From NCBI GenBank assembly GCA_030156895.1, contig JASGLP010000024.1, positions 1 through 43,274 of the forward strand: a DNA stretch of 43,274 nucleotides, written 5' to 3'. The stretch comes from Eubacteriaceae bacterium. Lineage in GTDB: Bacteria > Bacillota > Clostridia > Eubacteriales > Eubacteriaceae. The first letter of the stretch is position 1; each line of letters begins with the position of its first letter. Under the pieces are notes generated by a model. It worked only from the letters and a program-made list of their open reading frames with translations, did not search any database and was not told the DNA's origin. The position numbers were made by a program, and so were the translations under genes. This document shows, in pieces, positions 1 through 43,274 of the stretch.

Positions 1-1211
1 ACCACCAGGTTATTGGCTCTGGTCATGCGGGTAATACTATCCACCAGAATCACCACGTCTTTACCCTGTTCAACAAGACGCTTGCCCCGTTCCAGAACGA
101 TTTCCGCAACACGTATATGATTTTCCGGGGGCTGATCAAAGGTTGAATAAACGATATCCGCATCAACCGATCGGGAAATATCCGTCACCTCTTCCGGTCG
201 CTCATCGACCAGTAGAATAATCAGTTCAATTTCTTTATGATTCGTCGTAATCCCATTGGCAATTTCTTTCAAAAGAATGGTCTTACCGGCTTTTGGTGGT
301 GCAACAATCAGGCCACGCTGACCCTTTCCCACCGGTGCAAAAACATCGATGATCCGGGTTGATAAGACATCCCTGTCCGTTTCCAGAGTGATTTTCTGAT
401 TCGGAAAAATCGGTGTCAGCTGTTCAAATTTTGGTCGCTGAGCAATTTTTTCAGGCATATCACCGTTTACTGTTTCTACATAGAGCAGGGCATCATATTT
501 TTCATTCTCACCTGACATCTTGATTTTTCCGACAATTTTATCGCCGGTTCGAAGATTAAAACGTCTGATCTGATTAGCCGGCACATAAATATCCTGATCG
601 CCGGAGAGATAATGATTTGTTCTTAAAAAGCCATACCCGTCAGAACTGACATCAAGAATGCCTTCCTGAGAATTTTTAAAACGATCCAAATCTTTTTTAT
701 CGTCAACATAGAGGAGTCGATTAATTTTTTTTATGATGTCCGATGTTTTCTGACCATTGACATTTTCCAAAAACAGCATTGCTGAATATTTTTCTCCGGG
801 CTTTGGCGGTCTGACCTTACCACTTAAGATATCTCCAGTCTCCAATTTAAATTTCTGAATTTGCGATCCTGAAATATAGACATGTTCTTCCTGTGATTTC
901 ATATCCGGTGTCTTAATAAAACCGTAACCCTCCGGGACAATTTCCAGAACACCTTCAACAACAATCACATTATCCATCGGATCCTTGATTTTGTAATAAG
1001 GCGAACGGCCATTCTCCGGCTTTTTAGCCGGACGCTTTGATTCAGTTGCCGATTTAGACTCTTCATTCTTGGGCGACTGTTCCGGCTTTTTTTCCTGAAT
1101 AAGATTTAATAATTCACTTTTCTTTAAGCGACTATATTTTTCGATTCCCATCAGTTCAGCTTCTTTACGCAGCTCAACCAGGGTCAGTTGTTCCAGTGGT
1201 TTCGTGTCCAA
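1..1211 (-). CDS. rho: Transcription termination factor Rho, 3' end outside the window
   Basis: Hexameric RNA-dependent ATPase that ends transcription. About 403 residues are visible and the gene runs off the left edge. The start is a TTG at 1211 with GGAGGC five bases upstream; no ATG fits. The SAP-like Rho_N domain covers residues about 5-42, followed by a charged, lysine-rich linker (43-80). Two cold-shock/OB domains then follow (about 86-152 and 183-250), each with a GYGF RNP1-like core and a TGD...GK strand. The ATPase core starts near 262, with Walker A APPKAGKT at 304-311 and Walker B VILVDS near 387. Rho normally has a single cold-shock domain, so the second copy is unusual. It is divergent from the ATPase gene at 1564, with about 350 bases between. 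Confidence 0.95.
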   Translation of the reverse strand, partial: MDTKPLEQLTLVELRKEAELMGIEKYSRLKKSELLNLIQEKKPEQSPKNEESKSATESKRPAKKPENGRSPYYKIKDPMDNVIVVEGVLEIVPEGYGFIKTPDMKSQEEHVYISGSQIQKFKLETGDILSGKVRPPKPGEKYSAMLFLENVNGQKTSDIIKKINRLLYVDDKKDLDRFKNSQEGILDVSSDGYGFLRTNHYLSGDQDIYVPANQIRRFNLRTGDKIVGKIKMSGENEKYDALLYVETVNGDMPEKIAQRPKFEQLTPIFPNQKITLETDRDVLSTRIIDVFAPVGKGQRGLIVAPPKAGKTILLKEIANGITTNHKEIELIILLVDERPEEVTDISRSVDADIVYSTFDQPPENHIRVAEIVLERGKRLVEQGKDVVILVDSITRMTRANNLV

Positions 1212-1341
1212 ATGATGCCTCCGAGAATAAATTTTGAAAAGTTGATCCACTTGAATCATGTAGAATAAAAAACTTGCAGATAGCTAAATGTACCACAAAC
1301 TCACTTGAATGTCAAAACTGATTTAAGCACCCACACCTTGA

Positions 1342-1371
1342 TTGACAAATTAGTAAAAACTGTGCTATATT
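1342..1371 (+). promoter_or_regulatory. Promoter of the riboswitch-ATPase transcript
   Basis: TTGACA at 1342-1347 and TATATT at 1366-1371 are separated by 18 bases. Transcription would start near 1378, giving a leader of about 185 bases that contains the riboswitch and terminator. The stretch from 1212 to 1341 on the rho side shows no clear hairpin or gene. Confidence 0.7.
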
Positions 1372-1431
1372 AAGCATATAATTTGAACTGCATTGCGTTA
1401 ATGATCATTATGATAGACAACTATACAGGTC

Positions 1432-1523
1432 AAACTGAACAGGCGATGAACCTTTCTGGGTCATGGGGCCGGGCTTTCATTTGAAAGCAACAGCGTGTGG
1501 TATACACATCTGTGGGACAGTAT
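1432..1523 (+). ncRNA. NiCo (czcD-type) riboswitch aptamer
   Basis: The leader matches the NiCo riboswitch core as I remember it. It has ACTGAACAGGC at 1434-1444, a hairpin ATGA...TCAT (1446-1464), GCCGGGC at 1468-1474 entering a GCTTTC/GAAAGC hairpin (1473-1488), GCAACAG (1487-1493), a GTGT/ACAC hairpin (1495-1507), and CATCTGTGGGACAGT at 1507-1521 closing the junction with ACTG. This family binds Co2+ and Ni2+, and Fe2+ has also been proposed as a physiological ligand. The aptamer's last strand is also the 5' arm of the terminator at 1504-1538. Ligand binding should therefore block the terminator and switch the downstream ATPase on. The family call is from memory of the consensus, not from a covariance search. 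Confidence 0.85.
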
Positions 1524-1546
1524 GTTCCACAGATGTGTTTTTTTTT
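1504..1546 (+). terminator. Riboswitch-controlled intrinsic terminator
   Basis: ACACATCTGTGG (1504-1515) pairs perfectly with CCACAGATGTGT (1527-1538), followed by nine T (1538-1546). The 5' arm lies inside the NiCo aptamer, so aptamer and terminator are mutually exclusive. The ATPase start lies 17 bases downstream. Confidence 0.92.
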
Positions 1547-1563
1547 AGAAAGAGAGGTCAAAT

Positions 1564-4092
1564 ATGGTTGAAAAAAATAACTTAACCGGTTTATCATCTG
1601 CCGAAGCAAAAGCCCGGCTGGAAAAATATGGTAAAAACGAGCTGATTCCTCAAAAAAAAGAAAGTATTTTAAAAAAAATATTTCACATTATTACCGAACC
1701 CATGTTTCTTTTACTGATTGCCGCAGCAGTGATCTATTTTCTCTTGGGGCAACCAGGGGATGGTGCTATCATGCTGATTTTTGTTGTTGCCATCATCAGT
1801 ATCGATGTCATTCAAGAATTAAAAACCGATAAAACCATTAAAGCCCTTCAAGATTTATCAGCACCACATATTTCAGTCATTCGAGATGGTCAAGAGACTT
1901 TAATCGAAAGCGCTTATCTGGTTCCAGGCGATCTGATGCTATTGTTTGAAGGCGTGAAAATTCCAGCTGACGGTGTGATTGTCAGGTGCAATGATCTTTG
2001 TGTTGACGAATCCTTGTTAACCGGTGAAGCCGAAGGTGTTTGGAAATCAGAAAATGCCTCAGATGAAGCAACCGATTACTGGCAAAAAAACTGGTGCTAT
2101 GCCGGAACCCTGGTGACTCAGGGTACAGCGACTGTTGAGGTGTTGAAAACAGGCGCCTTAACCGAATATGGAAAAATTGGCCAACACATCGCTACTACTG
2201 AGAACGAGGATACCCCCTTACAAAAACAGACCGACAAGCTGGTTCAGATCTGTGCGATCATTGCTGGTCTGCTTCTTTTAATGGTCGCCTTCTTCACTTA
2301 TATGAATGTCGCTGATCATCCATTCAAAGAACGACTCATTGAAAGTATCCTATCCGGCATCACCCTGGCCATGGCTATGATTCCAGAGGAATTTCCGGTC
2401 ATTCTAACTGTATTTTTGTCGATGGGAGCATGGCGGTTAGCTAAAAAGAACGCCTTAATCAGAAGGCTGCCATCTGTTGAAACATTAGGTGCTGTTTCAG
2501 TGCTTTGTGTCGATAAAACCGGAACCATTACAATGAATCAGATGACCCTGCAAGAAACCTGGACGCCGGATCTTTCAGAAAGCAATCTGATTGAATATAT
2601 GGGAATGGCTTGCGAAACCGATGCTTATGATCCAATGGAAAAAGCAATGCTTTTATTCTGCGAACAGCATGGGTTCTCCAAAGAGTCTTTATTTTCCGGT
2701 CGCTTACTGACAGAATATCCATTTACTAACGAATTGAAAATGATGGGTCATGTCTGGGAAAAAAATGGTCACATCATCATTACAGCGAAAGGATCTCCTG
2801 AGCGCATCATCAGGCAATGCAATTTAGCCGATGAAAAACAGGTTGAAGTCGAAGAAAAAGTCGATCAAATGGCCCAAGAAGGGCTACGAGTTATTGCCGT
2901 TGCCACATATTTCCCAGTAGATGAGAATGATATCCCGGGAAAAATCACTGACTGCCGTTTTTCTTTTGAGGGTCTGGTTGGTCTGGTTGATCCTCCACGA
3001 GAAGGTATCAGCAAAGATATTGCCCTCTGCAACCAGGCTGGCATCCGAGTTGTGATGATCACTGGCGATAACGGCGTTACCGCTGCATCGATAGCCAAAA
3101 AAATCGGCATGCAAAAAAGTGATTCACATCTCACAGGTGCAATGATCGATGAAATGTCGGACGAAACGCTGCGCCAACAGGTCAAAAATATCAGCATTTT
3201 TTCCCGGGTAATCCCCGAACATAAAATGCGAATCGTAGATGCCTTCCGATCCAATGGTGAAATTGTCGCCATGACAGGTGATGGAGTTAATGATGCTCCC
3301 GCTCTTAAAAAAGCCGATATTGGCATCGCTATGGGTAAAAGAGGCAGTGAAGTATCCCGTGAAGCTGCCGATATGATTCTGATGGATGATAATTTCACCA
3401 CAATTGTTGAAACCGTCAAAGATGGAAGACGATTATATGACAATATTAAAAAAGCTATTGGCTATGTTTTTGCAATTCATGTTCCCATCGCTTTTTCTGC
3501 CTTGTTAGCGCCAATTCTGGGCATAATACCAACCAGCCTTTTACTGTTGCCAATTCATATTGTGCTATTGGAACTGGTAATTGATCCCACCTGTTCAGTC
3601 GTGCTTGAACGTCAGCCAGCTGAGTCTAATGTGATGAAACGACCCCCACGCAAAGCAGATGCCAAAATACTTGATGCTGCTGTACTGACCAAAAGCCTTT
3701 TTCAGGGTTTTGTTATCTTCCTGGCCGCATTTGGCAGCTATTGTTTTCTGCTGAACGTGAATCCTGATAACGCTGCGCTGGCAAGATCGATGGGATTGAC
3801 TGTGATTATGTTTTCGAATCTTTTTCTGGTACAGGTCAACTCGTCTTCTTATGATTCACTTTTTACTTCAATCAGAAGACTCGCTAAGGATCGTGTGATG
3901 TGGGGAGCCAATTTTTTAATGATTATTTTTATTCTGATCATACTCTATACACCCCTCAATTCTTTCTTAAAGTTATCACCTTTGACTGCCAATCAATTGC
4001 TGACCGCTCTGGCTCTTTCCGCTCTGGCCGTATTGTGGATCGAACCCGTCAAACTTATTTTGCGACAATTAAGCAAAAACCAGACAAATTAA
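1564..4092 (+). CDS. P-type cation-translocating ATPase under NiCo riboswitch control
   Basis: Membrane pump of 842 residues, close to type II (Ca2+-ATPase-like) P-type ATPases in overall form: N-terminal actuator region, M1-M2 around 48-85, phosphorylation site DKTGT at 317-321, hinge TGDGVNDAPAL near 571, and six C-terminal membrane segments. Two key motifs differ from textbook pumps. The actuator motif reads TGEA (153-156) instead of TGES, and the M4 ion site reads PEEFP (274-278) instead of PEGLP. M6 carries IDPTCS. The start has GAGAGG six bases upstream. The upstream riboswitch argues for efflux of a transition metal (Co2+, Ni2+ or Fe2+) rather than Ca2+; that substrate is inference. 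A small secreted protein follows with its own promoter. Confidence 0.9.
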   Translation: MVEKNNLTGLSSAEAKARLEKYGKNELIPQKKESILKKIFHIITEPMFLLLIAAAVIYFLLGQPGDGAIMLIFVVAIISIDVIQELKTDKTIKALQDLSAPHISVIRDGQETLIESAYLVPGDLMLLFEGVKIPADGVIVRCNDLCVDESLLTGEAEGVWKSENASDEATDYWQKNWCYAGTLVTQGTATVEVLKTGALTEYGKIGQHIATTENEDTPLQKQTDKLVQICAIIAGLLLLMVAFFTYMNVADHPFKERLIESILSGITLAMAMIPEEFPVILTVFLSMGAWRLAKKNALIRRLPSVETLGAVSVLCVDKTGTITMNQMTLQETWTPDLSESNLIEYMGMACETDAYDPMEKAMLLFCEQHGFSKESLFSGRLLTEYPFTNELKMMGHVWEKNGHIIITAKGSPERIIRQCNLADEKQVEVEEKVDQMAQEGLRVIAVATYFPVDENDIPGKITDCRFSFEGLVGLVDPPREGISKDIALCNQAGIRVVMITGDNGVTAASIAKKIGMQKSDSHLTGAMIDEMSDETLRQQVKNISIFSRVIPEHKMRIVDAFRSNGEIVAMTGDGVNDAPALKKADIGIAMGKRGSEVSREAADMILMDDNFTTIVETVKDGRRLYDNIKKAIGYVFAIHVPIAFSALLAPILGIIPTSLLLLPIHIVLLELVIDPTCSVVLERQPAESNVMKRPPRKADAKILDAAVLTKSLFQGFVIFLAAFGSYCFLLNVNPDNAALARSMGLTVIMFSNLFLVQVNSSSYDSLFTSIRRLAKDRVMWGANFLMIIFILIILYTPLNSFLKLSPLTANQLLTALALSALAVLWIEPVKLILRQLSKNQTN

Positions 4093-4106
4093 CTTTTGAC
4101 ACTGAA

Positions 4107-4134
4107 TTGACACAAAACACGCTTATAATATACT
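4107..4134 (+). promoter_or_regulatory. Promoter of the small secreted protein
   Basis: TTGACA (4107-4112) and TATACT (4129-4134) are 16 bases apart, just after the ATPase stop codon. The small gene at 4187 can therefore be made independently of the riboswitch. Confidence 0.5.
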
Positions 4135-4143
4135 TAGAATATG

Positions 4144-4167
4144 AGGTCAAAATAATCACTTTGACCT
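4144..4167 (+). promoter_or_regulatory. Inverted repeat near the transcript start (operator or leader hairpin)
   Basis: AGGTCAAA (4144-4151) and TTTGACCT (4160-4167) form a perfect eight-base inverted repeat with an eight-base spacer, a few bases downstream of the predicted start site. It could be a repressor site or a leader stem-loop. No family is recognised. Confidence 0.4.
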
Positions 4168-4186
4168 GGCAAAGGAGGGAGTGCAA

Positions 4187-4429
4187 ATGAAGAAAAGGCT
4201 GATTATCATTTTATCGCTGGTCACAATGCTTGCAACTGCCGGAACGGCTATGGCTGCAGGCAGAGCCGGAAATGGGACCTGCGACGGAACTGGGCTGGGC
4301 ATTGGAAACGGTGGTGTGCCGCAACATCTCAACGAACAATGTGACGGCGGGTTCATTGATGAAAATGGCGACGGTGTCTGTGACAACGCACCTGCTGAAG
4401 GCGGAATGCACCATGGTGGCAGATGGTAA
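4187..4429 (+). CDS. Small secreted protein with an acidic EF-hand-like loop
   Basis: Eighty-residue precursor. The ATG at 4187 follows GGAGGG by eight bases; an in-frame GTG at 4181 overlaps the ribosome site and is unlikely. Residues 1-23 form a signal peptide: MKKR, a hydrophobic run, then AMA for cleavage. The mature part is glycine-rich and contains DENGDGVCD, which looks like a single Ca2+-binding loop of the dockerin or thrombospondin type 3 kind, plus three cysteines and a C-terminal MHHGGRW that could bind metal. It lies directly after the metal pump gene and before a strong terminator. A role in binding metal outside the cell is a guess from context; no characterised family is recognised. 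Confidence 0.8.
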   Translation: MKKRLIIILSLVTMLATAGTAMAAGRAGNGTCDGTGLGIGNGGVPQHLNEQCDGGFIDENGDGVCDNAPAEGGMHHGGRW

Positions 4430-4463
4430 TAATTTTTGACTCAAACAAAACTGACGCAAGAAA

Positions 4464-4510
4464 GATGCCGGTTGTTTAATCTGATTTTTATCGATCAAGC
4501 AACCGGCATC
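4464..4510. terminator. Intrinsic terminator after the small secreted protein
   Basis: GATGCCGGTTG (4464-4474) pairs with CAACCGGCATC (4500-4510), followed by a T-rich tail on the plus strand. The stretch from 4511 to 4689 to the end of scfB holds no gene that I can see. Confidence 0.85.
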
Positions 4511-4689
4511 TTCATATTTTTTGAAACATTCATTTATCTAACTGGTTCTTTATTCACTTACACCCAAGTTACTGACAAATAAACCCTTATTGCAACTTCC
4601 GTAAAAATGAAACTAAGTCAATACATTTAGTCACAATTATAAATTTTGAATTGTATCGGCTTCAAATCAGACTCAGTAATGTATTATTA

Positions 4690-6039
4690 TCAAATCTGAT
4701 CATCTTTTATGATCTCAATCATTATCGCATTTTCCACTCGTCTTTTTTCCAGCTCACAGCTGATTTTGTGGGGTTCCATAATTGTGCCGTTGAAATTATA
4801 GGCATTAGCATGACAGCCACCACCGCAAAAATATTTAGCCCAGCAATTTTGACAATCATCTTTCTTTAAAAGATTTCCGGCATCAAAATGTTCTTTGATC
4901 TGATGATTTGAAATGCCTGTTTTCACATGGCCCATTTTGAAAGACTCATTTCCCACAAACTGATGGCACGGATAAATATCACCTTGTGGTGTGACGGCAA
5001 CGTAATCTCTGCCAGCTCCACAACCTGAAAGCCGCTTATAAGCACATGGACCTTGATCCAGTTCAACATTAAAATGGAAAAAGTTATAATCAAGTCCTTC
5101 ATTTTCCTGATTCAAGTAATCAAGAGCCAGTTGATCATATTCTGACTTCAAGGCTTCCAGATCTTCTTCACGAATTGCATAATCATGGATAGGCTCAGCA
5201 ACTACCGGTTCGACCGAAATGCTTTTAAAACCCTGTTGAGCCAGAAATCTTACATCCTTCGAGAAATCCAGATTGAAATGAGTAAACGTCCCGCGGATAT
5301 AATGATCTTTATCGCCTCTTAAGTCTGCCATTTTTTTAATATTATTGATAATAACATCGAAAGAACCCTGATCGTTAATTGTTTTACGCATATGATCATT
5401 AATTTCTTTTCGTCCGTCCAAGCTTAAAACAACATTATCCATGGTATCGTTAAGGTACTGACGCGCTTCTTCATCAAGCAAAACACCATTGGTAGTCATT
5501 GTGTACTTAAAATTCTTTCCATTTTCTTGCGCCACCTGGTTTCCATATAAAACCAGTTCTTTCACGACATCCAAATTCATCAGTGGTTCACCACCAAAGA
5601 AATCAATTTCCAGGTTTTTTCGGTGACGCGACTGTCCAACTAAAAAATCAATTGCCTTTTTTCCAACTTCCAATGGCATCAAACATTTTTCGCCTTCAAA
5701 ATCACCCTGAGCTGCAAAACAATAATTGCATTTTAAATTACAGTCATGGGCAACATGCAGACAAATCGCCTTTATAAGATCGGTATTCCCGTACTGATCG
5801 GGATTATAGTCATGTTTGCTGAAAAGAAGGCCCTCTTTGATCAAACTTTCGATTTCTGATAACGCTTCAGAAATCTCATCCTTTTTATATTTTGAACTTA
5901 AAGTATTGATGATCACTTGGTGAGAATTCTTTTCATAAAGTTCAAGAATTTCATAGGATAGATCATCCACTGTCAGAACTGAACTGGTATCCACGTCCAA
6001 CACGATATTTATTCCATTTAACCGGTATTGATGTATCAT
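4690..6039 (-). CDS. scfB: SCIFF peptide radical SAM maturase (ScfB/CteB type)
   Basis: Radical SAM/SPASM enzyme of 449 residues that forms cysteine thioether (sactipeptide-type) cross-links in the SCIFF peptide. Residues 1-85 form a peptide-binding RRE-like region. The cluster motif CX3CX2C is at C100, C104 and C107 (DCNLKCNYCF), followed by FFGGEPL. The C-terminal SPASM region, from about residue 340, has many cysteines (CGAGRDY, CHQF, CQNCWAKYFCGGGC, SCELEKR) for two auxiliary Fe-S clusters. The ATG has AGGAG five bases upstream. The substrate gene scfA lies upstream on the same strand, but a 184 bp repeat element and two copies of a terminator hairpin lie between them. The call is firm because the precursor is present. 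Confidence 0.95.
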   Translation of the reverse strand: MIHQYRLNGINIVLDVDTSSVLTVDDLSYEILELYEKNSHQVIINTLSSKYKKDEISEALSEIESLIKEGLLFSKHDYNPDQYGNTDLIKAICLHVAHDCNLKCNYCFAAQGDFEGEKCLMPLEVGKKAIDFLVGQSRHRKNLEIDFFGGEPLMNLDVVKELVLYGNQVAQENGKNFKYTMTTNGVLLDEEARQYLNDTMDNVVLSLDGRKEINDHMRKTINDQGSFDVIINNIKKMADLRGDKDHYIRGTFTHFNLDFSKDVRFLAQQGFKSISVEPVVAEPIHDYAIREEDLEALKSEYDQLALDYLNQENEGLDYNFFHFNVELDQGPCAYKRLSGCGAGRDYVAVTPQGDIYPCHQFVGNESFKMGHVKTGISNHQIKEHFDAGNLLKKDDCQNCWAKYFCGGGCHANAYNFNGTIMEPHKISCELEKRRVENAIMIEIIKDDQI

Positions 6040-6078
6040 TTTTACTCCTAGAATTTGGGATTTTTAATCAACGAAAAA

Positions 6079-6101
6079 AGGCTATCTCTTAGAGACAGCC
6101 T
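6079..6101 (-). terminator. Terminator hairpin, left copy of the duplication flanking element A
   Basis: Read on the minus strand this is AGGCTGTCTC-TAA-GAGATAGCCT followed by six T: a typical intrinsic terminator between scfA and scfB. The same 23 bases, with two differences, recur at 6286-6308 on the other side of element A. Confidence 0.8.
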
Positions 6102-6285
6102 CCGTGCGTAGACAAACTCCGCACCGACCAATTGGATTTCGTAGTCTGCGCGCGGATTCGTACAGTTGCCCAATTTGAAAGCCCTAATATTCAGCGTTTT
6201 CCAGCAACTGTTCGCCCCGAGGCAGACAACTGAAAAGCCAATTGTCGGTGCTCAGGTATTCAATATTAGCTTTGTCTTCAGTCTG
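6102..6285 (+). mobile_element. Dispersed 184 bp hairpin element, copy A
   Basis: The terminal sequence has GTAGACAAAC on the left and, inverted, GAAGACAAAG on the right. An inner inverted repeat follows: GCACCGACCAATTGG (6121-6135) against CCAATTGTCGGTGC (6238-6251). Next are a middle stem GTCTGC (6144-6149)/GCAGAC (6222-6227) and an inner stem CAGTTGC (6163-6169)/GCAACTG (6204-6210) around a variable apex. No protein gene is present; reading frames through it are spurious. It is flanked by 23 bp direct repeats (21 of 23 identical) of a terminator hairpin, which suggests insertion with target duplication. It separates scfA from scfB. Confidence 0.85.
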
Positions 6286-6308
6286 AGGCTAGCTCTTCGA
6301 GACAGCCT
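6286..6308 (-). terminator. Terminator hairpin, right copy of the duplication flanking element A
   Basis: A stem-loop directly after scfA (minus strand: AGGCT-gt-CTC-GAA-GAG-ct-AGCCT). It lacks the T-run kept by the copy at 6079-6101, because element A now follows it. It may still slow transcription between scfA and scfB. Confidence 0.6.
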
Positions 6309-6318
6309 AAACGTTTGT

Positions 6319-6459
6319 TTAGTTTTCCTGTTTACATTTCTGATTGCCAACAGTACAAGATGTTTTACAAGCTGACTGACAAGATGTCTGACATTCTCCG
6401 CATCCTTTGTTTTTTACTTCTGTTAAGCGACCTTTTTTTACAAGTTTAATATGTTTCAT
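6319..6459 (-). CDS. scfA: SCIFF precursor peptide (six cysteines in forty-five)
   Basis: A 46-residue ribosomal peptide, the substrate of ScfB. The N-terminal leader is MKHIKLVKKGRLTEVKNK. The core has six cysteines in the family spacing (CGECQTSCQSACKTSC, then VGNQKC), very close to the known SCIFF consensus. Two adjacent ATGs exist, at 6462 and 6459. The second is preferred because it sits six bases after AGGTG, while the first leaves only three. The ribosome site overlaps the yajC stop region, so scfA is translated from the yajC-tgt-queA-ruvAB transcript. The function of mature SCIFF peptides is unknown; they are nearly universal in Clostridia. Confidence 0.95.
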   Translation of the reverse strand: MKHIKLVKKGRLTEVKNKGCGECQTSCQSACKTSCTVGNQKCKQEN

Positions 6460-6470
6460 CATAATCACCT

Positions 6471-6830
6471 CTATTCCTTTGTTTCGTCAATTTCTTCGTA
6501 TTCCGCATCAACAACGCCGGGTTCTTCCAGCTGATCATCTTCTTCAACCAGATCTTCAGCATCAGCTGAATTAACTACTTTAGCGATGGCTGATTTAGTA
6601 ATCAAAGCTTTATGGTAATCCGGCAATAATTCAATGGTTACATTTTCATTGCCGATGGCATAAATAATGCCGTAAAACCCGCCAATAGTAAGAATCTCAT
6701 CTCCTGGTTTCATATTGGAGCGCATGGTTTCTACTTCTTTTCGCTGTTTGTTCTGTGGTCGAATAACAAAGAAATAGAAAGATACCAGAACCAGAATCAA
6801 AGGAAGAATCATTGTTAAATCCAATCCCAT
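6471..6830 (-). CDS. yajC: Preprotein translocase subunit YajC
   Basis: Small membrane protein associated with the SecDF part of the secretion machinery. It is 119 residues from the preferred ATG at 6830, seven bases after AAGGAG; an ATG six bases further upstream is too close to the ribosome site. There is one N-terminal membrane helix (about residues 4-23, [15 protein letters not shown]), then the family motif [24 protein letters not shown] and a small beta domain. The tail is very acidic. It lies between tgt and scfA, an order common in Clostridia. Confidence 0.93.
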
Positions 6831-6850
6831 ATTCATTCTCCTTATTTTAT

Positions 6851-7978
<1,128 letters not shown>

Positions 7979-8010
7979 TTACTCCTTATTTTTCTCTCAA
8001 TTATAGCCAA

Positions 8011-9099
8011 TTATTGATTCTCAGCCTTATATTTCACTTGCTCTTCAATCAAAGCCGGGGCGCTCCGCTTCTTGCCATAAATAAACATGGCATCGCCAAA
8101 GCTGAAAAAACGGTATTTTGCTTCCACTGCCTGGCGATAAGCCGCCATCACCGCCTGGTGTTCGTAAAAAGCCGACACCAGCATTAAAAGCGTTGACTCC
8201 GGCAGATGAAAATTAGTGATCAGAGCATCAACTACCCGCCATTCATAGCCCGGATAAATGAAAATATCGGTGGAACCGGCATAGGCTTCAACCTGACCCT
8301 GGTGTATATTGGCGTTACTTTCCAGCGTTCTCACTGAGGTAGTTCCCACGGCAATAACCCGACCGCCCTTTTTTTTGGTCTCACGGACTAGTCGAGCGGT
8401 TTCTTCTGAAACCTCAAAATACTCTTCATGCATGTGATGTGCTTCAATCTGATCGGTTTTAACTGGTCTAAAGGTTCCGATCCCCACATGAAGGGTTACC
8501 TCTGTGACTGTTACTCCCTTTTTTTCAATTTCTTCAATCAGATCCGGGGTAAAATGAAGTCCTGCCGTAGGTGCCGCCGCTGACCCCTCAATCTTGGCAT
8601 AGACCGTCTGATAACGCGTTTTATCCTCTAGGGTTTCATGAATGTATGGGGGTATCGGCATCAGGCCAATTTGCTCTATAATTTCCTCGAATATTCCTTG
8701 GTAATCAAAGCGGATAATCCGCAGACCACCTTCGGTGGTTCCCACAATCTCACCCGAAAGATCAGGGCTGAAACGAATTTTTGACCCAATTTTTGCGCGC
8801 TTGCCGGGCTTGACCATAATTTCCCATTCATGAGCAGCCAGATGCCTTAACAAAAGGATTTCCACCTGTCCGCCGGTATCCTCTCTTTTTCCAAAGAGCC
8901 GGGCCGGCAACACCTTTGTATTGTTCATCACCAACAGATCACCGGCTTTTAAATAATCCAAAAGATCATAAAAATGCTGATCCTTTATTTCTCCAGTCTC
9001 TCTGTTGATGATCATCAGACGGGATTCATCTCTTTTCTCCAGCGGATGCTGGGCAATTTGCGCCTCCGGCAAATCATAATAAAAATCCGATTTATTCAT
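8011..9099 (-). CDS. queA: S-adenosylmethionine:tRNA ribosyltransferase-isomerase
   Basis: Transfers and isomerises the ribosyl part of S-adenosylmethionine onto preQ1-tRNA, giving epoxyqueuosine. It is 362 residues with family motifs [21 protein letters not shown] at the N-terminus, [23 protein letters not shown] and [17 protein letters not shown]. Its ATG overlaps the end of ruvB by eight bases (ATGAATAA), indicating translational coupling. Confidence 0.96.
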
Positions 9100-10150
9100 T
9101 CACTTCTTCCTTGTCTGTCTCAAATGACATCTTTACTTGAAAATTATTTTCTTCTTCCGGTACCAATAAACCCAGATGTTGATAGCCACGAGGTGTAATC
9201 ATCCGACCACGCGGTGTTTTGACCAAAAATCCCAGTTGGATCAGATAGGGTTCATAGACTTCTTCGATGGTATTTTTTTCTTCACCAATGGCCGCCGCCA
9301 AAGTATCAAGCCCCACCGGCCCACCAGCGAATTTTTCGATGATGGCCAGCAGCATAATGCGATCAATCTGATCCAGACCCACAGCATCCACCTCAAAAAG
9401 ATCCAGTGCTTCCCGCGTTGATGATAAATCAATCACACCCCGCCCTTCAATTTCACAATAGTCTCTGACCCTTTTTAAGAGGCGGTTGGCAATTCGCGGT
9501 GTGCCCCTTGACCGGATGGCCAATTCTCGAGCCCCTTCATCATCAATTTTTACATCCAGAATCCCTGATGACCGGCTGATGATTTTTGCCAGTTCATCGG
9601 CATTATAAAGCTCCAGTCGCTGGATCACGCCAAAACGATCTCTCAGCGGTGAGGTTAAAAGCCCCACCCGGGTGGTCGCCCCGATTAAGGTAAAGGGCGG
9701 CAGTTCCAGCCGAATCGACCGGGCTCCTGGACCTTTACCAATCACAATATCCAGGGCAAAATCTTCCATGGCCGGATAAAGCACTTCCTCAACCGACCGC
9801 TGCAGTCTGTGAATTTCATCGATAAAAAGTATATCGCCTTCTTTTAAAGCGGTTAAAATCGCCGCCAGGTCTCCGGCTTTTTCGATAGCCGGACCGGAGG
9901 TAGTCTTAATGCCCACGCCCATTTCGTTGGCGATGATATTGGCCAGCGTCGTTTTCCCTAGCCCCGGCGGCCCATATAAAAGGACATGATCAAGGCTCTC
10001 ACTTCGTTTTTTCGCCGCCTTGATAAAAATATCCATCTGCTTTTTGACCCGTTCCTGGCCGACGTATTCACTCAATCCCTGGGGACGCAGGTTTTTTTCG
10101 ATATCAAGATCCTGCTCAGTAAAATCCGTGGTGATGATTCGATCTTTCAT
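9092..10150 (-). CDS. ruvB: Holliday junction branch migration ATPase RuvB
   Basis: AAA+ motor that drives branch migration with RuvA. It is 352 residues. Walker [10 protein letters not shown] is near residue 61, Walker B FIDEIHRL near 110, sensor 1 GATTRVG and the arginine-finger region SPLRDRFG near 170, with a C-terminal winged-helix domain ([15 protein letters not shown]). It starts three bases after ruvA ends and overlaps queA. Confidence 0.97.
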
Positions 10151-10153
10151 TGC

Positions 10154-10756
10154 CTACCTCCCCTTCAGCGGATTAGCGCCACGCAAAGCTCTGGCAATCA
10201 GTTCCTCCAGAGCCAACTCTTCTGAATAGATGTTTTTAACCATCTGTGACGCTTCCTGTTCCATAAAACCCAGTCCTAACAGGGCTTCGGTGGCTTCCTG
10301 AGCCAGACTATCAGTTTTTAATCCAATTAAAACATCCGTTTTTTCCAGCGTCACATCTTTATAGCGGTCTTTCAGTTCCAGAATAATCCGACTGGCTGTC
10401 TTAAGGCCAATTCCCGGCGCCTTGGCAATAGCTTTAGGATCATTCTTTAATATATGCATAATCAATTCACTTCTTGAAAACTGCGATAAGAGACCCATGG
10501 CGGCCTTGGGACCGATCCCCGAAATGCCTATCATGGTGCGAAACATTTCCCGTTCATCGGCTGTCAAAAATCCATACAAGGCATGTTCGTCTTCTTTAAT
10601 GACCTGGTGCAGATAAAGCTTGACCTCCGAATTGATAAGCGGCAGCTCCATCATAGTGGTATTGGAGACTTTTATGAGATAGCCGATCTTCTGACATTCC
10701 ACCACGATCGAATCACTGTAGTTTTCTTTGAATGTGCCAATAATATACTCGTACAT
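10154..10756 (-). CDS. ruvA: Holliday junction DNA helicase subunit RuvA
   Basis: Binds four-way junctions and loads RuvB. It is 200 residues from the ATG at 10756, which follows AAGGAGG at good spacing and gives the family start MYEYIIGTF. The frame stays open upstream to about 10900, but that part is not RuvA-like. The OB domain covers 1-62, the helix-hairpin-helix region about 70-140 (GIGPKAAMGLL, GIGLKTASRIILELKD), and domain III for RuvB contact about 150-200. No ruvC is next to it. Confidence 0.96.
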   Translation of the reverse strand: MYEYIIGTFKENYSDSIVVECQKIGYLIKVSNTTMMELPLINSEVKLYLHQVIKEDEHALYGFLTADEREMFRTMIGISGIGPKAAMGLLSQFSRSELIMHILKNDPKAIAKAPGIGLKTASRIILELKDRYKDVTLEKTDVLIGLKTDSLAQEATEALLGLGFMEQEASQMVKNIYSEELALEELIARALRGANPLKGR

Positions 10757-10847
10757 GATGCCTCCTTGTCCCCTTGTGTTTTCATGTAATTCAACTCTGA
10801 CTATTCTATCAGATCTCAGATATTTTTCAACCACAAGACTAAATAAA

Positions 10848-10884
10848 AAGCTGCCAAAGGAAACATTATTTCCTTTGGCAGCTT
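10848..10884. terminator. Terminator between the 6S-like RNA and ruvA
   Basis: AAGCTGCCAAAGGAAA (10848-10863) pairs perfectly with TTTCCTTTGGCAGCTT (10869-10884) around a five-base loop, with T-runs on both strands. On the minus strand it ends the structured RNA at 10892-11068. A near-copy of this stem ends the tRNA unit at 30988-31027. Confidence 0.92.
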
Positions 10885-10891
10885 TTTTCAA

Positions 10892-11068
10892 ATGTCCCAA
10901 GAGATGTCCTTCATTTTTGACGCCCTAGCGCATGCCAGGTGGGTGTCTTGTCTCTGGTTTCTGCCTTCCACTGAAAAAGCGAGGCCCGACATCTGCCAGC
11001 GAACAGTCAGACTCCCTATTAAAAGATGTAGGTTCAAAAATAAAGTAGGTCGACAATCACCTTGGGAT
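10892..11068 (-). ncRNA. ssrS: Probable 6S (SsrS-like) regulatory RNA
   Basis: About 177 bases between a promoter and a terminator, with no gene. The transcript ends pair: TCCCAAG at the 5' side (11061-11067) with CTTGGGA at the 3' side (10895-10901), extended by GAT/ATC and GTC/GAC with one bulged base. Inner segments around GCTGGCAGATGTC and GACACCCACCTGGC can also pair, giving a long rod with internal bubbles as in 6S RNA, which binds the sigma-70 RNA polymerase. Length, closing stem and own promoter support 6S; I did not verify the family consensus. Other structured RNAs are possible. Confidence 0.55.
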
Positions 11069-11074
11069 AGTCTT

Positions 11075-11103
11075 ATTATACATGCTTTCGCTCTAAATTT
11101 AAA
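11075..11103 (-). promoter_or_regulatory. Promoter of the 6S-like RNA
   Basis: On the minus strand, TTTAAA (11103-11098) and a perfect TATAAT (11080-11075) are 17 bases apart. The predicted start near 11068 sits at the 5' side of the RNA's closing stem. Confidence 0.65.
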
Positions 11104-11150
11104 GAGCAAATTTTTATCATGAAGAAACAGCTTTTAGCTAATGATATTTC

Positions 11151-11324
11151 TCCCCCCCCGCACCGACCAATTGGATTTCGTAGTCTGCGCGCGGATTCGT
11201 ACAGTTGCCCAATTTGAAAATAATAATCAAAAGGTTTTCCAGCAACTGTTCGCCCCGAGGCAGACAACTGAAAAGCCAATTGTCGGTGCTCAGGTATTCA
11301 TTAAAACTCTTTGTCTTTAGTCTG
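11151..11324 (+). mobile_element. Dispersed hairpin element, copy B
   Basis: Same element as copy A: GCACCGACCAATTGG at 11160-11174, middle stem GTCTGC/GCAGAC, inner stem CAGTTGC/GCAACTG, closing CCAATTGTCGGTGC near 11276-11289 and a right end finishing in AGTCTG at 11324. The left end lacks the outer GTAGACAAAC part and has a run of eight C instead, so it is about 10 bp shorter. It lies directly after the radA stop. The flanks 11128-11150 and 11325-11345 are direct repeats with a two-base indel; the right copy includes the radA stop codon. Confidence 0.82.
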
Positions 11325-11330
11325 CACGCC

Positions 11331-12692
11331 TTAACTAATGATTTCAAGCGCTGATCGGACATTGTCAACTGCCATTAGCTCCATGTCTTTAACGCTTAAA
11401 CCACGGAGATTGCCCTTGGGAATAATACAGCGTTTAAAGCCTAGTTTTGCACCTTCCATTAGTCGTTTTTCCATCTGAGAGATGCTGCGGACTTCGCCGG
11501 TCAAACCCACTTCCCCCAAAACCATTAGATCATCGGGGATTTCAAATTCTCTAAGACTTGAGTAGAGCACCGCAATCACCGCCAGATCCAGCGCCGGTTC
11601 GTCAATTCGAATGCCACCAACCACATTGATATAAGCGTCATAGGAGGACAAATCAATACCCAATCGCTTCTCCAGAATCGCCATCAATAAAACCATGCGG
11701 TTATGGTCCATCCCCGTTGCCATCCGTCGGGGATTACCAAACCCCGATGAAGAGATCAGACCCTGCAGCTCAACCAAAAGCGGCCGACTGCCTTCCATAC
11801 AGGGAATTACTACAGATCCGCAGGTATTTTCGGGTCGGCTGTCCAGCATCATCTCAGAAGGGTTAGCGACGGTCTGCAAACCGTATTGTGTCATCTCAAA
11901 AATACCAATCTCATTCGTTGAGCCAAAACGATTTTTAACCCCTCTGAGCACCCGATAGGTATGATATTTTTCACCTTCAAAATAAAGAACCGTATCCACC
12001 ATATGTTCCAGCACCCGGGGACCGGCGATATTGCCTTCTTTTGTGACATGTCCCACCAGAACCATGGCAATATTGTCTTTCTTGGCCACCTGCATCAACG
12101 CTCCAGTGTTTTCCCTAATCTGACTCACGCTGCCTGGAGCTGATGTAATATCCGGACTGTACATGGTCTGGATGGAATCAATAATGACAATAGCCGGATT
12201 TATTTCCTCAATGGTTTTAAGAATATAGGGTATATTAATTTCTGAAAGAAAGAGGATATTATCCGATTTTACCTTCATGCGCTGACCACGCATTTTAAGC
12301 TGCTGTTCAGATTCTTCACCGGAAATATACAAAACCTTTTGTCCCTGATCACCCAGACTCTCTGTCACCTGTAACAGCAGGGTAGATTTGCCAATCCCCG
12401 GATCGCCGCCCAGTAGAATCATCCCCCCCGGTACAATACCGCCACCCAGCACCCGATCCAGTTCTGAGTTTAACGTTTTGATCCGGTTTTCACCGGAATA
12501 AGTAATTTCCTGTATCGATTTAGGTTTGGAATAAACACCGCGCTCACGAGTGCTTGATGCTTTTGCGCCAGCAGAAAAGTCGGTTTCTTCGACCAGCGAA
12601 TTCCATTCTCCGCATTCGGGACATTTCCCCATCCATTTTGCCGCATTATAACCGCAGCTCTGACAGACATAGATTGTCTTTTTTTTCGCCAT
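11331..12692 (-). CDS. radA: DNA repair protein RadA (Sms)
   Basis: RecA-like branch-migration ATPase in recombination repair, 453 residues. An N-terminal zinc finger (CQSCGYNAAKWMGKCPECGEW, residues 10-30) precedes Walker A GGDPGIGKST near 93, the RadA signature KNRFGSTNEIGIF near 252, and a Lon-like C-terminal domain from about 285. The last codons and stop lie inside the direct repeat that flanks element B. The final residues fit the family, so the insertion seems not to have damaged the protein. The ATG follows AGGAGGC. Confidence 0.97.
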   Translation of the reverse strand: MAKKKTIYVCQSCGYNAAKWMGKCPECGEWNSLVEETDFSAGAKASSTRERGVYSKPKSIQEITYSGENRIKTLNSELDRVLGGGIVPGGMILLGGDPGIGKSTLLLQVTESLGDQGQKVLYISGEESEQQLKMRGQRMKVKSDNILFLSEINIPYILKTIEEINPAIVIIDSIQTMYSPDITSAPGSVSQIRENTGALMQVAKKDNIAMVLVGHVTKEGNIAGPRVLEHMVDTVLYFEGEKYHTYRVLRGVKNRFGSTNEIGIFEMTQYGLQTVANPSEMMLDSRPENTCGSVVIPCMEGSRPLLVELQGLISSSGFGNPRRMATGMDHNRMVLLMAILEKRLGIDLSSYDAYINVVGGIRIDEPALDLAVIAVLYSSLREFEIPDDLMVLGEVGLTGEVRSISQMEKRLMEGAKLGFKRCIIPKGNLRGLSVKDMELMAVDNVRSALEIIS

Positions 12693-12701
12693 GACGCCTC
12701 C

Positions 12702-13190
12702 TTATTCCATCCATTTGTAAATCAGATAGCCAATCAAACCACCGATCAGATTGAGAATAATATCATCAATATCGGCTCGTCGGCTGGTCAAAAAGAAAAA
12801 CTGGACCACTTCAATTAAAGCGGTGCTGCCAAGACAAACCAGAAAAATCTCCACAAAGCCCACTTTATTCTTACGACTTAGTGGATATAATAATCCCATT
12901 GGCACAAATAACAAAATGTTTCCAAATAGATTGATAAAAGAAGAGGTAAACACGTTCATGATGATTTCTTTTATGTCGGTGGGATTGGTTGCCAGATAAT
13001 CCCAGTCAATAATGCCGTTTTCGACAATGTCATAAAAAAAGTTATCGATGCTGGTGATGGGCACCAGATTATAAGTTGTTTCATAGGTAATATTGCTGCT
13101 ATCCGGTAAAAGTGTCATCATAAACAGACCAATCAGATAGGCTAAAAAGACAAGTTTGATCATAAACCTGGCCCGATTATTTTTTATCAT
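12702..13190 (-). CDS. VanZ-like membrane protein
   Basis: 162 residues with four predicted membrane helices (about 10-28, 85-104, 112-130, 140-158) and the VanZ-family pattern NLFGNILLFVPMGLLYPL near 87-104, plus RADIDDIILNLIGGLIGY near the C-terminus. VanZ proteins are linked to low-level teicoplanin resistance, but most relatives have no proven role. It lies nine bases upstream of radA on the same strand and follows the terminator at 13236-13267. Confidence 0.85.
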   Translation of the reverse strand: MIKNNRARFMIKLVFLAYLIGLFMMTLLPDSSNITYETTYNLVPITSIDNFFYDIVENGIIDWDYLATNPTDIKEIIMNVFTSSFINLFGNILLFVPMGLLYPLSRKNKVGFVEIFLVCLGSTALIEVVQFFFLTSRRADIDDIILNLIGGLIGYLIYKWME

Positions 13191-13235
13191 ACCAATTTCC
13201 TCTCGTTTTTTTAAGACAATCTATTATATAAAAAA

Positions 13236-13267
13236 AACCTTTAAACTTCCACAGAAATTTAAAGGTT
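13236..13267 (-). terminator. Terminator of the PTS-IIC/PfoR-like gene
   Basis: AACCTTTAAA (13236-13245) pairs with TTTAAAGGTT (13258-13267), with a run of T on the minus-strand side. It separates the gene at 13291 from the VanZ-like gene. Confidence 0.75.
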
Positions 13268-13290
13268 GTAAATTTTTTGTAAACACTATT

Positions 13291-14340
13291 TTATAAGTCC
13301 AGTTTCATATCGCCGTCTTTAATCCAGTTTTTGGCATATAAGAGCCGATAAAATAGATAGGTTAAAAGCGCCGGCAGGATAAATTGTAACAAAGCAATGC
13401 CCAAGACGATACTGGTTATGGAATCGCCTGCTTCCGTCATGGCCATGACCGTTCCAATTTGACCCACAAAACCACAGGTTCCCATGCCCGCTGCCACCGA
13501 CGTATTTTTCATCTGAAAAACGGTGGTCGCCAATGGTCCTAAAAACAATGAGGCTAGGGTTGGCGGAATCCAGATTTTAACGTTTTTAATGATATTGGGC
13601 ATCTGGATCATAGAGGTGCCAATGCCCTGAGCGGCCAAGCCACCAACGCCATTATCTTTGAAGCTTTGGATAGCAAAACCAACCATTTGGCAACAGCAAC
13701 CCACCGTCGCTGCACCTGCTGCCAGGCCGGAAAGGCCTAACATAATACAGAGCGCGGCGCTGGAAATGGGCAAGGTTAAGACAATTCCAACCACCACGGC
13801 AATGACAGCCCCCATGATAATTGGCTGTTGGATAGTCGCCCACATAATCAGATCACCAAGCCCGGTCATTAAGGCACCAATAGGTGGGCCAACGATCGAA
13901 GCCGTTAGGGCGCCAACGATCATGGTGACAAATGGCGCAACCAAAATATCCACCTTGGTTTCCCCGGCAACCGCTTTACCAAACTCGGTTCCCACCACCG
14001 CTGCAATAAAAGCACCAGCAGGCCCGCCAAGGGTATTTCCCAGAGCTCCGCCAATGGTGATCGAAAACATAACCAGGGGAGGCGCTTTTAGACTATAGGC
14101 CACCGCTACTGCAATCGCCGGTCCGGTCATCGCCTGTGCGACCGGCCAAACAGTTTCTGACAGGAAGGGAATATGAAATAAAATACCGATCTGATTTAAA
14201 ATACTGCCCATCAATAGCGTTGCGAATAAACCAAAGGCCATAAATTTCAGGGCGTCCAGAAGATAACGCTCAACCGAGAAAACTATGTCCTTTTTAGCCA
14301 GAAAATCCTTGAATCCGGAATATTTCTTTTCTTTTTCCAT
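13291..14340 (-). CDS. PTS-IIC/PfoR-like polytopic membrane protein
   Basis: 349 residues from the ATG at 14340, which has GGAG seven bases upstream; an in-frame ATG 18 bases earlier lacks a ribosome site. There are eight to ten hydrophobic segments rich in glycine and alanine, with GGALGNTLGGPAGAFIAAVVG and GPPIGALMTGLGDLIMW typical of the COG3641 family (PTS EIIC type 2 fold, named after the PfoR regulator of perfringolysin). No IIA or IIB partner is near, so sugar phosphorylation cannot be claimed. Substrate unknown. Confidence 0.8.
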   Translation of the reverse strand: MEKEKKYSGFKDFLAKKDIVFSVERYLLDALKFMAFGLFATLLMGSILNQIGILFHIPFLSETVWPVAQAMTGPAIAVAVAYSLKAPPLVMFSITIGGALGNTLGGPAGAFIAAVVGTEFGKAVAGETKVDILVAPFVTMIVGALTASIVGPPIGALMTGLGDLIMWATIQQPIIMGAVIAVVVGIVLTLPISSAALCIMLGLSGLAAGAATVGCCCQMVGFAIQSFKDNGVGGLAAQGIGTSMIQMPNIIKNVKIWIPPTLASLFLGPLATTVFQMKNTSVAAGMGTCGFVGQIGTVMAMTEAGDSITSIVLGIALLQFILPALLTYLFYRLLYAKNWIKDGDMKLDL

Positions 14341-14410
14341 CAATGTTCTCCAATTCATTTTAGTTATGTAAAAGTGAACGGCATCATAGCCATTTCACTG
14401 GAGCAAAAGA

Positions 14411-14442
14411 AAAAATACCGAAAGAGATCCTCCGATATTTTT
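14411..14442 (-). terminator. Weak terminator between yigZ and the PTS-IIC-like gene
   Basis: AAAAATA (14411-14417) pairs with TATTTTT (14436-14442), extended by CG/CG past one mismatch, followed on the minus strand by T-rich sequence. The rest of the stretch 14341-14563 shows nothing else clear. Confidence 0.5.
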
Positions 14443-14563
14443 ATTCTTCTGTTTTAAACTAAAATACATTATTGTATCCACACTAATTTAAAACGCTTTT
14501 TATTTCCTATGATTATACAGGAAGTTGCATTGTTTGTAAAGTAAATTGCATTAAGTTAATTAT

Positions 14564-15202
14564 CTAACAATCTCTTAACGGGACATTAACATAAGCAGAG
14601 GCTTCCTGACGCCATTCAAACTGTCCATTGGTCTCCTCGGTGATCCAATCTAAAAAGCCCTGTGTATCAGCTTCCGGAATCTGAAAAAACAAGGTGACCT
14701 TGTCTTCAAAGCTTTCTGAAACCGGTAAAAGACTTTTCTCTGTCAAATGATTAATCAAACCACCGTATAATGGATAAGCAACTTCAATGTAGATCTGGCT
14801 GGAAAACTGTTTTTTTATAAGCTGGGAGGCTTTAATGACATCGGCCGCCCCGCCGCCATAAGCTCTGACCAGACCACCGGTTCCCAGCTTGATCCCGCCA
14901 AAGTAGCGAATGACCACCACTAAAACATCTTTTAGCTCTTGATGATTGATGACTTCAAGGATTGGTTTGCCCGCTGTTCCAGCCGGCTCACCGTCATCTG
15001 TCGCTTTCTGTCTCAGCGGCGTGGTATTAAGAACATAGGCCCAGCAAATATGGGTGGCTTTGTAATGCTTTTTGTGAAGATCTGCTATTACCGCCTCTAC
15101 CGCTTCTTCATTTTCAACATGAAAAGTGAAATTTAAAAAGCGGGATTTTTTGATCTCAATTTCCGTTTCAACAGCTTCCAGAATGGTTTTATAATCTGCC
15201 AC
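14564..15202 (-). CDS. YigZ/IMPACT family protein
   Basis: 212 residues. The IMPACT N-terminal domain shows the family motifs KKSRFLNF (about 18-25), DDGEPAGTAGKPILEVI near 68 and VVIRYFGGIKLGTGGLVRAYGG near 95, with a smaller UPF0029-like C-terminal domain from about 135. Eukaryotic relatives modulate translation control by GCN1/GCN2; the bacterial role is not settled. The start is a GTG at 15202 with AGAGAG upstream, three bases after the hflX stop codon, so the two are co-transcribed. Confidence 0.88.
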   Translation of the reverse strand: MADYKTILEAVETEIEIKKSRFLNFTFHVENEEAVEAVIADLHKKHYKATHICWAYVLNTTPLRQKATDDGEPAGTAGKPILEVINHQELKDVLVVVIRYFGGIKLGTGGLVRAYGGGAADVIKASQLIKKQFSSQIYIEVAYPLYGGLINHLTEKSLLPVSESFEDKVTLFFQIPEADTQGFLDWITEETNGQFEWRQEASAYVNVPLRDC

Positions 15203-15205
15203 TGC

Positions 15206-16993
15206 TTAACTCTCTTTCTGAATTAAATATTTTTCGACGCGATGAATAGGAAAATCAGCGGTCACTTCAATTTTCACCAGAGACCCGTTCTCCTCATAAC
15301 TCAGCTCCAGAACGACTTTTTTCTCGTGCAGAAAAGCCATGGTTTTAGTATCTTCGTAGGGAATTAAAAGGCTTTCCTCACGGCGGCTGCCCAGCAACTG
15401 GCCGGTAATTTTTTCCAGCAGCTCATCCAGGCCAATTCCTTCTTTAGCCGAAATATAAACGTCATTTTCTTCCGCTTCTAAACTCTGCCGACTTTCCCCG
15501 CTAAGCTGGTCTATTTTATTGTAGACCAGAATAATCGGTCGGTCACACACATTTAATTCTTTTAAAACCCCATTAACCACTTGGATCTGTTCTTTAAAAT
15601 GGGGATTGGAAACATCCACCACATGTAATAAAAGATCCGCCATTTCCACTTCTTTTAAGGTGGTTTTAAAGGCATTGACCAGTTCATGGGGCAGTTTATC
15701 GATGAAACCGACCGTATCAGAAATCAGATAGGCATGTTTTTCATGACTGACCTTTCTAAGTGTTGAGTCTAAGGTGATAAAGAGGCCATCCTGCATCACC
15801 GCCTGGCTGTCAGTCAAGCGGTTAAAAAGCGTTGATTTGCCTGAATTGGTATAACCGATCAGGCTGACTGTTTTGACACGGTTCTTTTGTCTCTGCAGGG
15901 CATTGAGTTCGTTGGATTTTTCAATTTTTTTGTTTTTGGCTTCCAGTTCTTCAATCTGCCGTCTGATATGACGGCGATCAGTCTCCAGCTTCTTTTCACC
16001 GGGGCCACGGGTGCCAATCCCCCCACCGGTTCGTGACATGACAATCCCCAGCCCTTTTAAATGGCTCATCCGGTATTTCTGCTGAGCCAGCTCAACCTGC
16101 AGCTTGCCTTCACGGGTTGTAGCATGTTTGGCAAAGATATCTAAAATCACGGTTGTACGATCGATGGTTTTAGTCGAAGTCAGGCTTTCAATGTTATGAA
16201 TCTGACGGGCGTTTAGCTCATCGTTGGTGACAATCACATTGATATCATTATTTTGAATCATTTTGGTAATTTCCTGAATCTTTCCTCTGCCCAAGTAGAA
16301 GGTCGGGTCGATCTGGCTGCGGTTCTGAACCACACTCTTCACTACTTTTCCCCCAGCTGTCAAGACAAGCTGTTCAAGCTCCTTCATTGATTCATCAATC
16401 CCGATTCCTTTCTGAGTAGTCGAAAGGCCTAAAAGCAGCACTCGCTCTTCTTCATTTTCTATTTCAAAAATACGGTTGGGATCATTTTTTATAAAGCGGT
16501 TGGCCTTTAAGACAAACTGTTCCAAAGGAAAAGCATTAAGCTTTTTCAGCGAATTAAATAAACCCTGGCGGTAGACGATTTGATCTTCCATCACCATGGG
16601 AATTCCCATCCCAAACAGGGAGGGGGTTTTAGCCTCGACACCAACGGCAACAATGCACTGCAGCCACTGGCCTTTTGCCGCTGAAAAATCCTCGGCTGAA
16701 AGCCGGGGATTGCCGCCGGGATGCGTATGGATGACCCGGTAGCGGTTTAAGCTTTTAACATGGGATTCCATCTGCTTATCACCCACGGCCACGTTGGCTG
16801 CATCCCCGACATTAACCCAAAGAATGCGATTTTTATCGCTGGTGCCAATTAAGATTTCGCGTCCGGTTTCAAGCGTTAAGTCTCTCAAAGTCTCAAAGAC
16901 ATCCTGATCCAGCAGGCTTTCCATTTCAATTCCCACCAGGTCATCCAGACGCTGTTTTAGAGATTTTTTCAGATCGTTTTTATTGCCGTTCAT
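15206..16993 (-). CDS. hflX: GTPase HflX with an N-terminal JAMM/MPN-like domain
   Basis: HflX splits stalled or stored ribosomes. This protein has 595 residues, about 170 more than classic HflX. Residues from about 195 to the end are ordinary HflX: substrate-binding domain with YLGRGKIQEI, TGGGIGTRGPGE, G1 GYTNSGKST near 380, G3 DTVGF, G4 NKID. Residues 1-175 are extra and contain the full JAMM metalloprotease pattern: E46 in REILIG, then H89-T-H91-P, S99 and D102, matching HxHx10D exactly. The overlap with thiI is four bases (ATGA). The JAMM reading is mine from the motif; protease activity is untested. Confidence 0.92.
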   Translation of the reverse strand: MNGNKNDLKKSLKQRLDDLVGIEMESLLDQDVFETLRDLTLETGREILIGTSDKNRILWVNVGDAANVAVGDKQMESHVKSLNRYRVIHTHPGGNPRLSAEDFSAAKGQWLQCIVAVGVEAKTPSLFGMGIPMVMEDQIVYRQGLFNSLKKLNAFPLEQFVLKANRFIKNDPNRIFEIENEEERVLLLGLSTTQKGIGIDESMKELEQLVLTAGGKVVKSVVQNRSQIDPTFYLGRGKIQEITKMIQNNDINVIVTNDELNARQIHNIESLTSTKTIDRTTVILDIFAKHATTREGKLQVELAQQKYRMSHLKGLGIVMSRTGGGIGTRGPGEKKLETDRRHIRRQIEELEAKNKKIEKSNELNALQRQKNRVKTVSLIGYTNSGKSTLFNRLTDSQAVMQDGLFITLDSTLRKVSHEKHAYLISDTVGFIDKLPHELVNAFKTTLKEVEMADLLLHVVDVSNPHFKEQIQVVNGVLKELNVCDRPIILVYNKIDQLSGESRQSLEAEENDVYISAKEGIGLDELLEKITGQLLGSRREESLLIPYEDTKTMAFLHEKKVVLELSYEENGSLVKIEVTADFPIHRVEKYLIQKES

Positions 16994-18150
16994 AGGATAA
17001 TTATTTCGGCATCCGAAACAGCTGTCGTCATCATATCAACCATGATTTCCTGAATGCTTTCTTCTGATTTTTCAATCGCTGAAACCTTTGGTTTTGTTTC
17101 CGGGTGTTTTGGTACAAAAATGGTACAACAGTCTTCATATGGTAAAATTGACGTTTCGAAGGTTCCGATTCTCTGGGCAATTTCAACAATTTCGGTTTTA
17201 TCAAAACCAATCAAGGGTCTAAAGACCGGAATATTAGCTACCGCATTGGTAGCGCCTAACCCCTCCATGGTCTGGCTGGCCACCTGACCCAGGCTTTCCC
17301 CGGTAATCAGGGACTTGGCACCTTCTTTTTCGGCAATCATCTCAGCAATTCGCATCATGTAACGCCGCATAATAATGGTCGTTTGCCTTGGCGGACACAG
17401 TTCCACTATTTTTGTCTGAATTTCCGTAAAAGGCACCACATATAGTTGAATCTTGCCACAGTACTGACTCATAATTTTCGCCAGATCAACAACCTTCTGT
17501 TTAGCCCGGTCGCTGGTATAAGGAAAGCTGTGGAAATACACACAGGTCAGCTCCACCCCTCTTTTGGCCATCTGATAGCCGGCAATCGGGGAGTCGATCC
17601 CGCCGGACAGAAGCAGTGCCCCTTTGCCGCTGCACCCTACTGGCAGACCACCGTTGCAGGAAATAAACTGATGATACATATAGGTCTGCTCCCGAACTTC
17701 CACCCAGAGATTAAAATCCGGCTCAAAAAGATCCACCTTTAAATCTTCAAAAGCGTCTAAAATAACGCCGCCCAATCGTCTGCCGATTTCCGGTGATTGA
17801 ATGGGAAAGCGTTTATCTCCCCTTTTGGCTGTCACTTTAAAGGTTTTAGCGTCTGAGACTTCCGCCATCATCTTAATCGCCTGCTCTTCAATAACGTCCA
17901 TCTTTGATTCTATAACAATAGCAGGACTGATAGAAATAATGCCAAAAACTTTTTGCACGCGTTGCATTGCTTCTGAAAGCTCTGCTTCGTTAATCGATAC
18001 AATGATCCGCCCCTGTATTTTTTTTACCTTGGCCGACTCAAATCTTCTTAAGGTATTTTTGATGTTTTTCACCAGTAAATCTATGAAATAACGTCTATTA
18101 AGTCCTTTCAGTGCAATTTCTCCATAACGCACTAATATTACATGTTCCAT
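16990..18150 (-). CDS. thiI: tRNA 4-thiouridine synthase ThiI
   Basis: Adenylates U8 of tRNA and inserts sulfur. It is 386 residues with an N-terminal ferredoxin-like domain, a THUMP domain (about 60-165) and a PP-loop ATPase with SGGIDSPIAGYQMAKRG near 181. There is no C-terminal rhodanese domain, as in other Firmicutes, where a dedicated cysteine desulfurase supplies the sulfur directly. That desulfurase lies 15 bases upstream. The ATG has AGGAG six bases upstream. Confidence 0.95.
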   Translation of the reverse strand: MEHVILVRYGEIALKGLNRRYFIDLLVKNIKNTLRRFESAKVKKIQGRIIVSINEAELSEAMQRVQKVFGIISISPAIVIESKMDVIEEQAIKMMAEVSDAKTFKVTAKRGDKRFPIQSPEIGRRLGGVILDAFEDLKVDLFEPDFNLWVEVREQTYMYHQFISCNGGLPVGCSGKGALLLSGGIDSPIAGYQMAKRGVELTCVYFHSFPYTSDRAKQKVVDLAKIMSQYCGKIQLYVVPFTEIQTKIVELCPPRQTTIIMRRYMMRIAEMIAEKEGAKSLITGESLGQVASQTMEGLGATNAVANIPVFRPLIGFDKTEIVEIAQRIGTFETSILPYEDCCTIFVPKHPETKPKVSAIEKSEESIQEIMVDMMTTAVSDAEIIIL

Positions 18151-18165
18151 ATTATTCTCCTGTTT

Positions 18166-19344
18166 CTATTTTCGTTTAGGCCGGATCAGTTTTCTTAAAG
18201 AGTTGACCGATTTTTCGATCTGTTCAGCCGTATATTCAAGGTCCTGATCGGTGATGTCTTTGGAAAAGCTGATCCTGATCGTGCCTTCTTTAAAATCTTC
18301 CGGCAGTCCAATGGCCTTTAAAACATATTGTTTTTCTTTTTTATGGGAAGAGCAGGCTGAGCCTGTCGATACAAAGATACCGGCACCTTCCAGGCTATGC
18401 AGCAGTACCTCGCCCCGAACCTGATTAAAAGAAACATTTAAAATATAGGGGCTTCCCTGGCCGTTTACTTTTATATCCGTCAGCCGCTTATCAAGCATTT
18501 CAATTAACTGATCGCGCATCCTTTGAAGAAGCTCCAGATCCTGTAAGTAAATGTCTTTTCGCAGGTTAATCGCTTCATCAAAGCCTAAAATCCCTGGCAC
18601 ATTCTGCGTTCCCGAACGCAGCCCCTGTTCCTGACCACCGCCTAATAAAAGCGGCTTGGTCATCAATCCTTTTTTAAGATAAACCGCTCCCGCCCCTTTG
18701 GGGCCAAATATTTTGTGGGCACAAATGGTAATGGCATCCAAGCGGCAGGCTTTTATATCAAGCGGGATTTTCAAATAGCCCTGGACAAAATCGCTGTGAA
18801 AGAGACATTTGGGATAGCTTTTTTTGATCAGCTGGCCAATGGCCTGAAGATCCTGAATGGTTCCCAACTCGTTATTCACGCCCATAATCGAGACCAGGAT
18901 AGTATGTTCGTTTAAAGCAGCCTGTAAATCCTCCATGGCAATCAGACCATTTTCATCCACCTCAAGAAAAACCACATCGATCCCGTGGCTCTGATAAAAG
19001 GAAAAAACATCCAGGACTGAAGGGTGTTCAATGGCGGTGGTGATAATACGCATCTTTTCTCGTCGGCTCTTTTCCACAATACCGCGAATAATCATATTGT
19101 TACCTTCAGTACCGCCAGAAGTGAAAATCACTTCACTTTCCTGACAATTAATGGTTTTGGCAATATTTTTTCTGACTGCGGCAATTGCTTGTTCCGCCTC
19201 CATCCCTAAACGATGAAGTGATGAGGGATTGCCGTAGTAAAGCTTTGAGGCCTGGCTGACCCGGTCGATGACGCGCTGGTCCATGGGGGTTGTTGCCGCA
19301 TAATCCAGATAAATTTCTTTCTGCATGGTTCTAGCACTCTTCAT
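18166..19344 (-). CDS. Cysteine desulfurase (NifS/NifZ-like), sulfur donor for ThiI
   Basis: PLP enzyme that releases sulfur from cysteine. It is 392 residues from the ATG at 19344, or 386 from the ATG at 19326, which begins MQKEIYLDYAATTPMD like other family members and is equally likely. Visible motifs are SGGTEGNNM near 75, the PLP lysine in AHKIFGPKGAG near 208, and the sulfur-carrying loop STGSACSSHKK near 330. The short loop and the place next to thiI suggest the NifZ-ThiI pairing known from Bacillus. The upstream start overlaps the end of dcd. Confidence 0.94.
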   Translation of the reverse strand: MKSARTMQKEIYLDYAATTPMDQRVIDRVSQASKLYYGNPSSLHRLGMEAEQAIAAVRKNIAKTINCQESEVIFTSGGTEGNNMIIRGIVEKSRREKMRIITTAIEHPSVLDVFSFYQSHGIDVVFLEVDENGLIAMEDLQAALNEHTILVSIMGVNNELGTIQDLQAIGQLIKKSYPKCLFHSDFVQGYLKIPLDIKACRLDAITICAHKIFGPKGAGAVYLKKGLMTKPLLLGGGQEQGLRSGTQNVPGILGFDEAINLRKDIYLQDLELLQRMRDQLIEMLDKRLTDIKVNGQGSPYILNVSFNQVRGEVLLHSLEGAGIFVSTGSACSSHKKEKQYVLKAIGLPEDFKEGTIRISFSKDITDQDLEYTAEQIEKSVNSLRKLIRPKRK

Positions 19345-19864
19345 CCATAAAAATCCGGCTGCCCATAGCCTTTCGCTGGCCCTGATATTTACCCTGATAG
19401 GGATTTAAGGCTATATCATCCATTTGAGCGAAAACCAGCTGACAGATTCGGCGGCCTTTTTCCAGTCGAATCGGCAGTCTATTGGCGTTATAGAGCTCCA
19501 GTGTAATCTCACCTTCAAATCCTGGGTCTACCCAACCTGCATTCTGAATAAAAAGTCCCATTCGTCCGATGGAGCTGCGGCCTTCCACAAAAGCAGTCAA
19601 ATCGCAGGGCAGCTTTATATACTCCATGGTTGTCGCCAGCAAAAAGGAGTTGGAGGGAATAATAATTTCATCCGCCTCCATTGAGATATACTTAATTTCA
19701 TCTGTTAAGGACATGGCTTCAAAACTGTTTTCATCAAGCTTTAAGAACGATGTACCCAAGCGGATATCCACCGAAGCTGGTTGCACCTGATTTTTTTCCA
19801 GGGGATCAATGACCAATTCCCCTGATTCAAGATATTTATAGATCGTTTTATCTGATAATATCAT
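19331..19864 (-). CDS. dcd: dCTP deaminase
   Basis: Converts dCTP to dUTP for thymidylate synthesis; some relatives also cleave dUTP to dUMP. It is 177 residues with the family motifs VEGRSSIGRMGL near 110, NAGWVDPGFEGEITLELYN near 122 (catalytic glutamate in EGEITLE) and the C-terminal YQGQR lid. The ATG follows GGAGGAATT. It is the first gene of the dcd-desulfurase-thiI-hflX-yigZ run. Between 19865 and 20000 I see no gene and no clear promoter. Confidence 0.94.
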   Translation of the reverse strand: MILSDKTIYKYLESGELVIDPLEKNQVQPASVDIRLGTSFLKLDENSFEAMSLTDEIKYISMEADEIIIPSNSFLLATTMEYIKLPCDLTAFVEGRSSIGRMGLFIQNAGWVDPGFEGEITLELYNANRLPIRLEKGRRICQLVFAQMDDIALNPYQGKYQGQRKAMGSRIFMDEEC

Positions 19865-20000
19865 AATTCCTCCAAATTTCTATATTCAAGGAGCTCCTGA
19901 CAAGGCCTTCTTTGAGACATTAGTCAGCCCTTTGTTTGCTAAAAGCGTTACATTTTCACATTTTATTTCCATCGATTAAAATAAAACAGCTGTAAAAAAC

Positions 20001-20017
20001 ACCCTCTATTTTAGGGT
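20001..20017 (-). terminator. Terminator after mutS2
   Basis: A small stem ACCCT (20001-20005)/AGGGT (20013-20017), followed on the minus strand by a run of T, four bases after the mutS2 stop codon. Confidence 0.6.
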
Positions 20018-20020
20018 CTG

Positions 20021-22390
20021 TTAGAGATTGACCACTGTCACACCGGAACCACCTTCGTTCATGGCACCCAATCTAAAATCTTCAATCTGCTTAGAATCCT
20101 TCAAATATTCATGAATTATCTGTCTTAACCGACCGGTTCCTTTACCGTGGACAATCATTAGCTGTTTGCTGCCGGAAAGTACCGCATCATCCAGCATTTT
20201 TTCTACCAGTAATAAGGCCTCTTCGCCATTCTTTCCGCGCAGATCAAGTTTAGTTTCCATCACATGACGATCAGTTTTTTTGTAAGTCACCTGTTTCTCT
20301 TGGGTTTTACCTACCGCCCGGGAAGGCGAAAGATCAGCCACATCCAATTTTAACTTCATCACTTCAACCTGAACCATGACTTTTTGATCATTCGGCAGCA
20401 GTTTGACAATCTCACCTTCTCGCCTGAGACTGTTGACAAAAACCTTCATCCCCACCACAAGATCCGTAAATTCAAAATGATCCTGCATCAAATCTCGGGG
20501 ATCGCCACCGAATTCGTAGATGTTTTTTTCTTTTTCTTTAATCCGTTTTCGGATCGCTTCCAGCTGTTTATTGTCTTTAACCGAATTGGCTGTAGCTTCC
20601 TGAATAGAACGGATTTCGCGGTAGATTTCTTCGGTTTCTTCACGGGTTTTTTTGACAATCTCCATGGCTTCCAGCTGAGCCTTTTCAATCAAAGCTTTTT
20701 GTTCCAGCAGAGCCTGATCGTAGTCTTCCTTCATTTTTTTATTAAGCGCATCCGCTTCCTGTTTTAGCCTTATAACCGCGTCATGTTCGGCTTCGGTTTT
20801 TCTTCTTTTCTCATCGATTTTAATCAGCGTTTCTTCAAAACGAATCGCTTCCGACTGGATCAGCTCTTTGGCATTATCAATAATCTGGTCACTCAAACCC
20901 AAGCGGGCGGCAATTGAAAAAGCATTGGATTTTCCCGGTACCCCAATCAAAAGACGATAGGTTGGCCGTAAGGTTTTTACATCAAATTCCACACTGGCAT
21001 TGACAATTCCCGGCGTCACCAGAGCAAATTCCTTTAACTCGCTGTAATGGGTAGTTGAAAGACTGGTAACGCCCCGCTTATGCAGGCCATCCAAAATTGA
21101 GATCGCCAAAGCTGCCCCTTCGGTGGGATCGGTTCCGGCACCCAGTTCATCAAATAAAACCAGGGCATTTTCATCGGCTTCATTTAGAATTTTAACAATA
21201 TTGGTCATATGAGAGGAGAAAGTCGAGAGACTCTGTTCGATACTCTGTTCATCACCAATATCAGCAAAAACGTTTTTAAAAAGCCGGGTTTGGCTGCCTT
21301 CCCGGACTGGTACAAAAAGGCCCGCCTGAATCATTAAGGTTAATAGTCCAACCGTTTTTAAGGTAACTGTTTTTCCACCTGTGTTCGGTCCGGTAATCAC
21401 CATCGTATCAATCCCCGGTTCAAAAATAATATCTGAAGCGACTACCTGATCACCAGGAATCAGCGGATGTTTGGCGCGCAGGAAAGAAATTGCGCCTTTC
21501 TCCTGTACTGTCACCTTTTCGCCACCAGTGGCCAAGGCCAGTTTGGCTTTTCCAAAAATAAAATCGAGCTCAATCAGCAGCTCATAATCCGGGGCTATCA
21601 CCTGGCGGTAATCAGCCACTCTTGCGGTCAGCTCTTTGAGAATCCGAATCATTTCCTGTTCTTCTTCCGCCACCAGAATTTTAATATCATTATTCAATTC
21701 AACCACGGCCAGAGGTTCAATAAAGAGGGTCGCGCCACTGGCCGACTTATCCAGAACAATCCCCGGCACCTGATTTCGATATTCCTGTTTGACCGGAACC
21801 ACATAGCGGTTATTCCGAATCGTGATGATTTTTTCCTGCAGCACTTTATCATAGCTGGAAGAATTTACCATACTGTTTAGTTTATCGTTAATACGATTGT
21901 TTTTAAATTGCATTTCCCGACGAATTCGCGATAGCTCCCGAGAAGCCGTGTCAGCCATTTCTTCGGGCCCGAGAATTTTACGACTAATCTCCTTTTCCAA
22001 CTCGGCACAGTCATCCATGGCCGCAAAGGAATCACCCAAAAGAATGAGACTTTCCATCTGGGTATCTGCCTCATAGAAATTTTTCAAATCTCTGATAATG
22101 CGCAAGAGGGACGCAATAACTAGCAGCTCACCCATGGACAGCATGGAACCAATGGCACTGCGTTTTAAATAATCTCTGACATCCTTGACCGGCGCAAATG
22201 GGGGGCGGCCATTTCGCAGGATCATTCCCATCGCTTCATGGGTCAGATTAAGGGCGTGATTGACCGCCACCAGACTTTCGTGAGGTTTTAAGGCTGCGGC
22301 CTCTTCCCTCCCGCCTTCGGTCACACAGCTTCCCTTTAGCTGTTCGATAATTTTATTATATTCCAATACATTAAGACTTTGTTGATCCAA
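20021..22390 (-). CDS. mutS2: MutS2: ribosome-rescue and recombination ATPase with Smr domain
   Basis: 789 residues, full length. The MutS-like core has Walker A TGPNTGGKTVTLKT near 333 and Walker B ALVLFDELGAGTDPTEGAALA near 410. A long coiled coil covers about 515-620, a KOW-like linker follows, and the C-terminal Smr nuclease domain (LDLRGKNGEEA, IVHGKGTGRLR) spans about 710-789. Family members suppress homologous recombination or split collided ribosomes. The start is TTG at 22390, nine bases after GAGGAG, directly behind the stop codon of the U32 gene, so the two are coupled. Confidence 0.96.
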   Translation of the reverse strand: MDQQSLNVLEYNKIIEQLKGSCVTEGGREEAAALKPHESLVAVNHALNLTHEAMGMILRNGRPPFAPVKDVRDYLKRSAIGSMLSMGELLVIASLLRIIRDLKNFYEADTQMESLILLGDSFAAMDDCAELEKEISRKILGPEEMADTASRELSRIRREMQFKNNRINDKLNSMVNSSSYDKVLQEKIITIRNNRYVVPVKQEYRNQVPGIVLDKSASGATLFIEPLAVVELNNDIKILVAEEEQEMIRILKELTARVADYRQVIAPDYELLIELDFIFGKAKLALATGGEKVTVQEKGAISFLRAKHPLIPGDQVVASDIIFEPGIDTMVITGPNTGGKTVTLKTVGLLTLMIQAGLFVPVREGSQTRLFKNVFADIGDEQSIEQSLSTFSSHMTNIVKILNEADENALVLFDELGAGTDPTEGAALAISILDGLHKRGVTSLSTTHYSELKEFALVTPGIVNASVEFDVKTLRPTYRLLIGVPGKSNAFSIAARLGLSDQIIDNAKELIQSEAIRFEETLIKIDEKRRKTEAEHDAVIRLKQEADALNKKMKEDYDQALLEQKALIEKAQLEAMEIVKKTREETEEIYREIRSIQEATANSVKDNKQLEAIRKRIKEKEKNIYEFGGDPRDLMQDHFEFTDLVVGMKVFVNSLRREGEIVKLLPNDQKVMVQVEVMKLKLDVADLSPSRAVGKTQEKQVTYKKTDRHVMETKLDLRGKNGEEALLLVEKMLDDAVLSGSKQLMIVHGKGTGRLRQIIHEYLKDSKQIEDFRLGAMNEGGSGVTVVNL

Positions 22391-22391
22391 G

Positions 22392-24806
22392 CTATATCAC
22401 TCCTCGTTTAAAACTTCCTCTAGTCACTTTTGTCGCCAATTGAGGCTCAATGACTTTTTCCTTTTTCATTAGCTTCTGAAAGTAATTAAAAACCATTTTA
22501 ATTGTGGCGACATCTTCGTTAACGACTCGTATTCGCCAGGTTGAGACACCATCTTTTTCACTAAGCGGATCTGAAAGCAGAAGGCAGTCCCCATTATAGA
22601 TATGAATTAATCCATTTTGACCGCGACGCACCGGGAATGAAAATCCCCGTTCATCAATCAAAGTTCCTGACTTGTTTTGTTGACAGTCCCCATGACAACT
22701 TCTGCAGGCAAAGGGACATTTTTTACTGATCATCAGTTTCTGATGACCATAAACTCCCAGTACCATTGGGAGAAGACCTTTGCTGCCGATGTCTTTTATT
22801 TCCTGATCTTTTAATTCCGGCGAACAGACCAGAGACCGAATCCCCCACTTTTGAAGGGCTGCTACTGCCCGACTGTTAAAAACATTAAAAGACGCATCCG
22901 CCTGCAAATTATAGCCATGATCCTTGAGCAGTTCAAGGCTTTCAAAATTTGCCAGCAACAAGCCATCGGCACTATCTTTCAAATCACCAGATACACGAAA
23001 AGTACCAAGCATTTCTTTATGCTGATCATTCATTAGCTGGGGCAGTGAATACAAAACATTAATGCCACTTTTTTTCAGGTTACGGCTGATCTCAAAAATC
23101 GTCTTGTCCTGCTGATCAAGACGTAACGGCAAAACGAGTTCTAAATTGTCAGTGTTTTTCATGTCAGCTAAAAGGTCTTCCAAATACAGATCATTCGGCA
23201 TTTGTTCGAATTGAACTGAGATTCTCGGCACCAAGTCTAACTTACCGATCGGCTCCATTTCTTTTTCCGGCCTCACACTGATTACTTTTGTCGTCTGACT
23301 AAAAGCCGCTAAACTCTCATTTCTTAGGGCATTGAGCTGACTTTTCGATAAAAAGAGGCCATCCTGACACGTTACTTCAATACTTTTTAACACAAAATCA
23401 CTTCCGCCGAGTCGGCTCATCTGCGCTTTTATCAAATCAACTGTCAGGGGATTTTTCTGAGCGGGCTGAGGAATCTGGCTACCTGAAAATACAATATTGC
23501 GCCTCTGATTAAAAACTTGCACCTGAGGATAGGTATCCGCCATGATTTTTACAACCATTCCAATTTCCTGCTCCGGGATTTTTATGTCTGCCAGTGCCGC
23601 TTCTCTTAAATTTTTCATCAGACCAGCATCAAAATTTCTATAAACCGGCATGCCCTCTTTATAGCTTCCTTTAACTGGAATCAGAATATCCTGATGGCCA
23701 GTACATTTTTCAAGCGATTGTCCATCAGGTAAAAAGATCCGATCAACCCGACTGCCAATCTTCCCATCATGGCCAAATGACAATCCATCTCCGACTGCAA
23801 TATCAACCCCTTTATCAAGCTTTATGGGCAGATTATAATAAGCTTTTGAAACCTTTTTTATTTTTCCGACATGGCCAATTTTAATACCACGGTTTTTCCC
23901 CACCAGGGGATTAAGAATCTGGTAATCACCCATTAAATGGCCAGGGCTAAAGTCGCGGTTAAAAACTTGCATTACTTCCTGATCATCAACATGAACTTTT
24001 GAGCCTTCTGCGATCTGATCAAGCCCCTGTCGATAAGCGTGGGTCACCCCATAAACATATTCCGGAGTCTTCATCCGACCTTCTATTTTTAAGGCATCAA
24101 CACCGGTGGCAACAATGTCCTCCAGATTATTTAAGGTATTTAAGTCTTTAGGACTTAAGAGATAGCCCTTTTTTATCTCCTGATTTTGTTCATCCAGCAG
24201 ACGATAGATTTTACGACAAGGCTGGGCGCATAGACCGCGGTTCCCACTACGTCCACCAATCTGACTGCTCATCAGGCATTGACCGGAATAGGCATAACAA
24301 AGCGCTCCGTGGATGAAAATCTTCAATTCCGCAGAGCATTCTTCTTTTATCCGAACAAGATCCGCTAAAGGCATCTCCCGGGGCAAGACGACACGAGAAA
24401 TCCCCAGCGATTCAAAAAAACGTACTCCCTCCAGGCCATAGACCGTTAACTGCGTACTGGTTTGCAAACTGATCTCCGGATAAATGCTTAAAATCCAGTC
24501 AATCAGACCCAGATCCTGAACAATCAGACCGTCAACCGACAGGTCATGGTAAAAAGCCACTTCTTCCTTCACTGCCTGCCATTCCGATTCTTTAATCAGC
24601 GTGTTGAGTACAATATATATTTTTTTTCCGGTAGCCTTGGCTAAAGCGACCACCTGCTTCATTTGATCCGTCGTCAGATTACCGGCATTCTGTCTGGCGT
24701 TAAAATTTTTTCCGCCCAAATAAATGGCATCAGCGCCACCATTGATAGCCGCATAGACCGATTCCATGTTTCCCGCCGGTGCCAGCAGCTCGGGTATTTT
24801 CTTCAT
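22392..24806 (-). CDS. U32 peptidase-family protein (RlhA/TrhP-like, long form)
   Basis: 804 residues. The N-terminal U32 domain starts ELLAPAGNMESVYAAINGGADAIYLGG and contains the signature cysteines GNRGLCAQPCRKIY near 190. A later cysteine cluster (CPFACRSCHGDC, about 700) fits an Fe-S cluster. The middle and C-terminal parts match long U32 proteins with a collagenase-like extension. Enterobacterial relatives hydroxylate 23S rRNA or tRNA using prephenate; older annotations call them proteases. Which reaction applies here cannot be told from sequence alone. The ATG follows AGAGG. Confidence 0.88.
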   Translation of the reverse strand: MKKIPELLAPAGNMESVYAAINGGADAIYLGGKNFNARQNAGNLTTDQMKQVVALAKATGKKIYIVLNTLIKESEWQAVKEEVAFYHDLSVDGLIVQDLGLIDWILSIYPEISLQTSTQLTVYGLEGVRFFESLGISRVVLPREMPLADLVRIKEECSAELKIFIHGALCYAYSGQCLMSSQIGGRSGNRGLCAQPCRKIYRLLDEQNQEIKKGYLLSPKDLNTLNNLEDIVATGVDALKIEGRMKTPEYVYGVTHAYRQGLDQIAEGSKVHVDDQEVMQVFNRDFSPGHLMGDYQILNPLVGKNRGIKIGHVGKIKKVSKAYYNLPIKLDKGVDIAVGDGLSFGHDGKIGSRVDRIFLPDGQSLEKCTGHQDILIPVKGSYKEGMPVYRNFDAGLMKNLREAALADIKIPEQEIGMVVKIMADTYPQVQVFNQRRNIVFSGSQIPQPAQKNPLTVDLIKAQMSRLGGSDFVLKSIEVTCQDGLFLSKSQLNALRNESLAAFSQTTKVISVRPEKEMEPIGKLDLVPRISVQFEQMPNDLYLEDLLADMKNTDNLELVLPLRLDQQDKTIFEISRNLKKSGINVLYSLPQLMNDQHKEMLGTFRVSGDLKDSADGLLLANFESLELLKDHGYNLQADASFNVFNSRAVAALQKWGIRSLVCSPELKDQEIKDIGSKGLLPMVLGVYGHQKLMISKKCPFACRSCHGDCQQNKSGTLIDERGFSFPVRRGQNGLIHIYNGDCLLLSDPLSEKDGVSTWRIRVVNEDVATIKMVFNYFQKLMKKEKVIEPQLATKVTRGSFKRGVI

Positions 24807-24862
24807 TCTTACCTCTTATGTATTTACTAAAACTTAATTATAACACAGCTTTCCAAAAGCCA

Positions 24863-26257
24863 CTACAAATCCCAAGCGATTTTTAATCTTTTAATGCCTA
24901 AACTGATTGCTTCTTCTGATAATGAACCAAATCCCAATATAACGGTTGCTCGGAATGTATCAGGTATCCCGGTTAAAAAATAGCTGGATGCAGGATAGAC
25001 CCTGACCCCCTGTTGAAGCGCTTTCTTAATCATCTGATCTTCATCCAGTCCATTTTTTAATGAGACCAGCAGATGATGGCCGGCTTTTTCACCGCTGATT
25101 TTGATTTTCTTTTGATATTTTTTCAAGGCTTCATTAAGAAAATCATGTTTTTCCTTATAAATTTTTCGCATCCGATTAAGGTGCTTTTCGTATTGTCCGC
25201 TTGCAATAAATCGAGCCAACAATTTCTGTTCGAGTGTCGATACTGATGAACCAATCCCTTCGTAAATCTCCAGATAACGGTTCTTTAAATCCTCCGGCAA
25301 AACCATATAGGAAATCCGAAAGGAAGGCGCCACCGATTTTGAAAAAGTTCCCATATAAATAACCCGATCATTTTCATCAATGCTTTTTAATGACGGCAGC
25401 GGTCTTTCATTATAGCGGAACTCACTGTCATAATCATCTTCGATGATGTACATAGACTGCTGATGATTGGCCAGATTCAAAAGCTTGATGCGCCGGTCAA
25501 TGGGCATACTAATCCCCAAGGGAAACTGGTGCGAAGGGGTCACGTATACAGCTGCATCTTTAAATTTTTTTAAAGGTTCAATCTGTATTCCCTTGCCATC
25601 AATATCCACCGAGTTAACAGGATTACCAATCTGTTTAAAAATATGGTATGCTTTTAAATAGACAGGGTTTTCAAGAATAACCAGTTTTTCTTTGCCCCAG
25701 ATCAGACCCAGGGTTTCCAGCATACGGTCGGTCCCGGTTCCAATAATAATCTGGTCAGACCGGCATTTTACACCACGGCTACGATATAAAAGATCCACCA
25801 GGGCCTCACGCAGTTCACTGCTTCCCTGTGCGGGAGGAAGTTTCAATAAATCTTTTTCTTCTTCTGTAAAGATCGTTTTAAATTCTTTTCTGAACACCTC
25901 GTAAGGAAAAAGCTTTTCGTCCACAGCATTAGGTGAAAAATCAATATCTACCATCATCTTCTGCTCAAGCCTGGTAATTCGACTCCCTGGATCTTCATCG
26001 GGCCGTTTAAAATAGGGTTCAATTTCGCAAACAAAGTATCCTGATTTTGGCACTGCCTCTAAATAACCTTCAGCCACCAGTTGACCGTAAGCTGAATCAA
26101 CGGTATTGACACTCACTGAAAGCTGCTGCGACAGCTTTCGCTTGGAGGGCAATTTTTCGCCGCTTTTTAAAATATTTCCAATTATCTGCGCTTTAATCTG
26201 CTCATAGATTTCTTCATACAAATGTTTATTCTGATTTTTAAATGTAATTGTCAGCAT
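24863..26257 (-). CDS. pdxR: MocR/PdxR-type regulator of vitamin B6 metabolism
   Basis: 464 residues: an N-terminal GntR winged helix (about 12-80, KLPSKRKLSQQLSVSVNTVDSAYGQLVAEGYL) joined to a type I aminotransferase-like domain with the PLP sites YIIEDDYDSEFRYNERPL and TFSKSVAPSFRISYMV (lysine near 310). The start is the ATG at 26257, directly after GAGAGGGG. It is divergent from a pyridoxal kinase gene 124 bases away. That is the classic PdxR arrangement, where PLP or pyridoxal level controls the kinase or synthase gene. The regulatory role is from family and context. Confidence 0.9.
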   Translation of the reverse strand: MLTITFKNQNKHLYEEIYEQIKAQIIGNILKSGEKLPSKRKLSQQLSVSVNTVDSAYGQLVAEGYLEAVPKSGYFVCEIEPYFKRPDEDPGSRITRLEQKMMVDIDFSPNAVDEKLFPYEVFRKEFKTIFTEEEKDLLKLPPAQGSSELREALVDLLYRSRGVKCRSDQIIIGTGTDRMLETLGLIWGKEKLVILENPVYLKAYHIFKQIGNPVNSVDIDGKGIQIEPLKKFKDAAVYVTPSHQFPLGISMPIDRRIKLLNLANHQQSMYIIEDDYDSEFRYNERPLPSLKSIDENDRVIYMGTFSKSVAPSFRISYMVLPEDLKNRYLEIYEGIGSSVSTLEQKLLARFIASGQYEKHLNRMRKIYKEKHDFLNEALKKYQKKIKISGEKAGHHLLVSLKNGLDEDQMIKKALQQGVRVYPASSYFLTGIPDTFRATVILGFGSLSEEAISLGIKRLKIAWDL

Positions 26258-26267
26258 AGCCCCTCTC

Positions 26268-26329
26268 AATTGATCCCATCAATTTTTAATAATCTGATTC
26301 TTTTAATAGGTTCAATAATAGCCTATAAT
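26268..26329. promoter_or_regulatory. Divergent control region between pdxR and the pyridoxal kinase gene
   Basis: Two palindromes are visible: AATTGAT-ccc-ATCAATT (26268-26284) beside the pdxR ribosome site, and ATAGG-N11-CCTAT (26306-26326). The second overlaps a TATAAT (26324-26329) facing the kinase gene, with a weak -35 at 26301-26306. Both are candidate operators for the MocR protein. Confidence 0.5.
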
Positions 26330-26380
26330 AATTAAATCAATCTAAAAAGCAATACATTTGCTATTTTATCAGGAGGATCT

Positions 26381-27232
26381 ATGAAACAAAAGCGCATTGC
26401 CGCCATTCACGATATATCCTGTGTCGGTCGTTGCTCACTGACGGTGGCACTGCCGATACTATCGGCTGCCGGAATTGACACCGGGATTTTACCAACAGCA
26501 GTACTTTCCACCCATACCGGTGGGTTTGAAAATTTCACCTACCGCGATTTAACAGAGGATATCACCCCTATTGCCAGCCACTGGAAATCCCTCGACCTAA
26601 AGTTTGACGCTCTTTACAGCGGCTTTCTAGGCTCTTATGAACAGATCGATCTGGTTTCTAATCTGTTTGAACTTTTTAAAGATCAGGACACATTGATTCT
26701 TGTTGATCCGGTCATGGCCGATAATGGCGAATTCTATTCGGTTTATTCTCCCGAGATGGCTAAGGGGATGGCCAGACTCTGTCAAAAGGCAGACATTATT
26801 GTCCCTAATCTGACCGAAGCCGCTTTCATGCTTGATGAACCTTATTGCGGCGAAGACTACGATGAAAACTATGTGAAAGAATTATTAAAACGACTCTCCG
26901 ATTTAGGGGCTCGAAAAATCGTCCTGACGGGCATTTCCTATGAACCAGATCGCCTGGGAGCCGCCAGTTTTGATTCGAAAACAGGTGACTACAGCTATGT
27001 TCATAACGAAAAAATATCTGATCATTTTCATGGAACTGGCGACGTCTTTGGCAGCACATTGCTGGCCGCATTATTAAATGGTTTCGACCTTAACGATGCC
27101 GCTCAAATTGCCGTTGACTATACCCGAGAAGCTATCATCAAGACCTTACTCTACGATCAGGAGCGCCGCTACGGGGTCTGTTTTGAAAAAGCGATTCCTT
27201 TTTTATTAAAGCAGCTTAAGCTCGCGGAGTAA
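26381..27232 (+). CDS. Pyridoxal/pyridoxamine kinase (PdxY/PdxK-like)
   Basis: Phosphorylates vitamin B6 vitamers in PLP salvage. It is 283 residues of the ribokinase fold: N-terminal HDISCVGRCSLTVALPILSAAGI, STHTGGF near 45, VDPVMADNG near 108, NLTEAAFML near 145, and the ATP/catalytic motif HGTGDVFGSTLLAAL near 212 (aspartate of GTGD as base). The ATG follows a strong AGGAGG. A thiamine-pathway kinase (ThiD-like) is the main alternative, but the divergent PdxR-type gene favours vitamin B6. Confidence 0.92.
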   Translation: MKQKRIAAIHDISCVGRCSLTVALPILSAAGIDTGILPTAVLSTHTGGFENFTYRDLTEDITPIASHWKSLDLKFDALYSGFLGSYEQIDLVSNLFELFKDQDTLILVDPVMADNGEFYSVYSPEMAKGMARLCQKADIIVPNLTEAAFMLDEPYCGEDYDENYVKELLKRLSDLGARKIVLTGISYEPDRLGAASFDSKTGDYSYVHNEKISDHFHGTGDVFGSTLLAALLNGFDLNDAAQIAVDYTREAIIKTLLYDQERRYGVCFEKAIPFLLKQLKLAE

Positions 27233-27403
27233 TTAAAGTCACATAAGCAGCGAATTCATGTCTGGACTTTTGATCAACACACGAACGCCATAAAACTTCA
27301 TTATATGTCACCATTAGCCCAAAAGAACAAACACCATCAATATTGGGGTTATTTGTGAAAGCTTTGCGTGAAATTTGACAATATGCTATGATTTAGGCAT
27401 AAA

Positions 27404-27447
27404 AATCCCCCTTAAGTAGTTTTCACCTTATCTACTTAAGGGGGATT
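27404..27447. terminator. Strong bidirectional hairpin downstream of the pyridoxal kinase gene
   Basis: AATCCCCCTTAAGTAG (27404-27419) pairs perfectly with CTACTTAAGGGGGATT (27432-27447). It lies 170 bases after the kinase stop. The remainder of the 27233-27581 gap contains no gene that I can support. Confidence 0.75.
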
Positions 27448-27581
27448 CTTGAGATGTTATGTTTTTTGCCTACCGAGCTGTGAAAATATTGAAAAAAACC
27501 TCAAACTCTGCTAATAAAGGCTTTCGTATTACTCGTTGTATGTTCCCGGGAATTCCGCTATTAACTTTGATTTGAACAAAT

Positions 27582-28220
27582 TTAAAAATTTTCTTCACCT
27601 TGAGCCACCTTTTGAATCGACTCATAATCGTAGCCGCGCATGGCCAGCGTATTTAAGGTTCGCTGCTTAAGCTCATAACCTTTATAGCCTTTTTTCTGCA
27701 ATCGCTCGGTTACCTTCTGAAAGTCCTTTTGCAGCTTTTCCAAGCGTAACTCCAGATCTTCCAAGGATTCCTCCCAGTCAAGGCGATTGACAGCTTCCAA
27801 TGCCATCTGATTGCCATATCCTAAACGGATCAGTTTTCCGTACAGCTTCTTTTGACGTTCCTGCAGCGATTTTCCTTTAACGCTTGCCTCATATTTTTGC
27901 GCAAGCTCCCGACAAAGCTTTTGTTCCGTTTTATAAGGATAGTGAGAATCCAATCTGCCCAGCAGTTCTTGCGATAATCCTTTTTTCTGCAAGTCGTTTA
28001 GAATTCGCTTGCGGCCATATTTTTTAACAGCTTGATTAGTGGCTAAGAAACTCTTTAGATACTGCTCGTCATCAACATAATGGTACTCTTTAAGTTTCAT
28101 AATTACTTTGCTGATCAAATCCTCAGAAAAACCCTTCTTTTGTAAATAAAGTCTCACTTCACTCTCAGTCCGATTCTGATAGGACAAATATTTTACCGCC
28201 GCATCCATACATTTTTCCAT
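27582..28220 (-). CDS. recX: RecX regulator of RecA
   Basis: Controls RecA filaments by direct binding. It is 212 residues from the ATG at 28220, where GGAGG lies five bases upstream; an in-frame ATG 12 bases earlier contains the ribosome site itself. Tandem three-helix repeats typical of RecX are visible: YLSYQNRTESEVRLYLQKKGF, then KYGRKRILNDLQKKGL, and RLQKKGYKGYELKQRTLNTL. Element C lies 35 bases upstream of the start. Confidence 0.9.
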   Translation of the reverse strand: MEKCMDAAVKYLSYQNRTESEVRLYLQKKGFSEDLISKVIMKLKEYHYVDDEQYLKSFLATNQAVKKYGRKRILNDLQKKGLSQELLGRLDSHYPYKTEQKLCRELAQKYEASVKGKSLQERQKKLYGKLIRLGYGNQMALEAVNRLDWEESLEDLELRLEKLQKDFQKVTERLQKKGYKGYELKQRTLNTLAMRGYDYESIQKVAQGEENF

Positions 28221-28254
28221 CAGTTCCTCCATTTAAAAAACACCTTACGGTGTT

Positions 28255-28438
28255 CAGTATGTAGACAAACCCCGCACCGACCAATTGGATTTCGTAGTCC
28301 GCGCGCGGATTCGTACAGTTGCGCAATTTGAAATCACTAATTATAGACGTTTTCAAGCAACTGTTCGCCCCGAGGCGGACAAGAGAAAAGCCAATTGTCG
28401 GTGCTCAGGTAGATAAAATTAACTTTGTCTTCAGTCTG
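28255..28438 (+). mobile_element. Dispersed 184 bp hairpin element, copy C
   Basis: Exactly the same length as copy A. The left end is CAGTATGTAGACAAACCC and the right end finishes CTTTGTCTTCAGTCTG. The core starts GCACCGACCAATTGG at 28274 and closes with CCAATTGTCGGTGC near 28391-28404. The middle stem is GTCCGC/GCGGAC, where copies A and B have GTCTGC/GCAGAC: a compensatory change. It is flanked by 17 bp direct repeats (28238-28254 and 28439-28455, 16 of 17 identical), each a small GTAA-looped hairpin on the minus strand. Confidence 0.87.
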
Positions 28439-28454
28439 AAACATCTTACGGTGT

Positions 28455-29003
28455 TTATTTTATCGCTTTGATTTGATTGAGGACGGTCTGAAAGTCTGAC
28501 GTTTCGTTGAGCGTTGCGGTCTGACGAATCAGCACCAGGGGATCGCCTTCCGGATAGATTTGAGCATAAGCATCAGCCAGACGATTGGCTTCATCCAATG
28601 ATGCCATGGTGCCCATAACCTGATCATCACAAAGGACAACAACGCCGTTGGTATAAATTTCTATATCCGCCGCTAAAAGCGCTGCCATGCAAGTTTCGAT
28701 ATCCAGACTTTCTTCAACGCGAGAAGCAACCAGTTCAACATCCTGACCAACAAAAATGTCATCATTTTTATAGGCTTGCTGATATTTTGCTTCGATCTCA
28801 TCTACAGCATTATCAAAAATACTAGAAGATTTTACAAAGCCCAGACTCTCACCCTGATAAAAAATCTCATACCCCTGGGTCTGAGCACTGACTACGCCTA
28901 CCGAAATCATAATCACAATGATGGTTAAAGTTACAATTGTTTGTCGTCGCTTTTTTTCTTTTCGTTTAATTTTTCTTAGTTCACGTTCTGTTGAAAAATC
29001 CAT
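28455..29003 (-). CDS. Membrane-anchored protein resembling the N-terminal stalk of M23 cell-wall peptidases
   Basis: 182 residues from the ATG at 29003, after GGGGTG. A basic cytoplasmic N-terminus and one membrane helix (about 23-42) precede two repeats of about 60 residues (YEIFYQGESLGFVKSSSIFDNAVDEI and IYTNGVVVLCDDQVMGTMASLDEANRLADAY). Such repeats occur before the G5 and M23 domains of clostridial cell-wall peptidases, but no catalytic domain is present here. The stop codon overlaps the right flank of element C. It may be a natural short form or a shortened protein. No function is assigned. Confidence 0.65.
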   Translation of the reverse strand: MDFSTERELRKIKRKEKKRRQTIVTLTIIVIMISVGVVSAQTQGYEIFYQGESLGFVKSSSIFDNAVDEIEAKYQQAYKNDDIFVGQDVELVASRVEESLDIETCMAALLAADIEIYTNGVVVLCDDQVMGTMASLDEANRLADAYAQIYPEGDPLVLIRQTATLNETSDFQTVLNQIKAIK

Positions 29004-29102
29004 TGTCACCCCGCCAAATATTTGTTACTATTTGTTTACATTTTAACACTATTTGTACGTTATTTCAATAATTTTATCACATTTATTTACAAAACATATG
29101 CT

Positions 29103-30422
29103 TTAATTATCATTCCAACCGACAATTTTTATAATCCGCATCTGAGCATAGCCATAAGCGCTAGCTGGATAATTAATACGGTCAGTGGTATTTGAATTGA
29201 TCAGATAATCGATGATATTGCCGTCATCATCTTCTACCACTTCTGACGCAATGACTGAATGCATCCAGTTTTCATCATAGCCATATTGAAGAATATCCCC
29301 TGCCTGACCGGAATACAGGTTATCATCCACTACCGCCACCAACCCAAATCCGGTATTGTCAGAAGCATAGGAGTAAAACTCATTTACACCAGTAAAACTG
29401 GGGCTTCTGCCATACTCTTCCTCATAAGCATCGATGTTTTCACCATACCACTTCCATTGCTCGTAAAGATCCCCTTCAATATCCATGGGAATATCACCGG
29501 CTACAAGACATTGCGAAATAAAATTATTGCAGTTTCCGCCATAGCTGTCGTAAACGCCATAAAGGCTATCATTTCGCACCACTTCAACCGGATCCACCCA
29601 TTTCATGGCATAGGCAAGGGCGGCTTCCCGATCGTATTCATTTTCAGCAGTCTTAGTGCTTTCATCCCAATCGCCACTATTATAGCTGATTTTTTGCGCT
29701 TCATTATCTGACACCGCCTGGTAGGCGCTGTTAAGAAGTTCTTCTGCTGCTTGGTCTGGATCAAGTCCCTGATCAACCACTTCTTCAATCATCAAAAAAC
29801 TGTCTTCTTCCTTATAATGTTCACTGATTTGATATCCATCGGTGCTTTCTTCCAGCACAAAAACATGCTCAATGCCACTGCTTGATGATTCAATACCGGG
29901 CAGAAAAGAAAAATTAACCGTATGATCTTCCAGCAATGTTATTTCGATACCCCCATAAGATTCCGATACATCCGTTACAGTCAGCCCACAAAGATAATAA
30001 GTCATAGTCAGATCATTGCTTTGACGGCTACGAAGGGAACACATATAATCAAGCGCCGCCTGATTCAGTAAAGCATTCTCGCTTAATGGATCCACAAAAA
30101 GATCTGCTATATCAACCTTTTCAAGGCTAGCCATGGCATTAAAATTAACTAAAAAATAATTTTCGATCGGCTTCAGCATCTCTTCATCAAATGTGACCTC
30201 ACCTTCGCGCACAACAATTTCACTGCTCGCAAGCTCATTGTTCTCAACACTTCGCTGTTCCTTCGCTGCGGAATCTTCTACCGCAACCTCCGTATCTGCA
30301 AAGGCATTCACACAAACAACCCCCATCACAACGATAATCAGCAGACTCATGCCAATGGTAATTCGTTTTCGCCGTCGTCTTTGTCGGATGATTCTTCTTT
30401 TTTTGGGGCTCATCTTCTTCAT
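29103..30422 (-). CDS. Exported protein with a C-terminal putative amidase (Amidase_6) domain
   Basis: 439 residues from the ATG at 30422, with GGAAGGGA upstream. A very basic N-terminus (KKRRIIRQRRRRKR) is followed by a membrane or signal helix (about 24-42). The middle region is acidic and unrecognised. The C-terminal domain from about residue 260 has YDREAALAYAMKWV, GGNCNNFISQCL with the likely catalytic cysteine, and WMHSVIAS with the likely histidine, as in the NlpC-like putative amidase family. It probably acts on the cell wall outside the membrane. It shares strand and general design with the gene at 28455, 100 bases downstream. Confidence 0.8.
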   Translation of the reverse strand: MKKMSPKKRRIIRQRRRRKRITIGMSLLIIVVMGVVCVNAFADTEVAVEDSAAKEQRSVENNELASSEIVVREGEVTFDEEMLKPIENYFLVNFNAMASLEKVDIADLFVDPLSENALLNQAALDYMCSLRSRQSNDLTMTYYLCGLTVTDVSESYGGIEITLLEDHTVNFSFLPGIESSSSGIEHVFVLEESTDGYQISEHYKEEDSFLMIEEVVDQGLDPDQAAEELLNSAYQAVSDNEAQKISYNSGDWDESTKTAENEYDREAALAYAMKWVDPVEVVRNDSLYGVYDSYGGNCNNFISQCLVAGDIPMDIEGDLYEQWKWYGENIDAYEEEYGRSPSFTGVNEFYSYASDNTGFGLVAVVDDNLYSGQAGDILQYGYDENWMHSVIASEVVEDDDGNIIDYLINSNTTDRINYPASAYGYAQMRIIKIVGWNDN

Positions 30423-30497
30423 GGCATTCCCTTCCACTTTAAATTTGTAACAATTATACAAAGTAAATGTGAAGGTTTTGTGACAATTTAAGGGAAT

Positions 30498-30938
30498 TTA
30501 AATGTTTATTTCAAACCGATCCCCGACTTTAATGATTCCTTCCTCACAAACTGCGGCAAAAATTACATCATCCACCAGAGGGCAAAATTGATTTGTTTCT
30601 GAAAGCACACAACCAAAACAGGTTTTGCCAACTTCTGTTATCTTAATCTGTGCGTTTTCAAAACTAATTCGGGCACCCGGTTGCAACAGATCTTTATCAA
30701 CATCGGAAATCATGATATTTTCATTAAATCGTTGGGTGCACAAACCCAGATCCCGAATACCAGTCATTGCATCAGCATTGATTTTTGTCATCAAACTTAA
30801 CTGACGGCTTCCTTTTTTACCATGAGCATCTTTTTCAATTCCAAAATCCTTGATTAGCGCAACTGGTTGATCAATAATTTCGGTCGCCCCTTTTTTGATA
30901 CTTCGTTTTATTTGTAGAATGATTCCTGTATTTTCCAT
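30498..30938 (-). CDS. Stand-alone MOSC domain protein
   Basis: 146 residues covering a single MOSC domain, the fold shared with the molybdenum cofactor sulfurase C-terminus. Visible motifs are GIEKDAHGKKGSRQLSLM near 33-50, RFNENIMI near 70 and the sulfur-carrier region GKTCFGCVLS near 104 with two cysteines. Clostridial members often accompany molybdenum cofactor genes, but none are near. Sulfur delivery to a metal-cofactor enzyme is inference from the family. Confidence 0.87.
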   Translation of the reverse strand: MENTGIILQIKRSIKKGATEIIDQPVALIKDFGIEKDAHGKKGSRQLSLMTKINADAMTGIRDLGLCTQRFNENIMISDVDKDLLQPGARISFENAQIKITEVGKTCFGCVLSETNQFCPLVDDVIFAAVCEEGIIKVGDRFEINI

Positions 30939-30987
30939 GTTTCACCTCTTAGTTAAATTATAACCATCAGAACTTAAAAATAGAAAA

Positions 30988-31027
30988 AAGCTGCCAAAAG
31001 AAATGAAATCATTTCCTTTGGCAGCTT
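30988..31027 (-). terminator. Terminator of the tRNA Pro-Met-Phe unit
   Basis: A long stem AAGCTGCCAAAAGAAATGA (30988-31006) against TCATTTCCTTTGGCAGCTT (31009-31027), with one mismatch, ending in a T-run on the minus strand. The outer arms are the same as in the terminator at 10848-10884. Confidence 0.85.
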
Positions 31028-31052
31028 CTCTTTTGCCAATATAAACCCTTAA

Positions 31053-31128
<76 letters not shown>

Positions 31129-31231
31129 GTTTATATAATTAATCTCTATCGTCTTCTGACAAACGTTTAAAAGAAACTTTGCCAAACTAAGCGATTCACA
31201 ACAAATGCCTGCTCCCTACTGTCGCGCATTT

Positions 31232-31266
31232 GTGTTCTCTGCTTATACCGACTGAGCTATCTGGGC
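31232..31266 (-). pseudogene. Fragment of a second tRNA-Phe (5' half)
   Basis: The first 21 bases repeat the 5' end of tRNA-Phe exactly (GCCCAGATAGCTCAGTCGGTA); similarity then fades through AAGCAGAGAACAC. No anticodon loop or T arm follows. The adjoining DNA (31201-31233) forms a hairpin with arms ACAAATGC and GCATTTGT. It looks like the remains of a duplicated tRNA-Phe or the scar of a recombination event. Confidence 0.75.
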
Positions 31267-31276
31267 GCATAAAAAA

Positions 31277-31353
31277 TGGTGGGCCTTCAGGGGCTCGAAC
31301 CCCGGACCTACCGGTTATGAGCCGGTTGCTCTAACCAACTGAGCTAAAGGCCC
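31277..31353 (-). tRNA. tRNA-Met (anticodon CAT)
   Basis: Complete cloverleaf with acceptor GGGCCTT/AAGGCCC, anticodon loop CTCATAA, T arm GGTTCGAGCC and encoded CCA. The body resembles clostridial elongator tRNA-Met; a CAT-anticodon tRNA-Ile is less likely. Confidence 0.92.
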
Positions 31354-31375
31354 CCATGCGAATTCAATAAAAAAA

Positions 31376-31452
31376 TGGTCGAGGTGAGAGGATTCGAACC
31401 TCCGGCCCCATGGTCCCAAACCATGTGCGCTACCAAACTGCGCTACACCTCG
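31376..31452 (-). tRNA. tRNA-Pro (anticodon TGG)
   Basis: Complete cloverleaf with acceptor CGAGGTG/CACCTCG, anticodon loop TTTGGGA, T arm GGTTCGAATCC and encoded CCA. It is first in the unit, 14 bases after the -10 box. Confidence 0.96.
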
Positions 31453-31465
31453 ATACAACATTATT

Positions 31466-31494
31466 ATTATAGCAAACTCGCTATAATGTGTCAA
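31466..31494 (-). promoter_or_regulatory. Consensus promoter of the tRNA unit
   Basis: On the minus strand a perfect TTGACA (31494-31489), a 17-base spacer and a perfect TATAAT (31471-31466). This is the strongest promoter in the window, as expected for stable RNA. Confidence 0.93.
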
Positions 31495-31589
31495 GAACAA
31501 TTTTAATTTTCTTTTAAATTCAACCTCATCACTTGACGACTTGCTTATTTTAGCACAATCACCTTCCTTTATGCAAGCTTTTTTTTAGT

Positions 31590-33956
31590 TCATCTTTTAT
31601 TTTTTTCGCTCCTTTTTATATATGCTGCTTCAACATGCTCGATGATTCGTACTACAATCAGCATAATCGGATAAATCAACAAGAGATTGATACCCATCAA
31701 CAGGTACATCGGAGGTGAAAAGGACAACGGTGAAAGCAGATAGAAAAAGGGATAGAGTAAAAAAACTGCACCCGCAAACAACAAAACCATAGCCATAAAG
31801 AGCATCAATCGCTGACCGGTAAAGGGTTTACTGACACGAAATAGAATAACCAGCCCAGTTATCCCGGTTGCAATGACAGACAATGTTGATTTTTCTGCAT
31901 ATGACAGTCCAAAACGCTCCCCAACAAACATGATCAGAAGCACATTTAAAACAATCGCCATCGCACCCGGTAGAGCCTTTCGTAATACCGTTTCAAGAAA
32001 GTTGCCACTGACCCGGTTACGGTTTGGTTCAAGCGCCAGATAAACTGATGGAATGCCGGTCGTCAAGGACCCGATCAGGGTTAATTGAATCGGCACAAAA
32101 GGATAAGCTTGATTGGCAACAATTAGAATTATCGCCAATAATAAAGAAAAGAGTGTTTTAACCAAAAACAAGGACGCCGCACGACTTATGTTATTGATTA
32201 CCCGTCTTCCTTCCATCAAAACCCTGGTGAAACCTGAAAAATTTGAATCAAGCAGCACTACCTGAGACACCTGTCGAACCGCATCGCTGCCCGTGGCCAT
32301 CGCAATAGAGCAGTCTGCTTCACGCAGAGCCAGAATATCATTTACACCATCCCCCGTCATGGCAACAGTATGGCCATTGGCTTTCAGGGTTTTAATAATT
32401 AATTGCTTCTGATCTGGAGAAACACGTCCAAAAACGGAATATTCGAAAGCGGCAGCAGCCACGTCTTCATCCGTTTCCAATGTTTTGCAGTCAATGTAAG
32501 ACTCCCAGTGGGCAAGCCCAGCCCGCCGGGCGATTTGTGAAACCGTCACTGGGTGGTCTCCCGAAATCACCTTGATTGCGACGCCTTGATTTTTGAAAAA
32601 ATCCAACGTCTTTTTCGCTTCTTTTCTGATTTTATCCCCTAACAGAATCAACGCCGCAACACTCAAGTCACCGGGCAGTTGACTGTTTTCACCAAAAGCT
32701 TCTTCTGAATGGCACAGACATAAAACGCGCTGACCATCTTTAGCATAGCCCTCCACCTTATTGCGTATCTCTTCATACGCGTCTTTTAAAATGATTTCGG
32801 GCGCACCAATAACATAGCTTCCCACATCTATAAAATGAGCGCCGCTCCATTTCCGATCCGAAGAAAAATGAACCACTTGATCACAATTCCAGCTTGGAGC
32901 CTGACCAGAACAGGATTCTTTTAATGCCTGAGCAGTTGGATTTTCATCCTTCACATTGGCCACAATCGCCCGCAATGCTTTAATCGGATCCTTGTCCGCC
33001 AGCAGGGTTTCAACAGACAAAACCTCCATCACACCTTCAGTAATGGTTCCCGTTTTATCAAGGCACAAAACATCTACCCGAGCCAGGGTTTCGATGGCAT
33101 AGAGTTCCGAAATCAGCACATGATTGTGACCCAGCCGAATAACCCCGACTGCCAGTGCTACACTGGTTAAAAGCACCAAACCCTGCGGGATCATCCCAAT
33201 TAAAGCCGCCACAACAGAGACGACTGCCGTTTCAATGGGCAAATCCTGGACAAAAATCTGTTTATAAAAAAGTAAAAGGCCAATTGGTACTATCAAGGCA
33301 CCAACTACCCGAACAATCAGACGGAGTGAACGCATAATTTCAGAATTCGATTCTTTTATCGACTTTACCTGATCGATCAGTTGTGAAGCATAATTATCCG
33401 ATCCCACTGCTGTCGCACTGACATAGGCTTGACCTGACACGATAAAAGAGCCCGATAAGAGCGATTGGCCAGCTTCTTTTAAAATCGTATCAGACTCCCC
33501 AGTTAAAAGTGCCTCATTAACTTCCAGTTCACCTTCCAGAACAACCGCGTCGGCAGGAATCTGATTACCAGCTTTTAAAATAATGATATCATCCAGTACA
33601 ATATTCTCGAAGGGTATGCTTTGCATTTTTCCATCGCGCAAGACTTGAGCCATGGGCTGTGCAATCAGGGTCAACTGATCCACTGTACTTTTGGCCTTTA
33701 TTTCCTGGACAATCCCGATAATGGTATTGATAACAACGATATTAAAAAACAGCAGATTTTTGTATGAACCGACACAAAAAACCAGCAGCGCCAAAAACAG
33801 ATTCAGAAGATTAAATAAAGTCAGCGTGTTTTCTCTAATAATTCGGCTAACGGTTCTGGTTTTTGACTGCGGCTGATGATTGACTTGACCGGCTTTAATT
33901 CGCTCTTCAACCTGTTCCCCGGTTAGCCCAGTTGCGGGGTTGATCTTATTTGCCAT
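31590..33956 (-). CDS. CtpE-like P-type cation ATPase
   Basis: 788 residues. It has the order of P-type pumps: actuator TGES near 153, phosphorylation site DKTGT at D300, hinge TGDGVNDILALREADCSIAM near 545, and a C-terminal membrane block. The M4 motif and what follows it (MIPQGLVLLTSVALAVGV, P257-L260) match the CtpE group, which in mycobacteria takes up Ca2+. As I recall the group, it usually has PEGL here; this protein has PQGL. The substrate is inferred from the group only. It is a single-gene unit with no partner, and belongs to a different branch from the pump at 1564. Confidence 0.88.
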   Translation of the reverse strand: MANKINPATGLTGEQVEERIKAGQVNHQPQSKTRTVSRIIRENTLTLFNLLNLFLALLVFCVGSYKNLLFFNIVVINTIIGIVQEIKAKSTVDQLTLIAQPMAQVLRDGKMQSIPFENIVLDDIIILKAGNQIPADAVVLEGELEVNEALLTGESDTILKEAGQSLLSGSFIVSGQAYVSATAVGSDNYASQLIDQVKSIKESNSEIMRSLRLIVRVVGALIVPIGLLLFYKQIFVQDLPIETAVVSVVAALIGMIPQGLVLLTSVALAVGVIRLGHNHVLISELYAIETLARVDVLCLDKTGTITEGVMEVLSVETLLADKDPIKALRAIVANVKDENPTAQALKESCSGQAPSWNCDQVVHFSSDRKWSGAHFIDVGSYVIGAPEIILKDAYEEIRNKVEGYAKDGQRVLCLCHSEEAFGENSQLPGDLSVAALILLGDKIRKEAKKTLDFFKNQGVAIKVISGDHPVTVSQIARRAGLAHWESYIDCKTLETDEDVAAAAFEYSVFGRVSPDQKQLIIKTLKANGHTVAMTGDGVNDILALREADCSIAMATGSDAVRQVSQVVLLDSNFSGFTRVLMEGRRVINNISRAASLFLVKTLFSLLLAIILIVANQAYPFVPIQLTLIGSLTTGIPSVYLALEPNRNRVSGNFLETVLRKALPGAMAIVLNVLLIMFVGERFGLSYAEKSTLSVIATGITGLVILFRVSKPFTGQRLMLFMAMVLLFAGAVFLLYPFFYLLSPLSFSPPMYLLMGINLLLIYPIMLIVVRIIEHVEAAYIKRSEKNKR

Positions 33957-34029
33957 AGCTGCCTCCTGCTGTTTGGAATGGCAAATTATAACATTTTAGT
34001 CTTAAAATTTCCTAGCAGCAGGCATGAAA

Positions 34030-34069
34030 AAACCCGCACTGATTTAGCAACCTAAATCAGTGCGGGTTT
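34030..34069 (-). terminator. Terminator of the prmA-yqeY operon
   Basis: An 18-base perfect stem, AAACCCGCACTGATTTAG (34030-34047) with its complement at 34052-34069, and a four-base loop, directly behind the yqeY stop. Confidence 0.9.
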
Positions 34070-34073
34070 AAAT

Positions 34074-34517
34074 TTATGCCAGTTTTTCTTTAACTGCCTG
34101 ATTGACAAGTTTTCCATCTGCCCGGCCTTTGACCTTCGGCATCAGAGCCCCCATCACTTTGCCCATATCTTTTATATCTTTTGCTCCAGTTTCCTGAATC
34201 GTCTCATCGACAATCACCTTGATCTCATCAAGGGTTAACTGTGTAGGAAGGTAGCTCTCAATAATGGCTATTTCAGCCTGAGCCTGTTGGATTAAATCGT
34301 CTCTTTGAGCTTTCTCAAACTCCGCCAGTCCGTCCCGACGCTGTTTGAGCTGTTTTGCAATAATCTCAATGATCTGCTCCTCATTCAAATCCGTTTTCTG
34401 ATCCTTTTCGACCTGCAAAATCGCAGCCCGAATCATGGTCACGGTTGATTTACGAACCTTATCTTTTTCCTTCATTGCAGTTTTTAAGTCAGCCTGTAAT
34501 TGATCCTTTAATGCCAA
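34074..34517 (-). CDS. yqeY: GatB/YqeY domain protein
   Basis: 147 residues matching stand-alone YqeY: LQADLKTAMKEKDKVRKSTVTMIRAAI at the start, an all-helical core and GKVMGALMPKVKGRADGKLVNQAVKE at the end. The domain also forms the tRNA-binding tail of GatB in tRNA amidotransferases. The free form has no firm role but nearly always follows rpsU, as here. The start is a TTG at 34517 with AGGATG upstream. Confidence 0.92.
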   Translation of the reverse strand: MALKDQLQADLKTAMKEKDKVRKSTVTMIRAAILQVEKDQKTDLNEEQIIEIIAKQLKQRRDGLAEFEKAQRDDLIQQAQAEIAIIESYLPTQLTLDEIKVIVDETIQETGAKDIKDMGKVMGALMPKVKGRADGKLVNQAVKEKLA

Positions 34518-34528
34518 GTAGTCACATC

Positions 34529-34711
34529 CTATCTTTTTTTCATCTTTCTTTTTCTGGCAGCTTCTGATTTTCTTTTACGCTTTACGCTTGGTTTTTCGTA
34601 ATGCTCTCTTTTTCGAATTTCAGACATAACCCCTGCCATGGCTGTTTTTCTTTTAAAGCGTCTTAACGCGCTTTCGAGTGTTTCGTTTTCTTTAATTCTA
34701 ACCTCAGACAT
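34529..34711 (-). CDS. rpsU: 30S ribosomal protein S21
   Basis: 60 residues from the ATG at 34711, which lies six bases after a run of G that serves as ribosome site. [22 protein letters not shown] and the very basic tail [17 protein letters not shown] are typical. A TTG two codons upstream overlaps poor context and was not chosen. Confidence 0.96.
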
Positions 34712-34815
34712 TTTCAACCCCCCCCTCTAATCCGATGATAATTTCTGGAACAATCTTTCTTAGTATGAGTCAAACTATATTATATCGAAATTTTCTGGCA
34801 CTGTCAATTAATAAA

Positions 34816-35160
34816 TCAGCCTGGCGGCCATAACATAGGTCTGCCGCCCAACAGATGATAATGTAAATGGGGAACCGTCTGATTACCGTCTTTTCCGCAA
34901 TTATTGACTAAACGAAAACCAGAATCTGCAATTCCAAGCTTTAGCGCAATCCGGTTTGCGACACTGTGAATATGTCCGATGATCTCATCTCCCGCCGAAA
35001 TGGAAAGAATCGATTCATAGTGTTCTTTGGGAATAATCACGACATGAACTGGCGCCTGAGGCGCAATATCATTAAAAGCCAACACTAAATCATCTTCATA
35101 CACCTTCTCTGAAGGCAGTTCATTTTTAGCAATTTTACAAAATATACAATCCTGAGACAT
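34816..35160 (-). CDS. HIT-family nucleotide hydrolase (HinT-like)
   Basis: 114 residues: N-terminal CIFCKIAKNELPSEKVYEDD, the PVHVVIIPKEH strand, and the catalytic histidine triad HLHYHLLGG near 98. Such enzymes cleave adenosine phosphoramidates, including aminoacyl-AMP adducts. The ATG follows AAGGAGGAATTAT. It lies 11 bases after mtaB and about 100 bases before rpsU. Confidence 0.93.
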   Translation of the reverse strand: MSQDCIFCKIAKNELPSEKVYEDDLVLAFNDIAPQAPVHVVIIPKEHYESILSISAGDEIIGHIHSVANRIALKLGIADSGFRLVNNCGKDGNQTVPHLHYHLLGGRPMLWPPG

Positions 35161-35171
35161 ATAATTCCTCC

Positions 35172-36476
35172 TTAAAAAATGGTACCGCTCAAATAATTTA
35201 AGTGTTCCTCATATGATACCGTAACTTCCAGAATTTTGCCATTGATTTTTTGATCCGTTGCAATTCTGACCGGTATGTAATTTTGAGTATGGCCTTCAAA
35301 GACACCATCCTCTTGTTTTTGCTCAAATAAAACCGCTAATTTTCGGCCATGATTTTTTTTCAAGAAAGCCTGTTCCATCCTATTTTGACAAAGGCTCAAA
35401 CGTTGTGCCCGATCATTTTTCACCGCTTCATCAACCTGATCCGGATAGTCTGCTGCCGGTGTCCCTGCACGTTTTGAATACTTAAAAATATGCATCTGGT
35501 AAAAGCCGATTTCATCCACAAAAGCCAGGGTTTCCTCAAACTCCTGATTGGTTTCCCCCGGGAATCCAACCATTACATCAGTGGTCAATGCCGCATCCGG
35601 GAAAAAACTTTTGATCAGCGTCACTGTTTTTTTGTACTCAAGCGTTGTATAGCGTCGTTTCATCCGCTTAAGCACTGAATCCGATCCACTTTGCAGCGAA
35701 AGATGAAAATGCGGACAGAAATGTTTTAGTTTTTTTAACCGCCCTATCCGCTCTGCTGTTAAAAAAGCCGGTTCCAGAGAACCCAGCCGAATTCTTTCAA
35801 GCCCATCGATTTGATCAACTGCCTCGATCAGTTCAACAAGATCAGTCGCTTTGTTTTCTATTCCGTAAGAAGCAATATGAATGCCTGTTAGAACCACTTC
35901 TTGATGACCGGCTGCCACAACCCGTTTTACTTCGTCCAGAACATCACTTAGATCCCTGCTGCGCACTGGACCTCTGGCATAGGGAATAATACAATAGGTG
36001 CAAAAGCGGTTGCACCCTTCCTGGATTTTAATAAAGGACCTGGTTTTCCCCTTACTTTCCGAAATCTTTAAGGGTTCAAAAACTTTTTCTGCCATAATAT
36101 CTGACACAAACGCATGCTGTTGCTGATCCATTTGATATGCTTTTATATACTCCAGAATCTGAGCACGATTTTTTGTACCAATCAAAAGATCCACTTCTTC
36201 GATTTTTTCGACTTCCTCAGGGGCAACCTGAACATAACAGCCCACCGCACAGATCACCGCAGCAGGGTTTAATCGTCGCGCTTTTCTTAAGGCGTTTCGA
36301 GACTTTCGATCGCCCAAATGGGTAACCGTGCAGGTATTTACCACATAGACATCAGCAATCTCTGAGAACTCAACAATCTCAAAACCATCGCTTTCAAAAA
36401 TCTCCATCAGTGCTTCACTGTCATAGCTGTTGACCTTGCAGCCCAGAGTCATGAATCCAACTTTTTTACTCTTCAA
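35172..36476 (-). CDS. mtaB: tRNA (t6A37) methylthiotransferase MtaB
   Basis: Radical SAM enzyme that converts t6A37 to ms2t6A37 in tRNA for AAA codons. It is 434 residues. The N-terminal UPF0004 domain has three cluster cysteines (TLGCKVNSYDSE, VVNTCTVT, AVGCY), the radical SAM motif CNRFCTYCIIPYARGPVRSR lies near 155, and a TRAM domain covers the last 60 residues. The start is TTG at 36476 with GGAAGGAA upstream, four bases after rsmE ends. Confidence 0.95.
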   Translation of the reverse strand: MKSKKVGFMTLGCKVNSYDSEALMEIFESDGFEIVEFSEIADVYVVNTCTVTHLGDRKSRNALRKARRLNPAAVICAVGCYVQVAPEEVEKIEEVDLLIGTKNRAQILEYIKAYQMDQQQHAFVSDIMAEKVFEPLKISESKGKTRSFIKIQEGCNRFCTYCIIPYARGPVRSRDLSDVLDEVKRVVAAGHQEVVLTGIHIASYGIENKATDLVELIEAVDQIDGLERIRLGSLEPAFLTAERIGRLKKLKHFCPHFHLSLQSGSDSVLKRMKRRYTTLEYKKTVTLIKSFFPDAALTTDVMVGFPGETNQEFEETLAFVDEIGFYQMHIFKYSKRAGTPAADYPDQVDEAVKNDRAQRLSLCQNRMEQAFLKKNHGRKLAVLFEQKQEDGVFEGHTQNYIPVRIATDQKINGKILEVTVSYEEHLNYLSGTIF

Positions 36477-36480
36477 AAAT

Positions 36481-37224
36481 TTATTCCTTCCAAAAATTCA
36501 CTTGTCCAATCACCAGCATCCCCGCTGTTTCCGTCCGCAAAATCCGTTTCCCCAGGGAGACACTTTTTGCGCCTGAAGCGGTCAGAAGTTTCACTTCATC
36601 GGGATCAAAACCACCTTCCGGTCCAATTATGACAGCAATCCGCAATTTGTTTCCAAGCGGCCAGACAAAGTCGGTCAGCACTTTTTTTAGGCTGCTTTCC
36701 TCTTCATCCTCATAGGCTAATAAGACCAGATCAAAATCAGCCAGTTTTTCACAAAGGCCTTTAATCTTTAGCAGCGGTAAAACCGTGGGGATAATTCCCC
36801 GTTTAGACTGCTTGGCCGCCTCATAGGCGATTCGTTGCCAGCGTTCTATTTTTTTATCTTCTTTTTTGGCAATCTCGGAAACTGCCCGCTTGGATGAAAA
36901 GGGAACAATGGCCGTAACACCCAACTCCACGTTTTTTTGGACAATGGTTTCCATTTTGCTGCCTTTAGGAAGACCCTGAAAAAGCGTTATTTCAAAATCT
37001 TTATTTTCTCCTTGGGAAACAGATTTACCAAGAATCTTTCCGGTCAGTTCTTTGTCCGTAAATGCTTGAATAAGAACCTGATAATCCCATCCCTGTCCAT
37101 CGCAAACTTCAATCTCATCATTGGCTTTTAAGCGCAGCACCCGGGTCAGGTGTTTAAAGTCTTCACCAGTTATGGTGACCCTGTCATCACGAATCTGCTT
37201 TTCTTCAACAAAAAATCGATGCAT
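36481..37224 (-). CDS. rsmE: 16S rRNA m3U1498 methyltransferase RsmE
   Basis: 247 residues from the ATG at 37224 (MHRFFVEEKQI), two bases after the prmA stop. The N-terminal PUA-like domain covers 1-70. The C-terminal SPOUT domain has the SAM-binding knot motif IGPEGGFDPDEV near 205 and SLGKRILRTETA near 225. An upstream extension of the frame lies inside prmA and is unlikely to be translated. Confidence 0.95.
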   Translation of the reverse strand: MHRFFVEEKQIRDDRVTITGEDFKHLTRVLRLKANDEIEVCDGQGWDYQVLIQAFTDKELTGKILGKSVSQGENKDFEITLFQGLPKGSKMETIVQKNVELGVTAIVPFSSKRAVSEIAKKEDKKIERWQRIAYEAAKQSKRGIIPTVLPLLKIKGLCEKLADFDLVLLAYEDEEESSLKKVLTDFVWPLGNKLRIAVIIGPEGGFDPDEVKLLTASGAKSVSLGKRILRTETAGMLVIGQVNFWKE

Positions 37225-37226
37225 GA

Positions 37227-38165
37227 TTAGCCAATCTTTTGAGCCACTACGCCGACCCATTCACCCATCTGCTGGACATAAAGAATTTTAAAATCTTCTG
37301 TTTCCAGGGCATTTAAAACATCGGTCAAGCGGTCAATAATAATGCCGGAGGAAATAAAAATCCCATCCTTTTTTAAGTAAGGTCGAATCAGTGAGGACAA
37401 CTCAACAATAGCTGCCGCCAGAATATTCGCCACAATAACGTCGGCCACCTCATCGATCACATCGGTTAAATTGCCTTCGCGAATTTCAATCATCCCCTCG
37501 AGATCGTTAAGAAGAGCATTTTCTTTGGCGATCTGGACCGCCAGGGTATCGAAATCCACCGCTACCACTTTTTTAGCCTTTAGTTTACCGGCAATTAAAG
37601 ATAAAATTCCAGTTCCGCAGCCAATATCCAAAACCACATCACCGGGTTTGATATAATCCTCCAGATGCATGGCACAGAGCTGCGTTGTTTCGTGGGTGCC
37701 AGTGCCAAAAGCCATGCCCGGATCGATGTTGATTACAATCTCCCCTTCTTCAGTTTCATAGTTTTCCCAAGTTGGCTTGATCACGATACTCTTGCTGACT
37801 TTTGTCGGCTTGTAGAATTTCTTCCAGGAATTGGCCCAGTCATCTTCTTCCACCTCGGTAATGACCATTTCACAGTTACCGGGATTCAAACCGCAGGAAG
37901 GCAAATTCTTAACAGCCGTAATTAGTTGATGCAATGCTTCTTCGGTATTTTCCACTTCGCTGAAATAGCCCCTGACTATGGAGGCATTCGGATCAATCTC
38001 CAGCAAGGACTCATCAATATAATTCACCTTCGGATCATCCTGTAAAAGAAGCACATCCTGGAGTGTCTGAATGACGACACCTTGTGCCCCGCTCTCGTAA
38101 AAAGCATTAACCACCGCTTCCTCTGCTTCCAATGTTGTCGTGATTTGAACTTCCTTCCAAAGCAT
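37227..38165 (-). CDS. prmA: Ribosomal protein L11 methyltransferase
   Basis: 312 residues from the ATG at 38165, seven bases after GGAGGT; earlier ATGs lie in or beside the ribosome site. The N-terminal substrate-recognition domain covers about 1-95. The Rossmann domain has the family motif MAFGTGTHETTQLC near 165 and SAM motif I VLDIGCGTGILSLIAGKL near 185, then VDFD and VANILA. It starts the prmA-rsmE-mtaB-hit-rpsU-yqeY operon; dnaJ, often upstream elsewhere, is absent here. Confidence 0.95.
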   Translation of the reverse strand: MLWKEVQITTTLEAEEAVVNAFYESGAQGVVIQTLQDVLLLQDDPKVNYIDESLLEIDPNASIVRGYFSEVENTEEALHQLITAVKNLPSCGLNPGNCEMVITEVEEDDWANSWKKFYKPTKVSKSIVIKPTWENYETEEGEIVINIDPGMAFGTGTHETTQLCAMHLEDYIKPGDVVLDIGCGTGILSLIAGKLKAKKVVAVDFDTLAVQIAKENALLNDLEGMIEIREGNLTDVIDEVADVIVANILAAAIVELSSLIRPYLKKDGIFISSGIIIDRLTDVLNALETEDFKILYVQQMGEWVGVVAQKIG

Positions 38166-38194
38166 TCCCATTACCTCCATGACTTGATTTTACT

Positions 38195-38200
38195 ATTATA
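38195..38200 (-). promoter_or_regulatory. Probable -10 box of the prmA operon
   Basis: TATAAT on the minus strand, 29 bases before the chosen prmA start; the -35 region is AT-rich and poor. Confidence 0.4.
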
Positions 38201-38308
38201 CCACGTATTTTTTAAAAAAATAATTTTAAGCCCGCTGTTTGCGAGTTTTTACATTTTCACAAGAATTTTTAAAGTTTTATATCAAACTACAGCTTGCATA
38301 CTAACCCC

Positions 38309-38417
38309 GCACCAACCAATTGGATTTCGTAGGCTGGTGAGTTTCGTACAGTTGCAGCCAACTGAAAAGCCAATTGTCGGTGCTCGGGTGTTAATTATAA
38401 TTCTTTTTGTCTTCTCG
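38309..38417 (+). mobile_element. Dispersed hairpin element, short copy D
   Basis: The core is 75 bp (38309-38383) against 131 bp in copy A. The outer stem is kept (GCACCAACCAATTGG with CCAATTGTCGGTGC). The apex between CAGTTGC and the second CAACTG is deleted, and the middle stem is a different pair, GGCTG (38332-38336)/CAGCC (38355-38359). A diverged right arm continues to about 38417 (CTTTTTGTCTTCTCG). Flanking repeats are unclear: ACTAACC occurs on both sides. It lies between the divergent prmA and eutS genes. Confidence 0.75.
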
Positions 38418-38534
38418 AAACTAACCGAAATCAGATTTTTTATTATAGCCTATTATGTACATAAAAGAAATCAAAATTTGTCCGATCTTATCAGAAACAA
38501 TTTTGACCAATCAATGTAAAAAATCGCAAAGCCA

Positions 38535-38563
38535 TGTAAAGCATTTCCAATCAATGCTATAAT
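38535..38563 (+). promoter_or_regulatory. Promoter of the eutS-eutP-kinase unit
   Basis: TATAAT (38558-38563) with TGTAAA (38535-38540) 17 bases upstream. The leader is about 34 bases with no visible riboswitch, so this unit lacks the cobalamin or EutVW antitermination signals of full eut operons. Confidence 0.55.
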
Positions 38564-38603
38564 AGCGGTAATTCTATTTAAATATGACGAGAAGGTGAGA
38601 AAC

Positions 38604-38954
38604 ATGGAAAACGAAAAAAAGAACCGCTCCATACAGGAATATGTACCGGGCAAACAGGTCACCCTTGCCCATATTATTGCCAAACCTAAAGATGAAGTTT
38701 ATATTAAATTAGGGCTTGATGACGAGGCCAGCGATGCCATCGGCATTTTGACCATTACACCCAGCGAGGCAGCGATCATTGCCGCTGATGCCGCAACTAA
38801 AGCTTCGGCTGTAGAAATCGGATTTTTAGATCGTTTTAGCGGCTCACTTGTTTTGACTGGCCGGGTCAGTGATGTTAAGGCTGCAGTTTCCGAAATTTTA
38901 AACACACTGAATCAGATTTTAGGCTTTGATATTCCTAAGATTACCTATTCATAA
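38604..38954 (+). CDS. eutS: EutS-like microcompartment shell protein
   Basis: Single BMC-domain protein of 116 residues that forms hexamer tiles in a protein shell. The opening [21 protein letters not shown] and the core [22 protein letters not shown] follow enterobacterial EutS almost residue by residue. The ATG follows AAGGTGAG. It is the only shell gene in the window. It is followed after two bases by eutP. Confidence 0.95.
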
Positions 38955-38956
38955 AT

Positions 38957-39421
38957 ATGGCCAATAACCGCAAAAGAGTGGCCCTTATCGGAAAAATCGG
39001 CAGTGGCAAGACCACTCTCAAACAACGACTGTCTAAAGATGAAATAAAATACGAAAAAACCCAGATGATTACTTATTATGATGATTTCATCGATACACCG
39101 GGTGAATTTCTGGAGTTACCCTTCTTTTCCAGACAGGCTATTAACATTACTTTGGATGCCGGTCTGGTTATTCTGGTCTCTTCCTGCATCGATTCACAAA
39201 ATTCTTATTCCCCCAACTTTGTGTTTACCTATAATATCCCAACAATTGGAGTGATCACAAAAATTGATCAGGAAAACGGTAATATTATTCGCAGCCGCAA
39301 ACACCTTTCCTATGCAGGTGTGCAAAAAACCCGTATCTTTGAAGTCAGTTCTGTTACTGGCCAGGGAATTGAGGAACTGGAAGGCATCATTCATCATTAT
39401 ATGGAAAAATATCGAAAATAA
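38957..39421 (+). CDS. eutP: EutP/PduV-family P-loop protein
   Basis: 154 residues. Walker A GKIGSGKT lies at 12-19, a DTPGEFLELP switch near 48, and the G4-like motif TKID near 95. EutP proteins accompany ethanolamine and propanediol microcompartments; acetate kinase activity has been reported for a Salmonella member, and relatives are thought to help place shells in the cell. It is coupled to eutS (2 bp gap) and precedes the kinase gene by 12 bases. Confidence 0.93.
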   Translation: MANNRKRVALIGKIGSGKTTLKQRLSKDEIKYEKTQMITYYDDFIDTPGEFLELPFFSRQAINITLDAGLVILVSSCIDSQNSYSPNFVFTYNIPTIGVITKIDQENGNIIRSRKHLSYAGVQKTRIFEVSSVTGQGIEELEGIIHHYMEKYRK

Positions 39422-39433
39422 AGGAAGTGTCAC

Positions 39434-40708
39434 ATGATTCTAGACAACTATGGCAATCTGACCGTCAAAGGCGTTGAAGTCTATGTAAAGGATAAACAAC
39501 TCTTTGATGCCGACGCCCATATCACCGTCGTTGATCTTCATGCTGTCAAAGAAAGCATTGAAGGTTTTGTTAATCTGATTTATCACGTTTATGACGAAAA
39601 TGGAAAATCGGTCATTCTCAAACAAATGCTGAATTTACCACGCATGCGCATTGAAGATGAACAAAGTGACGATCCCCATGGGCAATTAAACGAATGGACC
39701 CTTGATTTAGGTCGGATGCGTTCAGAGATTGCAACGCTGATCTTCTGGAACTCAGTTTATAAAGGCATCTGTCCAGATATTTATCTGTTCGATGAAGAAA
39801 ACCGGATCATTGTGATGGAAGACTTGATGGATTTAAGTCTTTTACGCTTTGATCTGTGCCGAATGATTAAACATACTCATTTTGCCAAAAAGATCGGCCA
39901 GTTTTTTGCCCATAATCTTTTTTATTCTTCCAACCTGCATTTAACCAACTATAAAAAGTCAGAAGTGGAACGCTTTTTTACAAACCCCGAATACAATGCT
40001 CTTGAGCACTTTTTATTTGAGGAAGGTGCCGGTGTCTCCTGGGATCGCCCTAGCCTGCCCGGACTGGAAGAAATCCGTGGTAAAATTATTAATGACCAGG
40101 CCGTTCAGATTGAATTCAAGCGACTGCACCAGAAATTTGCCCAAGAAAAAGAATGCCTGATTCATACCGACCTGCACTCTTCAAACGTTATGATTAATCA
40201 TAACGATGTCCGTATTATTGATGGCGAATTTGCCGGTTTTGGGCCGATCGCCCAGGATTTCGGCCGGTTTACTGGAAGTCTTATTCTTAACTATCTCTGC
40301 TGGTTTGGCGATGCTTCCAGAACTGCTACTGAAAAGACAGATTTTCAAAACTACCTCTTAGGCGCAATCAGAGAACTCTATGAGACTTTCCAATCTGAGT
40401 TTAAAGCCCTTGTTTGCAAGTATCGTAATGACTCTTATGCTTTAAAGAACCTGGATGTTGATGCCTATTTAACCGATCAGTTTCAAAATGCACTCGGCTA
40501 TACTGGTGTTAATGCCCTTTCTAGACTGGCTATTCGTGGGCTTTGCTACGATATTGCCCGCTTACCAGAGAAAGACCAGCTATTGCCTGCTCATTTGGGC
40601 ATGGAAGTTTCTTACGAACTGCTCAAGCACAACCGTAATTATGAGTCCATCGACAATTTGATTGAATATTTGAAGGCTTTCCAGGTTAGAAATCTGGCTA
40701 AGTGTTAG
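39434..40708 (+). CDS. APH-fold small-molecule kinase (methylthioribose kinase-like), substrate unknown
   Basis: 424 residues of the aminoglycoside/choline phosphotransferase fold. The catalytic loop IHTDLHSSNVMI (near 243) and metal-binding IIDGEFAGFGPIAQDFGRF (near 257) resemble methylthioribose kinase (MtnK), as do WTLDLGRMRSEI near 90, VMEDLMDLSLLR near 130 and NPEYNALEHFLF near 185. No methionine salvage genes are near. Sitting in one unit with a shell protein and EutP, it more likely phosphorylates a sugar-like or amino-alcohol compound handled by a microcompartment. Substrate is not determined. Confidence 0.8.
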   Translation: MILDNYGNLTVKGVEVYVKDKQLFDADAHITVVDLHAVKESIEGFVNLIYHVYDENGKSVILKQMLNLPRMRIEDEQSDDPHGQLNEWTLDLGRMRSEIATLIFWNSVYKGICPDIYLFDEENRIIVMEDLMDLSLLRFDLCRMIKHTHFAKKIGQFFAHNLFYSSNLHLTNYKKSEVERFFTNPEYNALEHFLFEEGAGVSWDRPSLPGLEEIRGKIINDQAVQIEFKRLHQKFAQEKECLIHTDLHSSNVMINHNDVRIIDGEFAGFGPIAQDFGRFTGSLILNYLCWFGDASRTATEKTDFQNYLLGAIRELYETFQSEFKALVCKYRNDSYALKNLDVDAYLTDQFQNALGYTGVNALSRLAIRGLCYDIARLPEKDQLLPAHLGMEVSYELLKHNRNYESIDNLIEYLKAFQVRNLAKC

Positions 40709-40727
40709 TTATTCTTACTACTTAATA

Positions 40728-40766
40728 AAAACGCCTTCCCTAAATCATTTTTAGGGAAGGCGTTTT
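40728..40766. terminator. Terminator of the eutS-eutP-kinase unit
   Basis: AAAACGCCTTCCCTAAA (40728-40744) pairs with TTTAGGGAAGGCGTTTT (40750-40766), with T-rich sequence after it on the plus strand. Confidence 0.92.
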
Positions 40767-40875
40767 TATTTTTTAGTTTCTGCCAAAGCTTAAAATTAAC
40801 TCTGGCAATCGGGATATCGACAGCATCTTAAACAATAAAATCTAGGAGGCGCAAGATGCAAAAATAAAAGTTAAT

Positions 40876-41157
40876 TCAGAGAGCTAAATATTTCCTAACA
40901 TCATCCAAACTGTTAAAGTCATCAATTTCGTAATTCAATACTTCCAGAGAAGTCGAATCAAGGCCATCAATTTTTTCCCGAAACTCAGATGGCATTATTC
41001 CAAATTTTTTGGTCAGTCGTTTAACTGCAATACCAATAGCCAATTCTTTTTTCCCTTCTTCAAGACCTTTTTCACGACCCTTTTCAAGACCCTTTTCAAG
41101 ACCTTTTTCAAGACCTTTTTCAAAGCCTTCTTCTCTTAATTTTTCAGCCAATGTCAT
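40876..41157 (-). CDS. Separated C-terminal part of the Rpn-family protein
   Basis: 93 residues in the same frame as the nuclease part upstream, 18 sense codons after its stop. It opens MTLAEKLREEGFEKG, then a run of GLEKG-type repeats (about residues 10-33, five to six units), and ends with a charged helical segment. In the family this is the normal C-terminal region of one protein. A GGGAG about ten bases before the ATG could allow separate translation. Either this is the broken-off end of a pseudogene, or a separately made small protein like the intragenic antitoxins reported for RpnA. Confidence 0.6.
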   Translation of the reverse strand: MTLAEKLREEGFEKGLEKGLEKGLEKGREKGLEEGKKELAIGIAVKRLTKKFGIMPSEFREKIDGLDSTSLEVLNYEIDDFNSLDDVRKYLAL

Positions 41158-41211
41158 CGCTACTTCACTCCCTTCTTTGAAAGAATCACTTAATTCCTTA
41201 ATAACAACATT

Positions 41212-41943
41212 TTATTGCTCAGTATTAAAATCCAGTCTGGAGTCCACAATATAGCGCAAGCAAATTTCAAAATATTCAATTCCTTTTTCGCTTTCTTCCA
41301 GTTCAGCCAAAGCAACACCCGCCTTGACAAGAGTTTGTTCTGCATATTTACCGCTGTTTCCAAATACTGCCTTTAAAACAGAAAGCAAAATTCTGAGTTT
41401 CGCATGTCCTTTTATCTCTTCATCAGAATATCCTGAAATATCATATATCAGATAATCAAAATCAGGAATCATTTTTCTGGCTTCTTCCGGGAATAAATCA
41501 AAATCAAAGATCAGATCCTTTAAAGTCCCAATATTCCATTTCGTTTTTCCATGATAGATAACCATCGGGATCACAACTGGGATATGCCTTGCATTTTCTT
41601 TGTCAACTTTCTGGTTCCAAATTCTAACCAGATAATTCAATAGCTGCAGCGACACAAGACGCTCCGGGTAACTTTTATGTTCAAACAAAAAATAGAGGTA
41701 ACCATCACGTTTGTTAACAGTCGTTTTAAATAACATATCAGTCGAAAATTTCTTTAATTTTTCATCAACAAAAGTCCCTGACTGAATTTCCAGATTCTCC
41801 AGTTCCACCATCTCTAAAATCGGTGATGGTAGATAATTTTCAATGAAATCTCTAGCTATTTTTACATCAGAGAACACATTTCTAAAGAACTCATCATGAT
41901 GGCTTCTCTGATTTTCTTTTTCATTATTATCTATTTCGTTCAT
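41212..41943 (-). CDS. Rpn/PDDEXK-family nuclease (transposase_31-like), ending at an in-frame stop
   Basis: 243 residues. The start HHDEFFRNVFSDVKIARDFIENYLP and the conserved patterns KFSTDMLFKTTV, GYLYFLFEHKSYPER and VVIPMVIYHGKTKWN match recombination-promoting nuclease proteins (PD-(D/E)XK fold, once called transposases). The acidic residue in STDML and the E-H-K of FEHK are the likely active site. The ATG follows AGGTGG. TAA at 41212 stops the frame; the same frame then stays open to 40876, so one base change would restore a full 355-residue protein. Such proteins act as toxic anti-phage nucleases in E. coli. Confidence 0.82.
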   Translation of the reverse strand: MNEIDNNEKENQRSHHDEFFRNVFSDVKIARDFIENYLPSPILEMVELENLEIQSGTFVDEKLKKFSTDMLFKTTVNKRDGYLYFLFEHKSYPERLVSLQLLNYLVRIWNQKVDKENARHIPVVIPMVIYHGKTKWNIGTLKDLIFDFDLFPEEARKMIPDFDYLIYDISGYSDEEIKGHAKLRILLSVLKAVFGNSGKYAEQTLVKAGVALAELEESEKGIEYFEICLRYIVDSRLDFNTEQ

Positions 41944-42123
41944 TTATCCACCTACTTATTCATCTAAATTATAACTGATTTCTCCCAAAAAAACCATTAG
42001 AAAAATATCTGAAACATCACAGCCAAATCTTCGCACCAAAAACACCAACAGTCCTGTCACTTGCGTCAAAATCATACCAAGACTGACAAATCGACGATAC
42101 CTACGATCAAAATCTTAATGTAT

Positions 42124-42972
42124 CTATAAAACGGTAAAACCATAATCCCAGCTCCATTCATCGCCTTTTAGTATAAATCCCCATGGGCTCCACGGATGAT
42201 TATACGCTCCACTGATTGTCACCTCTTGACCAGTAAAATCTTTACTGACATATATTTGACATTCTAAAAATCCCGTTTGTGGACCATAAACAAAATCAGT
42301 ACAGGCAATATCTACGGCCATGCCTGAGTTACTTAAAGAAGTGACCGTATTATCAAATACCATCCAATTCCCCATATAATAAAGCTCGTTTTTACTAACC
42401 GTTGTATCAGATACAAGGTAACCAATCCCCGCCCAAGATAAACTTGCATTGTCACCGAATTGAGCGATCGGTTGCTGATCCCAAAAGTAATCCATTGCTA
42501 TCAAATATTTATAATGGGTATTTGTTTCACCTACTTTTGTTGCTGAAATAAAAGCTGACCACTTACCATCTTCTACGTAACCATTTTGACTCGTATTAAA
42601 AGTCGCCGCTTCTATTTGATCATTACTTGCTATCTGCGCATGTTGAAAGTTAAAAATATGACCATCAATAACTTTTCCGCCAACATTCACAAGTCTTCTT
42701 TTTCTCATAATATCGCATTTATCGATATAATTATCAGTATAACCAATTGATTTTAAAATTATATCTAGATGAACTTCACTCAATTCAGAAGTGTTCTCAA
42801 CAGGCGCTACGCTCCCATCTTCTAATATTTCCACCGTTAATTCTGTACCTAATCTATTTTTATCAACACTTGATTGTGAAGCTAAAGTGCTGGAGCGTAA
42901 TAATATAGGTAATAGCAGAATTATACTTATAGCCATCAATAATGATTTTTCTCTCATTGACAATCGTTTCAA
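42124..42972 (-). CDS. Secreted protein of unknown function
   Basis: 282 residues. The start is TTG at 42972, nine bases after AGGAGG. A signal peptide covers about 1-32 (MREKSLLMAISIILLLPILL, then TLASQ). The mature part is rich in tryptophan, tyrosine, asparagine and beta-type segments (WSAFISATKVGETNTHYKYL, MGNWMVFDNTVTSL) and has only two cysteines. It ends in a tryptophan-rich stretch (HPWSPWGFI, DEWSWDYGF). No domain is recognised. Base use is more AT-rich than in the housekeeping genes, which may point to acquired DNA. Confidence 0.7.
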   Translation of the reverse strand: MKRLSMREKSLLMAISIILLLPILLRSSTLASQSSVDKNRLGTELTVEILEDGSVAPVENTSELSEVHLDIILKSIGYTDNYIDKCDIMRKRRLVNVGGKVIDGHIFNFQHAQIASNDQIEAATFNTSQNGYVEDGKWSAFISATKVGETNTHYKYLIAMDYFWDQQPIAQFGDNASLSWAGIGYLVSDTTVSKNELYYMGNWMVFDNTVTSLSNSGMAVDIACTDFVYGPQTGFLECQIYVSKDFTGQEVTISGAYNHPWSPWGFILKGDEWSWDYGFTVL

Positions 42973-43274
42973 GAGCAGATACCTCCTAGCAATTGTGTTA
43001 CGTTGTTGTCAACTAGGATTTAAACGTTAAGTATTTCCAGTAACGTGTGATAAATTAGCCCTAAATATGCTATTTTATATTATCAAAATATTCTAAATCC
43101 GTTTCAACAATGAAATAATTATTAAAAACACCGATTAAAACCACACTATAAGGTTTATTATTATATTTATATGTATGGTTTGAGTGTCAAAAGAGCCTCT
43201 TTTACGCAACCAGACTCAAAACATTTCCATACTGGCGATGTTTTAGGCAAAAACATTGCACCACCTGATTAAAG
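42973..43274. other. AT-rich stretch at the right edge without a visible gene
   Basis: No supported gene. A hairpin AAAAGAG-C-CTCTTTT lies at 43189-43203, bracketed by TTTGAGT and ACTCAAA. It may be a terminator for a gene beyond the window. Confidence 0.4.

Follow-up and report, generated by a model that had tools for sequence, protein, structure and literature searches.

The window, the whole 43,274-nucleotide stretch of DNA analysed here, holds several copies of a 184-bp hairpin repeat, which raises the question of what the repeat is and how it reaches its sites. An initial annotation left two readings, a non-autonomous mobile element and a structured RNA family. The first has stood up: the DNA itself shows inverted repeats at the termini, duplicated targets, empty sites at two places, and transposase-bearing relatives with matching ends and the same target habit. 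On these grounds the repeat is a MITE, probably moved in trans by the transposase of an IS1182 subgroup that would choose its targets by shape.

Two of the copies are full-length MITEs of exactly 184 bp with both ends present, copy A (6102..6285, + strand) and copy C (28255..28438, + strand). The boundaries of copy A are set by duplicated hairpins on its two sides and by a single hairpin in the related genome G012, and copy C rests on the pattern search, flank scoring and the covariance model. The inner hairpin core of copy A, 131 bp long (6121..6251, + strand), is defined by its fold, by covariation and by the covariance model, and the whole copy is more stably folded than every one of 200 shuffled versions, with z -5.01 on one strand and -4.98 on the other. 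Copy B (11151..11324, + strand; core 11160-11289) has its right end, and where the left end should stand there is a C-run and other sequence. Copy D (38290..38417, + strand) has worn ends and an internal deletion that leaves a core of 75 instead of 131 bp (38309-38383); it was originally placed at 38309-38417, of which the first position is the start of the core, and the copy extends back to about 38290. A covariance model built from 48 cores returns the same four places, all in one orientation, and no fifth; three of its seven rows in the window are these places read on the opposite strand, because the core is a near-palindrome. As originally described, all four copies lie outside the larger genes and the 184-bp element has no conserved frame; a 145-aa frame covering copy D (38082-38519) is only a mechanical ORF.

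Searches of the whole genome and of relatives, including one with copy A, reveal far more than four copies and relatives across the genus. A 19-base piece of the right arm, allowing up to two mismatches, has 129 matches in the draft genome of the same organism (G000; 2,997,552 bases in 101 contigs, 85% complete), while the reversed-pattern control has none, and the covariance model finds 135 places there among 150 candidates scored. With 57 forward and 72 reverse matches genome-wide, the shared orientation in the window is a local accident. Across the genome one copy is met every 22-23 kb or so, which halves the density seen in the window, and 'hundreds' was somewhat high for a draft of this completeness. 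BLAST with copy A finds the repeat in 16 of 19 genomes of the genus (own included) and in 0 of 21 other genomes of the family. The covariance model extends this to 19 of 19 Acetobacterium genomes; scoring no more than 150 candidates in any one genome, it gives between 10 and 135 matches. Outside the genus, at most 85 candidates scored per genome gave no model matches in 19 of 21 genomes, and two genomes of one other genus had weaker ones, 8 in the first and 2 in the second, with a best E of 1.8e-7. Copy A has no match in the plasmid and phage collections searched.

Copies A and C both sit between two copies of a hairpin, a feature absent from the initial annotation. At site A, a terminator-like hairpin occurs to the left as AGGCTATCTCTTAGAGACAGCCT (6079..6101, no strand assigned), with an A-run immediately outside it, and to the right as AGGCTAGCTCTTCGAGACAGCCT (6286..6308, no strand assigned); this pair scores 18, against a control 99th percentile of 10.5. 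The site is bordered on one side by a radical-SAM/SPASM gene and on the other by a small cysteine-rich frame next to yajC; this frame, read by eye, is likely to be SCIFF. In G012, the closest relative by the radical-SAM/SPASM gene (85% identity), a single AAGCTATCTCTACGAGACAGCTT stands where the window holds hairpin, element and hairpin. Seventeen other loci were available for site A, one of them (L205) too short to display, and by eye the hairpin is single in 16 of the 16 other genomes displayed. Three genomes (L204, L217 and L218) carry a different hairpin-rich insertion at this site. Site C adjoins recX, and its hairpin occurs as AAACACCTTACGGTGTT on the left (28238..28254, no strand assigned; L030, score 14.5) and as AAACATCTTACGGTGTT on the right (28439..28455, no strand assigned), with a single AAACACCTTGCGGTGTT at the corresponding place in G012. 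Among the 16 other genomes displayed for site C, the hairpin is recognisably the same sequence only in G012, and related elements occupy the site in some of the others. Copies B and D have no significant flanking duplication (scores 6.5 and 7.5).

The same arrangement is found across the genome. From 108 extracted matches, in which a few copies appear twice because they were read on both strands, 89 copies were scored; the other 19 had no head within 320 bp and were left unscored. Pairing left flanks with the right flanks of other copies gave a control with mean 6.6, 99th percentile 10.5 and maximum 12.5. True flank pairs average 13.9, and 60 of the 89 have direct repeats above the 99th percentile, mostly palindromic and 11 to 30 bases long; the 29 copies with no significant flanking duplication count against an IS1182 MITE. 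The hairpins abut the element ends in nearly all flanks shown, the left one similar to the right one and both specific in sequence to their site. No base separates the repeat from the presumed left end in 44 of the 60 copies. On the right side, where a fixed window was used, it begins 2-4 bases in for 49 of 60. Folding energies average -7.4 and -7.3 kcal/mol for left and right repeats, compared with -1.0 when shuffled and with -1.2 in sequence lying 80 bases beyond them, and 48 of 60 left repeats fold at -3 or better versus 12 of 60 outer stretches. A run of at least four A precedes the left hairpin in 38 of 60 copies and a run of at least four T follows the right one in 34 of 60. Such runs occur in 9% of random 11-mers, so most targets look like intrinsic terminators. 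Where the run is on one side only, it is on the left in 14 copies and on the right in 10, so orientation is about even. The divergence between the two copies of the target duplications is 0.067.

Thirty DUF772 transposase loci were taken from the genus in the search for a partner. Ends of the form CAGACTGTCAAA(A/G)AA are found in two elements of A. wieringae (L143 and L144), each of which lies between near-identical palindromes. The transposase-bearing relative with matching ends that the initial annotation proposed to look for exists in the form of IS1182 elements, which also lie between duplicated hairpins. The L143 protein is an IS1182 transposase of 460 aa (362.6 bits, cut-off 270) in an unbroken frame; its counterparts in G016 and G012 have one stop each. 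The same partner IS is found in A. wieringae records and in the genus members G015 and G016, which identifies the genus as Acetobacterium. In the G012 element (L141) the ends match and the flanking palindromes agree only partly, which counts against the proposed relationship. For the A. wieringae IS end the last 16 bases were taken together with the T that flanks them. Among 23 MITE copies from relatives, 4 carry this end without a mismatch and 9 with no more than three, compared with 5 of 3000 stretches drawn at random from these loci. The end type of the window's own genome has at most three mismatches to it in only 4 of 78 copies, which counts against this partner. Other IS1182 ends resemble this subtype more closely (L167, L280, L284 and L322), and a decayed IS in G017 (L167) has an end one base off the own MITE type with, by eye, a palindrome beside it. 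A putative helper IS for the window's MITE would carry ends CAGTGTGTAGACAAA / CAGACTGAAGACAAA. The repeat combines IS1182-type ends, small size, many copies and a partner-like duplication with the lack of a transposase gene. Two further points weigh against its assignment: MITE and IS have only their ends in common, and the partner transposase has no match in the 85% complete draft G000, which has only a different DUF772 gene.

The target habit is not confined to Acetobacterium. From the best 80 of 195 IS1182 relatives, ends could be placed in 61, and 19 had no usable end pair. Direct repeats above the control 99th percentile of 9.5 flank 44 of the 61, and 43 of these also exceed the control maximum of 17.5; insertions within a species were counted separately (nine in Chakrabartyella piscis, two in A. 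wieringae). The duplications are 18-46 bp long (median 28), perfect in 36 of 44 and directly adjacent to the element at either end in 42 of 44, and 43 of 44 fold at -6 or better versus 31% of shuffled repeats. The 17 relatives without significant duplication count against the IS1182 assignment; several of them have unlike hairpins on the two sides, the pattern expected from recombination between two copies. A plasmid search matched 1640 records, and three of the 40 places listed were inspected by eye: the IS of L322 (E. faecium) and L323 (Providencia) have duplicated hairpins, and that of L321 has no duplication. The IS1182 family is mixed. Whole-hairpin duplication marks one subgroup, within which it looks general.

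A DDE transposase duplicates the sequence between its two cut points, and most DDE transposons have a fixed short stagger. Here the apparent cuts fall at either foot of a palindrome, with as many as 46 bases between them. In an extruded target these feet meet at one junction, so such a wide spacing would be easy to reach, and it would be hard for a ruler on linear DNA. We infer that the target palindrome is extruded as a cruciform or hairpin before attack. The transposase would then join the element ends to the 5' feet of the stem-loop, usually a terminator-like hairpin, and gap repair would leave a complete hairpin on each side, so that the hairpin is doubled rather than destroyed and may continue to act as a terminator. 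Either orientation is used because the target is a palindrome. A broader version, to which we give about even weight, holds that a wide IS1182 subgroup reads DNA shape, cuts at the 5' feet of a cruciform or hairpin 18-46 bases apart and doubles the stem-loop, and that its Acetobacterium passenger settles at terminators that stay unbroken and has an inner hairpin that functions in mobility or as RNA.

Several known systems come close to this behaviour. EFAR repeats of Enterococcus faecalis are miniature elements of about 170 bp that target stem-loops, but their insertion deletes most of the target hairpin, unlike the doubling seen here. ISEfa7-like IS1182 elements of Enterococcus faecium plasmids have ends CAGACTGTAGACAAAC that resemble the left end of the window's MITE (at most two mismatches in 21 of 78 own copies, a raw count without a chance control), and one of them (L322) has, by eye, AATAGAGCTTTTCAGCTCTATT on both sides. 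They differ in being autonomous, their transposase is 44-46% identical to that of A. wieringae, and one (L321) has no duplication. IS1272 and TnSha1 share an IS1182-family transposase, inverted-repeat or hairpin targets without sequence consensus, several of them confirmed terminators, and insertion in both orientations at one target (PMC5678879, PMC4923244). In these elements the hairpin is deleted or replaced without duplication: IS1272 replaces its target stem-loop, with whole-stem-loop duplication drawn only as a possible pathway b (PMC5678879), and stem-loop replacing transposition deletes the target (PMC4923244). The MITE described here shares the stem-loop target without consensus; its hairpin is not lost but doubled, as the single hairpin in G012 indicates. 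The archaeal MITEs assigned to ISMac2 belong to the same broad transposase family and are non-coding, at 160-169 bp (PMC3852290). They and the IS1182-family member ISPse1, with a 4 bp duplication (PMC3281130), differ in the target: the duplications are 4, 4 and 0 bp (the column in PMC3852290 as understood here) compared with hairpins of 15-30 bp here. A literature search, not exhaustive and based on listings and selected passages, turned up neither this repeat nor any IS1182 element described as duplicating a whole hairpin. The original label 'no recognised family' is correct for Rfam at gathering score, but the ends and target habit tie the element to IS1182.

The alternative that survives best is that the inner 131-bp hairpin acts as RNA, as an RNase III site, an mRNA stabiliser or a small RNA, with mobility as its means of spread. 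We consider this doubtful, although the core is common across the genus while the outer ends differ. Its conservation was assessed in an alignment of 48 sequences (23 from relatives and 25 of 78 own cores, picked for variety), after 65 of 166 core reads had been removed as opposite-strand readings. With a structure that leans towards these sequences, being drawn from the copy A fold and the alignment itself, the alignment has 76 doubly changed cells versus 24.4 in shuffles, 92.8% paired cells versus 87.9 and nine doubly changed pairs versus 5.8 (reached by 4 of 500 shuffles), with a clear loss on sliding. Two variable pairs in the 78 own copies are TA in 55 and CG in 23, and TA in 50 and CG in 28, with no mixed states; these states track subfamilies, so independent events are few. 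Further pair types number 14 against a shuffled value of 14.8, with 433 of 500 shuffles attaining the observed number, and some of the inner pairs do not hold in relatives. Mismatches on the + strand are more often A.C than G.U (25 to 10 in own copies, 43 to 23 in relatives), which gives no support for a transcribed strand, and insertion beside terminators in both orientations leaves no fixed one. Divergence is 0.033-0.035 in the arms, 0.205 in the apical loop and 0.155-0.200 at the ends. This hints at purifying selection on the arms, a hint not upheld against the target duplications: middle-arm divergence of 0.04-0.05 is near what these predict. In Rfam, no family covers the element at gathering score, and the best match at E up to 5, mir-2788 (E 2.7), is noise. 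The structured RNA family of the initial annotation is supported only in part, by a conserved hairpin with compensatory changes; there is no strand signal, and the evidence does not separate RNA from DNA structure.

Less probable still is that the core derives from another transposon nested in the first, its arms of about 48 bp being long inverted repeats and its gene having been lost from the apical loop. The apical loop is indeed far more variable than the arms, and other hairpin modules are nested within some copies. Against this, none of the 19 headless matches has far-apart arms, a weak test in stretches of mostly only about 600 bases; these matches are head indels, truncations, stretch or contig ends, or opposite-strand reads of the same copy. 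That the hairpins at the flanks belong to the element itself, or stand there by chance, is scarcely credible despite their near-universal presence beside the ends in the flanks shown, given that their sequence varies from site to site, that they are single at orthologous places (which rules it out for A and C) and that mispaired flanks score far lower. We also considered an attC-like integron site, with which the end boxes do not agree.

Transposition in trans by an IS1182 enzyme would explain this genus-wide repeat and points to a mild way of landing: terminators are abundant and located outside genes, and here each is kept as two copies. A direct test could use the unbroken A. wieringae copy and the nine copies from Chakrabartyella piscis. 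A duplication length that tracks the target hairpin from 18 to 46 bp points to an enzyme that gauges structure rather than distance, and insertion sequencing would then report which hairpins extrude in the living chromosome.

A second hairpin module of approximately 81 bp (GGCTCGCGGGCAGTCGCC...TTGGCTCGTTGCCTTCGCGA) was found within copies of the 184-bp non-autonomous repeat (MITE) at two distinct positions, namely in the left arm (loci L023, L041, L050, L056, L097 and L100) and in the right arm (L040 and L122), and it also occurs within MITE copies of other species (L082 and L086). This module looks like a further small mobile repeat. Several MITE copies also carry a short REP-like hairpin of the GGGTCTGCCCCCTTGGGT type (approximately 19–20 bp) at an identical insertion point in the right arm: L115, L120 and L042 in the genome of the window's own organism, and L073 in genome G004.

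At orthologs of site A, the place of copy A between two genes, a long inverted-repeat insertion different from the MITE is present in L204 (G003), L217 (G007) and L218 (G001). It adjoins the terminator, has the same gene pair on either side as site A and carries the GGCGAACAG motif that also occurs in the core of the MITE; sequence resembling the 81-bp module is also found in these hairpin-rich insertions in L204 and L217. Among the transposase-bearing IS1182 relatives, the flanking hairpins differ between left and right in L264, L269, L274, L276 and L281, as if two insertions had recombined.

Within the window, the Rfam search placed a NiCo riboswitch at 1425–1522, a 6S RNA at 10890–11071, immediately upstream of copy B, and three tRNAs at 31056–31452. 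A reading frame contains a run of 12-base repeats of the CCTTTTTCAAGA type at 41042–41137.

Outside the genus, with at most 85 candidates scored per genome, the covariance model of the MITE core gave eight weaker matches in G027 (best E 1.8e-7), from another genus of the family, and two in G028 (best E 6.6e-6), from that same genus, and perhaps these represent a related element beyond the genus.
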